Assembly: GCA_033030425.1 (NCBI GenBank)
Contig: JAUFSD010000014.1
Span: 806,001-870,000, forward strand
Length of the DNA stretch: 64,000 nt
Source: Verpa conica
Lineage: Eukaryota > Ascomycota > Pezizomycetes > Pezizales > Morchellaceae
Direction: 5' to 3'
The position numbers and the translations under genes were made by a program. Each line of letters opens with the position of its first letter. Positions within the stretch are counted from its first letter, which is position 1. This document shows positions 1 to 64,000 of the stretch, in pieces. The notes below the pieces were generated by a model that worked only from the letters and a program-made list of their open reading frames with translations, searched no databases and was not told the origin of the DNA.

Positions 1-682
1 GCCTCTAACTCTCGCACTCTTTCCGCGCACGCGATCTCCGTCTGTCTTAGCTTCTCGTCTGACGCAGCAGCTCGGCTCTTCCAGTCATGCAAATCCTTCT
101 CCATACCAGTAAGCTTCTCAGCTATGACCCCCGCTACCTTCAACTCCCCAGAGCTTCCTAGCATAATCCCTCCTCCAACCGCCGATCTGATCAACCCCAG
201 TGCCACCCTTTTCAGTTCTTCAAAGCCCTCGTGCTGTGCAAGTGTATAAACCCTCAAATGTACCAACAAAATATCCGCATTCACCTCGCCCGCACCTTCC
301 AGCTCTTGCGAGTCCACCAGACCCTGGGCCGCATCCCCTCCGTCTCGTCTCATCTCCTCAATCCCATCCCCTTTCTTATCTTCTCTCAGGTCTATGACAT
401 TGTAGTGTTTAAAGTATAGGAATTCGATAAACAGCTTCACTATGTCGCTTCTCCAGCTCGAGAGATCCATCTTCCTAGTTCCGGGGGTTTTCCATGCTGC
501 GGTAGTCATGCTGCGGAGCGGTTTTGGTAGTCCCGCAAGGGTGCTACTGTGAACAGTGAAACATGTTTGGTTTTGACCGGCAATTATTTCAAAAGTGTCG
601 GAGCAGAGGAGGCTATGGCTATTAGTGAGGGGTGATACTTTTGTGGGAAAGGGAGGGGGTACTCTGAAAAGTTGGGAGGTGC
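1..682 (-). pseudogene. BTB/POZ coiled-coil gene B1, 3' end off the window, start codon lost
   Basis: The minus strand is open from about 679 to the window edge after removing an intron at 613-662 (GT...CACTAATAGCCATAG). Exon 2 begins LLCSDTFEIIAGQNQ, followed by a diverged BTB first half (KMDLSSWRSDIVKLFIEFLYFKHYN), a linker, ILLVHLRVYTLAQHEG, and a coiled coil entering the edge. The position where relatives have ATG reads GCA before CCT CCC, so the normal start is missing; a later Met (MTTAAW) inside the BTB first half is the only alternative. The BACK-like segment between the second BTB helix pair and the coiled coil (IELLEYVYSH to ELMEKV in relatives) is reduced to about 20 residues, suggesting an internal deletion. 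Probably a decaying copy, though the frame is still open; a functional short variant cannot be excluded. Confidence 0.6.
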
Positions 683-853
683 TGTGTTTAGAGCATATGG
701 TATGGTAGACATATTCAAGGTAGATTGTAGGGGTAGATAGGCCCTAGGATGTAATACTTGTCCAAATGAGGTAGAATTTATTGGTAGGCACTGACTTTAA
801 TTGATGTGTTTTCCGCCAAGAGATGAGTATGAGATAGTAAAACAACGCCCGCA

Positions 854-882
854 CAACCCTAGCCCTTTATGTGGATGCCTGA
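854..882 (-). promoter_or_regulatory. Telomere-like promoter box of B1
   Basis: ACAACCCTAGCCC...ATGTGGATGCCTGA on the plus strand lies about 170 bp upstream of the B1 exon 1. It is one substitution away from the canonical box found before the other two-exon copies. Confidence 0.65.
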
Positions 883-1028
883 ATGTTGACTGGGCGGCTC
901 AAACTAGTTGGCAGCTAGCGCCTACCGAAAAGAACTTAAGATATAGAAGGGTTATAGACTTCAGAATCACCTATAAACCTAGTCTCCTGGTGTTGGGAGT
1001 AGAGAATGAAATCGTAGCGCCAGTCACT

Positions 1029-1040
1029 GAGTATCACTCG
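1029..1040 (-). promoter_or_regulatory. Distal promoter box of B1
   Basis: GAGTATCACTCG matches the core of the distal box (plus-strand consensus CATGRKATRTCACTCG). Confidence 0.5.
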
Positions 1041-2306
1041 TTTCATTAATTAGATAATGGTGGGTTTTGATCGTACTTCTCTATAGAAGCAACTATTAGA
1101 CCAACTATACAGGGAGTTTGCTAAATGTGAGCAGATGTAAGATTACTTTTGTACTTGTATTTTGGTTTTGTACTAATGGGTTTGGTATAGGTACTAAGGT
1201 TAAATTCATCCTGTATATGTCTATCACTATATATCACTAGGGACAGATCAATTGAGGGAGAGCGCGGAGAAGGAACGGATGCTTCTGGGAGGTCAACCTC
1301 ACAGATTGATGAAGACCTAGTTTATGAGAAAATTTAGTCTCCCTATAGAAATCCTAAAAATATAATTCTATAATCAAGAAATTAAAAACCGTTTAGAAGA
1401 AATGGGAGTATTTTCTCTATATTTAGCATATGTAATAGTAAATTCCTCGGAGCGTGGAACTGCATAGTTTTATTCCACAGCAAGACCCTTTATGGAAAGG
1501 CTTAGGGGAAGTGGACCCGACTATATACTTATATCAAACCAAACTTCACATCTCTGAGGACTGTACTATAATTTTGGGGTGGGTTTCGTAAACTGCCCCC
1601 CGTTCGTGTAAAGGTGAGGAACTCTTTCTACCATAGTGTCGGTATGGTTCGTTTTCAGGTGCTACTCGAAGGGGCTTTTGAACTTGCTGGCATTTGCGTA
1701 TGGAACTGGTTGTTACTTGGAAGAGTCGGATTGCTATAATTGGCTAGTTTGTTATTGAGCTTTTAAACCAGTGAGGGATTCAAATAGAATAAATAGTTTT
1801 TAGTACCGTGAATGGATTTGGTACCTCACCATTCTCCTTTAAGTAAACCCCACGCTATTTTAGTACTGGTCATGGAATACTGATTACTTGCTTCAATATG
1901 AGACATACAAGTCTCTTTTTCACGGGAGGAGTGGAATTTAGGTTTGTGTTTGCATGATCGGATCCTAGAACCATAACCTAAGGGTTATGGGTAATGGTGT
2001 AAGGAGTAGGGGGCAAAAGCACGACCATGCCACCAGTATAAAATGCACATATCATTCTTCAACGTGGGCTTTATGGCCTATTGTGTTTGGTAAAAAGATC
2101 TCTGAACGTATAATACAAATGTTTGCTAAAAAAATCAATCTGATCTTTGAAACCGCCTAAGAAAAACCAAGGTGAACCAATCGTTTGAGCCCCCAATTAT
2201 CACACTTATTCCCACTGCCAGATATAACCAACTCGTAAAAAGGATTGCCTGATCCCCTCCAATATTGAGAAATACTAAGCTAGGTCAATGTCTTTAACTC
2301 ATCGCT
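1041..2306. other. AT-rich intergenic stretch, nothing recognised
   Basis: Apart from an imperfect palindrome at about 1971-1990 (CCATAACC / GGGTTATGG), no coding, repeat or RNA signal was recognised between the B1 promoter and the 3' end of B2. Confidence 0.4.
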
Positions 2307-3771
2307 TTAGTCTTCATAGATATCATCGAATCTTCGCAACTTAGCCTCCAATAAACGCATACGAGCCTCCATCTCCTTCACCTCCCGCATTCTCGCTTGA
2401 TTGACTGAGGTGAGCCACTGTAAATCCTTTTCGGACTGTTCTAATTTCTCAGTAGCAGTAATGTTTGACTTGCGCAACTCTTCCTCATGAGAAATTTCTA
2501 GTAGGCGTACCCTCTCCACACAAGCAAGGTTTGCCTTCCGTAGCTCCTCCTCGTGAGAGATCCCTAGGAGACGTATTGCCTCCGCGTTTCCGAGCTCTGA
2601 TTTCCGTAGCTCGCTCTCATGGGAAGCTTCTAGCTGGCGAATCTTCTCCGCGCTGGCGAGCTCTGACCTCCGTAAATCCTCTGCATGGGAAATTTCCAAC
2701 CGACGCATCTTCTCCGCATTGGCGAGCTCCGACTGCCGCATCCCTGCATTGCTAGCCTCTGAATTTCGTAGGCTTTTATTGGCGGCCTCTAACTGTTGCA
2801 ACTTTGTCTCTAATTGCTCTGACTTTTGGGCATTGGTTGCCATCGACTGCTGCATCTCCGTGTTGATAGCCTCAAATAGCCGTAGCTTTTCGTATAACGC
2901 GGTAGCTCGGCCCTTCCAGACATGCATATCTTTCTCCATGTCGCAGAGTTTTCTCTCAATAGCACTAGAGTTCCCCGCTTCATAAAGTCGCCTTGCCACC
3001 TTCTGCATCAGCTCAACAAAATCACCCCCTGAACTCAAGCCCAACAAGTGTACCATCTCTCTCTGATCCATCAACTTCTCAAAATTCTCCGCTGCAAAGG
3101 TTGAAACAAGATCTCGCATTGGTTCCTCCGGGCTGGTGTGAGAGAAGACATATCTCAATAATCTGATGAAATTCACCGCCACCTTCGAGGTTCCCTGTAA
3201 CATGTACTCATTCATCTCTTCAAGAGCCGTCCTAAGCCGTCCAAAAGCCATTTCTCGGAGTGCCTCAACACCCTTGTATTGTGCGAGCCCATAAATCTTC
3301 GCATGCACCAGAAGCGCATTCGTGTCCCTCTGACTAGGTACAAACTCTTCATTGTCTGCGAGACTCTGTACTGTATCCGGAGTATTTATCCCATCCTGCC
3401 CTTTCATCTCCTCATCCACTTCATCAGTCTCCTCTTCATCATCGAGGCTCGAATCGGGAAATTGGTAGTTTCCAATATAGAGGAACTGGAGGAAACGTTC
3501 AACTGTATCGCCGTCCCAAGCTGACAAGTCGATTTCCTTCTTAGCGACCCCTCCTCGGTTGCGTGATGGTGTTGATTGTGTGGCGGCAGCGAGAACGCTG
3601 CTGTGGACGAAGAAACGCTTCTGGCCGGACTCGGCAACGATTTCAAGGGTTTCAGAGCTGAGGAGACTGTTGTTATTGTTTCTGTTAGTGAGAACGCGGC
3701 ATCTGAGGAGAGGGGGGGAGGTATTACCCGCAGAACTGAGGAGGCACGGCGTTTAGTGATGGTAGAGCCAT
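2307..3771 (-). CDS. BTB/POZ coiled-coil protein B2
   Basis: The spliced model is 467 residues: exon 1 at 3728-3771, intron 3667-3727, exon 2 at 3666-2307. The usual exon-1 ATG is GTG here (3745-3747), but an in-frame ATG eight codons upstream (3769-3771, MALPSLNA) restores a start. The BTB first half (LLSSETLEIVAESGQKRFFVHS...WDGDTVERFLQFLYIGNY) spans about 15-82, the acidic linker with NTPDTVQS about 90-116, the second BTB helices (LLVHAKIYGLAQYKG) about 132-165, and the BACK-like part about 165-260. From about 270 the protein is a coiled coil of roughly 22-residue repeats (SHEEELRK-x-x-L...). BTB proteins usually dimerise and can act as Cul3 adaptors; that role here is inferred from the domain only. 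Confidence 0.8.
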
Positions 3772-3918
3772 GATCTTTAGGGCAGATGGTAGGGATAGAT
3801 AATAGTTGTACAGTAGTATTTTTCAGGAGAGAAAGAGTAAGAGAGCAAGAGGGCTTCAGATGCTGTCAAGAGAATCCTGGGGTGGGTGGGGAGCTACGAT
3901 GCCTGTTTCCGAACAGCG

Positions 3919-3952
3919 CATACGTAACCCTAACCCTTTGTGTGGATGCCTA
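3919..3952 (-). promoter_or_regulatory. Telomere-like promoter box of B2
   Basis: The plus strand reads CGTAACCCTAACCCTTTG followed by TGTGGATGCCTAA, about 150 bp upstream of the B2 start. This is a near-consensus copy of the family box. Confidence 0.75.
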
Positions 3953-5156
3953 ACGGTACACCCAAGGTGGGGTTTGATTCAATGTGCTTATCTCACAACC
4001 CCAGAAACGGCCAGTCTGGGATATCTTACACAAATCCTGACTTTGAGATACCGGAAAAGAATCTGCCCTTATAAATATTTATTCATTCATGACTGTTTCT
4101 AAAACCTCTACTTGTGGTTTTCATCGTGTTAAATAGCGGGCTCTGTATTAAAAGACCTAGGTGTGTAATCTCTAATATGACGATACTATTTGGGAGATTT
4201 CCTGTTAGTACTGTAAAAATAGGTATACTAGGCAGCAGCAACGAACCAGGTTTCAGATGCATGACGCCACTATTCCCCACAACAGTTTAGCTTACATTAA
4301 AAATCCCATAGTGTTTGCTAAGCAATTTACTGACTTGTATACTTAATTTCACCCTAGAGAACAGTCTCTTTATTGATTCTCTTGGGCGCTTAGTCTAAAA
4401 ATTTATATCTGCTTTAGGGAACTGGCTAGGGCCTCTTTATTCTCCTGGTGTGTAATTGAAAATAATATTGGCCCCTAGCTCTATTCATGCATGAGATATC
4501 ACTCGCTTGAGGATGTTAAATATGACTAGCCTGATTAATTACCCTAAAGGTACGCCTACCCTAATATGCCGAGCCTCTGATACACTCTAGAAAGTATTTG
4601 GTCTAGTAATTAATATAATATTACTGCGACGTACTAGCTCGTTTACAGCCTATTAGTTATTAGGAAGGTCGAAATTTGCCAAGACCACGATTAGTTTCTA
4701 CGCTAGCTGCGTATATGCGAGTACCTGTTCTCTCAAATAAAATGCCCCTACAAGTGTTTCCGCCCGAATAAGAACTTTTAAACACCATAAGTACGTCCTC
4801 CTGGATTTAAACGGAAAGTTCCTCAATAACAATTTATGTGTATATATGGTCATAAGCGCGTATTTTAAAGAATATTCCATAACCGATGGGGTGTTACGCA
4901 ACAATCGCAACCTCAATGGCGGCATGTAAGATTACGCGCTGGTGGCAGTACTGCATGAGTGCCTAATTATCAAGAGTGCTCTTTCTGTACTTGTAAACTC
5001 TTAGAAGTTGCTAACTTAAATACCACCTAAAGGTTGAGATAAACTTTATATAGATCCTATGAGATGAAAGAAATTTGGTTCTTGGCTAGAATACAATAGA
5101 ATACTACTGGGCGTCTTCACTATGCTACCCTTAAAATACGTAATGCCTCCTCCATA
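3953..5156. other. Intergenic stretch containing the B2 distal box
   Basis: A copy of the distal box lies at 4491-4505. Otherwise it is AT-rich DNA without a credible gene; a 75-residue minus-strand frame at 4698-4925 has no family resemblance. Confidence 0.35.
4491..4505 (-). promoter_or_regulatory. Distal promoter box of B2
   Basis: ATGAGATATCACTCG matches the distal box, about 720 bp upstream of the B2 start. Confidence 0.5.
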
Positions 5157-5348
5157 TTATTTCCATAGATTATCCCATGTAGATCCTAGCACCCGTATCT
5201 CTGCTGGATTTCTATCAGCCATTTTCTGCACATTTGCCGCGTTGGTAGACTCCAACATTGGCACCTGTTTCGCGTTGTCGGGATTCAAATCTCGTAGCTT
5301 CTCCGCGTTAGTAGTCTTTAACTCTAGTAGCCTGCTAACACTAGTAGT
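5157..5348 (-). pseudogene. Read-through tail of B3 beyond the premature stop
   Basis: In the B3 frame this segment encodes coiled-coil-like residues (LLELKTTNAEKLRDLN, MLESTNAANVQKMADRN) and ends in TAA. It was probably the original C-terminus. Confidence 0.6.
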
Positions 5349-6291
5349 TTATAGCTGTCGTACCTTAGCTTCTAGCTCTCGAATCTTTGCATTGGCAACT
5401 TCCAACTCGTAGGCCTTCTGCATGCTCGTAGATTCCTTTATGAAAAGCATACTCTTTGTTTCAGAAAATCTTTTCCCTATCTTTCTTACCAATTCGAGCG
5501 CAAAATCGCCCTCCCTGACCAATAAGGACGCTACCTCCTTCCGATCAACAAGCTCATCAAAGTTCTCAGCTGCAAATGTGGACACAAGGTCTCGTATCGG
5601 TTCCTCCGGGGTTGTGTTATCGAGATGTTTGTGTGAATAGACATACTCCAACAGCTCTATAAAACTCTCCATCACCTCCGGGACCGACATACGCCCATTC
5701 ATGCTTCCAAGCACCGTCTTGAGCCGCTCAAAAGCCAAAATAGGGAGTGCCCTAACCCGAATATACCGTCCGATTCCATACATCTTCGCGTGTATCATCA
5801 AGCTTGTACCCACATCCTCAGATCCCGGCCCACCGCGAGCCACGGAGCTCTGTAAATTATCTGATGCGTTTGCTCTATCTTCACCCCCCGCTTCCTGGTC
5901 CATGAAACTTTGTAGAGTATCCGGTGTATTCGCCCTATCCCGTCTTTCCCCATCCTCGGTCTCAGTCTCAGTCTCAGTCTCCGTCCCCGCCTCAGACTCT
6001 TCTCCATCTGAAATTGGCTCAGGAACTTGATAGTCCTGCGTATGAAGAAACTCTGCAAACAACTTGACAATATTGCTATCGCAATTCGACAAATTCATTC
6101 TTTTACCCCCACTAATAATCGCACTTCTGAATATGTCTGACTGGGGTGCAAGAATATCGCCATGGATAAAGTAGCTTTGTTCGGTGGATTTTATTTCGAA
6201 AGGTTTAGAGGAGAGGTATCTGTATGTACTTATTAGCAAGAGTAGCTTGATTGGATTCTAAAGGGAGGTACTCTAAAGAATGAGGAGGCAT
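5349..6291 (-). CDS. BTB/POZ protein B3, C-terminally truncated by a nonsense codon
   Basis: Exon 1 is 6272-6291 (MPPHSLE), intron 6220-6271, exon 2 6219-5349, giving 296 residues. The BTB first half (EIKSTEQSYFIHGDILAPQS...LYFAEFLHTQDYQ-type core) differs from most copies and resembles B9 in EIKS and YFIH. The linker carries a TETETETETE run from CTCAGT repeats, NTPDTLQS and a second, diverged NTPDTLQS-like copy (NASDNLQS). The coiled coil stops at a TAA (5349-5351), yet the same frame stays open for about 63 more codons of coiled-coil-like sequence to a TAA at 5157-5159. The shorter protein is therefore probably a recent truncation. All core BTB elements precede the stop, so the product may still fold. 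Confidence 0.75.
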
Positions 6292-6399
6292 TGTTCTTGA
6301 AGTGAATGGTAAGAATTTCCTATATTCGAGAAAGAGGTAGAAGGTTTGGGTGTAATAAGTCTCTTCTGCGCGGGGGGTTGAGATCATAAGCTATCTGAG

Positions 6400-6431
6400 A
6401 TAACCCTAAGCCCTTATTTTAGCTGCCTGAA
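6400..6431 (-). promoter_or_regulatory. Telomere-like promoter box of B3
   Basis: ATAACCCTAAGCCC...GCTGCCTGA lies about 110 bp upstream of the B3 start. A GTGTTACACAAGG element that recurs upstream of other copies follows at 6445-6456. Confidence 0.65.
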
Positions 6432-6587
6432 TGTTGCCTGATTGTGTTACACAAGGCAAGCTGCATGGCGAGCGGCGTAGGTGATGGATAGCGCCAATCA
6501 AATGTTTTATGATGCTAAAATTACGTTTAGAAACCGTCACCAGCATTTGGGACTTGTTTTATCGATATCGGTATTTTGGTATTGGTC

Positions 6588-6602
6588 ATGGTATATCACT
6601 CG
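6588..6602 (-). promoter_or_regulatory. Distal promoter box of B3
   Basis: ATGGTATATCACTCG lies about 300 bp upstream of the B3 start and matches the distal consensus. Confidence 0.5.
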
Positions 6603-7068
6603 CTACGGAGCTAGATAAGTCGATGCGTTAATACCTCTAAAAGTGCCTAGAGTATTTTTAAAACTCTATTTGATTTATTTATTTAATAGTTGTGAGAATT
6701 TGGAATTAAATAGCTTCGGGTATAGAGACCTGTATGCTTTCCAGTGGATTGACACATACTCTCGTAATATATTGGAGATAAGTATTTTCTTGAAGCTAGT
6801 TTCGTACGTTGTGGGTTTTATTCTTATTCTTCTCCTGGGGTTATAAGAAACCTCCGGATTCCGGTGGTATTGGTAATCTATAGCTCCGATGCATACGATT
6901 TCTCTGTACTTGTAGTCTTTGTATCATATACTCAAGGTTTGTTACTCTTCTCTAACTAGTACAATAAAGTTATGTTACCAAAGAAAGCCGGCCTTCTGTA
7001 GCTATAGCTAGGTAACTTGGACCCTCCCACAATAAACAACCTTCAATCCACAGAAAAACAATATATAT
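6603..7068. other. Intergenic stretch, nothing recognised
   Basis: AT-rich DNA between the B3 promoter and the B4 stop. The short plus-strand frame at 6643-6846 shows no family or compositional support. Confidence 0.35.
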
Positions 7069-7872
7069 CTATTCATAGATGTTTCGATAATGTTTTACCG
7101 TAGTTGATAGTGCCTTTACAGTCTCTTCTAACTCAGTAGCTCGATTCTTCCAGTACTGTACTTCCTCCGCTGTAATAATAGCTCCCTTTGCCAACTTCTC
7201 CATCACCTCAGCCGCAATATCATTTCTCTCGATTAAGACAGCTGTCAGTTCCCTCCCCTCGTTTAGCACTTGAAAGTTATTCGCTATAAAAGTCGACATA
7301 AGGTCCCGCATTGGTTCCTCTGAGCTCGTGAGAGAGTCTGTGTGGGAATAAGTATATTCCAACAACTCAATAATCTCCGTAGCCATCGCCCCGACCAAAG
7401 AAACCCCACTCGTAGTCCCTTCAAGCTCTTTAAGCACTACTTCAAGTCGCCCTAGCGCTATCGTTTTCAGCCTCTCGACAGCCTTATACTGCGCAAGCGC
7501 ATAGACTTTTGCATGTGTCAACAACACATCCTCTCCACATTTCTTTGGGAGACCTTCGACCACCGCTCCTTCAAGACTGCCCGGGGTTGACTTAGCAGTC
7601 TGATAATCTCCAAAATACAGAAACTGGACGAAACGTCCCACGGTATCCTCGTCCCAGTCAGAAAGGTCGATCTTCTTCTCTGCAGCCTCTTTCCACACTC
7701 CTGTTGCCGTGCTGCGGAGCGGCTCTGAATGCGTAGTGAGGATGTCGCTATGTACAAAGAAGCGTTTACCGGATTGGGCAAAAACCTCGAAAGGTTCTGA
7801 AGTGAGGGAGCTGTAGTCACGGACTGTTCGATTTGGTGATCCTGAAGTGTTTTCTAGTGCCATGTATTCCAT
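7069..7872 (-). CDS. Short intronless BTB/POZ protein B4
   Basis: A single uninterrupted frame of 267 residues starts MEYMALENTS. It lacks the small first exon and intron of most copies. The BTB first half (SLTSEPFEVFAQSGKRFFVHSD...WDEDTVGRFVQFLYFGDYQ) spans about 22-96. The linker is short and has no TPDTVQS motif. The second helices (LLTHAKVYALAQYKAVERL) follow at about 118-150. The C-terminus has only a short coiled coil (ELEETVKALSTTVKHY) after the BACK-like region. It is closest to its neighbour B5 (AQSGKRFFVHSD, WKEA-x-EKKIDLSDWD), which suggests a local duplication. Confidence 0.85.
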   Translation of the reverse strand: MEYMALENTSGSPNRTVRDYSSLTSEPFEVFAQSGKRFFVHSDILTTHSEPLRSTATGVWKEAAEKKIDLSDWDEDTVGRFVQFLYFGDYQTAKSTPGSLEGAVVEGLPKKCGEDVLLTHAKVYALAQYKAVERLKTIALGRLEVVLKELEGTTSGVSLVGAMATEIIELLEYTYSHTDSLTSSEEPMRDLMSTFIANNFQVLNEGRELTAVLIERNDIAAEVMEKLAKGAIITAEEVQYWKNRATELEETVKALSTTVKHYRNIYE

Positions 7873-7910
7873 TTTCTAAGCTGGTGTTGGTGGGAGGTTT
7901 GGGTGCGGGG

Positions 7911-7950
7911 AAAGTTTTGCTTTACTGACGTTGCCGAGATGTCACACAAG
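7911..7950 (-). promoter_or_regulatory. Intronless-class promoter element of B4
   Basis: The plus strand has GGGTGCGGGGAAAG, then GCCGAGATGTCACACAAG, 40-80 bp upstream of the B4 ATG. The same pair occurs before B5, and GCGGGGAA also before B20 and B21; no telomere-like box is present. Confidence 0.55.
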
Positions 7951-8142
7951 CAATGCAACTAGGACGCCTTATTCTTAGGTGGTTTTTATTCCTGCTTAGG
8001 GTATTAGCATTGGATTTATTCCTCCTCCAGCTTTGTGTTACTTGAACCTTTCCCTTCTGTACCTGGTAATATTAGAATTATATAGATTATTATAGAAATT
8101 AAGATTTTGTTTAGTACCCCCCCGTAATTGGCGGGCCATAGC

Positions 8143-8393
8143 TATTATACGTTAGCAAACCTACCCGAAATTTTGCATTGCAACCACATTTTGTATGCAA
8201 AAGCATCTTTGAGCAAGTTTTACTCCACAACCACAATAGCTATAAGAAAGATAATTTTTATGGAATTCTCAGGGGCTATAGTGGCTATAAGCTTAGTGTG
8301 ACTGTTTGTGTCAAGCTTTTGGGGTGGGGGTTGTTGTGGGAGATTTGCTTAGGTGCAATCTAAATGTTCGGGTAGATTTGATAACGTATAATA
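8143..8393. mobile_element. MITE-like element with about 39-bp terminal inverted repeats
   Basis: The left end TATTATACGTTAGCAAAC and the reverse complement of the right end TATTATACGTTATCAAAT match at about 33 of 39 positions. CATAG occurs at 8137-8141 and 8394-8398 and could be a target duplication with one extra base. No transposase is encoded, so it would be non-autonomous; the superfamily is unknown. Confidence 0.6.
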
Positions 8394-9492
8394 CATAGAT
8401 CATTCTTTGACGATTTCTATTTTGTAGAAATTGCTTAAGGTGACTGGCTTTTTATTTAACTATGTACTGCTGGTACCTACCAGACTATTTTCGTGAGTAA
8501 TGTAATCAAGTACTTAGCTGATTTCTGCAACAGGGTACTTTGTAAGCAATTTCGATGTCCTCAGACTTAGTCGGAAAAGAATCACTTGTAGAATCCGCCT
8601 GGTTTGAGCTTAAGCACCCTTCAAATTGCGCTGACCCTCCCTCTGCCCACAAGGTTGCCTCAGGGGTACCAATTCATGTCATGTGGTGCACCAACTAAAT
8701 GTTGAATAGGCAACCTAATGGCCTACAGAAGACAACAACTTAATAATCAATGTACCCCCTATCTTCTGAATATATTGTGCGACTGTATTTTCCGATTAGG
8801 TGGCATTTTCTGTCAAGCGCCCGGGATTGGGATGGCATGACTGGACAGAAAGCAGAAACCAGCTCGGAGCCCCGGCAAGCAATCTATCAGCCTGCATTCC
8901 TGATCTATTGGGGAGTGATCTGGTTCCGGTGTACACTTGGATCTCCGTGCCCTTGAGGCCTTCAGGAAACGGCTCTGGTTACTTAGGTTCGGGAGCAACC
9001 TAGAGGGAGTAGTTACTATATTTGTGGTAATTAAGGGGAATAACTTGGGATGCCGAGATTTTGTTACTGTACGTATGAGAACACCGTGTAATGTGGGCTG
9101 GGAGTGAGCCGGAGATTGATGATGCCTTCCAGCTAGTAAGCACGCAACAAGGCAGATATATATAGAGGGTGCTCACTAAACCAAGCTTGTGCTTTAGGGT
9201 TCCGGGTACACTCTTAGTGTAGATACGCTAGAATTTATAGAAGACTTCAGCTGAGGTGATTCTTCTAGGAAGAAATAATACTGGAGATCTACCACTCTTC
9301 TACTCTATCTTTTGTAATCTGTTTGTAGTAAATGGTAGGGATGGGTCTCCTAGATATATAGATAGTCAATTAGATGCTCGCTCTACCTGATATGATTCAT
9401 CTAAGATCTCTGTAAGAGATCTGACATGAACCTTCACCTGAGGTTAATTAAGTAACTAGATACTTAAGAATTACAACAAGGTTACTAGTGAG
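8394..9492. other. Intergenic stretch, nothing firm
   Basis: A GC-richer patch at about 8750-9005 yields short overlapping frames on both strands without recognisable domains. The rest is AT-rich. Confidence 0.35.
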
Positions 9493-10509
9493 TTATCTGT
9501 AATGATCTTCTATCTTATTCAACCCAGAACGGATCATATTCCGTAGCATCTGAAACGTTTCAAATTCCACCAATCTCTCCGGATAGGTAGCCTCGAGATA
9601 CTTAACCTTAGACTTCGACTTCGACAGCTTAGACTTCAGTTCATCTACCTTAACCTCCCACTTCCCCACAATCTCTACGTGAGAAGCCTCTAATTCCCGT
9701 ATCTTCACTTTATTTGCAGCTTCCAACAACTTTATCTTATTATCAAACACCCGCTGCATCTTCTCCGTAATAGCAACTTTCGACTCCACTAAGTCCGCAG
9801 TCGACTTAGCAGCTCGAGACTCCAAGTCCCGAATCCGGTCCTCCATATCACAGACCTTCTTCTCCCTATCACGAAGTCTCTCTGCAACCTTCTCCATTAA
9901 CTCGACTGAGAAATCACACTTTTCACGTAGCAGGAGCTCCATCTCCCCTCTGATTACCAGTGTCTCGAGATTTTTTGCCGCAAATATTGATACGAGATTC
10001 CGCATTGGCTCTTCCGAGCTTTGGAGGGAATCGGTGTGAGAATAGACATATCCCAAGAGTTCGATAACATTCTCGGTCCCTGTAAATACACAGGTGCGTA
10101 TTGACATATGTCGATCGATATCGTCAAGTGCCGTTTTAAGACGACCCAAAGCCATAATCTTCAACTCTTCAACGGCCTTATACTGAGCAAGTGCGTACAC
10201 CTTCGCATGTACCAGTAGTAGGTTCACCCCCTTCCCACCCCCTAGTTTCTCCATGTCCCCCGGGATTTCTTCAAGGACTTGGTAATCCCTAAAGTATAAG
10301 AACTCGACAAACCGTCCCACAGTTTCGTCATCCCAATCCGAAAGGTCGATTTTCTTCTCAGTGGCCTCTTTCCACATGCCCATGGTCGCGCGGCGAAGAG
10401 GCTCTGATTGGGCTGCAAGGATGTCGCTGTGGACAAAGAAGCGTTTGCCAGATTGGGCAACAATCTCAAAAGGTTCTGAGGAGAGGGAATTGCGTATAGT
10501 GGATGTCAT
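9493..10509 (-). CDS. Intronless BTB/POZ coiled-coil protein B5
   Basis: One frame of 338 residues begins MTSTIRNSLSSEPFE; the MTSTI start is shared with distant B20. The BTB first half spans about 8-78 (IVAQSGKRFFVHSD, WDDETVGRFVEFLYFRDYQ), with a short glycine-rich linker lacking TPDTVQS and second helices LLLVHAKVYALAQYKAVEEL at about 95-125. The BACK-like region runs to about 215. The tail is a coiled coil (about 215-320) that includes a YLEATYPERLVEFE segment resembling the W-F-x-x-x-C-P-E modules of B14-B16. Start chosen because it is the first ATG and precedes the conserved SSEPFE. Confidence 0.87.
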   Translation of the reverse strand: MTSTIRNSLSSEPFEIVAQSGKRFFVHSDILAAQSEPLRRATMGMWKEATEKKIDLSDWDDETVGRFVEFLYFRDYQVLEEIPGDMEKLGGGKGVNLLLVHAKVYALAQYKAVEELKIMALGRLKTALDDIDRHMSIRTCVFTGTENVIELLGYVYSHTDSLQSSEEPMRNLVSIFAAKNLETLVIRGEMELLLREKCDFSVELMEKVAERLRDREKKVCDMEDRIRDLESRAAKSTADLVESKVAITEKMQRVFDNKIKLLEAANKVKIRELEASHVEIVGKWEVKVDELKSKLSKSKSKVKYLEATYPERLVEFETFQMLRNMIRSGLNKIEDHYR

Positions 10510-10536
10510 TTTTATGCTTGTGGGGTTGAGTGCCAG

Positions 10537-10582
10537 TGTTGCGGGGAAGGTTACTGATGTCGTTGCCGAAATGTTACACCAA
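10537..10582 (-). promoter_or_regulatory. Intronless-class promoter element of B5
   Basis: GTTGCGGGGAAGG followed by GTTGCCGAAATGTTACACC on the plus strand, 28-70 bp before the ATG, is nearly the same arrangement as upstream of B4. Confidence 0.55.
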
Positions 10583-11187
10583 CATGCTTGGGGAAACGAC
10601 TAGTATATATATCTTGTATATTAATTATAACAGCTTATGGTAGTAGCTGAGGTTATAGCTCCCTAGCTTCTAGAGAATAGTAGTAAGTAGTATGTAGTAG
10701 GCTCCCACTATGAACGTTATATCTCTATAGAGTCTGTTCCGATGCCTGCATAATAGAGACAAGTTACTATCCTACTATAATCTAAGCACCTGTCTCGGTG
10801 GGTTTCTTCTAACTGAAGCACAGAGTGCTGGGTTGAATAAAATAGCACGTACATACGTTGGAATCCAGCGTATTTTACTTGAATTTCCCACTAGCAGTAA
10901 ATTGGGGTTTTTACTGATTTAAACCTTCGTATTTTATAGTTGTACTATATGTGCCCCTATCTTATTTCTTTAGCAAGTACATACATACATCCCTAGTGAA
11001 GCACTTGAATTGAGCTCCTGTCTAGTATACTTGTTCTATTCACTAGAGACTGAGACTACGTAAGATGTGGACGGTAGGGCTTCCACATCCTTAGAAGCTT
11101 GCAACTGCTTCACCTGGGCCTACAAATTTTGTACTTTCTGTGTATTGGAGGTTTCTAGCTACCACCTCATTTGCTGTATCTGAGACA
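10583..11187. other. Intergenic stretch with decayed 3' coding remnant of B6
   Basis: The last 100 bases before the B6 stop (about 11090-11187) still look like out-of-frame coiled-coil codons on the minus strand, so B6 may once have been longer. No other feature is recognised. Confidence 0.35.
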
Positions 11188-12215
11188 CTAATCGTAGTAC
11201 CCCCGAGACACTAACCGCTGCACCTCAGATTCTGACTGCTGCAACTGAGTCTGTAACTGCTGCAACTGAGCCTGTAGCTGCTGCAACTGAGTCTCTAGCT
11301 GCTTCACTTTCCCATTCGACGCAGCAGTTTGTTCCTTTAAGGTCTGCACTTCTTTCGTCGCATCACAGAGCTTTCCCCTTATGCCGTGAATCTCCTTCCC
11401 TACCATCTCCATCAACTCGGCCATAAAGTCACCACCACCACCCAAAAAAAGACCCATTTCCCTCCAATCCACCAGCTTCTCAAAGTGCGTTGCCGCAAAG
11501 GTCGACACAAGGCCTCGTATTGGTCTCTCAGGGCTTATGGGGGCTCGGGGGTCCGTATGGGTGTAGACATAATCCAATAATCCAATAATATTTTCGGCAG
11601 TTCTCCTCGAGATAGGTCCATCAATATCTTCAAGTACCGTTTTAAGCCGTTCGAACGCCATCTCTTGGAGAGGTTGAACGTTTTTGTAGTGTGCAAGCGT
11701 ATACAACTTCGCATGTGCCAGCGGTATATTTGTACGCGGAACCTCTAACTGCTCTTGATCCGCTAGGCACTGTACCTTATCGGGTGTATCTACCACACCC
11801 TGTCCCTCGTCTTCAACTGCTTCCTGCTTCTCGGACGGTTGTTCTAGGATATAGTCTCCAGCATATAGAAACTGGATGAAACGTCCCACCGTATCGCCAT
11901 CCCAATTCGACAAGTCGATTGTCGCTCTCGTATCTCTCAGTACGCCTGTAGTGCTATTTGGCGGCTCTGGGGATATTTCCTGGTCCGATAAGCCGACTTT
12001 CTTCGGCGTCTCTCTCAGCACACCTATGCGGGGTTGTTTTGAGTACGCTGTAAGAACCCTGCTGTGGAGAAAGTAGCGCTTCTGACCGGACTCGGCTATG
12101 ACCTCTAAGACTTCGGAGGAGTAGAGGCTGAGGTCGCTACTGAGGCTGCGCTTGTTAGTAAGGAGTAGCAGACTCTTCGGCGGGGGGTAGGGAAGTACCT
12201 AGGGGGTCGATACAT
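11188..12215 (-). CDS. BTB/POZ coiled-coil protein B6
   Basis: Exon 1 is 12199-12215 (MYRPP), intron 12146-12198, exon 2 12145-11188, giving 324 residues. The BTB first half contains an unusual insertion: between YFLHSRVLTAYS and ATIDLSNWDGDTVGRF there is an extra 30-residue stretch that repeats the RDT/RET-x-KK and LSD pattern (VLRETPKKVGLSDQE... then VLRDTRATIDLSN), as if that segment was duplicated and diverged. The linker has DTPDKVQC, a variant of TPDTVQS. The BACK-like region contains IIGLLDYVYTH and IRGLVSTFAATHFEKLVD. The C-terminus is a Q-L-Q-rich coiled coil from CTGCAACTG repeats. Confidence 0.78.
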
Positions 12216-12308
12216 TGTGCTTAAGGATATTTAGAGTATCTAATAAGTAGAGTACTGGCTTGGAGCTTTGCTGTCTCTAACTGGACTCAGGTATCCTGGG
12301 TGATAAAA

Positions 12309-12340
12309 ATATAACCCTAACCCTCTGATGGAATGCCTGA
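12309..12340 (-). promoter_or_regulatory. Telomere-like promoter box of B6
   Basis: ATAACCCTAACCCTCTG then ATGGAATGCCTGA lies about 95 bp upstream of the B6 start. No distal box was found before B6. Confidence 0.7.
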
Positions 12341-12629
12341 ACTGGTTGTAGTGTAGAACCCCCCAAACGGAGTATACAGACCATAAATACTTAAGGACTT
12401 CCCTTATTCTTCCTAGGTGGTTAATGTGGTACTATAGCTAGCTAAATGATCACACGAAGATTCTTCGTAACAGGTAGGTTCTATTTTAAGTAGAAACTCA
12501 ATTCTTTAGACCTAATAAGACTAAAGTAGATGCGTGTAATTAAGAGCATGACTAAGGTGCGGGGATCTAGAATTCAGGGCTATCAAAGAAGTTATGGATC
12601 CATTCATCTTGGGTAGCTGGATCTGGTTC

Positions 12630-13642
12630 TTAATCGTCATCGTCATCGTCATCGCCTGTACGACCCCACAACTCTAACGTAGCTTCCAGCTGCCGAACTT
12701 TCTCCATGTGTTCCGAATTTGTGGCTTCCAACTGTCGTACCTTCTCGTCTGAAGCGGCAGCTCGATCCTTCCAGACCTGCAATTCTCTCTCCATATTGCT
12801 GAGTTTCTCCCTCAGCCCTGGTGTAGCACAAGGACCCCTCGCATTACAAAGTCTCTTTGCCACCTTCCCCATTACATCAGACGTAAGATTACCCCCTTCA
12901 CTTATCAGGGGTCCCATATCCTCATTATCGATTAACTTCCCAAAGTTATTTGCCACAAAGTTTGACAAGAGTTCTCGTATCGGTTTCCCTGAGTCCGTAA
13001 GAGAGTCCGCCTGGGGGCCGACTCGAGAGTACACATATCTCAATAATTCAACAACATCCTCAGCAACCTTTGGGGTCTCCTTTGATATACGTCCATCAAC
13101 CCCTTCTAGCCCAACCTTAAGCCTCTCAAGTGCCATCTGTTGGAGTGCTTTAACACCGGTACACTGAGCCAATACATAAACCTTCAGATGTACCAATAAC
13201 ACATTCACACCTGCATCCCAAGACCCTGTCCACAAATTTTCCTGAACTGTACCTAAATTATTCACCTCGGCCTGTGCTCCCGTCTTTCTTTCCTTTGCCC
13301 ATGTTTTTTCCTCGACATCGTTCTCTTCCGGGGCCGACTCGGGAGGTCGGTAGTTGCCGATATACAGGAATTCAATCAACCGTCCCACTGTACCACCGTC
13401 CCAATCTGACAAGTCGATCTTCTTAGTCGGCTCTTCCTGTACTCTGGATAGTAGCTCCGGTCGGGCTGCGAGGACACCGCTGTGGACCGAGAAGTGCTTT
13501 TGTCCAGACTCAGCAACAATTGTGTAGGTTTCCGAGGAGATGAAACTATAGCTTTTAATGAGGGCATTGGATCTATTAAGAAGAAATAGTATACATACCT
13601 TAGGAAGTGGAGGGGGACAGAGTTCAAAGCGGGTGGAGACAT
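12630..13642 (-). CDS. BTB/POZ coiled-coil protein B7 with poly-Asp tail
   Basis: Exon 1 is longer than usual (13599-13642, 44 nt, MSPPALNSVPLHFL), intron 13546-13598, exon 2 13545-12630, giving 319 residues. BTB first half: SSETYTIVAESGQKHFSVHSGV, then WDGGTVGRLIEFLYIGNY. The linker carries NNLGTVQE, a degenerate form of the family motif. Second helices are VLLVHLKVYVLAQCTGVKAL. The BACK-like segment keeps RELLSNFVANNFGKLID. The coiled coil ends in seven aspartates encoded by GATGAC repeats just before the stop. The intron 3' end is CATTAAAAGCTATAG. Confidence 0.78.
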
Positions 13643-13724
13643 ATTGTATTTATAGTAGGACGGTTAGAGAATAGAGTAGGAGGCTTGTGACCTTACTATA
13701 TGGAGCGGGGTTATCTACCCTGGG

Positions 13725-13752
13725 TAACCCTAGCCCTTACTTAGACACCTGA
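13725..13752 (-). promoter_or_regulatory. Telomere-like promoter box of B7
   Basis: GTAACCCTAGCCCTTAC followed by ACACCTGA lies about 85 bp upstream of the B7 start. It is a slightly diverged copy. Confidence 0.6.
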
Positions 13753-13880
13753 ATGTCTCGGGTGGGCTCCTAATTAGTTTAGCCTAGATAACGAATCTAG
13801 TTGTATATATCGTTTCCTTTAAGCTTCAGCGCTTTCCTGAGTTAGGGTTCTTTTACTCGTTATAGGACTGTTGTATTATC

Positions 13881-13896
13881 CATGGGATATCACTCG
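13881..13896 (-). promoter_or_regulatory. Distal promoter box of B7
   Basis: CATGGGATATCACTCG is a full consensus copy about 240 bp upstream of the start. Confidence 0.55.
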
Positions 13897-14288
13897 GCTC
13901 CTAGTAAATAATATTATCAGGTGAAACTTCCTAAACAGGTATTAACTGGTGAGGAAGTTTCCTTTAGCCACTGGCTGACTACGCAATTAACCCCGGCATA
14001 TAATTAGGGGCTCTAGCACCTCCAAGAGATAGATTGTGTTGAAATAGGTGTACATAGTTGGGAAGAGTGCCGATACATGGATTAGGTGATAGATGCCTTT
14101 TTCCCTAAGCCTAGCTATTCTTCCTAACTCTCACTAGATATACTTTGATGATTTAGTAATACTAAGGGTTATAAGGCACCTTACTTGTTAAGGTCTTTAG
14201 GGAACACATTGGGGGCTAACACGGCCTTCTAGAAGACCGATGGTATACAGAAGTAGCTCGAGGAGTTAAGTAAGCAGGGTCTCGCTAA
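13897..14288. other. Intergenic stretch, nothing recognised
   Basis: No coding or repeat signal was seen between the B7 distal box and the LINE fragment. Confidence 0.35.
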
Positions 14289-14301
14289 ATCTATCTCTAA
14301 T

Positions 14302-15172
14302 GATGATGATGATGATTATTCATAAATACATAAAGCCCTAGAGCTAAGGTATTCGCACTGCGCACTAACCAAATATATAAAAACAAAAACAAAAAAGAAA
14401 AGAAAACAAACAACCTCAATTCCTCTGCTCCACTACCTCACTTGCTACGCTCTCCTTCTCCTCCCACAAGTCTCCCCAGCCCCACTCATCTTCTCTGTCT
14501 TCCCCTTCTCTCCCTACATCTGCCTCTCTAGCTCCCCTCGCCTTCCTCGCCCTGCTTCTCTTCCTCTTAAACTCTCTCCACACCAAGGCTCCCCAGGTCC
14601 AATGCCTTGGATCTCCTGGATAAAGAATGTCGTCGAGCGTCAGGTCTTGGTCTGTTCCGAGTTCCCTTTGAATAATTCCTCTTCTGATTGCTGTAAACGG
14701 GCACTCTAGTAGGGCGTGTCTGACAGACTCTTTAGGGGCTCCACACTCGCACTTCTCGGATTCTGCTTTGCCGATTCTATGCAGGTACTCTGCACAGTCA
14801 ATGTGTCCCGTGCGCAGTCGTGTGGTGATGGTTCTCGCTGTGCGCTCATCGCTGGGAAACCTGACTTTATGTCTGCTCGCGGGTGAGTTGGTGTACTGTC
14901 TCCCAACTCCTTGTCGTCCCAGGTTCCTGGCCTCTTGGTAACTGCTCTCCCAATCGCGCACTACTTTCTGCCTGGAGCTAGCTTCCAGGAAGGCAAAGGA
15001 TGTAAAGGCGTGTCGACTTACGGGGTCCAAGGTTGCTTCTTTTGCCAATCTGTCCGCTATGGTGTTCCCTTGGATCCCAACGTGGGCCTTGACCCATTCC
15101 AGTTTAACTGCGATTCCTTCCGCTTTGGCCGAGTCGCACTCCCACCTGATCTGTTCGGCTAGCATCTCTCCC
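14302..15172 (-). mobile_element. 5'-truncated LINE (RNase H-bearing, Tad1/I-like)
   Basis: The fragment is flanked by a 13-bp duplication, ATCTATCTCTAAT, at 14289-14301 and 15173-15185. It sits on the minus strand and ends in a (TCA)n tail at about 14302-14320, as expected for target-primed insertion of some LINE clades. The 5' end is missing, so only the C-terminal part of the reverse-transcriptase polyprotein remains. Its apparent start ATG is formed partly by the target duplication. Confidence 0.85.
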
Positions 15173-15174
15173 AT
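14416..15174 (-). pseudogene. LINE ORF2 C-terminal fragment: RNase H end and CCHC zinc finger
   Basis: The frame of 252 codons encodes the C-terminal half of an RNase H domain (VKLEWVKAHVGIQGNTIADRLAKEA, with the conserved H and D of the GHxGxxGNxxAD pattern present as AHVGIQGNTIAD). It is followed by the CCHC-type motif typical of LINE ORF2 ends (CECGAPKESVRHALLEC). The N-terminal endonuclease, reverse transcriptase and the RNase H start are absent because of 5' truncation. It is a different LINE lineage from the one at 38.6-46.2 kb, whose ORF2 has no RNase H. Not expected to be functional. Confidence 0.85.
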
Positions 15175-15440
15175 CTATCTCTAATATGTACTAGTACGTA
15201 TATGAAAATTAAATATTATTTCTGGGGTTCGTAATATAATCCGTGTACAATTTTCGAAGACAATTATATTGAGCCCTTATAGTAGACGGCGCTTCTATTA
15301 GATTATATTATATCCTATCACCGCCAAGGTTTGTAATATGACAGAGATGTAGGGCTCAATGTAAGCAATAGTTATGATGCCTATTAAAGAGTTATCTCCA
15401 ACTCTTTCTATATACCCTAGCTACTAGCGCTGTTACATAA

Positions 15441-16858
15441 TCATAAAAAGTGCCTGAAGGACAGCCCCGCAAGAGTTATCTGCTGGGGACTGCCAGAGCG
15501 AGGGGCCGATCTACTCATCATGACCTCCCGCTCCTTCGCCTTCCCTGGGTAAGTATTCTTCAACCACTGCCAGTCAGCCTCGTATTTCTTAACCTTAGTT
15601 TCTAATGTCCACATCTCTTGGTTGGCAACTTCTAACTGTAACACTTTCTTTTCATTTGCAGCCTCCAATCGTTCTATACTCTCACCCAATGTAGCGGCCC
15701 GACCCTTCAAGCCCTGTATCTCACTCTTCATATCGCAGATCGTCCCCCCCGCCCCGCAAAGCTCTCCACAATCACAGGGCCTCCCTGTACGATAAAGCCT
15801 CCTTGCTACTTTTCCCATCAGCTCGACTGGAAGATCACCCCCTGCACTCAATAGTACCCCCATCTGGTCCCAATCCGCCAACGTTTCAAAGTTCTTTGCC
15901 GCAAAAGTTGATACAAGGTCACGTATCGGATCCTTCGGGATTTTATGAGAGTAAACGTACTCCAGAAGCTCGATAACTTCTACTACAACCCTCGGGTTTC
16001 CGGCCATTATAGGTCCATCGATCACCTCGAGTGCTTCTCTAAGCCTCTTGAATGCCATCGCCCGAAGTATTTCAACTTCCTTGTACTGTGCAAGAGTATA
16101 CAACTTCGCATGTAACATCAGCACATCCGTGCCGTTCATTCCCGACTTCCCTTCATCCGTGAGGCTCTGAACAGTATCTGGTGTATTCGCTCCAGCTTTT
16201 ACACCATCTTCATCTTCAGATTCAACTTTATCATCTTTGAAGTCTAGTTCGGGAAACCGGTGTTGGAATGAGTGACACTCTGTGAAGTTAAGTGTGGCGA
16301 ATACGGGGTGTGGCAACACCGGAGGAATAGAATCCCGGGTGGTCCGGTAGGGTAACCAAGCGGGGGAATAGTATAACCGACGGAAGGAAATTCTATCCGA
16401 GAATCGGAAGAATTGTATGGTGACGGATTGGCTTTTACTTTGTATTGGGATTACGGAATGTTTTCTATGTTAGCGGATTTGTAACTATATAAGCAGGCTT
16501 CTCCTGCGTCTTTTCTTTCGGTATCAATCAAGTTTGTTCTTTAGTTATATCTGTCTTCAGTATACACTCAGTCTATTGTTTTTTAACCGGTAGTTGCCGA
16601 TATATATGAACTCGGCGAACCGCCCAACTATATCGCCTTCCCAATCAGAAAGATCGACCTCTTTTGGAGAGGACTCTTTTAGCTCTTTGTAGAGAAGCTC
16701 TGATTGTTTGGCGAGAATATCGCTGTGTACAAGAAAACGCCTTTGGCCAGATTCGGCTACGATCTCGATAGTTCCTGAGGATAGGAAGCTGTCTTTGTTA
16801 GTGGGAATGTGCCCTAGAGTGACATGGAGTGGAAATACCTGAAGAAATCAGGAGGCAC
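15441..16858 (-). pseudogene. BTB/POZ coiled-coil gene B8, interrupted by an LTR-like insertion
   Basis: Exon 1 (16839-16858) starts with GTG instead of ATG and no in-frame upstream ATG was found. The intron is 16789-16838. Exon 2 encodes the BTB first half (FLSSGTIEIVAESGQRRFLVHSD...FAEFIYIGNYRF) until 16591, where a 325-bp insertion introduces a stop. Coding resumes at 16260 in the same frame (PELDFKDDKVE), with NTPDTVQS, MLHAKLYTLAQYKEVEIL, a BACK-like region, a cysteine-containing patch (CDCGELCGAGGTIC), coiled coil, and a WLKNTYPGKAKE stretch. Without the insertion and one duplication copy the length would be a multiple of three (345 residues). Loss of both start and continuity indicates a dead copy. 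Confidence 0.85.
16261..16585. mobile_element. Solo-LTR-like insertion in B8
   Basis: The 325-bp sequence begins TGTTGGAATG, a start common in Copia-type LTRs. It is flanked by ACCGG at 16256-16260 and 16586-16590, which is single-copy in the restored gene (YRFPEL). A TATAAG-like box occurs about two thirds along. The right end (TTGTTTTTTA) is not a clean CA, so the assignment to an LTR is likely but not certain. Precise removal restores the host reading frame. Confidence 0.7.
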
Positions 16859-17005
16859 ACTATTCTGGGACGATGGTAGGGACATGGTCTTTGGGCTGAT
16901 AGTAGTATAGGTAGTTGGTATGTTATGGGCCCTTTTGGATAGAATAGAAGAGAATTTAGAACCTTATCTACTATATGATGTGTTGTGTGCCTAGACAAGC
17001 GATAA

Positions 17006-17044
17006 ATAACCCTAACCCTAACACCGGCGCCTAAGATGGATGCC
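17006..17044 (-). promoter_or_regulatory. Telomere-like promoter box of B8
   Basis: AATAACCCTAACCCTAAC carries a longer run of the repeat than other copies and is followed by GATGGATGCCTT. It lies about 150 bp upstream of the B8 exon 1. Confidence 0.65.
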
Positions 17045-17478
17045 TTGATATTGTGAGGGGTTTCCAGCTCAGCCTACTACTGAATGGGGCTCTAGGGAGG
17101 CTAATGCGCCCCAGAAGACCAAAGTTCATATCCTAGGTTCTATCGAGCTTGCGAATAAAATAATTTCTAGACTGTCTGGGTGAATATAGAAGTACTACAG
17201 AATATAAGTATCCTCCATTTTATTATGTAGAAACAATTGATATCCTATTTCTTTTGTAATATATTAAATCAAAACTAGGCGTTAATTATTAGGGGCTAGG
17301 GGTATCGCGGCATCAGTTACTTCCAGGTTATACAACGTTGCCCAGTTCACATGGATTATCTATCGATTAACTTTATATGCCGTAGACAAAAGGCTTCACT
17401 TATGAGGAGGAATCAACGAATCAATCTCCATGTACTTAATTTATTTATTCATTCAACGAATCAATCTACCCTAGTGAT

Positions 17479-17493
17479 CATGGTATCTCACTC
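17479..17493 (-). promoter_or_regulatory. Distal promoter box of B8
   Basis: CATGGTATCTCACTCG matches the distal consensus with one change, about 620 bp upstream. Confidence 0.5.
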
Positions 17494-18089
17494 GGTAGTG
17501 TCTAAGCCGGGTAATGTTTTGATGTGACTAGAACCAATACATGAGTTTCCTCTGAACCCCCAGCCACAAAGTGTATTTAGGTCCTGTTATGCTGCCAAAG
17601 AGTGATGAGTTTCTGCTTTAAGGGTTTGGGGAACTTGATGGTCCCACTCAGCTGGGTTAGATTGTTGTGAGGCTAATGGGGCACTGTGCCCAAAACTACT
17701 GGCGTATTTCTCAGGTTTACTATGTATATCTAGGGCTGACAGGGTTTGTGACTCTAACTGAATTTCATACTGTCGAAATTCATGCCGCCTGCGGAAAGGC
17801 CTCTAAGTTTGTAGGGAGGCCTATATATATATCAAATTGGTTTGACCCAAGTAAGATCCCTGATAATAACCTAGACTAGGACTCCAGCTAAGATACCAAG
17901 TGTAACGATAAATTTCAATCCCAGAATATTTCCATTGCCATACTCAGCTATCAGAAAGAATTATAGAGTCCACAACTAAACTTGGTACACTCTGCTCAAA
18001 GTAAAGTAGGGAATCTACCCGTATTTCCCCGTAATTAACACTTGGCAAGTATATATCCCTTCCTGTAACCGTCAGACCCTCTCCAGCTT
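17494..18089. other. Intergenic stretch, nothing recognised
   Basis: No gene, repeat or RNA signal was recognised. A plus-strand frame at 17667-17879 has no supporting features. Confidence 0.35.
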
Positions 18090-19806
18090 TCATGCCACCG
18101 GAGGATTTGCAGCCTCCGCTGGAGTCGCTACATCTGCTGGTTTTGCTGCCTGTAGCTTCTCTAATAACTCTTTTTTCTCTGCATTTACAGCCTCTAGTTC
18201 TCGTGTCTTATCGGCGACAGTAGTCTCCAATGTCTGTTTCTTTGCGTTTGCAGCCTCTAGTTCGCGTGTCTTGTCAGTGACGGTGGTCTCTAACTTCTGT
18301 TTCTCTGCATTGGCGGTTTGTAGCTCCCGTGTCTTGTCGGCAACAGTAGTCTCTAAAGTCTGTTTCTTTGCGTTGGCAGCCTCTAGCTCGCGTGTCTTGT
18401 CAGTGACGGTGGCCTCTAACTTCTGTTTCTCCGCATTGGCGGTTTGTAGTTCTCGTGTCTTGTCGGCGACAGTAGTCTCCGATTTCTGTTTCTCCGCATT
18501 GGCAGCCTCTAGTGCACGTATCTTATCGGCGACGGTGGTCTCTAACTTCTGTTTCTCCGCATTGGCGGTTTCTAGCTCTCGTGTCTTGTCGGCGAAGGCA
18601 GTCTCTAATTTCTGTTTCTCCGCATTGACGGTTTCTAGTTCGCGTTTCTTATCGGTGAAGGCAGTCTCCAATTTCTGTTTTTCTAAATTGGCAGCCTCTA
18701 GTGCGCGTATCTTATCGGCGACGGTGGTCTCTAACTTCTGTTTCTCCGCATTGGTGGTTTCTAGTTCGCCTGTCTTATCGGCGAAGGCAGTCTCCAGTTT
18801 CTTTTTCTCTAAACTGGCAGCCTCTAGCTCTCGTGTCTTGTCGGCGAAGGCAGTCTCTAATTTCTGTTTCTCCGCATTGACGGTTTCTAGTTCGCCTGTC
18901 TTATCGGCGAAGGCAGTCTCCAGTTTCTGTTTCTCCAAATTGGCAGCCTCTAGTTCGCGTGTCTTGTCGGTAGCCTGCAACTTCTGTTTCTCCGCATTGG
19001 CAGCCTCTAGTTCGCGTGTCTTATCGGCGACGGTGGTCTCTAACTTCTGTTTCTCTGCATTGGCATCACAAAGCCTCCCTCCTACTCTGTCCATCAGCTC
19101 AACAGCAAAATCACCACCTCCGCGCAGCAACATTGCCACCTCCCCCCGATCCATCAACTTCTCAACATTTTCCGCCGCAAACCTTGACACAAGGTCCCGC
19201 ATCTGGTCCTCCGGGCTCTCGCCAGAATCCGTATCAGAGTCTTCATGGGACTCTGCGTGTGCGTTCGCGTGGGAATAGACATACTCCAGCAACTCGATAA
19301 TACCTGTCGTTACCATTGACATTCCCCCTAGCTTCTGCCCGTCGATCCCATCTAGTACTTTCTTAAGTCGCTCAAACGCCATTACCCGAAGTGGTTCAAT
19401 ACTCTTATACTGTGCAAGTGCATAGACCTTCGCATGCACCAGCAACACATTCGTATCTTGGTCTGGCAGGCTCTGCGCGATATCCGGCGTACCCGACCTG
19501 TTCCATCTCCCTGACTCCCCATCTCCGTCCGAGGCCGATTCTAGGATATAGTCTCCAGTGTACAGAAATTCTGCAAACAGTCCCACCGTATCACTATCCC
19601 AATCTGACAAATCGATCTTGCCATCAGTCTCGCCTATATCTGTACTGCTATGTTCGAGCTGAGTTGAGAGGATATCGCTGTGGATAAAATAGCTTTTTTC
19701 GCTGGATTTGATTTCGAAAGGTTTGGAGGACAGAAGGCTGTGGCTGTTAGTAAGTGTGTAGTATTTGAGAGGTGAAAGAAGTGTACCTGCGGAAATGGGA
19801 GGGCAT
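18090..19806 (-). CDS. BTB/POZ protein B9 with long 21-residue-repeat coiled coil
   Basis: Exon 1 is 19787-19806 (MPSHFR), intron 19738-19786, exon 2 19737-18090, giving 555 residues. The BTB first half (LLSSKPFEIKSSEKSYFIHSD...WDSDTVGLFAEFLYTGDY) is followed by a linker with GTPDIAQS, second helices LLVHAKVYALAQYKSIEPL, and a BACK-like region containing an S/D/E-rich insertion (ESHEDSDTDSGESPED). Residues from about 235 consist of 14 tandem 21-residue units of the type NAEKQKLETTVADKTRELEAA (three heptads each) plus a partial unit, then an Ala/Pro-rich end (PADVATPAEAANPPVA). This predicts a rod of roughly 300 residues. The DNA repeat is likely unstable in copy number. Confidence 0.85.
18189..19061 (-). 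repeat. 63-bp minisatellite encoding the B9 coiled coil
   Basis: Fourteen 63-bp units (one is 9 bp shorter) lie in frame inside B9. Unit variants ETTVADK, ETAFADK and the NL-EK/NA-KK types are interspersed, suggesting unequal exchange between units. The opposite strand is also open over this stretch as a by-product of the repeat. Confidence 0.9.
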
Positions 19807-19923
19807 TGTTTCTAGGGTGGGGAGTAATAGGGTATTGATATCTCTTGATTCCGAAAGAGGAGTAGTGGGCTTATGACTTCTCTTGTCTCGGGTAGTGAGA
19901 GGAGGCTTATTTACGTGAACAAC

Positions 19924-19959
19924 ACATACATAACCCTAACCCTTTATGTGGTTGCCTGG
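19924..19959 (-). promoter_or_regulatory. Telomere-like promoter box of B9
   Basis: CATACATAACCCTAACCC then TTTATGTGGTTGCCTGG, about 120-150 bp upstream of the B9 start. Confidence 0.72.
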
Positions 19960-20240
19960 CAGCCTCTAAGAAGATTATCCAGTCAAGCAGCTACTGGTTG
20001 GTTGATGTTTAGTTAAGGGGCTCTGCTGGGTCGTAAAGAAAGCCGGTTGCACTTCCTTCTTGATGTTGGTTACGCATACGAGAGGCTTGCCTTGCTGAGA
20101 TCCCCGCATAAGAACTATTGATGACGTAAGTAGAAGCAGCGTCAGCCAAACTTTCAAGACACTGTATTGGAGAGATTTGAGTCCCAGGATTAATATCAGT
20201 TTTGACAAGGAGTTGATTATCCAAGGTTCCTCATACTAGT

Positions 20241-20256
20241 TATGAGATGTCACTCG
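20241..20256 (-). promoter_or_regulatory. Distal promoter box of B9
   Basis: TATGAGATGTCACTCG matches the distal consensus, about 435 bp upstream. Confidence 0.5.
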
Positions 20257-20311
20257 ATTCTTATGTATATAATATCTGGCCTATAAAAACTTTTGGCCTC
20301 GGGGTAGCGAT

Positions 20312-20412
20312 CTGTCTCGTGCCCAGCCTTCTTTTAGTTGGTAGTAAATATAACTGGTCTGCGCGAGCTACGAGCTTGGCGCCGAGGCCAATAAAGGCTG
20401 GGCACGAGACAG
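20312..20412. repeat. Perfect 19-bp inverted repeat
   Basis: CTGTCTCGTGCCCAGCCTT at 20312-20330 is exactly inverted at 20394-20412. A second inverted pair, TTGGCCTCGG / CCGAGGCCAA, lies at about 20293-20302 and 20382-20391, so the two pairs interleave rather than nest. It may be the remains of a small transposon; no target duplication was identified. Confidence 0.6.
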
Positions 20413-21276
20413 TCTTACAATGTACACAACGACCCCTACCCCATAAAGTAGTATTAAAGACCCGAGAACGGGAGGTTACCACTATTGATAGTTCAATTAA
20501 ATAAGAGAGAAGTTCTAGAGCTCAGTTGCAGCTCTTTGTTTTTGTATTTATGATTGCTGGCCAGGGGTTTCGGCGTTCCGCTTGGTTGCTATTTATCCCG
20601 GGGCCAAACCTTTTTATGGGCAAGTATATACATTACAACATCCAAGTAAGAATAGACAAGGTATTAGAGATATATTCTAGGGTGATAAGGTTTTCTCTGG
20701 CCTATATAATGATTTTTTTGATACCTTGGCGATATATTATTTTTGCTACTGACTGAAAGGGGCGACATATTAATATCCTCCAGCCTGAGGAACTTAGATA
20801 ATTATATAAGGACGAGAGAGTTTCTTTAACACACTATCGACTCAATATTGACCGTATAGTTGTATAAGCCACCTAGATTTCCTATATATCTATCCCCCGT
20901 CAAAATTCCTGGTCTAGTTCTATACGCATATAGAGGGCATCATAAACTATATAGTAATATTAGCTACTTTTTTGCTAAATGAGGCTGGTGAGGTATACCT
21001 TGGAACCTCCCTAGCTAGAAGGTTTAGTAAGAATTTTAAAATTGTATAGAAAACATTCTGATCTAGATATAGGCTGACCTGGACTCGGTCAAGGTGAACT
21101 ATAGTAAACAAAGTTTTGACCGATTCATGCTTCCATAGAACTATGCTAGCATATTTCTATCCTAAGTAATTTCCACATAGGTTGCCAGAGCTAATAACCA
21201 CTACTTATCCAATTCAGTGTATATATAGAAGTCAACGAGAAGACTATAAAAGAAGTACTAATACAAAGCTCAAAGG
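20413..21276. other. AT-rich intergenic stretch, nothing recognised
   Basis: No coding or repeat structure was recognised between the inverted repeat and the B10 stop. Confidence 0.35.
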
Positions 21277-22379
21277 CTACTGCATACTCCACGTCCAGCC
21301 ATAATGATCAAACAAACGCTTTACGTTAGCCTCTAAAGTCTTTAGCCTCGGATTAGCAGCTCCAGTGTGCTCCTGTAACTTAGTATCCAGGCCCTGCACC
21401 TTAGCCTCTAAGCTCCCTATCTTAACCTCCAACTCCATCATCTTCGCAAGCTCGAGCTCCCGCACCTTCTCCACACTGGCAATCTCTGCCTGTTGCACCT
21501 GTGCCTCCAACGCCTGGATTTTAGTCTCCAGCTGCTGGATCTTCTCCGTGATTTTGGCCTCCGATTGGCACGCCCTCTCGTCTGACTCATCAGCTCGATT
21601 CTCCCAACTCTGTATACTTTTCCCCATATTACAAATTCTCCCTGACACCTCCGTCATCAAATCGACTGCAAGGTCACCCCCCTTATCTAACAGCAATACC
21701 ATCCCGCCGCGTTTTACCAGATTCTCAATATTCTCTGCTGCAAATTTGGACACAAGGTCCCGGATCCCACCTCCTGTACGCTTAAATGAGTAGACGTACC
21801 CTAATAGATTGATAACGTCCGTGGTAACTTTTGAGAACCCCGTAAGTGTATGTTTATCGATCCCTCCAAGCGCGGTTCTAAGCCGCCCAAACGCCATTTC
21901 TCGGAGGGCTTCGGCGTTATTATCGTTCGCAAGCATGTATACTTTGGCATGTACCAGTAGCAAATTTGTATCCTTAGGTCCCAATTTCTCCCGGTCGGCC
22001 AGACTCTGTATTGTATCCGGTGTGTCCGCCCCGTCTCGTCTGGCTGGCCTCTCCTCTATATCCTCTTCTTCCGGGGTCGGCTCCGGGACTTGGTAGTCCC
22101 CAACGTAGAGAAACTGAACAAACCGCCCCACCGTGTCTCCGTCCCAACTGGAAAAGTCAATCTTCTTCTCGGCGATGTCGCTCATAGTGCGGGTTGGCGT
22201 TGAGTGCGCTACCAAGATGTCGCTATGGACATAGAAGTGCTTCTTGCCGGATTCGGCTACGATTTCTAAGGTTTCGGAGGTGAGAAGGCTGAGATCATTG
22301 GTGAGGCTGTGATTGTTAGCGAGGGCATGGCACTTGGGGAGTGTTAGAAGGGGAGCTACCCAGAGAAACTTGGAGGCAT
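21277..22379 (-). CDS. BTB/POZ coiled-coil protein B10
   Basis: Exon 1 is 22360-22379 (MPPSFSG), intron 22307-22359 with branch/acceptor CTAACAATCACAG, exon 2 22306-21277, giving 349 residues. The BTB first half (LTSETLEIVAESGKKHFYVHSD...WDGDTVGRFVQFLYVGDYQ) is followed by a linker with DTPDTIQS, then LLLVHAKVYMLANDNNAEAL and BACK-like INLLGYVYSF and RDLVSKFAAENIENLV. The tail is a coiled coil of variable heptads (KIQALEAQVQQAEIASVEKVRELE) ending HYGWTWSMQ. A read-through start at 22398 also stays in frame past the intron, but the spliced start matches the family exon 1 (MPP-x-F-S-G). Confidence 0.82.
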
Positions 22380-22485
22380 GTTGATGGGTGTTAATCACAA
22401 TGATTGTAGGATAGATTATAGGGTTTTTGTTGTTCTAGGGCCGTTTCTCACCTGGAGAGCTGAGGGGCCTTGGTTGCCTGAACAA

Positions 22486-22520
22486 TGCATAGGTAACCCT
22501 AACCCTTTATTTGAGTACAT
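22486..22520 (-). promoter_or_regulatory. Telomere-like promoter box of B10
   Basis: GCATAGGTAACCCTAACCC then TTTATTTGAG, about 110 bp upstream of the B10 start. The GGATGCCTG half has diverged, and no distal box was found. Confidence 0.62.
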
Positions 22521-23128
22521 TCTGGGCACAGTAAGTTACAACCTACTGGCTGTGGCTCATAGGAACAAGGTTTAGCTGTATAAATAAATACGAATAACCC
22601 GAGCATCAAAAGTGAGAGGGTCTCTCAGGTAATCATTTGACTTGGATCCATATATCTAGCTATAATTAATCAGCGTTCTTCAACCTAAATACACTCTTAG
22701 CTATAGGACTATAGTGCTAGCTCTATCATAGGGTATTCTTAAAAAGTGTAAGGCTCCTCTTGGTGTGATAGTATAGATATGTGAAATGACATATGACGTG
22801 TAGTAAACAGCGACTAGCATTAATATTTTAGAATTATAGAGTAATTTAAAAACACGCTGGCAACACCTCTGAACGCTATCCCCTTGAATGAGATTATTCC
22901 TTCTCCGCCGCAGGGCTTCAGGTGAGTATTTAGAGAGATCTAGAATCCCTAGTTCTCATAATACAATTTACTTAGGAAGTGGATAGTCCTAATATAAATA
23001 TAGATAACTTCAAAAGATTGTAGTCATATCTTATGAACTGATCAGGTACCTAGTATAATCTACATACACGTTGTCAAATAAGAATAAAAATGCACATAGA
23101 GACCAGTTCTTTATCATCTACGGTATTT
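22521..23128. other. AT-rich intergenic stretch, nothing recognised
   Basis: No feature was recognised between the B10 promoter and the B11 stop. Confidence 0.35.
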
Positions 23129-24025
23129 CTACATAGTGATTTCTAGCTGCTGCATCTTATCTTCTAATTTCTTTATTTTCTCCGCGTTGATAGCCATTAA
23201 ACTTCGCCGCTTCCCTATGTGTATAGGCCCCTCCAGATCACCAAGCTCCCCCGAACTAAATCTTCCTGCTACCTTCTTCATTAGCTCGATTGCGAGGTCA
23301 CCTCCTTTACCTAGTAATAATTCCATATCTCCTTCACTAATCAGTCTTTCAACGTTCCTTGCCGCAAAGGTTGATACAAGTTCCCGGATGGGTTCCTTTG
23401 AGGTAGTGTGGGAGTATATATACTCCAGCAGCTCCACCACATCTATCTCTGCCCCTGAGCCCTCCTTCAAAGTGCACTTATCAATCATCAGAAGTGCGAC
23501 CCTGAGGCGCTGAAGCGCCATTCTCCGGAGTGCTACAACATCTTTATACTGTGCGAGCACATATAACTTCGCATGTGCCATCAACACATTCGCATGCGTA
23601 CTTTCAGACTCATCCTCTCGCGTACCTTCCCCATCTTGACTCCCAGCCTCCTCTTTCTCCTGCTCCCCCTCGTTTACTTCCGCTTCGCTTTCTTCGTATA
23701 AGGTCGATTTAGGGACTTTGTAGCTTCCGACATAGAGGAACTGGAGGAACCGTCCTACTGTGTCGCTATCCCAATCAGAGAGATCAATCTTTTTTTCATG
23801 GGCTTCTTTCCATGGGCCTGTTGTCGCAACACGGAGGGGTTCTGAGTGTGCAGCGAGAGTGTCGCTGTGCACAAAAAAGCGCTTTTGCCTGGAATCGGCT
23901 ACAATCTCGATTATTTCCGAGGAGAGAAGGTTGTGGTTATTGATGAGGCTGCAGTTATTAGCGGGGCTGGTCTATTTAGTAAGATAGGTTGAGAGTAGTA
24001 CATACCAGGAGAAAGTGGTAGGCAT
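23129..24025 (-). CDS. BTB/POZ protein B11, short C-terminus
   Basis: Exon 1 is 24006-24025 (MPTTFSC), intron 23949-24005, exon 2 23948-23129, giving 279 residues. The BTB first half (LLSSEIIEIVADSRQKRFFVHSDTLAAHSEPLR...WDSDTVGRFLQFLYVGSYK) is complete. The linker is strongly acidic (EESEAEVNEGEQEKEEAGSQ) and lacks the TPDTVQS motif. Second helices VLMAHAKLYVLAQYKDVVAL and BACK-like VVELLEYIYSHT and RELVSTFAARNVERLIS follow. The protein ends after only a brief coiled coil (MAINAEKIKKLEDKMQQLEITM), so it is among the shortest copies. Confidence 0.82.
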
Positions 24026-24146
24026 GATTTTTTAGGTAGAGATGATAGATAGTAGAGTAAATACGTGGGTCTTAACCCCCCGTGAGTATGTTATTCAACT
24101 TTACTAGAAGCCCATCGCCTAGAGAGTATGGAAGGCTATACAAGAG

Positions 24147-24182
24147 CGTATATACCCTAACCCTCTGGTTATGGGCGCCTGG
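24147..24182 (-). promoter_or_regulatory. Telomere-like promoter box of B11
   Basis: GTATATACCCTAACCCTCTG then GGGCGCCTGG, about 120 bp upstream. A GTTACACAAGG element shared with other copies follows at 24211-24221. Confidence 0.62.
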
Positions 24183-24319
24183 GCGTTGCTGCCTAGCATC
24201 TTGTAGATATGTTACACAAGGCGGTCTAAGACAGTACTAACAAAAAATCTGACACCGGGGCGACCCGGCTACCACCCAGGTATATGGTTCGTTTCATAAC
24301 AGCTAATACTTACAAATCA

Positions 24320-24333
24320 CAAAGTATCACTCG
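24320..24333 (-). promoter_or_regulatory. Distal promoter box of B11
   Basis: CAAAGTATCACTCG retains the TATCACTCG core, about 295 bp upstream. Confidence 0.45.
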
Positions 24334-24644
24334 TCTATATGGGAATCAACTTGGGGTCCTGAAAGCCACTGGGATGTTGTGTTGTGAGGGTTTTCGATTT
24401 GTTGGCTAGCTGCCCTTGGCATCAATGGTTACTTTTTAAGTGAATTATTAGGGTGTTGCCATCCACGCTTTCCTTTTTGTATCAACCCCCTATTGGTACC
24501 CAGAGCTTGAGGAGCTGCTTACTTAACTCTAGACCATCAAAGCAGTTTCCCTAGTATCATTCTATATTTATTATATATCCATTCGTCTTTACTATTATAT
24601 GTAAGGCTTTAAGAGCAGAGGGTATAAGTTGATCGGTTTCATAG

Positions 24645-25844
24645 TCAATCCCAAGGTGCGATATCTCTAAATCGCCGTACCTGCGCGTTGGAAATCTCTA
24701 ACTCCTCCATTTTCTTTACGCTATCAGTCTCCAAGCACTGAATCTTCTCCTCTAGTTGCCGTACCTCCGCCCCCAGCCGCCGTATCCTCTCCATATTTTC
24801 GGCCTCCGATTGTTGCAATTGCCAAGTTTTAGCAGTAAGCTGTCGCTCTTTTATCGCAATGGCGGCCTCCAACTCTTGTACCTTTAACCCCAAGTGCTGC
24901 ACCATAGTTCTTGCGGCTTCTGCCTGCCCTGCCTTTGATGTGTTGGCAGTCTTTAATCGCTGCACTTCCTCACTCAAATTCTTTGATTCTTGCGTCATTT
25001 TCGCACTGGTAGCCCGCAACTCTAACACCCTCCTTTCCGACGCAGTAGCCCTATTCTTCCAATCCTGCAGTTCTCTCTCCAAGTCGCTAAGAACATCTCT
25101 CGGCTCATGAAACATCTGTGTACCACAAAGTCTAACTGCAACTCTTTTCATCAACTCGACCGCAAAATCACCATTCTCACTTAGAAGAGATTCCATCTCC
25201 CTCCCACCCATCAGCTTCTCGGCGTTGTTCGCTACGAATCCTAACACAACTTTTCGCATGGGTTCTTGTGTAGTCGTAATGCTGTAAACGAATTGCAAGA
25301 GCTCGATAATACTAGCCGACGTTTTTGAGGTTGGCTTTAACAAACTCCCGTCAATTTCTTCAAGCCCTGTCCGGAGCCGTTCCAACGCCATTACTCGGAG
25401 TGCATCGACACGCTTATCCTGCGCGAGCGCGTATATTTTCGCATGCGCTAGTAGGACACTTTTGCACTTCCGCTCTCCTCGGTCTGCCAGGCTCTGGACT
25501 GTATCCGGCGTATTCGCACCATCCAACGTCGCGTCATCATCGTCCTCATCCTGCTCTGGAGCTGGCTCGGGGGCTTGGTAGTCGCCAACGTATAAGAACT
25601 GGAGGAGTCGTTCCACTGTATCCCCGTCCCAGTTCGAGAGATCCACTGTCGTAGTAGGCGCGACTGTAGTCAATCTACGGAACGACTCCGATTGCGCTGC
25701 GAGCACGTCGCAGTGCACAAAAAAGCTTCGATCATTGGATTCGACTTCAATTGTTTTCGAGGAGAGGAAGCTATTACCTTTTAGTATGTGGTAATCGGAG
25801 AGGGTAATGAAGAGGTGGACTTACTTAGGGAAATGAGAAGGCAT
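24645..25844 (-). CDS. BTB/POZ coiled-coil protein B12
   Basis: Exon 1 is 25825-25844 (MPSHFP), intron 25771-25824, exon 2 25770-24645, giving 381 residues. The BTB first half begins FLSSKTIEVESNDRSFFVHCDVLAAQSESFRR; the EVES-x-x-x-SFFVH form groups it with B16 and B17 rather than with the AESG-type copies. The linker has NTPDTVQS after a short D-rich run. Second helices are SVLLAHAKIYALAQDKRVDAL. The BACK-like region includes IELLQFVYS and RKVVLGFVANNAEKLMG. The tail is a long coiled coil (about 235-375) with mixed heptads and no clear repeat unit. Confidence 0.82.
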
Positions 25845-25936
25845 TTTTCTGTGGCGTATAGGGGTATCTTTCTTAGCACGCATCGTGCCCGGGGTATGAG
25901 TTTTCCGGGTGTTTTCTACCAAGGTCCGGCCAACCC

Positions 25937-25967
25937 ATGGATACCCTAACCCTCTAGGGGCACCTAA
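25937..25967 (-). promoter_or_regulatory. Telomere-like promoter box of B12
   Basis: GGATACCCTAACCCTCTAGG then GGCACCTAAA, about 95 bp upstream of B12. A related GTTACATAA element lies at about 25980. Confidence 0.6.
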
Positions 25968-26149
25968 ACCCCGCAAACACGTTACATAAACACTCCACGC
26001 GTCATCAAAATAGTAAATAATTAGATATTCCTCAAAATATATGAATTTTATCAATTTATGCTAGGTTTACGCACTTCTGTTTCTATAACTCAACATCACA
26101 TAAGAACTTCTTGGTGGGAATATAGAAAGCAACTAGGAGCTCTATCTGG

Positions 26150-26935
26150 CTTTTTAGGTATAACCTTGCCACCCTTAACAGCTTCATTCTCTCCACTTAA
26201 TTAGGCACTCACCCACTGCTGAGTCTTTGTCTGTAAAAACTATATCCTCTCCGTGTTGGTAGTCTCCCACTGCTGGATGTTAGTCCAAATAGTTTTGTCC
26301 TCTCCGCATTAGTGACCTCAAACTGCCTCATACCCGCATAGGTAGCCGCTCACTACTTCATCCTCGCTTCAAATTGTTATATTCTCCCCGTATCGGCTGT
26401 CTCTAACTACTGTATCTTCACTATCTTTGTAGCCTCCGACTCCCATATTTTCACACAGGTAGCTTCGGGTAGCTGAGCCACCCCCATAAACACAAACTTC
26501 GGCGGATGCATCTTTGACCCCGGTGGTGCCTGTTCCATACCCTTAGCTTCTGATTGTCCTATTATCGGGTTGGTAAGCTCTAATAATTGCTCTTCTAGTG
26601 TCCGATTGACGTATCTTCTCTGTTATAGATAAATCCGGCAGCTACATCTTCTCCTCTAATATAGCTGCTCGATCCTTCCACTCTTGCACTTCCACCTCAT
26701 ATTAGGAAGCGTCCCTCCCACATGCCCACCGAGTGAACAGCAAAATCCGCATTCCTACGCAACGAAAACTACATCCCTTCCTAGTCCATCAGTTTTTCAA
26801 GGCACTCCGCCACACAATTGATAGAAGATCTCGCATCGATTCCTCTGGATCAAGCAATTGGTCTATACAAGTGTAAACATCATACAAGACATCAGGACTC
26901 TGAAAAAATACGTCTATTCCGTTTAGACACCGAGC
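26150..26935 (-). pseudogene. Decayed BTB family relic R1
   Basis: Minus-strand sequence repeatedly resembles the coiled-coil codons of the family (plus-strand phrases such as CTCCGTGTTGGTAGTCTCCCACTGCTGG) and then the BACK-like region (AGTTTTTCAAGGCACTCCGC, CTCGCATCGATTCCTCTGG), but stops and frameshifts are frequent and the BTB first half is gone. Just beyond, CCTAACCCTATTG (about 26940) and CATGAAATTTCACGAG (about 26959) look like degenerate copies of the two promoter boxes, brought close together by deletion. Confidence 0.65.
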
Positions 26936-27334
26936 GTTCCCTAACCCTATTGATATTCATGAAATTTCACGAGTTTGTATGAGATGATAGTCTGAGATAG
27001 CCTTTCTCCTATAGTATACAAGTAGGACAAAATCTGAATCTCAGTGGTAAGGTATAGTAAGCCAGATATGATGAAATTCACCCCGCAAGTCCCTAGGTTT
27101 CTATTCACCAAATAGTAAAGAGTGGCACATAATGCAACCTAATGTCACGAGAAAACCTTGCATATGACGTATTCCAAGCATGATGTATCACCTTTTGCAT
27201 TGCCCTATCCCTTGAACTGTCATACGCAACAATTCGGGACCGGACTTTCAATAATATACCTTAACTACAATGCCTCTAGATATTACAGGAATTATGCTAG
27301 AATATTTGGACTAAATTTATCTAAACCATGATCA

Positions 27335-28342
27335 TTATAAATTCAATGGGTTATAGCCAGCGGTTGGGTGGTAAGGCTTGAAAACCGGGGGTGTAAAGAC
27401 TGGTCCCGCTCGAGGCCGTTGATGACCCAAGGGATACTGTGGCATCGAACTATTTTCATGCCGTATCGTATTGGCATCATTCCGCTGCGTTTCTTTCCGC
27501 GCATTGATAACCTCCAGCTGCGATACCCTCTTCTCCGATACAGCAACTCTGCTTCTCAGGTCCTGAATCTCATTCTCCATACTAAAAACCCTCCGAGAAA
27601 GTCTCTTCACAATCTCTACCGCAAAATCGCTCTCTTTATGCAACAGAAGTTCTATCCTCTCCTGGTCCACAAGTTTCTCAAAGTGCTCCGCTGTAAAGTT
27701 CAACACAAGAGTACGTAGAGGTTCTTTCGAGTTTATCAGGGGATCTGTGTTTGAGTAGACATATTCCAGTAGCTCAAGGATATGCATCATCATATCCGAG
27801 GATGACGTAAACATACTCTTATCGGTCTCCGAAAGTGCCGTCGCAAGCCTCTGTAACGCCATCTGTCGAAGCTCTCCAACATCCTTATATTGTGCAAGTG
27901 CATAAACCTTCGCATGTACTAGAAAGGGGTTCGTGTCGCTAGTCCTGGGCTGCCCTTGACCTGGTGGACCCCCTAGTGCACCTACACTTTCTTGGCTCCC
28001 CCCTCCACCTACCGTTCCCACTGGGGTTGGTTTAGGAAATATATAGTCTCCAGAATATAAGAAATAAATGAACCGCTCTACTGTAGCGTCATCCCAATCT
28101 GAAAAATCGATCTTCTGCTCGGTGGCCTCTTTCCACACGCCCGTGGTTGCACAATGAAGAGGTTCTGACTGTGCAGAAAGGAAGGCACTATGGACAAAGT
28201 AGCTTCTACCAGATCTGGCTACGATTTCGAATGGCCTTGAGGAGAGAAAGCTGAGATCGTTGGTGAGGCTGCTGTAGTTAGCTTAGTGATGCGGTGATAT
28301 TTTGGGGGAAGTGGGGTGGAAGTACTTAGGCAAAGGAGGCAT
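27335..28342 (-). CDS. BTB/POZ protein B13 with proline-rich end
   Basis: Exon 1 is 28326-28342 (MPPLP), intron 28269-28325, exon 2 28268-27335, giving 316 residues. The acceptor is a CAGCAG tandem, so a one-codon alternative splice is possible. BTB first half: LTNDLSFLSSRPFEIVARSGRSYFVHSAFLSAQSEPLH...WDDATVERFIYFLYSGDY. The linker is glycine/proline-rich and lacks TPDTVQS. Second helices are PFLVHAKVYALAQYKDVGEL. The BACK-like region has ILELLEYVYSNT and RTLVLNFTAEHFEKLVD. Unlike its neighbours, the protein has only a very short coiled coil and ends in a basic, Pro/His-rich stretch (YPLGHQRPRAGPVFTPPVFK). Confidence 0.8.
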
Positions 28343-28450
28343 GGTTTCTAAAACAAGTGAAAGGGATATTGTCTTTCTTGATATGTATATTTGAGGGTGG
28401 AGGAGTACGTCTTTGCCTTTGCTAGCCGCCATCTACCTAGGAGATCGCAC

Positions 28451-28489
28451 AACACATAAATCAATTCAACCCTAACCCTACACGTGGCC
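28451..28489 (-). promoter_or_regulatory. Telomere-like promoter box of B13
   Basis: CAACCCTAACCCTACACGTGG, about 110 bp upstream of B13. The distal box follows within 15 bp, the tightest spacing in the window. Confidence 0.65.
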
Positions 28490-28498
28490 AGTGCTGAT

Positions 28499-28514
28499 CA
28501 TGGGATGTCACTCG
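28499..28514 (-). promoter_or_regulatory. Distal promoter box of B13
   Basis: CATGGGATGTCACTCG is a full consensus copy. Confidence 0.55.
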
Positions 28515-28669
28515 TCATAGATTCTAGAATGCCCCAATAGGGTACTATGTAGATTATAGATTAAAGAAAGGTGAGGGCGTAGAAGAGGTTTATTTGGTGA
28601 TATTACCCATTATGACTTGTAGGAGCTTACGAGGTATAGTCAGAATAATGAGATTAATACCATTGTAGG

Positions 28670-29390
28670 AGTACATACATGTACTCCAACAGCTCGATAA
28701 TATCTACATCCATTCTTGATTCTTCGCTCAACATACGCCCATAAATTTCCCAAATTACTCTCTTAGCTGCTCCAATGCTATAACTTTGAGTTCTTCAGCA
28801 TCACTATAGTGAAAGTGCACATTCACATCTATAAATACCCATAGCCACTCCTTATTGGAAAGTAGGCTCTAGATCTCTGATGCACTTATATTTCTTTTTT
28901 AATGTATCCCATTCTCTTCGTACTTTAAAACGGTACTCAATAAATCTATACTAATATAAGGAACGGTAAAGGTCTAAAATGACTCACCCGGGTCGGTTCA
29001 TGCTGCAGAATGACCCATATTTTAAAATGACACATCTATGTAGTGAAGTTGATACCATGGTGGGATGTTGATGGATAGTAGGATGTTGAGTAGTCAGTGA
29101 TCACAGTGGTGGGGTAACCGTGGGTGTGTTATTTTAGAATATGGGTCATTCTGCAACATGAACCGGCCCGGGTGGGTCATTTTAGACCTTTGCCGTATAA
29201 GGAAACTAGAGGTTCCTCCCGACGGTATCACCATCTCGGTCCGAGAGATTAATTTTTCCAATGATTCCTTTATACGCCCCCGAAGTGCTACATGCAGAGG
29301 CTCGATTGTACGGTAAAGCCTCATTATGAATAGAGACTTCTTGTAGAGTTTTAAAGAAAACGTATTTTAATTACTGGTGGTGCAGCGGCT
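28670..29390 (-). pseudogene. Decayed BTB family relic R2, split by a MITE
   Basis: Minus-strand homology appears at 28670-28830 (plus-strand GTACTCCAACAGCTCGATAAT, as in the IIELLEYVYS codons, then CTCTTAGCTGCTCCAATGC) and at 29205-29390 (INLSDRDGDTVGR-type codons and an RR-like first half). Frameshifts and stops break both parts. The MITE at 28964-29195 lies where the FLY-x-G codons should be, inserted into an already or subsequently decayed copy. Confidence 0.7.
28964..29195. mobile_element. 232-bp MITE with long TIRs and 9-bp target duplication
   Basis: Left end CGGTAAAGGTCTAAAATGAC and the inverted right end CGGCAAAGGTCTAAAATGAC continue to match for about 75 bp with few differences. 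The element is flanked by TATAAGGAA at 28955-28963 and 29196-29204. A 9-bp duplication with long TIRs is typical of Mutator-like elements; hAT (8 bp) is the alternative. No transposase is encoded. Confidence 0.85.
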
Positions 29391-29814
29391 GTTAATAGGG
29401 CTGTAGTACCTCAGTAATGTGGAGAGGTACGTTCAAAAATAGGATATTTTGCTCAACGTCGACTGAAGGCGTGGATAGTCGCCCTCTCATGTTTGAATAT
29501 GGTCTATTGACTACTACTTGCCTGGAGAGGATCGGGACATACATAAATTCCGTGCAAGAATACCGTAATCAGCACTCGAGTCTGGATCTAATCCTAGCTA
29601 CGACAATCATTCAATATTCAGATAAGTAAGCTACTATCTTTTGTAAAAAAAAATGAACCAAATAGCTAAAATAGAATACGAAAAGTGATTCCATATTTCC
29701 ATATCACCCCCGAGTTATTAGAAATACATTCAGTCTTATTACCATGCTATCAGAGTAACTATGCCTGGCTATTGGACTAAAGAATAGACAAAAGGAGTGC
29801 TAGATATTCCACAG

Positions 29815-31465
29815 TTACATCTTCTCTGGGCAAGCAGCTTTAAACCACTTCAGTTTATTCTCTAACCACTCCATCTCAGCTTCTAACCACTGGATCCTCG
29901 CCAAAGCAGCAATTTCTCTCCCCCGGGTCCTTGCCGCGTCTGCAGCCTTGAACTCCTGAAATTTAGCTGCATTGGCAGCCTTGCGCGCCTCAGAGAGGTC
30001 ATCCTCAAAAAATTCTATCTTCTTCAGGAATAATTCCCTAGAAATATGTAACTGGTGAATCTCCGGCGACTCATTCCTATACAACTGTTGAATCTTCGGC
30101 GTAATATAGGCTTCTAGGTCTTGTATACTCAACGGGAATGAAGTGTTGAACTCCGGCACCTTCTCTGGGTAGACGTCTTGAAACCACTCTAGTCTAGCCT
30201 CTGAGACTGTTATAGAAACTCTTAACCATCTGATCTCCAAGACTTCATACTCTCGAATCCTCGTAGCATTGACAGCCTCAAACTTCCTTATCTTTTCCCT
30301 TTTCAAGGTCTCAAACTCCTGCGGCTTCCCTGGACAAGCTGATTCGGCCAGCTTTATCTGACCCTCCAGCCTCAGCACATCGCCTTTTAGGCTCTGAGCA
30401 TAGTCCATACAAGATTGAGAATTTGGCAAGAAGGAAAAGGGTCGCCCGAATTTGCGCTGCCCTCCCTTCCTCTTTACCTCCCTCTCTTTCTGCAACCAAT
30501 ATGCCCGCGTCTCCGACCAATACTCCCGGGTTTCTAACTCGAATAGTCTATCCGCGTAGGAAGCCTCGGGTCGTTGTAGAGTTGACTTAGCAGCCCTCGA
30601 ATCGCGTATATTTTCGTCGGACACAGGTGTTTGATGCTCCAAGACCTGTATTTCTTTCTCCATACCACGGGGCGCTTCGCCAGGGTCACAAAGTCTTCTA
30701 GCCACCATCTTCATCAACCTGACAGCAAGATTACTCCTCTCGCGCAATAAAACTATCATCTTTTCCCGAGCGATGATCTTCTCAAAATTGTTTGCCGCAA
30801 AGGTTGACACAAGATCTACCACGGGATCTTCCGGGATTGTTTGAGGGTCCGCATCAGAGTCTATATGGCAGTAGACATAGTCCAGTAATTCGATCACATT
30901 CGTCGTAATCTTCGAGGCTTCCGCCAATGTGTTTCCGTCGATTCCTTCAAGTACTGTCCTAAGTCGGTCCAACGCGATCTTCCGAAGTCGTTCGGCCATT
31001 GTATACTGCGCAAGCGCGTAGACCTTTGCATGCACTAGCAACAAGTTCACACCAGTACCCCCACCGCCCTCCACCTCCTGAGAAGTCTGAATCTCCACTA
31101 TATCCGATGTAGTCTCCACATCCAGATCTCTTATTCTTTCTTCCCACCCCTCCCCCCGATCCTTCCGTGGGGTTGGGTCAGGACTTTTGTAGTCCCCAAT
31201 ATACAGAAACTGGGCGAACCGTTCCACCGTATCGTCTTCCCAGTTTGACAAATCCATTCTTTTACGCGTACCTGTGGTCTGTAGTAGCCCTGGCGTATCG
31301 AGGATGTCGCTGTGGACAAAAAATCGCTTGCCGGATTGGGCTACGACTTCGAAAGGCTCCGAGGAGATGAAACTGAGGTCATTGATAAGACTATAGCTAG
31401 CTGTCAGTGAGATTCCACTATATAGGAGGGAGTTAGGAGAAATACCCAGCGAGATAAGGAGGCAT
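29815..31465 (-). CDS. BTB/POZ coiled-coil protein B14 with WF-CPE modules
   Basis: Exon 1 is 31446-31465 (MPPYLAG), intron 31391-31445, exon 2 31390-29815, giving 531 residues. BTB first half: LINDLSFISSEPFEVVAQSGKRFFVHSD...WEDDTVERFAQFLYIGDYK. The linker motif is degenerate (TTSDIVEIQTS). Second helices LLLVHAKVYALAQYTMAERL and BACK-like VIELLDYVYCH and VDLVSTFAANNFEKII follow. The C-terminal 250 residues are a coiled coil broken by aromatic modules: RLEWFQDVYPEKVPEF and, at the very end, LKWFKAACPEKM. Further partial versions (TRAYWLQKEREV, SACPGKPQEFE) suggest several diverged module copies. Confidence 0.83.
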
Positions 31466-31587
31466 CGCGTATAGCGCGTGATGTGGGTATATAATAGATA
31501 TTACCGATAGATCTAAGAAGTGAATAGGGAGGGGATCTTGACATTTACAAGAGCCGAGAGCTGGCGGGGGAGTTTTGTTGTACCCTG

Positions 31588-31620
31588 TGTATAACCCTAA
31601 CCTTTTGTATGGATGCCTGA
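31588..31620 (-). promoter_or_regulatory. Telomere-like promoter box of B14
   Basis: GTATAACCCTAACCTTTTG then TATGGATGCCTGA, about 125 bp upstream. A GTGTTACACAAAG element follows at 31664-31675. Confidence 0.72.
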
Positions 31621-31772
31621 GGCGAACCGCGGGATACCATTGGGGAAGTTGTCTCTGATAAGGTGTTACACAAAGTGATTAGAAGGATAGCCGGACCTTG
31701 ACATTCTCGGTATAGAGGGCGATCACCCACCTATTCTCCTGGTGGCCAAAGCTTTCTGGTACTACATGTATT

Positions 31773-31788
31773 CATGGGATGTCACTCG
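31773..31788 (-). promoter_or_regulatory. Distal promoter box of B14
   Basis: CATGGGATGTCACTCG is a full consensus copy, identical to that of B13. Confidence 0.55.
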
Positions 31789-32432
31789 CTCTATCGGCTA
31801 TAAAAAGGTTGCAGAAGCTTCCTAATAAGAGTACTTAATGAAGATCACGGGATATAGATCACGTGCAGATATTTGAGGATCTAGGTGGATCATGGGTTGG
31901 GTGTCTTTTTTGATATATCTATAGGTTTATTTCTTCTTTACCGCATAGAATAGGTATGGACCAGACTGTGGGTTCATGGGACTGAAAAAACTGTCTATTA
32001 TAATTTATAATAAGGATTCTAGGGTATAATAAAGGTAACTAACTATTTTAGTGAGTAGATATAAAGATTTGAAGCTTTGTTACGTAGATGGTATGCATAC
32101 GGTAAGCTCTATTCTTAAGGATATTCTATTTTAGAACAACACCGGATAGGTATCCCATGAATTACCTAAAAATATCTAACTACCGTGACTACTTCGCTAG
32201 TTATTGTACTTTATTCTTCAGCTCCCGCCACACTTTAGCATCACCAGCCCTTTATACTGGTAGTCCTTAATTATTCTATGTGGGTGACATTTGAGGAGTA
32301 CTCTTTGTGTATATTCTGTGGGACCTATTTAGGCCCAGTCTCTAACATAGCTTAAGTAAAAGTTGACTATGTCCCTTATGAACCACCTCACGTGCCAGAA
32401 TATTTAAAAAATCATATTTAGTTTTACTACGC
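31789..32432. other. AT-rich intergenic stretch, nothing recognised
   Basis: No feature was recognised between the B14 distal box and the B15 stop. Confidence 0.35.
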
Positions 32433-34043
32433 CTAACTGATTTGATCTACTAAGGTTCTAGGGCTGTACGAATAACGGCAATCCTCCCTCCACTGCTGTA
32501 CATTATCTGGGCAGGCAACTCGAAGCCATTCTACCTTACTCTCAAACCACTGGACCATAGCCTCCAAAATCTTAATTTTTGCTACATCAGAAACCCCAGC
32601 TTCTTGAGCCTTCCTTGCGTTTTCTTTGAACCTCCTGGTCGCGGCCTCATGAGTGGATTCAAACTCCCGTACCTTCTCGGGGCACTTGACCTGGAACCAC
32701 CCTAAGCCTTCTTCTAGCCATTCCAAACCAGCTTCTAAACACTGAACCTTCCTCACGTTCGCAGACTCTGGGCAGTTAGCCTCGAACCATTTCTGATTAC
32801 CCTCTAGCCACCGCAACTCACTCTCCGATTGGCGTATATTCCGCTCCAACCTATATATCTCTGTACTTAACCCCCGCAATTCCTCCTGTAACTGACACTT
32901 CTCTGTATTCACTGTCTCCAGCTGTTGTAATCGTTCTTCCAATATCTGGGTATGATTTTTCATCCTCTGTATCTCTGCCGCGTTGGAAGCCTCCAGCTGC
33001 ACTTTCTCTGTTTTTGCCATCTGTAGCTCCATTATCTTCGCCGCGTAGGCCACCTCTAGCTGCTGTATTATTTCTGCGTTGGCGGCCTTTGACTGCCGTA
33101 TCGTTTCCGCACTGGAGATCTCCAATTGCCGTACCTTCTCTTCCGACGTAGCGACTCGATTCTTCCAGTCTTGAACCTCCCTCTCCAAGTCACCGAGGAT
33201 ATTCCACGCATCAAATTCTTTTTCCACCTTACAAAATCTTTCTGCCACCCTCTCCACTATCTGAACTGCAAGATTGCACCTCTTACGTAGCAAAATCGCC
33301 ATGTCACTCCGGCCCACCAACTCCTCAAGATTATTTGCTGCAAATGTTGACACAAGATCCTCCATTGGCTCTTTTGGGGTTGTGTGGGGATTGATGTGAG
33401 GTTCTGTGTAAGCTTCTGTGTGGAGGTTCGTGTTTGAGTAGACATACTCAAGCAACTCAACAATATTCGGTATCGTATTCGGGACCTCCTTCAACGTATC
33501 GCCATCAATCCCCCCGAGCGCAGCTCTGAGCCGTTCGTAGGCCATCGTTTCCAGCGCTTCGACATCTTGATACTGTGCAAGCGTATAAACCTTTGCATGT
33601 ACAAGCAGTGTGTTTGTGTCTGTAGTTCCCAACCCCACGTAGCCTACAAGACTCTGAGCCGTATCTGGTGTATTCGCACCATCCTGACTGTCTATCTCTT
33701 GTCCACCCACCTCTTCCACCCCTTCCACCTCTTCTAAGCCAGAGTCGGGAACTTGATAGTCCCCAACATATAGGAACTGGACGAACCGCTCTACTGTATC
33801 GTCGTCCCAATTTGTCAAATTGATTCTTTTAGGAATGTTGTTCCATCCGCTGGTATTACTACGGTGTGCCTCTGACTGCTTAGCGAGAACATCACTGTGG
33901 ACAAAAAAGCGTTTTCCGGATTGTGCTAGAATCTCAAAGGGCTCCGATGAGATGAATTTGAGGTGTTTGATGAGGCTGTGGGTGTTAGCGGGGGGTATCC
34001 TGGAGAGGTGGGGGGAGTAGTACCTAGGGGGATTTCCAGGCAT
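32433..34043 (-). CDS. BTB/POZ coiled-coil protein B15 with WF-CPE modules
   Basis: Exon 1 is 34024-34043 (MPGNPP), intron 33976-34023 (48 bp, CTAACACCCACAG end), exon 2 33975-32433, giving 520 residues. Because the intron is a multiple of three without a stop, an unspliced 536-residue form is also open. BTB first half: FISSEPFEILAQSGKRFFVHSD...WDDDTVERFVQFLYVGDYQ. The linker carries NTPDTAQS. Second helices are TLLVHAKVYTLAQYQDVEAL. The BACK-like region has an insertion of TEAYTEPHINPHT repeats before RDL-type VSTFAANNLEELVG. The coiled coil includes at least three WF modules (LRWLEGNQKWFEANCPES, LGWFQVKCPEKVREFE, VEWLRVACPDNVQQW). Confidence 0.84.
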   Translation of the reverse strand: MPGNPPRYYSPHLSRIPPANTHSLIKHLKFISSEPFEILAQSGKRFFVHSDVLAKQSEAHRSNTSGWNNIPKRINLTNWDDDTVERFVQFLYVGDYQVPDSGLEEVEGVEEVGGQEIDSQDGANTPDTAQSLVGYVGLGTTDTNTLLVHAKVYTLAQYQDVEALETMAYERLRAALGGIDGDTLKEVPNTIPNIVELLEYVYSNTNLHTEAYTEPHINPHTTPKEPMEDLVSTFAANNLEELVGRSDMAILLRKRCNLAVQIVERVAERFCKVEKEFDAWNILGDLEREVQDWKNRVATSEEKVRQLEISSAETIRQSKAANAEIIQQLEVAYAAKIMELQMAKTEKVQLEASNAAEIQRMKNHTQILEERLQQLETVNTEKCQLQEELRGLSTEIYRLERNIRQSESELRWLEGNQKWFEANCPESANVRKVQCLEAGLEWLEEGLGWFQVKCPEKVREFESTHEAATRRFKENARKAQEAGVSDVAKIKILEAMVQWFESKVEWLRVACPDNVQQWREDCRYSYSPRTLVDQIS

Positions 34044-34142
34044 GGTTTCCGGAGCAAACAGGAGGACTATAGAGTACTGTCATTCCTCTGATGTGAACCT
34101 AAGAGAGGCCTTTAACTCCTTGGGTATCATAGACAGTGGATA

Positions 34143-34171
34143 GATAACCCTAGCCCTGGATGGATGCCTGA
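34143..34171 (-). promoter_or_regulatory. Telomere-like promoter box of B15
   Basis: GATAACCCTAGCCCTGG then ATGGATGCCTGAGG, about 100 bp upstream. One substitution in the repeat (AGCCC), and a GTGTTACAAAG-like element follows. Confidence 0.62.
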
Positions 34172-34723
34172 GGTGGGGTTGCTGATCACTCAAGAGTGTT
34201 ACAAAGAAGCAATAACCAAAGGCCACAAGACAAGTAGTTTGACCTTAAAGCCTGACGTCAACAGCTGTTATGAGATGGGATTTATCTACGCCTTGCGCAT
34301 GGTTAGGTCTGGGTAAATAATTTAGTCTAGCGGTGTCTTAGACACCCTAGCTGACTTAAACCTGGGCTCCAAAGCTAGTTAGAATGGGCCCAAAGCGATT
34401 GACAACACAATTGATATATCTTGGGTACTGGCCGCGAGATAGAGCTTGTGTTTTGCAATCACATTGGTGTAACTAATACCAGCGACAACAAACTCATTCG
34501 AGGGTGATAATGTATGTTAAATCTTATCCCCGAGATTTGAAAGATTCTAGCCTGTGAGCCCTCACTCCAGAAACTATACATATAGTTCAACGTCATGCCC
34601 CAGCACACCAAAGCTACAAGATATTATACACCTTTAGGAAAGTTGGGAGAGTTCTAAAAGTACCAAATGGAAATTTTATTTACTCGATAGACTTAGGCCT
34701 CTAACCACCACACATGGTCTCCA
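34172..34723. other. Intergenic stretch, nothing recognised
   Basis: TTATGAGATGGGATTT at about 34268 may be a worn distal box; nothing else was recognised. Confidence 0.3.
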
Positions 34724-36407
34724 TCATACAGAAGAGCTACATACTGTGAAAATCAATCCCTTGAGCGCCCCAATAAGTGAGCGCCTTCTTCCCACTTGCG
34801 GTATCTGCCCCGGATAAGCAGCCTTGAATAAATCTAACTTAAACTTGAAGCAGTGCACCTTAGATTCTAGCAACTCAATCTTCGCCGCGTCTGCAACCCC
34901 GAATCCTCTGACTTTCGCCACATTTGCAGCTTCACACCCTAGAAGCTTTACTGCATTATCCTCAAATTCCTGGATCTCCGCCGCACCTGTAACCCCAGGC
35001 TCTAATTCCTCGCCCAAGTTGGTAGCCTCAAACCAGTTTACCAGAGCTTCTAAATGCTTCATACTAGCCTCCAAAGACTGGATCTTCGCCGTATTGGCGG
35101 ACTCAAACTCTCGTGCCTGATCTGGACAGGCAACCTCGAACCATTTTACCGTACTCTCCAACCACCGTACCTCAGCCTTCAACCTCCATATCTCCTCCGC
35201 CGTGATAGTCTCTAAATTTCGTACTTGCTCTGTGCTAGCCGCACCCGATTTCTGTACATGTTCTTCTAATCGCCACATACTATCTTCTAACTTCTGCATT
35301 TCCGCCGTATTGGGAGCATTCAACTCGCGTACATTCTCTTGTAGTTTTTGTATCTCGGCGTTGGCGACACCCAATTCTCGGACTTTCTCCGCGTTGGAAA
35401 CCCTCAACTTTCGCACCATCCTTTCTAGCTTTCTTATCCTCTCTTTCAATCCTCGTGTCTGCTCTTCCATAGCTTGCACCTCTGCCCGTAGCTCACTGAC
35501 GACTCCAGGTCTCTGCATCTTTGGATTGACGACATAGAGCTGCACCTTGTCTAACGTAGCAGTCCGAACCCCCTGGTCCTGTAACTCCCTCTCTATCTTA
35601 CAAACCCCCCTTACATCACAGAGTCTCTTCGCCACCTCCCCCATCAATTCAGCTACAAATTCACCTCCCTTGCATAACAAACATATCATCTCCGGCCGAC
35701 CAGCAAGCTTCTTAAAGTTGTTCGCCGTGAAATCCAACACAAGACTCCGCGCTGGCTCCTCCGAGCCCATATAGGGACCGGTTTGAGAGTAGATGTATTC
35801 CAGTAGTCCGATAAAATCCGTCATTCCACCAGAGGACTCCTCCAACAAATTCTCAATGCTCTTTTCAAGCTCCTTGTCAAGCCTCTCCAAGGCCAACACC
35901 CGAAGTGCTTCGATACCTTTATTTTGCGCTAATGAATATAACTTGGCATGTACCAGCAGTGTGTTCGCACCCATATCCTCAAATTCACTCTCCTCTGGCA
36001 CTGCCATATCCTGTATTTTCCCCTCAATCGCCTCGGCCAATCGTTCGGTTTCCTCATCCGATTCCCCACCAAATTCATCTTCATCCCCTTCCACGGGTAC
36101 CCCGCTTCCAGGTGCTGGTTGAGGGACTTGATAATCTCTAAGATAGAGGAACTCGAGAAGGCGCTCCACCGTATAGCTATCCCAATCTGATAAATCGACT
36201 TTCTTCCCGGTAGCTCCATCTGCGGTAGTGTTATCGAGTAGGTTTGGTTGTGATGCAAGGATGTCGCTGTGGGCAAAGAAGTTTTTATTTCGGGATTGAA
36301 CCTTGAGCGTCTCAGAGGAGAGGAAACTATTGTTGTTAGCCAGAGTACACTACTCGTAGAGAGAGAGGGGGGTAATACTTAGGGAAGCGGGAGGAGGCAG
36401 GCTCCAT
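34724..36407 (-). CDS. BTB/POZ coiled-coil protein B16 with WF-CPE modules
   Basis: Exon 1 is 36379-36407 (MEPASSRFP, slightly longer than usual), intron 36327-36378, exon 2 36326-34724, giving 543 residues. BTB first half: FLSSETLKVQSRNKNFFAHSDILASQ...WDSYTVERLLEFLYLRDYQ. The acidic linker has no TPDTVQS. Second helices are LLVHAKLYSLAQNKGIEAL. BACK-like FIGLLEYIYSQT and RSLVLDFTANNFKKLAG. The C-terminal 300 residues are coiled coil with a WF module (VRWLESTVKWFEVACPDQAREFE) and weaker relatives (ALVNWFEATNLGEELE, FKLDLFKAAYPGQIPQ), making B14-B16 a structural subgroup. Confidence 0.82.
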
Positions 36408-36526
36408 AGTGATTTTTGGTAATAAGAGGTAGGTCTTAAGTATTTTTTATTGTTTAATTCCGAAGAGGGACTAGGAGGTGGTTTTAGCGGTGCCTTGCAT
36501 TTATGGGGTAAAGGTGGGGGATAACA

Positions 36527-36560
36527 ACGCATACATAACCCTAACCCCTTGTGTGGGTAG
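36527..36560 (-). promoter_or_regulatory. Telomere-like promoter box of B16
   Basis: GCATACATAACCCTAACCCC then TTGTGTGGGTAG, about 120 bp upstream of B16. Confidence 0.68.
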
Positions 36561-36856
36561 ATAGCCAACCTCTCAGCGTTCGTGAGCTGTGGGAGTAGTA
36601 ATCGACCAATGATAAAAGATAGCTATAAGCAATGCTATATACATCACTGGATCCATAACTAAACTCTCGAGATACTAGACATGAGTTTTGATCTTTACTA
36701 AGAACGAGCTATCGGGTGTCATACTTGATATAACGCTCAGAATAAAGCATGACTCGGCCGGGCTTCTGCTAACACCATAGGTATATATCCACCGGTCCTT
36801 ATACCTCAATACGCACGAAGTCATGAAAAATGTCCAATAAATAATAGCACAATAAC

Positions 36857-38018
36857 CTAATCGTATAGAGAATCTTTAGGCCGCGTAGCTTTCTTTACGG
36901 GGCGTTTTTTCCCCAACCCCATCTTTCGGGCCTTAGTTACCACCTGTGGTACCTTCTGTATATCGGTAGCCTCTAGCTGCTGTACTTTCTCTCCACTTGT
37001 AACCTCCGGCTCAACCACTACTTCCGGCTCGACCACCATCGCCACCTCTATCACCTCCGGCTCGAGTACTACCTCCGGCTCGATTTCTATCTCCGGCTCG
37101 ATTGCTACCTCCGGCTCGATGGCCTCCAATCGGTGCCCTACCTCCACTCTAGTAGCCTCTAGTCGTTGAACTTTCTTCTCTACAGAAGTAACCCGGCTCT
37201 TCCACATCTGTGCCTCCCTCCTAGTTTCAGAAAGCTCTCGCATATCACACAGTCTCTTTGCCACCCTCTCCATCAATTCAACTGCAAAATCGCCCCCTTT
37301 ACGCAACAAGGTCGACATTTCCCTGTGTTCCATCAAGTCCTCAAAGTTCTTCGCCGCAAAGTCCAATGAAAGTCCCCACACCGTTTCCTCGGAGCTCGTC
37401 TGAGGTGGGGTATAAGGGGTTCTCTGAAGATTTATATACTCCAATAACTCGATAACATCTGCCGTATCATCCAAGGGCCCCTTCATACAACCATCAATCT
37501 CTTCAAGCGCGCTACTAAGCCGCTCTAGTGACATCTTCCGGAGCGCTTTCACATCTTGATAATACGCGATCGTATGCAACTCCGCATGTACTAGTAGTAT
37601 ATTCGCCATAGGTTGTCTATGTAGAGTCTCCTCTAGAGCTTCCTGGCTTTGAACTGTATCTGGCGTGTTCGCTCGTTCAGATTTTTCGGCCTTCTCCACT
37701 GGCCTAACTTCTAGTTCGTCCTCTTCCTCCGGGATTGGCTCAGGGACTTGGTAGTCCCCATAATATAAGAATTGAAGGAGACGTTCTACGGTATCGCTCT
37801 CCCAATATGATAAATCGACTTTGCTCCCGGCGGTCTTACCCGCGATTGATGAGTAGAGTGGTTTCGATTGTGCTGCGAGAATATCGCCGTGGACAAAGAA
37901 GCTCTTTGTGTGTGACTGGACCTCGAAGGTCTTTGAGGAAAGAAAGCTGTGGGTGTTAATGAGGGCGTGTTATGCAGTGATAGTAGAGAGGGAAACACTT
38001 AGGAGGGTTGAAAGGCAT
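36857..38018 (-). CDS. BTB/POZ protein B17 with E-P-E-V repeat
   Basis: Exon 1 is 37999-38018 (MPFNPP), intron 37947-37998, exon 2 37946-36857, giving 369 residues. BTB first half: FLSSKTFEVQSHTKSFFVHGDILAAQS...WESDTVERLLQFLYYGDYQ. The linker carries NTPDTVQS. Second helices are ILLVHAELHTIAYYQDVKAL, with H replacing the usual Y. BACK-like VIELLEYINLQ and WGLSLDFAAKNFEDLME. After a short coiled coil comes a tract of E-P-E-V/I units (about residues 285-330, DNA 37000-37120), then a basic tail (KARKMGLGKKRPVKKATRP) that could bind nucleic acid or act as a nuclear signal; that is a guess from composition. Confidence 0.82.
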
Positions 38019-38126
38019 GCTTTTTTAGGACTGATAACAGGAAACTACCGTTGGTTCTGTAGTATGTAGGTTTAAAGGCAGCCTTCTCCCTTTGATAGAT
38101 TTAACTTGTAAGTATGTGGTTGTACT

Positions 38127-38154
38127 GGACCCTAACCCTATATGCGGCTGCCTG
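38127..38154 (-). promoter_or_regulatory. Telomere-like promoter box of B17
   Basis: GGACCCTAACCCTATATGC then GGCTGCCTGAG, about 110 bp upstream of B17. Confidence 0.62.
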
Positions 38155-38544
38155 AGTCATACTAGGATAGTTTGATGGAGAGCCTTAGGCCCTCAACTAT
38201 TATACACTCCCTAAAAACTACTAAAGTGCAGCAATTGTCTGACGAGAGTTGCTCATGCCTACCTTTTGAAAGACATGTGATATCATCCCTAGTAAAACAT
38301 ATTAATGTTTTTCATGAGCAGATATATAAAATGGTTACATTCCTATTAATACACCAACAATACATATAATTAGATAACCAACTACTTTTCAAGTATTGAA
38401 AATGTATACGCCTATTTACGCTTAGATCTCGATTTTAAATGATTTTATTCCACATATACATCTTCATTCCTTAAGAAATGACCTAGGTACTTATGCCGCG
38501 ATAAATTCTCTTGCCAAGACCCTGCATATATGTAAGGCGGGGAT
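38155..38544. other. Intergenic stretch before the LINE, nothing recognised
   Basis: No feature was recognised. The LINE target duplication begins at 38545. Confidence 0.35.
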
Positions 38545-38613
38545 ACATTCTTGAGCTAGGCATCCTCCATCCCTCCTATTTTCTCAGTTTTTGAAACTCA
38601 ACACCAAAATATT

Positions 38614-39661
38614 GTGTGGCAACCACTTTTCCCCACCAAACTCACCAAAATCACAGGCCTCAAAATGCCAAGTCCTGACCCCTCTCTTTCCGAAATTTAT
38701 GACAACCTACAAACTGGTCTCATAGACCATGAAATAGGCATGCCAAACTCTTCTCTCATCTCTTCCACCGTCGCCAACGCTATGAATGACGACAACACCT
38801 CCCCCATGGAGAAGCTGCTCCTCACCCTCCTTTGTTCCACCTTCAAGGTCGCAGCCCAGGCTAAACACGCCGCCCTCGAACTCTCCCACCAACTCGATTC
38901 CATCACGGCCGCAGTCGATGACATTCAGACAAAGACTCGGTACGCCTCCAACCATCCCCCCACTAGCGTCTACGACCGTTTCGAGAGACTCGAAGCCATC
39001 GTCAAGAACATTAAAAGTTCAACCTCTTCTCCTCCTGCAACCTTCCCCCATCAAAGAACCCAACCAGTCACCCCTGCTGGCCCCTCCTACCAGAGCCCAC
39101 CCGCCAAATCTTCCCCGACACCGGTCACTGTCACCGAAAAGAAGTCCTATGTTGACGCAGCCAAGTCGGCTGCCAACACCACTACCCCAAAGACTACCAA
39201 GACTACCAACCCTCGTCCCAGGCAACCGAAAGTCACGGGGATAAGCCCAAGACCCTGCCCACTGCCCAGCGAAGGTTCTTCTCGTCCAGACAGACCCCCT
39301 CCCCCCTCAAAGACTCCGAGTCCCTTGTTCAACGCCTCCCTACTCTCCTAAGCCAGTTCCTCGCTAAAGGAGGACAAGTTGCCCCCGTCACCTCTCTTAC
39401 AGTCTCCATTAACCAACGTGGAGCTGTCTCAGTCACCGCCCCCCCTACGGTCCCAGCCTCCACATACGCCCCCTTCTTCGAAGGACTCACCGCCATTCTC
39501 AACCAAACGGTCAATGATTCCTCTAACCCGTTTCAATTGTTCAAGCAAGCTCCTACCACCTGTGACGTTGCTGTCAGAGGCATCCCGCTAAGCGAGTTCC
39601 CCGACCTCGCCCACTTTAAAAAAGCCTTCCCTGAAGCAGTGAAACTCGCTACAGGGATCAC
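38614..39661 (+). pseudogene. LINE ORF1, 5' part, frameshifted and then cut by an LTR
   Basis: The ORF1 product begins at 38614 or, more plausibly, at the ATG at 38665 (MPSPDPSLSEIYDNLQ). It contains a helical stretch (LALELSHQLDSITAAVDDIQ-type) and a Pro/Ser/Thr-rich disordered segment. A frameshift near 39236 (ACGGGGATAAG) moves the frame; coding continues in another frame (DKPKTLPTAQRRFFSS ... FKKAFPEAVKLATG) up to the LTR at 39662. ORF1 proteins of LINEs bind the element RNA; this copy cannot make one without frame correction. Confidence 0.8.
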
Positions 39662-40918
39662 TGTGACGACTTTACCATCGTCATGACTAGTCTCAAGTAC
39701 CTCTCCGCATAAAGACACCTAAGGATCTCCCTTGAGGCATAGGACTAGCTATCCCATTCCGGTCAATAGATACTAAGGAAAGTCATTACTATGATAGCCC
39801 GATCCCTAAGCGAGCTGGCGAGCCCCTAGGACGGAGCGAAGCTCACCGTCGTCGGTATGCGACAGAGACCAGAGTAATGCGTCTGTAGCTTATAGCTACG
39901 GAAGATACTAGCGCAATGAGACTGAAGCAGTTACCTCCATGAACAGAGTTAAGCTCCTGTTCCTCTAGGAGGAATAATAACAGCTTCGCTGATGGCCAAT
40001 CTTATGGGAGGCCGAGAGCCATGAAACAAGAGCAAAGCTATGCTTAGTAGTTAGGGCCGCCAGCAAAAATAGTAATTAACCTGGCGGCGTCACGAATCGA
40101 ACCATACGGGGCTATGCCTTGTGCGTCGCCCTAAGGTCCTTATGGATCAAGATTACCTCTCCGCCACGCTCCCAGGTTGGACTAAGAACGTGGGAAAGGA
40201 ATCTAAGCAACGGCAGGAATCACCAGTGGGTTACCCTACCTAGGGGACTCTGTGTTTCCTAACACCCCCGAGGCGCCCCACTGTGCCACCCGCCGTTTGC
40301 AGAGGGGGCCCCCCTGAGTTGCTGATTCCCTAACAAAAAGACAAGTTTTGGACCCCAAAAATAACCCCAAAACCGTCAGGAAAATTCGTCCAACCAAACC
40401 GAACTCGGAGGGTATATGGGGGACAGTGCTGCGAATCCATAGGTGCAATCGGATTTGAAATCGGACCATTTTAGCAATAGTTACAGAGTTTTTAGTAACC
40501 AACGCTTTTTAGTCGCTAGTCTATCGACCCCGCTAGTTCTTAGGGGCGCTCTAGACTCAGTTGATTTCCAAGCGCGGAGGAATTGTTCCCCCGCTCCTTG
40601 GCAGCCTGCTCGCTTTCAAAATCATAGCTTAAACCCGTCCTTCCCCCAGGACAATCATAATTGCTAGTCAACGAACAACCGTTGTTCAGAGACCCTCATA
40701 CTCTTTGCTAAAGACGTTTGTCTTCCCCTGGGAAGCAGAGCCTTTTAAAGTCTTTAGTTATCTATCCATTAAATCCTTATTCCTGTTTGCCTAGGGACTG
40801 TCGACCTTCCGTGTTGACGAGCGGTTCTAAGCCTCGCTGCTGAAGCTTCTCGTCAGAAAGGAAGGTTGTTGGTTTTTTTTTGGTACGGCAGTACTCCCCT
40901 GGGAGTGCCCCCGTTACA
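39662..40918. mobile_element. Solo LTR 1 inside LINE ORF1
   Basis: A 1257-bp sequence starts TGTGACGA and ends CCGTTACA (TG...CA ends), flanked by ATCAC at 39657-39661 and 40919-40923. It is nearly identical to the copy at 44639-45896. No internal retrotransposon domain lies next to it, so it is a solo LTR, probably Ty3/Gypsy-type from its ends and duplication length. Confidence 0.9.
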
Positions 40919-40923
40919 ATCAC

Positions 40924-41419
40924 TCCTCTCGACACCCGCTTCCTCACTGCCGATGACACCGCCCGAAATGCCCAAAAGTTCTCAACTGTTGTCATCACTG
41001 TTACAGCTGAAGAAGCAGCCATTATTGGCACCACCATCAGACTTTTTTCACGCCCCCGCCACTGCTCCGTCATGTGGTCAGCCTCCAAAGCCACTCTCTG
41101 CCGCAACTGCTACAAATTCGGCCACCCAACCAAAAGGTGTAAACAAAAAGAGCCCACCTGCCCCATCTGCTCCCTAGGTCACTCTAGGGACAAACACCAG
41201 TGCGCCGTTACCACGTGCCCTGGCCACGTCCGCCCAAAACCCAACTGCTGTGTCGCCACTCCCTCCAAGTGCGTCAACTGTGGGGGTAACCACACGGCAA
41301 ATTTCTCGAAATGCCCCTACCGCATTTCCATCATCAACAAGCTCAGAGGTGGACCTACCCAGGAGGCCCAACCCTCTTCAGATGCCACTGAGGAAGTGGC
41401 GATGAACGACACCATTTAA
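40924..41419 (+). pseudogene. LINE ORF1, 3' part with three CCHC zinc knuckles
   Basis: Coding resumes directly after the LTR duplication (PLDTRFLTADDTARNAQKF). It contains CRNCYKFGHPTKRC (C-x2-C-x4-H-x4-C), CPICSLGHSRDKHQC and CVNCGGNHTANFSKC, the nucleic-acid-binding knuckles of LINE gag-like proteins. The stop (41417-41419) is one base before the ORF2 ATG (TAAAATG), a layout suited to termination-reinitiation. Confidence 0.88.
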
Positions 41420-41420
41420 A

Positions 41421-44400
41421 ATGTTTAGTACGATCACTAAACATTCTTCTTCTTTTAACATCATCCAACACAACTGCGCCGGGAGCAACAATGTGTTTCT
41501 TTCTCTATTCTCAAATCCAGTAGTTCACTCGTCACAGGTCATAGCTGTGCAAGAACCCCCGCTATTTAATCGCTCTCCTTTAGTCGCACCCAACTTCGCT
41601 CTCTTTAAACCCACACCCACACTTCAGTCAGATAAGGTGTCAGTGTGCTTTTATGTTAACCTTTCCTTTTTGGATAAGAATTCCGTTACCCAGACCCCCT
41701 CGCACCGAGGAGACATTGCTTTTATTACATTGCATTTTACAACTTCAAATCATACTTTTTTTTCCTTAACACTCGTCAATGTTTATAACAGACAGGTGTT
41801 CGATTCTGTTAGATCTGTCCCTCCCTACATGGCCTTTCCGGCCTCGTCTGTCCCTACCGTTGTTGTTGGTGACTTCAATGTTCACTCTCCTGCCGCGGAT
41901 CCCTTACGAAAGTTCTCCACAACAGAACTAAATCTTTCCACTCCCTATTTTAGGTTAGCCAACCAACTTGGCTTTTCACTTATTAACACACCTGGGAAAT
42001 ACACCAGAATCTCTCCCGACCCGAGAAAGCGACATAGCGTTATCGACTTTACCTGGGCTAATCATTCCGCAACTCAATTAATTCAAAAATGGCTGATCCC
42101 ACCAGTTCCCTCAGGCTCAGATCACAGGGTCATACTCTGTCAGCGGGCCCCTCCGGACTCTGATTTCACTCCCTACAACACCCCCAATTGGTCTCTCGCT
42201 AACTGGGACCTCATCGCTCCCCAGCTGAGCGAGTTTCAGCTTCCTCCTGACTCCCCCAACCTAGATAACTGGTTCGACGAGTCTTTTAATCAACTTCACA
42301 ACATTCTTCTTTTACACACTCCCACAAAGAAAGTTTCATCATGGTCAAAACCCTGGTGGAACCCTAATCTTTCCCAACTAAGGTCTATTTACCACAGCGT
42401 TCACAAGTCCTACCGCAAAGGACTTTCCCCCCCATTCAAGCTTAAAGCGGCCAAAAACGCCTACTTTAACGCTATCAAGAAGGCCAAACGTGACCATTGG
42501 AACACGTTTGTGTCCAACGCCTCCCCTTCCGATACGTGGCGGCTTAAGAAAATGGCCACCAGATCCGAGGACCGAATCCCGTCCATTCCCAATTCCCCTA
42601 CACCCCAAATCCTAAATGAAAATTTAGTGAATGCATTCTTTCCTCCGAGACCAGATACTGGCTCCCCCCTTCCCCTACGGCATCATAATGTTCCCATTAT
42701 TACACCTGAAGAAATTCAGCTCGTTCTTTCCAAAACATCCAACCTATCGGCACCAGGACCCGACTCCATTCCCTACTCAGTATGGAAAGGTGTCCATAGG
42801 ATTAACCCCACACTCATTCCTAGAATTCTTACTCCTCTTTTAAAAAGCGGTTACCACCCACTTTCCTTAAAAAAGGCAAATGGTGTAGTCCTAGCCAAGC
42901 CAGGCAAAGACGACTACACAGCCACTTCCTCCTATCGGATAATTGTGCTTCTCCAAACCTTTTCAAAAGTCTTGGAAAAAGTCGTCACCCTTAGACTGGC
43001 AAAGATAGCGAAGGCCACCGGCCTAGTCCATCCACACCAGTGCGGCTCTGTCGCAGGCCTTTCCACCTCAGACGCCACCACTGTCTTTTACAACGAAATC
43101 AGAGCTATGCAACTAGCTAAACTGAAAGTCTCCACTCTTTTTTTAGACATTAAAGGCGGCTTTGACAATGTGGTTAAACACACCCTAGCCTCCATTCTTA
43201 CTTCCCAAAGCGTTCCCTCCTATATGGTTAACTGGATCCTTTCCTTTTTATCCGATCGCTGGGTCACCTTGCTTTATAAAGGCTCCCCCAAGCTAGCTGT
43301 TCCCGTTCAAGTTGGGGTCCCCCAAGGATCCCCCATCTCTCCTTTATTATTTGTTATTTACGTTAGCGTTTTACATCACCTGGAACCATCACCAGGCATT
43401 ACCCTATCATACGTTGATGATTTTGCCATCACGGTTGCCTCCCCCACAGTGGAGGAAAACATTCTTTTACTTCAAGAAAATTACTATCGCCTTAAAAACG
43501 ATGCAGCTCCCCGCAACGTGTCCTTCTCAGTCGCTAAAACTGAGCTGATGCACTGGCGCACCCCCAGAGACAAGTCTCCAGTTTCACATCTTTCCGTGTG
43601 TATTGATGGACACACCTTCCATCCAAAACCAATAGTCCGGTGGGTCGGCTACTGGTTTTCACCCTCATTCAACCCAAACGATCATTTTATAAGAAGGCTG
43701 GCGTCCGCCCAGGCTTCCTTTGGCATTCTTCATAGGTTTTCCTCTCCCGGGAAAGGTCTTTCCTCAAGTAATTGCAGGAAACTAGCTACCCTCGCTATTC
43801 GCCCCATGCTCACTTATGGAGCCACTCTTTTTACCCCCACCTCAGCCCTAAAAGAAATGGAGGTCTTTTGGAACTCCGTTCTCAGGTGGGCCCTAGGTTG
43901 CTTTAGATCAACCAATCTACACGCTCTATGGGCGGAGGCATCCGCCCCCCCGTTGATACTTTACCTTCAATATCTCAAGATCAAACACGCCATCCGAGTT
44001 GCTACGGCCCACCCCCTTAACAATCCAGTCACGGCCCGGTTTGACTCTTCGTTCCCAACCATCTCACCTGAACGGAGCTACTCACACTTCGAACTTCTCA
44101 AAGGCCTCCCTAATCCTCCCAAAAAGTGGAATTCGGTCGCCAAAGCAGGCGTGAACCACCTGCCAATCGAATTTTTAGGTTCCCTTATTCAACCATTACT
44201 AGGCTCTAACCTTAGCCATAAAAATTTTTCAATACTTATCAAACAACAGCTCCTAAAGAATTGGGAGATTCTTTACCCCCCACCCAGTTACTACAAATAC
44301 GGTTGTTCTCTTACAACACCATATTTCATGTCTCTTCACAAGTTTCAATCTTCCCGTCTCCACCAAATGCGGGTGGAAAAGAGCTACTTAAACGCCCACA

Positions 44401-44638
44401 AGTCGTGGATAAACCTTCACACATCTGACACCTGTCCCAAGTGTTTTCTTTTTCCCGAAACAACAGAGCACGTGCTCCTGCACTGCCCCAGTCTCATCAC
44501 GTCCAGAAATTCTCTTCTGCCCAATATTAGGTCCCTTGACGAAATTTGGAGCTCCGAATCTCTTTCGCTACTCGTCGGGACCTTTGTCGTTCAAAATAAG
44601 ATAAATTTTCCCAAAAAAGCACTTCTGTCACCGGTGCC
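41421..44638 (+). pseudogene. LINE ORF2: APE endonuclease and reverse transcriptase
   Basis: A frame of over 1070 codons is open and reads into the second LTR, stopping at 44651. The endonuclease part (about 1-230) has NIIQHNCAG, QEPP, VNVYN, VVVGDFNVHS, SVIDFTWAN and the GSDHRVI catalytic end. The reverse transcriptase (about 430-730) has GPDSIPYSVWKG, VSTLFLDIKGGFDNV, GVPQGSPISPLLF and the catalytic box as YVDDFA. A CCHC motif (CPKCFLFPETTEHVLLHC) lies near the end, and no RNase H is visible. Without LTR 2 the frame would run on to a stop at 45951-45953 (1089 residues), so the LTR replaces the last residues. Clade assignment (Tad1-like versus other fungal APE LINEs) needs a phylogeny. Confidence 0.92.
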
Positions 44639-45896
44639 TGTGACGATTTAACCATAGTCATGACTAGTCTCAAGTACCTCTCCATATAGAGACACCTAAG
44701 GATCTCCCTTGAGGGATAGGACTAGCTATCCTATTCCGGTCAATAGATACTAAGGAAAGCCATTACTATGATAGCCCGATCCCCAAGCGAGCTGGCGAGC
44801 CCCTAGGACGGAGTGAATCTCACCGTCGTCGGTATGCGACAGAGACCAGAGTAATGCGTCTGTAGCGTATAGCTACGGGAGATACTAGTGCAATGAGACT
44901 GAAGCAGTTGCCTCCATGAACAGAGTTAAGCTCCTGTTCCTCTAGGAGGAATAACAACGGCTTCGCTGATGGCCAACCTTATGGGAGGCCGAGAGCCGTG
45001 AGATGAGAGCAAAGCTATGCTTAGTAGTTAGGGCCGCCAGCAAAAGTAATAATTAACCTGGCGGCGTCACGAATCGAACCATACGGGGCTATGCCTTGTG
45101 CTTCGCCCTAAGGTCCTTATGGATCAAGATTACCTCTCCGCCAGCGTCACGGGGTTGGACTAGGAACGTGGGAAAGGAATCTAAGCAACGGCAGGAATCA
45201 CCAGTGGGTTACCCTACCTAGGGGACTCTGTGTTTTCTAACACCCTCGAGGCGCCCCACTGTGCCACCCGCCGTTTGCAGAGGGGGCCCCTCTGAGTTGC
45301 TGATTCCCTAACAAAAAGACAAGTTTTGGACCCCAAAAATAACCCCAAAACCGTCAGGAAAATTCGTCCAACCAAACCGAACTCGGAGGGTATATGGGGG
45401 ACAGTGCTGCGAATCCATAGGTGCAATCGGATTTGAAATCGGACCATTTTAGCAATAGTTACAGAGCTTTTAGTAACCAACGCTTTTTAGTCGCTAGTCT
45501 ATCGACCCCGCTAGTTCTTAGGGGCGCTCTAGACTCAGTTGATTTCCAAGCGCGGAGGAATTGTTCCCCCGCTTCTTGGCAGCTTGCTCGCAATCAAAAT
45601 CATAGCTTAAACCCGTCCTTCCCCCAGGACAATCATTCTTGCTAGTCAACGAACAACCGTTGTTCAGAGACCCTCATACTCTTTGCTAAAGACGTTTGTC
45701 TTCCCCTGGGAAGCAGAGCCTTTTAAAGTCTTTAGTTATCTATCCATTAAATCCTTATTCCTGTTTTGCCTAGGGACTGTCGACCTTCCGTGTTGACGAG
45801 CGGTTCTAAGCCTCGCTGCTGAAGCTTCTCGTCTGAAAGGGAGGTTGTTGGTTTTATTTGGTACGGCAGTACTCCCCTGGGAGTGCCCCCGTTACA
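44639..45896. mobile_element. Solo LTR 2 inside LINE ORF2 end
   Basis: A 1258-bp copy of LTR 1 with the same TGTGACGA...CCGTTACA ends, flanked by a different duplication, GTGCC (44634-44638 and 45897-45901). Different duplications prove independent insertions rather than two LTRs of one element. Confidence 0.92.
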
Positions 45897-45901
45897 GTGC
45901 C

Positions 45902-46225
45902 ATCCCCCTCCACTACGTCCTCTCTCACCTCTATTACTTACTCCGAATCATAAGGAGTCAACAAGCCTATCAAGTCCGTGTATAACGGCACTAAGACAGC
46001 AAGTCAGAAGGAAAGAAGTTATATTTGAGTAGTACATTGGTTTTGTTAAAATGTTTCTTTTCTTTCCTGTGTTAAATTATATGTTATTTGGAATTTTGAA
46101 GGGGGTCGAGTTTTATTTTTAGGAAGGGGAAGGGTTCTTTTTAGGTCATAGTTTATACTGCATACCAGATTTTGTACCCAGAATAATAAAATCACTTGAT
46201 ATAAAAAAAAAAAAAAAAAAAAAAA
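45902..46225 (+). other. LINE 3' end: last ORF2 codons, 3' UTR and poly-A
   Basis: The last ORF2 codons reach a TAA at 45951-45953. The 3' UTR follows, with AATAAAA (about 46184) and an A-run of more than 20 bases interrupted only near its start. Confidence 0.8.
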
Positions 46226-46446
46226 ACATTCTTGAGCTAGGATTCTCCGATTAACAAGATGACGAGAGTCAACACAAAGACTGTCGTGACAATTTTAGGT
46301 ATGAGCCCCATAGAGCAGATAAATAGAAAGACATAGAAACCATATTTAGAGAAAATTAGTTCCCTCCATGAGTCCATTTCTATCCATGGGTATCTTTTCT
46401 TTGCCTTTTCATAGTTCTATGTCCTTATTAGTTGACCTGAATTTAA

Positions 46447-47440
46447 CTATAGCTTGAGGGATAGACTCACTGAAACCTTCTCACTAAAGGCAGCCCTCAG
46501 CTCTTGCACCTTCGCCACACTAGCAGCCTCTGTTTGCCATATCTTCTCTGCGTTTGAAGCCTGTAGTTTCTGGATCGCTTCTGCATGAGCAGCCTCCAGC
46601 TCCCGTACTTTCTCATCAGATGCAGCAGCTCGACTCTTCCAGTTCCGTAGCTCTCCTTCCATGCCATACAATTTCCCCGTCACCCCATAAGGTATACCAA
46701 CATTACAGAGTCTCCCTGCTACCTTCTCCATCAACTCGACCGCAAGACTCCCCTCTTTACTCAATAACAACGCCAACTCCTCCCGATCCACAAAGTGCTC
46801 AACGTTACCTGCAGCAAACTGTAAAACAAGATCCCTAATTGGCTGCCAACTATAATCGTCTGTATGCGAATAAACATATCCCAACAACTCAATAACATTC
46901 ACAGCATCCGAGACCGATCTCGACGTCAATCCATCAATCTCTTCAAGCGCCCCCTTGAGTCTCTCCAGCGCCATCACCCGAAGATCTTCAATATTCCTAT
47001 ACTGCGCGAGAGTATACACCTTCGCATGTATCAGCAACACATTCACATCCATATTCCTGAACTCCCACCCCTCCCGGGCCGCCACACTCTGCACTGTATC
47101 CGGCGTATTCACTCCATCCCGTCTTCCCTCTTCTTCTTCTTCACCGGTCCCGTCCTCCGTCTTTGTGTCATCTGAGATCGTCTTGGGAAATTCATAGTCC
47201 CCTATATACAAGAACTGGAAGAACCGTCCTACGGTGTCGCCGTCCCAGTCGGATAAGTCGATTTTCTTTTCGGCGGTTTCTGATTGTGTAGCGAAGATGC
47301 CGCTGTGGACGGTGAAGCGCTTTTTCCCGGATTCGGCTATGATTTCGAGGGTCTCTGAGGAGAGGAGGCTGTAGTTATTAGTTAGCGTAGTATTAGGTGG
47401 AGGATGGATGATTATACTCGGAGAAGTGGGGAGGCGTCAT
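46447..47440 (-). CDS. BTB/POZ coiled-coil protein B18
   Basis: Exon 1 is 47418-47440 (MTPPHFS), intron 47369-47417, exon 2 47368-46447, giving 314 residues. BTB first half: LLSSETLEIIAESGKKRFTVHSGIFATQ, then a shortened A2 region leading straight to EKKIDLSDWDGDTVGRFFQFLYIGDYE. The linker carries NTPDTVQS. Second helices are VLLIHAKVYTLAQYRNIEDL. BACK-like VIELLGYVYSHT and RDLVLQFAAGNVEHFVD. The coiled coil is moderate in length and ends abruptly (VSVSLSLKL). The stop lies only about 205 bp from the LINE insertion site. Confidence 0.82.
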
Positions 47441-47605
47441 GTTTAGCGCGGACGGTAGAGGTAGGTGGTAGGATGGAGGCATCCTCGCGGCGAATTACGG
47501 AGTAGATATGTGAATGGTAGAATATAAGTTGTGCTTGCACTGGTAGATGGAGTAGAAGAATATATATGTGAAGTACCTAGCTATGGTCAGCTTAGACAGC
47601 GGATT

Positions 47606-47630
47606 TCTAACCCTAACCGATTGCGGGGCT
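47606..47630 (-). promoter_or_regulatory. Telomere-like promoter box of B18
   Basis: TTCTAACCCTAACCGATTGCG on the plus strand, about 170 bp upstream; TTGCCTGA follows after about 20 bp, further than in other copies. Confidence 0.55.
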
Positions 47631-47707
47631 GACTATGTTGTTGCCTGACAATAACTAGGCGTGTAGTAGAAAGAGCAACCTCTAGCCAACCAGGACGTAC
47701 AGTTGAT

Positions 47708-48155
47708 ATATGGTGCGCGCAGTCTTAAATGTGCTAGCCGAATCCGAGGTGAGACAACAACCCACACCGAATCTGGGCCAAACTTCAATAATCTGGGCTA
47801 TGTAAAAAATTAAAATAAATCCTGCAAGCTCAGGTGTATGTTCAATAGAAAAAAAATACTGCTGATATATGATTGTAATAGAGCTTTACCTCTGGTATAT
47901 TTATTCTTACTTGTTAGGCCATGTGTAGTATTCATTATGCTTAAGTATTTCTAGGAATTCTATTTGGTACTTTTTACAGCCAAAAATGAAATTTTATTCC
48001 ACAACAACCACACATCCCCAAGCCTAATAAAAAGATATGAAGCTTTATTGAGGCTATATCAGGCCACATATCCTTTTTTAAGTGATTTGGCTGGCTGTGG
48101 GGGCCGGAATATCGCCCCAAATACTGTGACACATTTAAGACTGCGCGCACTATAT
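47708..48155. mobile_element. 448-bp element with 26-bp terminal inverted repeats
   Basis: TGCGCGCAGTCTTAAATGTG at the left (within 47708-47733) is exactly inverted at the right (within 48130-48155); the full 26-bp arms differ at one position. The interior has a short plus-strand frame (47964-48197) with no known transposase motif, so it is probably a non-autonomous DNA transposon. It shares a TTTTA-Y-TCCACAAC phrase with the MITE at 8143-8393, which may be chance. Confidence 0.65.
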
Positions 48156-48429
48156 TTCTGGTGGCTGTATTCAGTAAAAGGCTCGACGGAATTGTAAATA
48201 AACGGTAGACGGCGGTCCATATCTGCCATTAAAACTGTATAGTAGCTCTACTATTACTGTAAAAATATTCTGTGTGGCTTCTCCAGTAGGTACTAATATA
48301 TCGAAGGTATCACTATAGAATGACTGCCCAAAGCTGATTTATCTTATACTACAGCTAACTAAAAGCTAGTCTACCCCTATCTATTAGACATACTGCAGGC
48401 TGTTCTTTGTTATTTTGACTGGAGAACGG

Positions 48430-48572
48430 CAAATCGAAACAATCATAAAGTGCAGGTGATGATATTTTTGTGACAAGCAGGTTTCTGATGAGATGAAGCT
48501 GCTGTTATAAGCGGGGGTGCAATAGTTGTTGGGTATGGGGGACATACCTGGAGAACTAGGTGAGTGCTGTAT
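48430..48572 (-). pseudogene. BTB 5' cassette relic R3
   Basis: Minus-strand sequence retains an exon-1-like stretch (CACTCACCTAGTTCTCCAG), an intron starting GTATGTCC and ending CGCTTATAACAGCAG, and the start of exon 2 (SFISSET), after which homology stops. ATG is lost. A weak AACCCTAATTTAAC lies at about 48726 in the place of a promoter box. Confidence 0.6.
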
Positions 48573-49126
48573 TCCGGCTAGGTAAGGACATGAATTCTGT
48601 TGGCTGCAGGGATAAATAGTAGTAAGTCCGAGATAGGAATAACGCCCTTGTTTCTTGTCCGGGGTTGTTCGGGTAAGATCCATGCTTTCTTTTTGTGTGG
48701 GTGCTATGCTATGTAGGCTAGACTTAAACCCTAATTTAACACTATTAATAGTAAGGCAATATAGTACACTTAATAAGTAGTCTAGCTACCATACTCTATA
48801 CAATCATGGGATTCGAAATAGAAGACGAAAAGAGGTCAAGTACTTTTTGATATGTATAGCTTAAACCACAAACAAGGGTACCGGCGAGAAATACTCTGGT
48901 CCCAAGACGAACAAGGGTCCGCCTCTTAGTATCAGAGGAGACTAAGGTGAATACCCAGCAACAGCGCTGCCACAAACAAGAATCATGAGGGGAGGGGAAC
49001 AAAACTGGAAGGTGAAGTGATAATATAGTCAAAAAAACTCTATATAGAGAAATATAAGAAAAGAAGCCGGTACCATCTAACTTGACAATAACGTAATGTT
49101 TGCTCTTCGTATCTTACTTAACCCCA
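48573..49126. other. Intergenic stretch, nothing firm
   Basis: A 78-codon minus-strand frame at 48796-49032 with one hydrophobic stretch (VFLAGTLVCGLSY) lies downstream of B19; support for it being a gene is too weak to call. Confidence 0.3.
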
Positions 49127-50763
49127 CTAACCTCCAACATGCAGGCCTCGGTACCGTAGTTTCAAAAGTGAACGAAAGGTTAAAAAAACCAAATATAGAG
49201 TAATAATATAAGAGAGAAGAGTTATGGGTCTGACAGACTCCGCAGCAGGAGGCTTCTTTGTGTAACCTGCGTCGCCACAGTATTCTTTAAGAGGTTTCCC
49301 ATTGGCCTTGTACACATCACTCCCGACCCACAATTTCTCTTCATAGTACTGACACATCTCTGATATAGGCTTCCCATCAAATGAAGGTCTTTCACTTAGG
49401 TAGTCGTTGATGCATGCCTCCTTCAGGTTTCTCCCTGCGACTGAGTAATCACTTTCAGCCCACGAAGTTGCTTCATAGAACCGGCAGATGTCTTTCATAG
49501 TCCCTCCGGCGATTCGTGAAGGCCTTCGAACCCGCGAGCCCAGTATATATCCATTGCATGCATCCTTAAGAGGTTTCTTTCCAACAGTGACAATGTTACT
49601 TCCAGCCCACGACCGAACTTCGTAGTACTGGCAAACCGCCTGGAAGGAGTTTCCGTCGATAGTTTCGGGCTTCCATGATGCTTTATGAATAAACAGGGCA
49701 ACCGCGATAGCTGTTACTAAGAAAACCAGTATGCGAAAAAGGCCATGCGTAGACAGTGACCACTCCAGCGAAGAGACTACTGTTTCTTTCCAATTTTTTT
49801 CCGTCCCTGTAATTGCTGCTTGACTGTTTTCCCAACCATGGACCCGGGATCTAAAAAGTAAATTGCGAAGGCCTAGAAAAGGAACCGTAATTTTCCCTCC
49901 ATCTACAGTAGGCTTTATTGACCCCTTTGATTCCATTAGCTTCCTTTTCGCAACTTCAAGTTCCCTTGACACCTCGATGAGCTTATTCTCTGTTCTGCAT
50001 AGCCGCTCCGCTACCTTCTCCATCAACTCAATCGTGACATCACCCCCCTCGCGTAACAACGACCCCATCTCTCTCCGATCCATAAGGCTTCCAAAATTGT
50101 TTGCCACGAACGTTGATACAAGGTCCCGCAAAGGATCTAGCGGGCTCGTATGGGAGTATACATATTCCAATAACTCAATAATACCCTTTGCCGCTCCCTG
50201 AAGCATATCCACTCCAATTTCCCCTAGTACCTCCTTAAGCCTCTCAAGTGCCATCACCTGGAGAGGGTTAACATCCTTGCACCCCGCAAGTGCATACACC
50301 TTTGCATGTACCAACAGCACGTTCAAGCCCGTACCCAACCCTCCAAACCTCCACTCTTCTTCGTCCGCTAGGCTCTGCACCGTATCTGGTGTCATCACTC
50401 CATCTCGTCTTCCCTCATCTTCATCATCTTGCCCGGATTCCCCCTCTTTTATGTTTTGGCCAGGAGCCTGATAACTCCCAACATAAAGAAACTGTAGAAA
50501 ACGCCCGACTGTGTCGCCGTCCCATTCTGACAGATCGATTTTCTTCCCATCTGCCCCTTCAAACGAGTCCGTAGTACGGCGGAGAGACTTAGATTGTGCG
50601 GCAAGGATGTTACTATGGGCAAAGAACCGTTTCTGACCGTCTTGGGCAATTATTTCGATGGTTCCAGAAGAAAGGAGGCCGAGGTCGTTTGTTAGACTGT
50701 GGGTGTTAATGAATATGTAGTATTTATGGAGTAGGTAAGGTACCTAGAGAGATATTGAGGCAT
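49127..50763 (-). CDS. Membrane BTB/POZ protein B19 with three two-cysteine modules
   Basis: Exon 1 is 50744-50763 (MPQYLS), intron 50697-50743, exon 2 50696-49127, giving 529 residues. BTB first half: LGLLSSGTIEIIAQDGQKRFFAHSNILAAQ...WDGDTVGRFLQFLYVGSYQ. Linker MTPDTVQS at about 108-114. Second helices VLLVHAKVYALAGCKDVNPL and BACK-like IIELLEYVYSHT, RDLVSTFVANNFGSLMD, ELMEKVAERLC follow. A transmembrane helix (ILVFLVTAIAVALFI) lies at about 325-344, then three modules of C-x-Y-Y-E-x3-W-x-G/E-S...LK-[DE]-x-C (cysteines near 362/387, 411/435, 455/480), then a second hydrophobic helix (LLSYIITLYLVFLTF) at about 498-518. The modules would face away from the BTB side of the membrane if the protein is single-pass there. 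Confidence 0.85.
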
Positions 50764-50942
50764 GGTATCCAGGGCTGGTAGCAGGTGTGGACTATTAGAT
50801 GAAGACATGCTACCACAAGAGTACAGTCGCCCACGGGGTGACGGCAGATACAGCCTCACGACGGTCAGGGGGTTCTAGGTCACCCAGTGCAAGGCTGTAA
50901 GTGCTTCTACGTGACGTCAGGGGTGGGGTCACCCCAGGCAAC

Positions 50943-50973
50943 GCGTACATAACCCTAACCCTGTACTCTTAAT
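50943..50973 (-). promoter_or_regulatory. Telomere-like promoter box of B19
   Basis: GCGTACATAACCCTAACCC on the plus strand about 180 bp upstream. The GGATGCCTG half is replaced by unrelated sequence. Confidence 0.62.
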
Positions 50974-51736
50974 TCGCCAGATATGAGGCTCTTTCCCTAC
51001 CTCTGTCGACATTTTGCGAGCTTTGAACTTCCTATAGTATTCTAATTTACGGGCTCAACTGGACCCCTGGGCTAGGAACTCTACTATCCTATCTAGCCTG
51101 TGAAAAAACTACATACATTCGGGTTAGAGTGATACTTCATGACCCACAGGAGCAGTAAGACGAACTTCTCCATGGTGCCCCACCCCAGCTGGGGAGGTAA
51201 ATAGGGCTACTCTAAATTGGATATAATATAAGTACTACTACTAATACAGCCACTAGAGAAGCTCTCTATTTATTTTACCTACTGAACCGGAGTTGTGGCG
51301 GTTATTTAAATGTACACTGTAATAGGTTAGATGAGGTAAATCCTCATAAAGAGACCCAGTACTAACAGAAAATCAATCGAGACTTATTGCTCCTTGCTCT
51401 CGAGTAATAAACTACTACCAAATTACAACCTAAAATAGAATCTACGTTATAGCTGAATACCCCCTAATCCGGCTATTTAGCTGTTGCCTGGCCGGAAGCC
51501 ATGTTTTTGCCGGAAACACTAGGGCACAATAGCTCAATGCAACCATAGAGGTAACAGAAGAAACACCGAGAAAAAATCCGAGTAAGAGATATTTTACTTG
51601 AAGAATCACTGTCGCCTAGCGTCTTGTAATAATGCTGAAGTGTGACCTTTCTAACACCTGTAAATACCATATTTAGCCTACAAATATCCCGCATAATGTT
51701 GAAATGTGGCTCTGAATATCTTCCGAGGGGAGAGAT
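50974..51736. other. Intergenic stretch, nothing firm
   Basis: A 73-codon minus-strand frame at 51473-51694 lies downstream of B20 but has no family features. Confidence 0.3.
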
Positions 51737-53425
51737 CTAATCTAACATACCTTCCTTCGAGTTCTTTACTTTGTCACAAATGTCACTCCCAATCAATGGG
51801 CTCTCATAGCATTGACATACCTCCTCAACAGATCCCCCTTTGAGTGATGGCCGCTCTAGTAGACCATTCTCGATACACACTTCCTTGAGAGACTTTCCTC
51901 TTATCGAATAAGGAGCGCTTCCGACCCATGAATTTTCTTTATATAAGTGGCACCAATCTTTCAATTTTCCCTCGAGGGTATGCGAAGCTTGCTCGACTTG
52001 TGTACCCGGTATATGTTTGCTACATGCCTCGCAAAGAGGGCTCTCCCCAACCTTAACATAAGAACTTCCAGTCCAGGAATGTGCTTCATAGTGTTGACAG
52101 ATCCCTTGGAAGGTCTCTCCATCGATAGCCCCGGGTGGCAGGGGGTTGAAGGAATGTACAGGCTGTGGGGGCTGTCGAGTCTCTTGATGAAGCATAAAAC
52201 TAAAAATAACAACCACTACTGAGATTACCACGAAGCGGAGAATATCATACAGCGAAAAGTACCATCCCAAAGTTGCGGTAGTCGGTTCCTGTTGCGGGTG
52301 CCTCCTCTTTGCTCGTAGGGCCGCTCTTTTGTCATAGGTTTTGGTTCCGATAAGCCAACCGACTAGGAAGGGAGATACTCGCTCTCCCCTTTTTAGAGCA
52401 GACTCTAGAGACTGTTGATTTTGGCATCTTTCATTCTCATACAATCTCTTCATATCCGCAATCACTCTTTCACCCCCAATAAGCCTCTTTATATCTGCAG
52501 CCTCCTCTTTGAGCTTATCATTTTCGCAAACCTTCTCCTCTAATTGCTGTACCTTCTCACCCAGCACAACAAAATTTTCCCTCCATCCCTGTGCCTCTGT
52601 CTCCGCAAATTCAAGGCTATGCATACACCCCGCAAGTTCGGTTTCCGTCCTATGAGCTCTCCTCTCTGCATCACACAGTCTCCTAGCCATACTCTCCATC
52701 AACTGGGCTGTAATACTGCCCCCCTCGCTCAACAACAACTTCAATTCCCGCGTACTCATAAGTATCTCAAATTTCTCCGTTGCAAGGCTCAACACAAGAT
52801 CCCGTATTTGTTCTTCCTGATCGGCGGAGAAGATATTATGGGTGTAGATATATCTCAAGAGTTCAACAATACTTTTCGCCACCTCTGAATCTCGCTCGGT
52901 ATGCGCCATATGCCACCCAACCCCTTCAAGTGCTACTCTAAGCCGACCAAGTGCCATGGCTTTCAATCTCTCAACTTTAATGCCCTCACAATGCGCAAGA
53001 GTATACATCTTTGCATGGATCAATAGCGTATCCGGATCCTCAACTCTCCGCTCATCTTGACTTTGAACAGTGTCCGGGGTATACGCGCTGTGAAGTCTCA
53101 TCCTTCTCCGGCATCCTGCATCATCTTCTCCCGATTCTAGTATGGGTACTTGGTAGTCCTTCGTATAGAGATAATCGACGAATCTTCCCACAATCTCACC
53201 ATCCCAGTCCAATAGATGAATCTTCCTCTCACCATCCCGTTCCAATATACTCGTGATGGTGTTACTGAGTGGTTCTGATTGCTCGGCGAGGATATCGCTG
53301 TGGGCAAAGAACTTCTCGCCAGACTGAGCTATAATTTCGAAGGGTTCCGAGGAGAGAGATCTATAGTTATTTCGGGCTGCTCGAGGCGTTGCCGATGGAT
53401 TTGTTGTTGGTATCGTGGATGTCAT
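51737..53425 (-). CDS. Intronless membrane BTB/POZ protein B20 with two-cysteine modules
   Basis: A single frame of 562 residues begins MTSTIPTTNPSATPRAARNN, without the small exon and intron. BTB first half: LSSEPFEIIAQSGEKFFAHSDILAEQSEPL...WDGEIVGRFVDYLYTKDYQ. Linker YTPDTVQS. Second helices TLLIHAKMYTLAHCEGIKVERL. BACK-like IVELLRYIYTH and RDLVLSLATEKFEILMS. A coiled coil (about 265-355) precedes a transmembrane helix (FVVISVVVVIFSFML, about 400-420). Modules: ICQHYEAHSWTGSSY...CEAC, WCHLYKENSWVGSAPY...LKEVC, then a third that is truncated (VCQCYESPLIGSDICDK, no closing L-K-E-x-C). The first has an extra Cys in place of the usual Lys. Confidence 0.85.
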   Translation of the reverse strand: MTSTIPTTNPSATPRAARNNYRSLSSEPFEIIAQSGEKFFAHSDILAEQSEPLSNTITSILERDGERKIHLLDWDGEIVGRFVDYLYTKDYQVPILESGEDDAGCRRRMRLHSAYTPDTVQSQDERRVEDPDTLLIHAKMYTLAHCEGIKVERLKAMALGRLRVALEGVGWHMAHTERDSEVAKSIVELLRYIYTHNIFSADQEEQIRDLVLSLATEKFEILMSTRELKLLLSEGGSITAQLMESMARRLCDAERRAHRTETELAGCMHSLEFAETEAQGWRENFVVLGEKVQQLEEKVCENDKLKEEAADIKRLIGGERVIADMKRLYENERCQNQQSLESALKRGERVSPFLVGWLIGTKTYDKRAALRAKRRHPQQEPTTATLGWYFSLYDILRFVVISVVVVIFSFMLHQETRQPPQPVHSFNPLPPGAIDGETFQGICQHYEAHSWTGSSYVKVGESPLCEACSKHIPGTQVEQASHTLEGKLKDWCHLYKENSWVGSAPYSIRGKSLKEVCIENGLLERPSLKGGSVEEVCQCYESPLIGSDICDKVKNSKEGMLD

Positions 53426-53509
53426 TTTTAGGATGAGGATACGTAGTCTTGCTCTTAGAGTTTTCTAGGCTAGCAATCAGTTTGGGTCATAGGAAGGTGA
53501 TGAATATGA

Positions 53510-53560
53510 ATTTTAGGTGCGGGGAAGCAATTTTCTGGGATCTATATCAGGGTGTTACAC
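53510..53560 (-). promoter_or_regulatory. Intronless-class promoter element of B20
   Basis: GGTGCGGGGAAGC and then GGTGTTACACGAAG on the plus strand, 90-135 bp upstream, correspond to the elements before B4 and B5. ACATAACCCTCACCC at about 53620 might be a worn telomere-like box. Confidence 0.5.
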
Positions 53561-53739
53561 GAAGTAACAAATCGGGTGAGGGAATAACACCCATGGTGGA
53601 CAGCTCCGTAGATTACCTAGACATAACCCTCACCCGGAAGATTGAAGTAGAAAGGAACGTACAGCTCAAAGAAATTAAAATTAGAATCAACCATCCTCTC
53701 TTGGTACTTAGTAGGACTTCAGCTTACCATCCTCCGTAG

Positions 53740-54300
53740 AACTCCCTATTTATAATAAATCTTTTCAGAGTGAGATCCCACTGAGATCAAGAGCCAGTGC
53801 CATCAGAGAAATATCCGCTCGTGGCCACGGCTGCCGTGGTTGAGGATTTTGGGTAATGTATCTGTTTGGGATATGGTAGTTTGAGGAGTACACCGAGAGT
53901 ACCCGTAATACGTAGTAATGAATTATGGCTCATTTTCATGACTACCACCTAGTGAGCATATATATACCCCTCACGAGTGTGGTACACGTCACATAAATCC
54001 GGTCTAGAATCACGGAACGTCTATAAAAACCCCTTCTATTTTCTACCCCTCATATAAACACTTTACCAATATAACATTAGTATAGACATACAAGATCAGT
54101 CATTAAATCTCAGTAAGTGATAGTAATCCTTTTAAATACTCAGATATCACGCAAGAGATAAAACAGTGACCTTGGATGAATGAATAAATTTAATAAGATA
54201 TTTATATTACATTAAAAGTTTTAAACTGACAAGAAGTCCCGAAATCAAGGAAGCTAGCTATATTAGGCTAGACTAGTGACCAGTCTAACCCAATGCGGTT
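53740..54300. other. AT-rich intergenic stretch, nothing recognised
   Basis: No feature was recognised between the B20 upstream region and the hairpin repeat. Confidence 0.3.
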
Positions 54301-54336
54301 AGACTGTCATGGAATGCTCCAACCGTAGGGGTCGTT

Positions 54337-54380
54337 GGAGAAAAGTGCCTTTTGCATAGGCAAAATAGGCACTTTTCTCC
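54337..54380. repeat. Hairpin-forming inverted repeat
   Basis: GGAGAAAAGTGCCTTTTGC at 54337-54355 pairs with the arm at 54360-54380 (GCAAAATAGGCACTTTTCTCC read 5'-3' begins GCAAAATAGGCAC), with one small bulge and a 4-base loop. Confidence 0.65.
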
Positions 54381-54534
54381 ATATCCCACTTGCAAGATAA
54401 GGGGAAGAAGAAGAGGGGTTTCTAGGATACCTCCGAGGCATTTTACTGCTGCTCTTATCCGGTATGAGGAAAAAACTTAGGGAAGCGGGGGGGAAGGGGT
54501 ACTTATGCAATCTGGGGAGGCTTGCCAAGGAAGC

Positions 54535-54594
54535 AATTGGCCGCCTTGAAATTGGCCGCCTTGAAATTGGCCGCTTTGAAATTGGCAGCCCTTA
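54535..54594. repeat. Tandem 15-bp repeat (four units)
   Basis: AATTGGCCGCCTTGA occurs twice exactly, then AATTGGCCGCTTTGA and AATTGGCAGCCCTTA. Related TTGGCCGACTTCAAGT and AATTGGCGGTTT phrases follow to about 54690, so the repeat family extends beyond the tandem core. Confidence 0.75.
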
Positions 54595-54839
54595 GGGTAG
54601 GGCTTTGTGCCAAGAAATAGACATAATTGTTTGGCCGACTTCAAGTCGGCTGCGTGAATAATTGGCGGTTTAAAAAATAACGGCCGGGTAGTGGCATAAC
54701 TATTCTAAGTTTTTCATTCGGATAATCGAGTAGGATTGTAATCTACTTGTAATAGGCCTACTAGAAAAAATGGCACACCATCACCAAGTGGTGCTGATAG
54801 CTGTTTAGTAGAAAACATCATCAAATATCATACAAATCT

Positions 54840-55240
54840 TCCTTATACCTTCACTTCGTATTGGCAGCCTCTAAATACCCTATACCTAACGCAGAAATAT
54901 TACTCCCCTCCATGCATGTCTTGTAACATCAATTCTTCTCCCAGCCTTGACATACCCACCAACCCTCACACTCAATGTTTCATAGCTCTCCGCAATGTTT
55001 CTCTCCACCTCAAATTGCGTCCAGTTACTCCATCAATGAGCTCTACCCCCTCCTCTTAACTCATCAATAATCAATCTGGGTCCCTCAACGCATATTATCC
55101 AAAGATTTCATAGAAGGCCCTGTATTTGCCCTTCCGACTCGTTATGCAAGTAAATAGACCCCCAAACACTCAATAACTTTCATTGGCGTCTACCTAGTTA
55201 TTATTCTTTTGTATAGGTATGAGTGGAATATTTACAATTC
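54840..55240 (-). pseudogene. Possible decayed BTB relic R4
   Basis: Minus-strand phrases resemble the family's coiled-coil and BACK-like codons (plus-strand TATTGGCAGCCTCTAA, CTCCATCAATGAGCTCTACC, CAAACACTCAATAACTTTC), but no frame longer than a few dozen codons survives and no BTB half is visible. Confidence 0.4.
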
Positions 55241-55652
55241 TGTAGGGTGCTTAATCCTGGGCTCGATTTTCTAAGTGGGGGAATGTTTGATCTTCTCGGT
55301 GTTTTATCTTACTTACTGCTTATCACATTTTCCAGGGGCATATCTTATCAACGGTATAGTATTCAAGTACCTACTGATACCCTAAGTCAATAGTTCTAAG
55401 TTCGGCTCTAGACACTCATATATAAAGGGCACGGAAGCTTTCAACACAGATAGCACTGGTTTTTTGTAGTAATCTATTTTAAGTATACCCTCCTCTACTC
55501 TTATCCCTAACGGTTGAGCTCAATGTCCAACATGAGCAAGCATTCTACCTCATCTTTTGTAGTACAGGTAACATATAAGGTGGAATAACGTTTAGAATAA
55601 AAATGCAGAATTTAGGGATGGGATTCTAGGCTCCATAGCTCTAGTACAAATT
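55241..55652. other. Intergenic stretch, nothing recognised
   Basis: AT-rich, no feature recognised. Confidence 0.3.
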
Positions 55653-57266
55653 TCACCTTCTTACTACCTTAAGTGCTAACCCCTTTACTCGTCTCATGAA
55701 CCTCCGCTTACGAGATTCCTTCCTGCTATCAGGCCTCTTACTGTCAGGCCTCCTACCATCAGGCCTCCTGCTTTCAGGCTGTCTTCTTTCAGGCTCTCTT
55801 CTTTCAGGCTCTCTTCTTTCAGGCTCTCTTCTTCCAGGCTCTCTGCTTTCAGGCTCTCTGCTTTCAGGATCTCCTTTTTCAGGGTCGCTGGTTTCAGGCT
55901 TTCCGTTGCGGGGCCACCCCACATGATGAGCGACATTACAATACTGCTCAAGACGCTTTCTACCAACACTACATAGGTCACCTCTCATCCATAAGTTCTC
56001 TTCGATGTATTTGAGGATGGCCTTCTTAGTCTCCCCGGAATGTGAAGATTTCTGGGTCCATGGATCCAACATATACCCCTCACACGCTTCTTTAAGTGGC
56101 TTTCCATCGACTGTGACTAGGTTACTTCCAGCCCACAAGTGAGCTTCGTAATACTGACAAATCCCTTCGAAGGGCCGCTCGCCGACATTTTCGAGATTTT
56201 GTTGCGGGACTTGTTGAAAGGTTAGAGCAATCATTATTGCTAGTATGACCACGCTTGAGACGGCCGTGGTGAAAAGAAGCATCAACGTGGGGGGCGTCAA
56301 TTCAGGAGCCAAATAACACCCCCACCCTGGTCTAGCCTTCGTAGCTCTCTCAGCCTCAAGTAAACCCTTCATACTCGCAGCACACTTCTTCATCTTATTA
56401 GCCTCACGCACCGCCCCTGCCTTCTCAAGTTCTAGCCTCTGCACCTTCTCGCGCAACTCCGCTGCATGAGCCTCTGAGCTCTGCAGCCCCTGCTCCAGAC
56501 CCCTAAGTTCTGTATGCGTTTCCGCAGCGTCCCCTTGCACCCGATTAAGCTCCCACGTCACTTCATTAATTCTGTTTACTAATCTTCCCACAAGCCCGAC
56601 TACTAGCTCATCCCCATCTGCCAACAGCGTCTTCATATCGCTCCGATCAATCATATTCAGATTTCCGAAGTTTTCCGCCGAAAACGTTGACACAAGGTCC
56701 TGGATCGGTTCCTCTAGGTCCATGAGACGGTCCGTGTGAGAATAGACATACCCAAGAAGTTCAACAACGTTTGCCGTCACACTCGAGGTACTCTCTGCGA
56801 GTGTCCAAGAGATCTCTTCAAGCGCCATCTCGAGCCGCTCCAATGCCATCATTCTCAATTTTTCAATGTCTTGATGTTTTGCGAGCACATATAATTTTGC
56901 ATGTGCCAGTAGTACATTTTCACCCCTCGCCCCCTCTCGGTCCTCCAGGCTCTGTACAGTATCTGGGGTATTTGCACCATCTCGTCCTCCCACTTCATCG
57001 TTCTCTGCTCCCTCTGCCTCTAGTGTGGGAAGTTTATAGTCTTTGTAGTAAAGAAAGTGGACGAATCGTTCCACTGTATCGTCATCCCATGCTGACAAGT
57101 CAATCTTTCTCCCGGTGGCCTCTGTGGATACGCTAATGGCGGTGCGGCGAGGAGTACTTGAATGTGCGGCAAGGATATCGCTATGGACAAAAAAGCATTT
57201 GCCTGACTTTGCCACGATCTCAAAGGGCTGTGATGAGAGAGATTTGGGGTTAGGCGAGGATTCCAT
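55653..57266 (-). CDS. Intronless membrane BTB/POZ protein B21 with charged repeat tail
   Basis: A single frame of 537 residues begins MESSPNPKSLSSQPFE. BTB first half: IVAKSGKCFFVHSDILAAHSSTPRR...WDDDTVERFVHFLYYKDYK. Linker NTPDTVQS. Second helices VLLAHAKLYVLAKHQDIEKL. BACK-like VVELLGYVYSHT and QDLVSTFSAENFGNLN. A coiled coil (about 215-300) leads to a transmembrane helix (TAVSSVVILAIMIALTF, about 325-345). One good two-cysteine module follows (ICQYYEAHLWAGSN...LKEAC) and one degenerate (ILKYIEENLW...LEQYC). The last 90 residues are a tract of R-E-P-E/R-R-P-D units from a 15-bp minisatellite, ending in a basic stretch. This tail is unique in the array. Confidence 0.85.
   Translation of the reverse strand: MESSPNPKSLSSQPFEIVAKSGKCFFVHSDILAAHSSTPRRTAISVSTEATGRKIDLSAWDDDTVERFVHFLYYKDYKLPTLEAEGAENDEVGGRDGANTPDTVQSLEDREGARGENVLLAHAKLYVLAKHQDIEKLRMMALERLEMALEEISWTLAESTSSVTANVVELLGYVYSHTDRLMDLEEPIQDLVSTFSAENFGNLNMIDRSDMKTLLADGDELVVGLVGRLVNRINEVTWELNRVQGDAAETHTELRGLEQGLQSSEAHAAELREKVQRLELEKAGAVREANKMKKCAASMKGLLEAERATKARPGWGCYLAPELTPPTLMLLFTTAVSSVVILAIMIALTFQQVPQQNLENVGERPFEGICQYYEAHLWAGSNLVTVDGKPLKEACEGYMLDPWTQKSSHSGETKKAILKYIEENLWMRGDLCSVGRKRLEQYCNVAHHVGWPRNGKPETSDPEKGDPESREPESREPGRREPERREPERREPERRQPESRRPDGRRPDSKRPDSRKESRKRRFMRRVKGLALKVVRR
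55726..55890 (-). repeat. 15-bp minisatellite in the B21 tail
   Basis: About eleven units of the TTCAGGCTCTCTTCT type (plus strand) encode the R-E-P-E-R and R-P-D repeats of B21. Confidence 0.8.
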
Positions 57267-57310
57267 TGTTTTTTTTCTGATGTTTCTGTTCTTTTAGGTG
57301 GTGGTTGAAG

Positions 57311-57345
57311 ATGAGGTGATGTTTGCGGGGAATACTGTCGACTTA
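57311..57345 (-). promoter_or_regulatory. Intronless-class promoter element of B21
   Basis: GTTTGCGGGGAATACTG on the plus strand about 55-65 bp upstream of B21 matches the GCGGGGAA element of B4, B5 and B20. The TTACAC half is reduced to ATTACGTAAT. Confidence 0.45.
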
Positions 57346-57677
57346 ATTAGGATATTACGTAATCAAAGCCAACTAGAATATTAGTTCTGTGCGTGACTAC
57401 TGTAATCTAGCTAATTCAAAAACGCACCGGATCAATGCCTCACGATAGACTTTTTCTGTCAGAATTTTCTATATCCAACCCAGTATAATGGTCTCTAGAT
57501 TGCAGACTATACACAGACAATTTATAGTTAGTAGCTACAAGATAAACTACTAGTTGAAAAGAACCACTTAAAAACTAAATATCTAGGCAATAATCGTAGA
57601 ATAACAGAACGAAGAGATACAGAAATATAAACAGCTGTATCCTTTTGTAATAATACCTAGGACTATCTTTTCTGTAT

Positions 57678-58034
57678 TTATATTTTAACACCAAACAACA
57701 AATACGAGATAAAAGACGCAAGTAAATAGACAATACCGAGAACGAGTCCTGCAACACCGCAAATAACTGTTATAACAAAGTGAATAGTTGTATAGATAAA
57801 GTGCAATAATCCTATGAGAAAGTAGGGAACACCTGTAGAAATGGAAAATATAGGAGGAGAGCGGTCGGTCGGGGTGTTAGTGGGCTTCACGATACTAGAA
57901 GTCGTGCTCGTGGATCTCAATGTAATAGAAGACTTTGTACCAGCTGACTTTGTAGTAGTACTACGGGCCTTAGAACTGATAATTTTTGTAACTCTAGATG
58001 GGGTTTTTCTAGTAGGCTTCTTCCAGTTATCCAT
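57678..58034 (-). CDS. Small two-TM protein, unrecognised
   Basis: A frame of 118 residues has a basic, Ser/Thr/Lys-rich N-terminus (about 1-60: KKPTRKTPSRVTKII, TTTKSAGTKSS) and two hydrophobic helices (about 70-88, GVPYFLIGLLHFIYTTIHF; about 90-115, VICGVAGLVLGIVYLLASF). It lies between B21 and B22, about 90 bp downstream of the B22 stop on the same strand. There is no BTB similarity, signal peptide or small first exon. The clear separation of a charged head from a hairpin of two membrane helices argues that it is coding, but no homologue is recalled and expression is unknown. It could also be a chance frame or an unannotated alternative 3' exon of B22. Confidence 0.45.
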   Translation of the reverse strand: MDNWKKPTRKTPSRVTKIISSKARSTTTKSAGTKSSITLRSTSTTSSIVKPTNTPTDRSPPIFSISTGVPYFLIGLLHFIYTTIHFVITVICGVAGLVLGIVYLLASFISYLLFGVKI

Positions 58035-58123
58035 ACTCTGACAATACTAAACAAGGAACCTGATGTTAGCACTCTAAACCCAAAACCCCCCCGCATAGTA
58101 AAAATAAACAGGCTCTATACATT

Positions 58124-59649
58124 TTACCAGAAAGTAGATTTCTCAGCCAGGTATTTACTAATACATACCTCTTTGAGAGGTTTCCCTTCGATTTTCTGAC
58201 CAGCACTCCCGGCCCATGAATTGGCTTCATAAAACTGACATACTTGTAGCGCCCCCGTATGGGTAAGTAAAGGTTTTTGGAACCGTTGTTGGATTCGCTT
58301 TTTATCCCACGACCCTTCGCTGCACACAGCCCTCAAAGGTCTTTTCCCGACTACAACAGAATCTCCCCCAGCCCATGAGCGCTTTTCATAGTATTTACAA
58401 ATCCCATGGAAGGACTGCCCGTCGATAGTTCCGAACTGCAAGGCTTGTTGAACAAGTAGACCAGTAAAAAGGCCCATCACCGAGACCGCCAGGATATAGT
58501 ATAACACGTTGGGAGGAAACGACCATCCTGAAAAGGAGAATATTGGCTCTTCCCGGATACCGTCCACGTTATCCATCACCGCTTGAACTCTTTCCCAGCT
58601 CTTGAGTAACCAGTCGGTCATGAGGTTAAATTCTGTATCTATTCTTTCAGATACTCCAGCCCATAATTTGCCCAAGTTTGGAAGGGCAGACTTCGTAGCC
58701 CTCTTAGCTTCAAGCAGCTTCTCAAGATCTACAACCGACTTTCTTAGCTTAAGATTTTCACTTTCCTTCTCAGCTTTAGCAGTCTCCAATCGCTGCACCT
58801 CTCGACGCAGTGCCTCTTCCGTAGCTTCGGACTTCCTTGAAGCCTCTGCAAACTCATTCCCCGTCTCATAAAGTCTCTCTGCCACTTTCTCCATCAATTC
58901 GACCGCAAAATCACCTCCCTCGCGTAAAAATAACCCCATCTCCTTCCGATTCATGAGCTTCTCAAAGTTGTATGCTGCAAAACTCGACACCAGACCCCTC
59001 ATTGGTTCCTCTGAGAGCATGTAAATATCGGTTTGGGGGTTCGTGTGAGCTTGTGTGTGCGAGGAAACATATTCCAACAGTTCAATAACATCCACCGATA
59101 TAGTCGAAACGCCTTTAAGCTTACGCCTATTGATCCCCCCAAGCACTGTTTTAAGTCGTTCTAATGCCATCATTCTCAAACCGTCGATACCCTTATGCTG
59201 GGCGAGCGCATAGACCTTCGCGTGTGCTAGCAGCACATTCACTTCATCCATCCCTTTCCACTCATCCTTGTCCGCTAGACTCTGTTCCGTGTTTGGCGTA
59301 TCCATCCCACCCTGTCTCCCCCTCTCCTCTTCCTCGTCCTCCTCTTCATCCGAGATCGGTTCCGGGACTTGATAGTCACCAATATACATGAATTCGACGA
59401 ACCGCCCTACAGTGTCACCATCCCATTCTAACAAATAAATCTTCTTCTCGTTAGCATCCTTCCACACTCCTGTTGTCGTACTGCGGAGTGGCTCCGACTG
59501 CGCGGCGAGGATGTCGCTATGGACAAAGAAGCGCTTGTTGCCGGATTCGGCAACTATCTCGAAGGTTTCGGAGGAAAGGAGGCTGTAGTTATTAGCGACA
59601 GTTCGGTACTTGAGAAGGAGAGGGAGTACCCGGAGAAATATGGAGGCAT
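58124..59649 (-). CDS. Membrane BTB/POZ protein B22 with two two-cysteine modules
   Basis: Exon 1 is 59630-59649 (MPPYFSG), intron 59583-59629 (47 bp), exon 2 59582-58124, giving 492 residues. BTB first half: LLSSETFEIVAESGNKRFFVHSDILAAQSEPLR...WDGDTVGRFVEFMYIGDYQ, close to the family consensus. Linker variant DTPNTEQS. Second helices VLLAHAKVYALAQHKGIDGL. BACK-like VIELLEYVSSHT and RGLVSSFAAYNFEKLMN. Coiled coil about 240-300, then a transmembrane helix (VLYYILAVSVMGLFTGLLV, about 370-390). Modules: ICKYYEKRSWAGGD...LRAVC and VCQFYEANSWAGSAG...LKEVC, both with 24 residues between cysteines. Ends STFW. Confidence 0.87.
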
Positions 59650-59788
59650 GGTTTTAGCGTCGAACGCGGGAAGATAGTATAATAATTACTCTTCTCAAAT
59701 CCAGGAAATGGAATAGACAGTGACATGGGGGCACCTGGAGGCTGTGAGGTCGATGCTTTTTCTTAGATAGTAGAGCTTGGAGAGCTCA

Positions 59789-59820
59789 AATGTAACCCTA
59801 ACCCTTTGTATGGATGCCTA
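59789..59820 (-). promoter_or_regulatory. Telomere-like promoter box of B22
   Basis: TGTAACCCTAACCCTTTG then TATGGATGCCTAAATG, about 140 bp upstream, followed at once by TTGCACAAAG as in B14. Confidence 0.72.
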
Positions 59821-59830
59821 AATGTTGCAC

Positions 59831-60649
59831 AAAGTCTGAGACTCGGGTCCACCACCCCTTGCCCTGGCATCTTCATGTACTATGTACTATTGTTATTCAC
59901 AAAACTCTAGCACCAGTGAACTAACCTATGTAGCCTAAAATTCTATAGATACACTTTAAGTTTTAGTGATACCTAAAATTAATATCTAGCTATCGGGATA
60001 TGGCAAATGCGGGGACAACTGGGTGCCGACATGACTCACCTATTTCATCAGGATAAAATGCTGAAGCCAGTAGCTTCTTGTATTTTCCAGTCCAGAAACT
60101 ATTTTCTCTATACAGAAAATACCAGAACCTTCTAAATGTAGAGGAGATTAAGGCCTATAATCCAACTAGAGTCTTCGATCTAGTAGTTGGGACTAGGTTG
60201 ATATCAGAGTTATATACCTAGTAATTTTACTCTCTTTGGAGCATGAAACTCATCCTGGGTGTTACGGCTCTTTATTCGACCTTGGTATACTGTATGTGTC
60301 TTTGCAATTTATTTTACAGCGCAAAGTTGTATTCCTATAGGTTACTTTTTTGAGTGAAGGCCTCTCCCCAAATAGATCGAGAACCGAGGATATGCACTGC
60401 TGAGTACAAGTGTGTCAATCTACAGATTCATATTACGTTTGTTGTGTTGAAGTAATAATCGAGTGATAATTTATGAATAGGAACCCCCTCTGTTATAAAA
60501 TACCCTCTATTCTTCTTCTTGACACCTCGGCAATACAATCAGTACATCATAAGACCCCCGGCCAAGATTCTTATAGCCTACATCCTCTCAAAATATCAGA
60601 ACATTGTACGCATTAAGCCGGGGCATGATGACAATATTACACACTTGTT
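59831..60649. other. Intergenic stretch, nothing recognised
   Basis: AT-rich DNA without a recognised feature, ending at the small spliced gene. Confidence 0.35.
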
Positions 60650-61046
60650 TCAAATTGCGTTTTGATCGACCGAGAACGTATTATCAGGAAGAACTTTGAT
60701 AATTTCTCCCATCTTCTTTTCAGTCATATTCAGCAACTTACTGACCGCATACTCGCTGCTGTTGTCGGAGCTGGCTTGAAAAAAGACTTGGTTGTTGATT
60801 ACATCGCCTGGTGGTGCTGTCAAGAGGGAGTATCCTTTAGGCAAGATAAGGGCGTGCCAAGTATTGCTAACATAGGTCCCATGGGGGTACCCGGCAGGGC
60901 TGAAGAAAGTAACTAGCTCCACCTCATACCCGCTCAGGACTCGACAGTTTGCTAGTAGATAGTGAGAAACTAGAATCATCTGGATTGGGCGGGGTAGACC
61001 TACCTAAAGCCTGCTCACGGCGCTGAGCATCCATGGGATTAGACAT
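60650..61046 (-). CDS. Small spliced protein, unrecognised, at the strand switch
   Basis: Exon 1 is 61004-61046 (MSNPMDAQRREQAL), intron 60952-61003 (52 bp, GTAGGT...CTACTAG), exon 2 60951-60650, giving 114 residues in a continuous frame. The exon-2 frame is open from the acceptor and includes FFSPAGYPHGTYVSNTWHALIL, PPGDVINNQVFF and KKMGEIIKVLPDNTFSVDQN. It has no BTB similarity, no signal peptide and no obvious membrane helix. Intron length and splice signals match those of the array genes. The splicing model is inferred from frame joining only. It lies between the divergent B22 and B23, and is one of only two non-BTB, non-transposon candidates in the window. Confidence 0.5.
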
Positions 61047-61246
61047 GTTTGCGGACTTCCTTCTATGGTATGTTGAATACTATGGCTCGGGGTGGTAGTA
61101 GCTGCTTCTAGCTCTCACTATGCTAGATACTCAAAGAGTTTGAAGGAGATAATATGAGTATAGTAGTCTGAATAATGGTAGGTATTTTTTGTAAGGCTGG
61201 GACTGCGCGCTGGGGTGTTGGAGCATATATCTACTAACACATCATT

Positions 61247-61284
61247 CAGGCATCCATATAAAGGGTTAGGGTTATTGTGCGTTG
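61247..61284 (+). promoter_or_regulatory. Telomere-like promoter box, plus orientation, distal copy before B23
   Basis: CAGGCATCCATATAAAGGG then TTAGGGTTATTGTGCGTTG: the box is in the reverse orientation to all those at its left, as expected for a plus-strand gene. At about 470 bp from the B23 start it is farther than usual; a second copy lies closer. Confidence 0.7.
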
Positions 61285-61603
61285 TTTACATAGATAGGCC
61301 TTGCACTATCAACTCTCCGGATAGTGTCTCGTGCGGTGAGACACCCTTTGAGCCTATTTATGCTGCAGCACGGCGAGTGCGATAGTATGATTGGACCTGT
61401 ATCAACAGGGCTAGGGTTTGCGCCTGCGTTTATCCCGTTTCGTTTCGTTTATTATACTTGGACTGAGTTGGCCCTATTCATCCATTCGCCCACCCTTTTG
61501 GAATATGTTCAAAATAGAACTTTTCTACATGGCTGCATGTATCTACCCACTAGAAATTACAATCTATAGGTAACTTGTATATATACATTAGGACTTGTAT
61601 CGA

Positions 61604-61637
61604 ACAAAGGGTTAGGGCTGTGTGTAACCTATGCGCT
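61604..61637 (+). promoter_or_regulatory. Telomere-like promoter box of B23, proximal copy
   Basis: CAAAGGGTTAGGGCTGTGTG then TAACCTATGCGCTG, about 115-150 bp upstream of the B23 start, within the usual distance. A weak distal-box match (CGAGTGCGATAGTATG) lies at 61374-61389. Confidence 0.6.
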
Positions 61638-61751
61638 GTCGCGTTTAGCCAGACCTCGAGCCCCTCAACCGAACGAAGCGCTTCTCATCTACGTACCACA
61701 GCTCCAAGTAATCAATTCTGTCATATATTCCCACAATCCCTGCTAGGAGCC

Positions 61752-63114
61752 ATGTCTCCCCAGTATTCCGAGTACTTCCCCTTCCACTTCCCTTCCCAAA
61801 TGCTACAATCTCGCTAACAACCATAGTTCTCGCTCCTCAAAAATCATCGAGATCGTTGCCCAGTCTGGCGATAAAAGCTACTTTGTCCACAGAAAAGTCC
61901 TTCTAGCACAATCAGAACAAATCCGCCGTACAATTACCACCCAAGAGAAAATTGAGTTGTTAGATTGGGATGGCAACACTGTAGGGCGGTTCGTGGAGTT
62001 TTTGTATGAGGGGGGTTATCATGTCTTTACAATATCGGAGGGGCCGGATGGCGAGAACATACCGGAGCGGGAGGGCATAATGATGCCTGATAAAGCACAG
62101 GGCTTAGCGGATCAGGAAGATGTGGGAATTGGGTATGAGAATGTGCTACTGGCTCATGCGAAGGTGTATGCACTGGCACAGTGTAAGGGCGTCGAAGGGC
62201 TGAAGAAAGTAGCAATGAGACGGCTTAGGATAGTGCTTGAAGAAGTTGGGTGGCGTATGCTCTGGGGGTATCCCAAGGGAGTGGTTGATGTCATTGAGTT
62301 GTTGGGGTATGTCCATTGTCACACACTCGCAAAATCGGAGGAGCCAATACGGGAGCTTGTGTCAACGTTTGCATCGGAGAATCTTGAGAGACTTATGGGT
62401 CAGAAGGAGATGGAGCTGCTGTTGGCTAAAGAGGGGGGTCTTGCAATCGAATTGATGGAGGGGGTTGCTACAAGGCTCTGTACTGCAGGGAGGAAGGCTC
62501 TGTATTTTGAGAGGGAAGTAAAGAGCTGGAAGAAAAAGGTCTCCAAGTCTGATAAAAAATTGCGGCAAGCAGACGTTGAAAATGAGGAGAAGTTGCGGAA
62601 ATCAGAGGCTATCAGTACTGAAAGGCTGAACAAGGTTTTGGAACTGGAAGGAAAAATCGCGGATATGAAGCGGTCGCTTAAGGATGGAGGATCAATAAAA
62701 CTCCCTCTTCAAAGTCCGGCCTACAAGGGGACATATGTCCGTACAACATTTCCCCCGCGTATGCTCTTTTATATCGCCGCGGCCTCAGTTATTATCATCG
62801 TTGCTACCCTGTTCATTCAAAACGCCCCCCAAACCGCCGATAGAGAGCTCTTCCGAGGGCTCTGTCAGTACTACAAAGCACATTCACCGGCTGGGAATAC
62901 TATTATCGATACGCTCGGAGGGAAACTTTTGAAGGAAAAATGCCGTCAATCTACACCGGGTTTACACCTCGCGGGCTTACTTAATAACAGTCAACAAGGT
63001 ATATGCCAGTTTTTTGAAGCACGTGGGTGGGCTGGGACAGATATTATAGACACTAGTATTGTTGGTGGGTCTCTTAGGAGGAGTTGTCAAGACCTAGGTT
63101 ATACAAGCTTCTAG
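61752..63114 (+). CDS. Membrane BTB/POZ protein B23 (plus strand) with two two-cysteine modules
   Basis: Exon 1 is 61752-61771 (MSPQYS), intron 61772-61826 (55 bp, CTAACAACCATAG end), exon 2 61827-63114, giving 435 residues. BTB first half: SSKIIEIVAQSGDKSYFVHRKVLLAQSEQIRR...WDGNTVGRFVEFLYEGGYH. Linker MMPDKAQG. Second helices VLLAHAKVYALAQCKGVEGL. BACK-like VIELLGYVHCHT and RELVSTFASENLERLMG. Coiled coil about 215-285, then a transmembrane helix (MLFYIAAASVIIIVATLFI, about 315-335). Modules: LCQYYKAHSPAGNT...LLKEKC, where Pro replaces the usual Trp, and ICQFFEARGWAGTD...LRRSC. It is the first copy on the plus strand. Confidence 0.88.
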
Positions 63115-63719
63115 TATTAGTAAACATACCAGCTACTGGTCCTCAAAAACCTCCGCCCTCGTTTGTTTATTTAATGTTTTATGGTGGCTTTTTATACAAT
63201 TCTTATCCCAGTACAAGGCTACTATCATCATTTCCTTTCCTACCTGGATGCCTGTTTTACCTGAGTTTTAAGTTCTATTATGACTAGAGTTTTCACATCA
63301 GATGAGAAGCTAGTTATATCTACTTAAGCGTTCGGTAATTTATTTATGCTATCACTTTTTGAAATAGCCTTACTTTTAGGTCCCCTACACCAGTAGTACA
63401 AATTTATTAGGATAAATTATGGCCATATATAGCTAAGCTAGAAATCAGGTATCACAGCTAATCTTACATACTATTGGCTACATAGAATACAGCGCCCATT
63501 AGTTGAGATCCACCAGCTTGTGTAGGTACATAATATTGTCGTATATGTACTTTCCGGACTACAACACTAAATACATATCTGGGTTCATGATTCTACCAGG
63601 GCAATGTGCATCTTTCAAAAATGGATAGCTAGGCCACCACCACTCTTGACGGCGGGTGAGGTTATAATTTTTTTAAACAAGCTTACTCGGTACCTGCAAT
63701 ATCCAGGCGCCCAGAAAAT
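63115..63719. other. AT-rich intergenic stretch, nothing recognised
   Basis: No coding or repeat signal was recognised between B23 and the B24 promoter box. Confidence 0.35.
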
Positions 63720-63740
63720 AGAGGGCTAGGGCTATCAGCT
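63720..63740 (+). promoter_or_regulatory. Telomere-like promoter box of B24
   Basis: AGAGGGCTAGGGCTATCAG on the plus strand, about 130-150 bp upstream of B24. Two G-to-C type differences make it a weak but correctly placed and oriented copy. Confidence 0.5.
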
Positions 63741-63867
63741 ACCCAGAGTCAACCCCGCCCGAAAGCTGTTCAGCTGGTAAAAGCTACACATCCATACTAC
63801 TCGAAGAAAGATACTACCCTGCTATACATTCGCACCACTCGCACAAAGCTCGCGCCAAAATAAAATC

Positions 63868-64000
63868 ATGCATCGTAATTTCGCTAGGTACCTCCTTGCG
63901 CCCGCTCCACAACTATTGTACTCCTACTAAAAACCAAAGTTTTCTCGCCTCAAGACCTATTGAGATCCAATCCCGCGACAAAAGCTACTTCATCAACAGC
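63868..64000 (+). CDS. BTB/POZ gene B24, 5' end only (runs off the window)
   Basis: Exon 1 is 63868-63887 (MHRNFA, 20 nt), intron 63888-63939 (52 bp, CCTACTAAAAACCAAAG end), and exon 2 opens FLASRPIEIQSRDKSYFINS, the beginning of the BTB first half in the EIQS-x-x-x-SYF form seen in B3 and B9. The frame is intact to the last base. The array therefore continues beyond the right edge. Everything after this point is unseen, so the C-terminal type is unknown. Confidence 0.75.

Follow-up and report, generated by a model that had tools for sequence, protein, structure and literature searches.

The BTB genes of the window examined here, a stretch of 64,000 nucleotides from Verpa conica, lie in a tandem array, and most of them are preceded by a short box that resembles two telomere repeats. 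This raises the question of whether the box is a selected promoter element, through which the family may be regulated, or a sequence that was copied along with the genes. The array copies are homologous to one another, and hence paralogues, and are strongly diverged. Most have a two-exon layout, read from the sequence alone, with a first exon of about 17–65 nt, a short intron and an AG acceptor. In B11 (23132..24025, minus strand), for example, the exon-1 ATG is at 24025, and the open frame of the main exon (23132–23971) matches the BTB domain PF00651 with 34.7 bits. PF00651 scored above the cut-off in 6 of the 9 array proteins scanned, and no match was obtained for the other 3.

All 20 two-exon copies carry, in gene sense and between −94 and −198 from the exon-1 ATG, a box that matches GGGTTAGGGTTA at 10 or more of 12 positions and contains the TTAGGG/GGGTTA core. 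The initial annotation was therefore right about the presence of the box before every two-exon copy, while the distance it gave (80–180 bp) should read 94–198 bp. Between −220 and −80, a sense box was present in 20/20 two-exon copies and an antisense one in 1/20; such a match was contained in 60 of 14,197 random 140-bp draws away from gene starts. Scanning the 64-kb window with up to one mismatch yielded 17 sites, of which 9 are exact (0.43 on average in shuffles, 3 at most), and a motif search without a preset word recovered GGGTTAGGG (up to one mismatch) in all 20 upstream regions, the best word of 5 shuffles reaching 8–9. The strand of the box tracks that of the gene, minus in 18 copies and plus in B23 and B24, which bears out the constant orientation described initially. 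The box had also been described as absent from the four intronless copies; this holds for three, whereas i20 carries GGGTGAGGGTTA (11/12, sense) at −210 from its ATG (53624..53635, minus strand).

On the minus strand, the box is exact (12/12) in B02 (3925..3936, at −165), B06 (12312..12323, −108), B08 (17007..17018, −133), B09 (19931..19942, −136), B10 (22494..22505, −126), B16 (36536..36547, −140), B19 (50950..50961, −198) and B22 (59793..59804, −155); that of B08 extends to GTGTTAGGGTTAGGGTTA, almost three TTAGGG units. Boxes with 11/12 matches, on the same strand, are those of B03 (6401..6412, GGCTTAGGGTTA, −121), B07 (13725..13736, GGGCTAGGGTTA, −94), B13 (28467..28478, GGGTTAGGGTTG, −136), B14 (31592..31603, AGGTTAGGGTTA, −138), B15 (34145..34156, GGGCTAGGGTTA, −113) and B18 (47608..47619, CGGTTAGGGTTA, −137), and those with 10/12 belong to B01 (854..865, GGGCTAGGGTTG, −153 from the ATG at 712), B11 (24152..24163, GGGTTAGGGTAT, −138), B12 (25941..25952, GGGTTAGGGTAT, −108) and B17 (38127..38138, GGGTTAGGGTCC, −120). 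On the plus strand, B23 has three boxes, a distal one at 61263..61274 (12/12, −489) with CAGGCATCC at 61247, a middle one at 61408..61419 (GGGCTAGGGTTT, 10/12, −344) and a proximal one at 61609..61620 (GGGTTAGGGCTG, 10/12, −143); that of B24 lies at 63723..63734 (GGGCTAGGGCTA, 10/12, −145 from the ATG at 63868).

The box is conserved far beyond its surroundings. Its identity between copies is 0.855, against 0.24–0.30, the level of chance, for non-overlapping 13-bp ungapped flanks; positions 2 and 5–9 of the 12-mer are invariant in 20/20 copies, and so is TAGGG. In 18 copies compared at four-fold codon sites, identity is 41%, where 26% is expected at saturation. Taken together, these values indicate that the copies are old and that the box is under purifying selection. 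Comparison of the copies thus gives good support to a telobox-like cis element common to the array and held by selection rather than by mere copying.

Across the whole genome, exact GGGTTAGGGTTA occurs 416 times, against 24 for its reversed control, and the word shifted by three bases occurs 106 times, against 28; GGGTTAGGGTTA is thus about four times commoner than the only other phase counted. The initial annotation had made its reading depend on the box not being equally common away from BTB genes. It proved widespread, yet the window, with 9 exact copies where 0.58 are expected, is about 15-fold denser. Among dispersed relatives of the array, none of the four at C4:42 kb, C4:136 kb, C6:68 kb and C17:278 kb has a box (up to one mismatch) in the about 1.1–1.5 kb of upstream DNA read at each; at the C6 locus, an antisense site with 11/12 matches lies some 400 bp past the frame. 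Other relatives, outside this four-locus reading, are at C4:45 kb, on C13, on C19 (three) and on C24. Likewise, no exact box lies within 1 kb upstream of the eight BTB loci that lie outside the window where the box listing is complete, on C1–C4 and on C5 to 1.76 Mb, two of which are also among the four relatives (positions compared by eye); at C2:2410175 an exact box is found about 860 bp downstream. A BTB-specific box was therefore rejected, given its 416 genomic copies and its absence upstream of the four relatives, and the distribution points to a generalist site that is heavily used by the array.

With respect to the nearest frame downstream, the genome sites sampled are found in sense as well as in antisense; 26 of 28 sampled exact sites consist of two units, and one sampled site (L078) has three. 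Seven of 20 sampled sites lie outside open frames and within 500 bp 5′ of one, compared with 18.7% of random places (P = 0.06), and 4 of 20 lie inside frames; a box–promoter association outside the array is thus no more than suggestive. The 78 open frames neighbouring genome sites gave 13 Pfam families with one member each. On contigs with a complete box listing, which cover 3 of the 9 histone-fold loci (C4:578732, C4:1453030 and C5:315720), no exact GGGTTAGGGTTA was found within 1 kb of these loci, nor was there one within 1 kb of the KOW gene at C3:2889922, the one of three KOW genes covered, which is too few to conclude from. At the loci covered, the exact box thus gave no sign of the classical regulons. 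The palindrome TTAGGG-N6-CCCTAA had no exact match in the genome (4 for its reversed control), and a (TTAGGG)5 run was not found in the genome search, which may reflect missing chromosome ends or simple-repeat handling.

A second half, CAGGCATCC, had been claimed for every copy; it can be discerned in 12 of the 20. Exact CAGGCATCC adjoins the box at four places (873, 31611, 34162 and 61247, the last at the distal box of B23). Words similar to AGGCATCC (at least 6/8 matches) lie no more than 3 bp from the offset expected in those 12 copies and at exactly −14 in 8. The mean match to AGGCATCC at −14 is 4.2/8, compared with 2.0 (sd 0.53) over all offsets; since the box is itself similar to AGGCATCC, offsets 0 and 6 score high as well (3.8 and 4.15), and no copy reaches 6/8 there. 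Of the genome matches of the composite, the array contains all 5 exact ones, 7 of the 9 that allow one mismatch and 8 of the 20 that allow two (reversed control 1), the other 12 of these 20 being elsewhere. Of other words in the array, CGAGTGATATCCCATGA is present in a subset, at 7 places, and CTTTGTGTAACAC shows no genome-wide excess (54 versus 63, up to one mismatch).

As for a protein that could read the box, a Tbf1-like gene was found at C19:953500, with a TRF domain (PF08558, 254 bits). The open frame that follows contains a Myb region, which is identical at 53 of 77 positions to telomeric DNA-binding factor trf1 (8ynu_A, presumably from S. pombe; E 1.7e-28) and also matches Protein TBF1 (8x6d_B, E 6.3e-24); against the Pfam Myb model it scores 19.8 bits, under the cut-off of 24.4. 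The TRF and Myb frames probably form one spliced gene. Judged by these domains, a TRF domain and a telobox Myb, a Tbf1-type protein is encoded in the genome; its putative orthology with Tbf1 follows from best matches rather than from a tree. In S. cerevisiae, Tbf1 is described as binding clustered TTAGGG with no rule of orientation or spacing (PMC2834713), as excluding nucleosomes and suppressing cryptic promoter transcripts (PMC3642058) and as insulating at STAR elements (PMC9272169, PMC6410037). The array differs from this freedom of orientation, with 20/20 boxes in sense, which tandem descent can explain. On the other hand, according to a review, Neurospora uses a TBF1 homologue on single-stranded telomeric DNA and a TAZ1 homologue on the double-stranded form (PMC10246852), a division of labour that would argue against promoters being read by Tbf1 in fungi of this kind. 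The main text of an Aspergillus chromatin-footprint paper contains neither 'Tbf1' nor 'AGGGTT' (PMC8419926).

Could the box be inherited with the tandem duplications and have no function? The genes are paralogous and stand in a single array, tandem duplication alone would give them boxes of the same orientation, and a subset has another short motif, CGAGTGATATCCCATGA, in common. Neutral inheritance, however, would not spare 13 bp only, between flanks at chance level and with four-fold sites at 41%, nor does it fit six invariant positions or the genome-wide over-representation of GGGTTAGGGTTA; we therefore rejected such hitchhiking, which we regard as highly improbable. Hardly any credence is due to an interstitial telomere remnant left by telomerase or repair. 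The letters do form two TTAGGG units, almost three in B08 and three in L078, but the nearly constant two units of the sampled sites, the failure to find (TTAGGG)5 (with the same possible causes as above) and the phase bias disfavour it; the excess over the reversed word and the preferred phase are what a protein site, and not debris of telomeres, would show. For the same reason of phase, and from its position in the middle of a contig (806–870 kb of 1.53 Mb), the array gives no backing to the proposal that expression is coupled to telomere state, and the missing (TTAGGG)5, subject to that caveat, agrees with this.

An element acting in the transcript, where the sense GGGUUAGGGUUA strand of a 5′ UTR would serve translation or stability, would explain the fixed orientation (20/20 sense) and is very unlikely all the same, since sampled genome sites stand in both orientations, as for a double-strand binding site, and GGGUUAGGGUUA has two G-tracts, too few for an intramolecular G-quadruplex. 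A more serious, though still doubtful, alternative is a site read by another Myb protein of the Tay1/Teb1 type with a partner on the AGGCATCC half, as with Teb1 and Ams2 of S. pombe, where the AACCCT box holds a TTAGGG motif bound by Teb1 and Ams2 binding depends on it (PMC5128866). The placement of AGGCATCC-like words at or near −14 and the richness of the array in the stricter composite matches are in its favour; against it are the 12 of 20 looser matches elsewhere and the lack of exact boxes within 1 kb of the three covered histone-fold loci.

Our best explanation, which we hold to be probable, is that the box works as a binding site close to the promoter, and that the Tbf1-type protein is its likeliest reader. 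The box has two head-to-tail GGGTTA sites (AGGGTTAGGGTTA), the putative binding unit, and such a box has been retained about 95–200 bp ahead of the ATG in every two-exon BTB gene of the array. By analogy with budding yeast Tbf1, the bound factor may keep the promoter nucleosome-free and help activation, and may shield each gene from transcription that starts cryptically in the neighbouring gene or reads through from it. On this reading, the protein would bind, the promoters would be opened or insulated and the copies would be co-expressed, so that a single general regulatory factor could act on the whole array at once. The earlier proposal of a family co-regulated through a telobox thus gains from a selected element common to the array and from an encoded Tbf1-like protein, and loses in that the box is not specific to BTB genes.

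Such a putative site would resemble the Tbf1 promoter and STAR sites of S. cerevisiae in its TTAGGG type, its many genome places, its related TRF plus telobox-Myb protein and its mixed orientation among sampled genome sites; it differs in its head-to-tail double sites, all in sense in the array, and in its tandem BTB target. With the Tbf1 ribosomal-protein element of C. albicans, TTAGGG-N6-CCCTAA (PMC2834713), it has a half site and a related protein in common. That element is a palindrome, which has no exact match in this genome, whereas the array has a direct repeat. The histone AACCCT box of S. pombe is of the two-unit form. It too is a composite promoter element that includes a TTAGGG motif, to which a Myb protein needed by a partner binds (PMC5128866). 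Here, no exact box is near the three of nine histone-fold loci covered, and the partner half is AGGCATCC. Plant telo-box promoters have a similar short telomere-like word near transcript starts, in another clade and with other bound proteins. Among the titles listed in searches of the open literature, none dealt with a telobox in a BTB array of fungi or with Tbf1 motifs in promoters of filamentous fungi.

Tbf1 is a yeast generalist that has been rewired between regulons, and the double telobox, over-represented genome-wide, is the strongest conserved promoter feature of this deeply diverged tandem family. With its 20 naturally occurring variants of a Tbf1-type site, the array opens the expression and insulation of tandem families to direct test. 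Tentatively, the array may even be partitioned by Tbf1-type insulator sites, the telobox being an internal STAR-like element that keeps each gene open and shielded from its neighbours. If so, the telobox would let an amplified, repeat-rich and silencing-prone tandem family stay expressed, and the loss of the box in three intronless copies would mark a move to other regulation.

In the genome under study (45.8 Mb in 25 contigs), open frames and a genome homology search revealed a single array of 24 BTB-family copies in the window (C14:806001-870000), the last of which crosses the window edge. The Pfam BTB cut-off was reached by 6 of the 9 scanned array proteins, and 3 had no match at all. Judged by eye, the main exon is preceded in 20 copies by a very small first exon (ATGCCTCC-like) and a short intron, and four copies (i04, i05, i20 and i21) begin in the main exon. 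Between B17 and B18, at 40844-44648, lies a non-LTR retrotransposon that encodes endonuclease and reverse transcriptase domains; over 978 bp it matches a copy on contig C2 (L076) at 89% identity.

The telobox GGGTTAGGGTTA (at least 10 of 12 matches) was found in gene sense upstream of all 20 two-exon copies, as initially annotated, at -94 to -198 rather than the claimed 80-180 bp before the start. In the stretch -220 to -80, it occurred in sense in 20/20 of these copies and in antisense in 1/20, and random 140-bp draws away from starts contained it in 60 of 14,197. A motif search agreed: GGGTTAGGG ranked first among all 9-mers with no preset motif (20/20 upstreams, as compared with 8-9/20 for the best word in five shuffles). 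The reported absence from the intronless copies held for i04, i05 and i21, with no upstream sense box of at least 10/12, but not for i20, which carries an 11/12 box at -210. Two additional boxes were detected upstream of B23. B08 (15444-17046) looks disrupted, as its BTB exon enters unrelated sequence with stops before the similarity resumes; the telobox of this copy, by contrast, is undamaged and has grown to almost three units.

The constant orientation, although confirmed, is expected under tandem duplication and is no independent evidence of function. Whether the box reflects more than common ancestry was judged from its conservation. In an alignment anchored at the box, pairwise identity averaged 0.855 over 13 bp and 0.24-0.30 in non-overlapping 13-bp flanks; gapped alignment gave 0.89 for the box against a median of 0.36. 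Six invariant positions carry 1.6-1.85 bits; in the flanks the mean is 0.11 and the highest value 0.42. Across 18 copies, four-fold codon positions agreed at 41%, where saturation would give 26%, and protein identity was 42%. These values mark the array as old, and its promoters have mostly been randomised outside the box and the bases close to it. The simplest explanation is purifying selection acting on the box, and the telobox is a real, selected cis element.

Other words accompany the box. With the box masked, AGGCATCC was weakly prominent by count (AGGCAGCCA in 12/20, CAGGCATCC in 10/20; an AT-rich word reaches 11), and it favours one offset, 14 bp before the A of the box (8/20 copies; 12/20 within 3 bp). 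A third word, TATGCGTTGTT at +15, reached at least 8/11 matches in 6/20 copies. The composite AGGCATCC-N7-RGGYTAGGGTT had five exact genome matches, all in the array, which also held 7 of 9 at up to one mismatch and 8 of 20 at up to two (reversed control, 1). CGAGTGATATCCCATGA (up to 3 mismatches) occurred at seven window places (0.14 expected), all on the minus strand (4489, 6586, 13880, 17478, 20240, 28498 and 31772) and 20-553 bp upstream of the telobox in gene sense, at B02, B03, B07, B08, B09, B13 and B14. Five of the seven window matches to a CTTTGTGTAACAC-like word (up to 2 mismatches; 1.55 expected) lie upstream of two-exon copies and intronless i20 (6444, 24209, 31663, 53552 and 59822); genome-wide, CTTTGTGTAACAC was not enriched (54 vs 63 reversed, up to one mismatch). 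The intronless copies seem to have a different type of promoter in common: by eye, CTTCCCCGCACC-like words were seen near their starts, upstream of 7872, 10509, 53425 and 57266.

The box is common elsewhere, with 416 exact genome-wide matches to GGGTTAGGGTTA vs 24 for the reversed pattern, yet the window holds 9 exact sites vs 0.58 expected (Poisson 1e-8, a descriptive value since the boxes were the reason for choosing this window), and the densest 64-kb stretch in contigs C1-C4 has at most 6. The repeat shifted by three bases occurred 106 times (28 reversed). One phase is thus preferred, as for a protein site and unlike a telomere fragment, and the suggested coupling of array expression to telomeres is not supported. 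Among 28 of the exact sites, from 26 loci on C1 and C2, some point towards the nearest downstream frame in sense and others in antisense. Sites stood before open frames in 7/20 cases vs 18.7% of random places (P = 0.06), an enrichment that is suggestive only, and neighbouring frames matched 13 Pfam families, one member each. The box was absent upstream of all four dispersed array relatives whose upstream DNA was read. A 2.8-kb repeat with an exact telobox, 97% identical between its two copies, accounts for L060 (C1:949556) and L065 (C1:3428928). At L049 (C7, 47 kb), an exact telobox in antisense precedes the open frame of another BTB gene, near the contig start, by about 1.1 kb.

As to a reader of the box, the single TRF-domain match in the genome (C19:953500, 254 bits) adjoins an open frame with a Myb region bearing the motif VQLKDKARNLK. 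This region is identical to trf1 of 8ynu at 53/77 positions and also matches TBF1 of 8x6d, and it scored below the cut-off of the Pfam Myb model. The two frames probably form one spliced gene, in which case its product would be a Tbf1-type protein. According to passages in the literature, Tbf1 binds TTAGGG and takes part in transcription, in keeping nucleosomes away and in insulation (PMC2834713, PMC3642058, PMC9272169, PMC6410037, PMC7952879). Against such a reader counts a review passage in which single-stranded telomeric DNA is given as the target of the TBF1 homologue in Neurospora (PMC10246852). Alternatively, the box may be read by a Tay1/Teb1-type protein; S. pombe Teb1 is described as binding the histone AACCCT box with Ams2 (PMC5128866). 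In a rough comparison with classical regulons, no exact box lay within 1 kb of the 3 of 9 histone-fold loci or the 1 of 3 KOW genes that were checkable, and the genome had no exact copy of the palindromic RP element.

Tbf1-type promoter sites are already known, and the array box is a variant of them in a setting that is new. Most likely, the Tbf1-type protein occupies the two sites, which are arranged head to tail roughly 95-200 bp ahead of the start codon. Once bound, it would open the promoter and shield each array gene from its neighbour; the copies would be co-expressed, with the whole array under one general factor.
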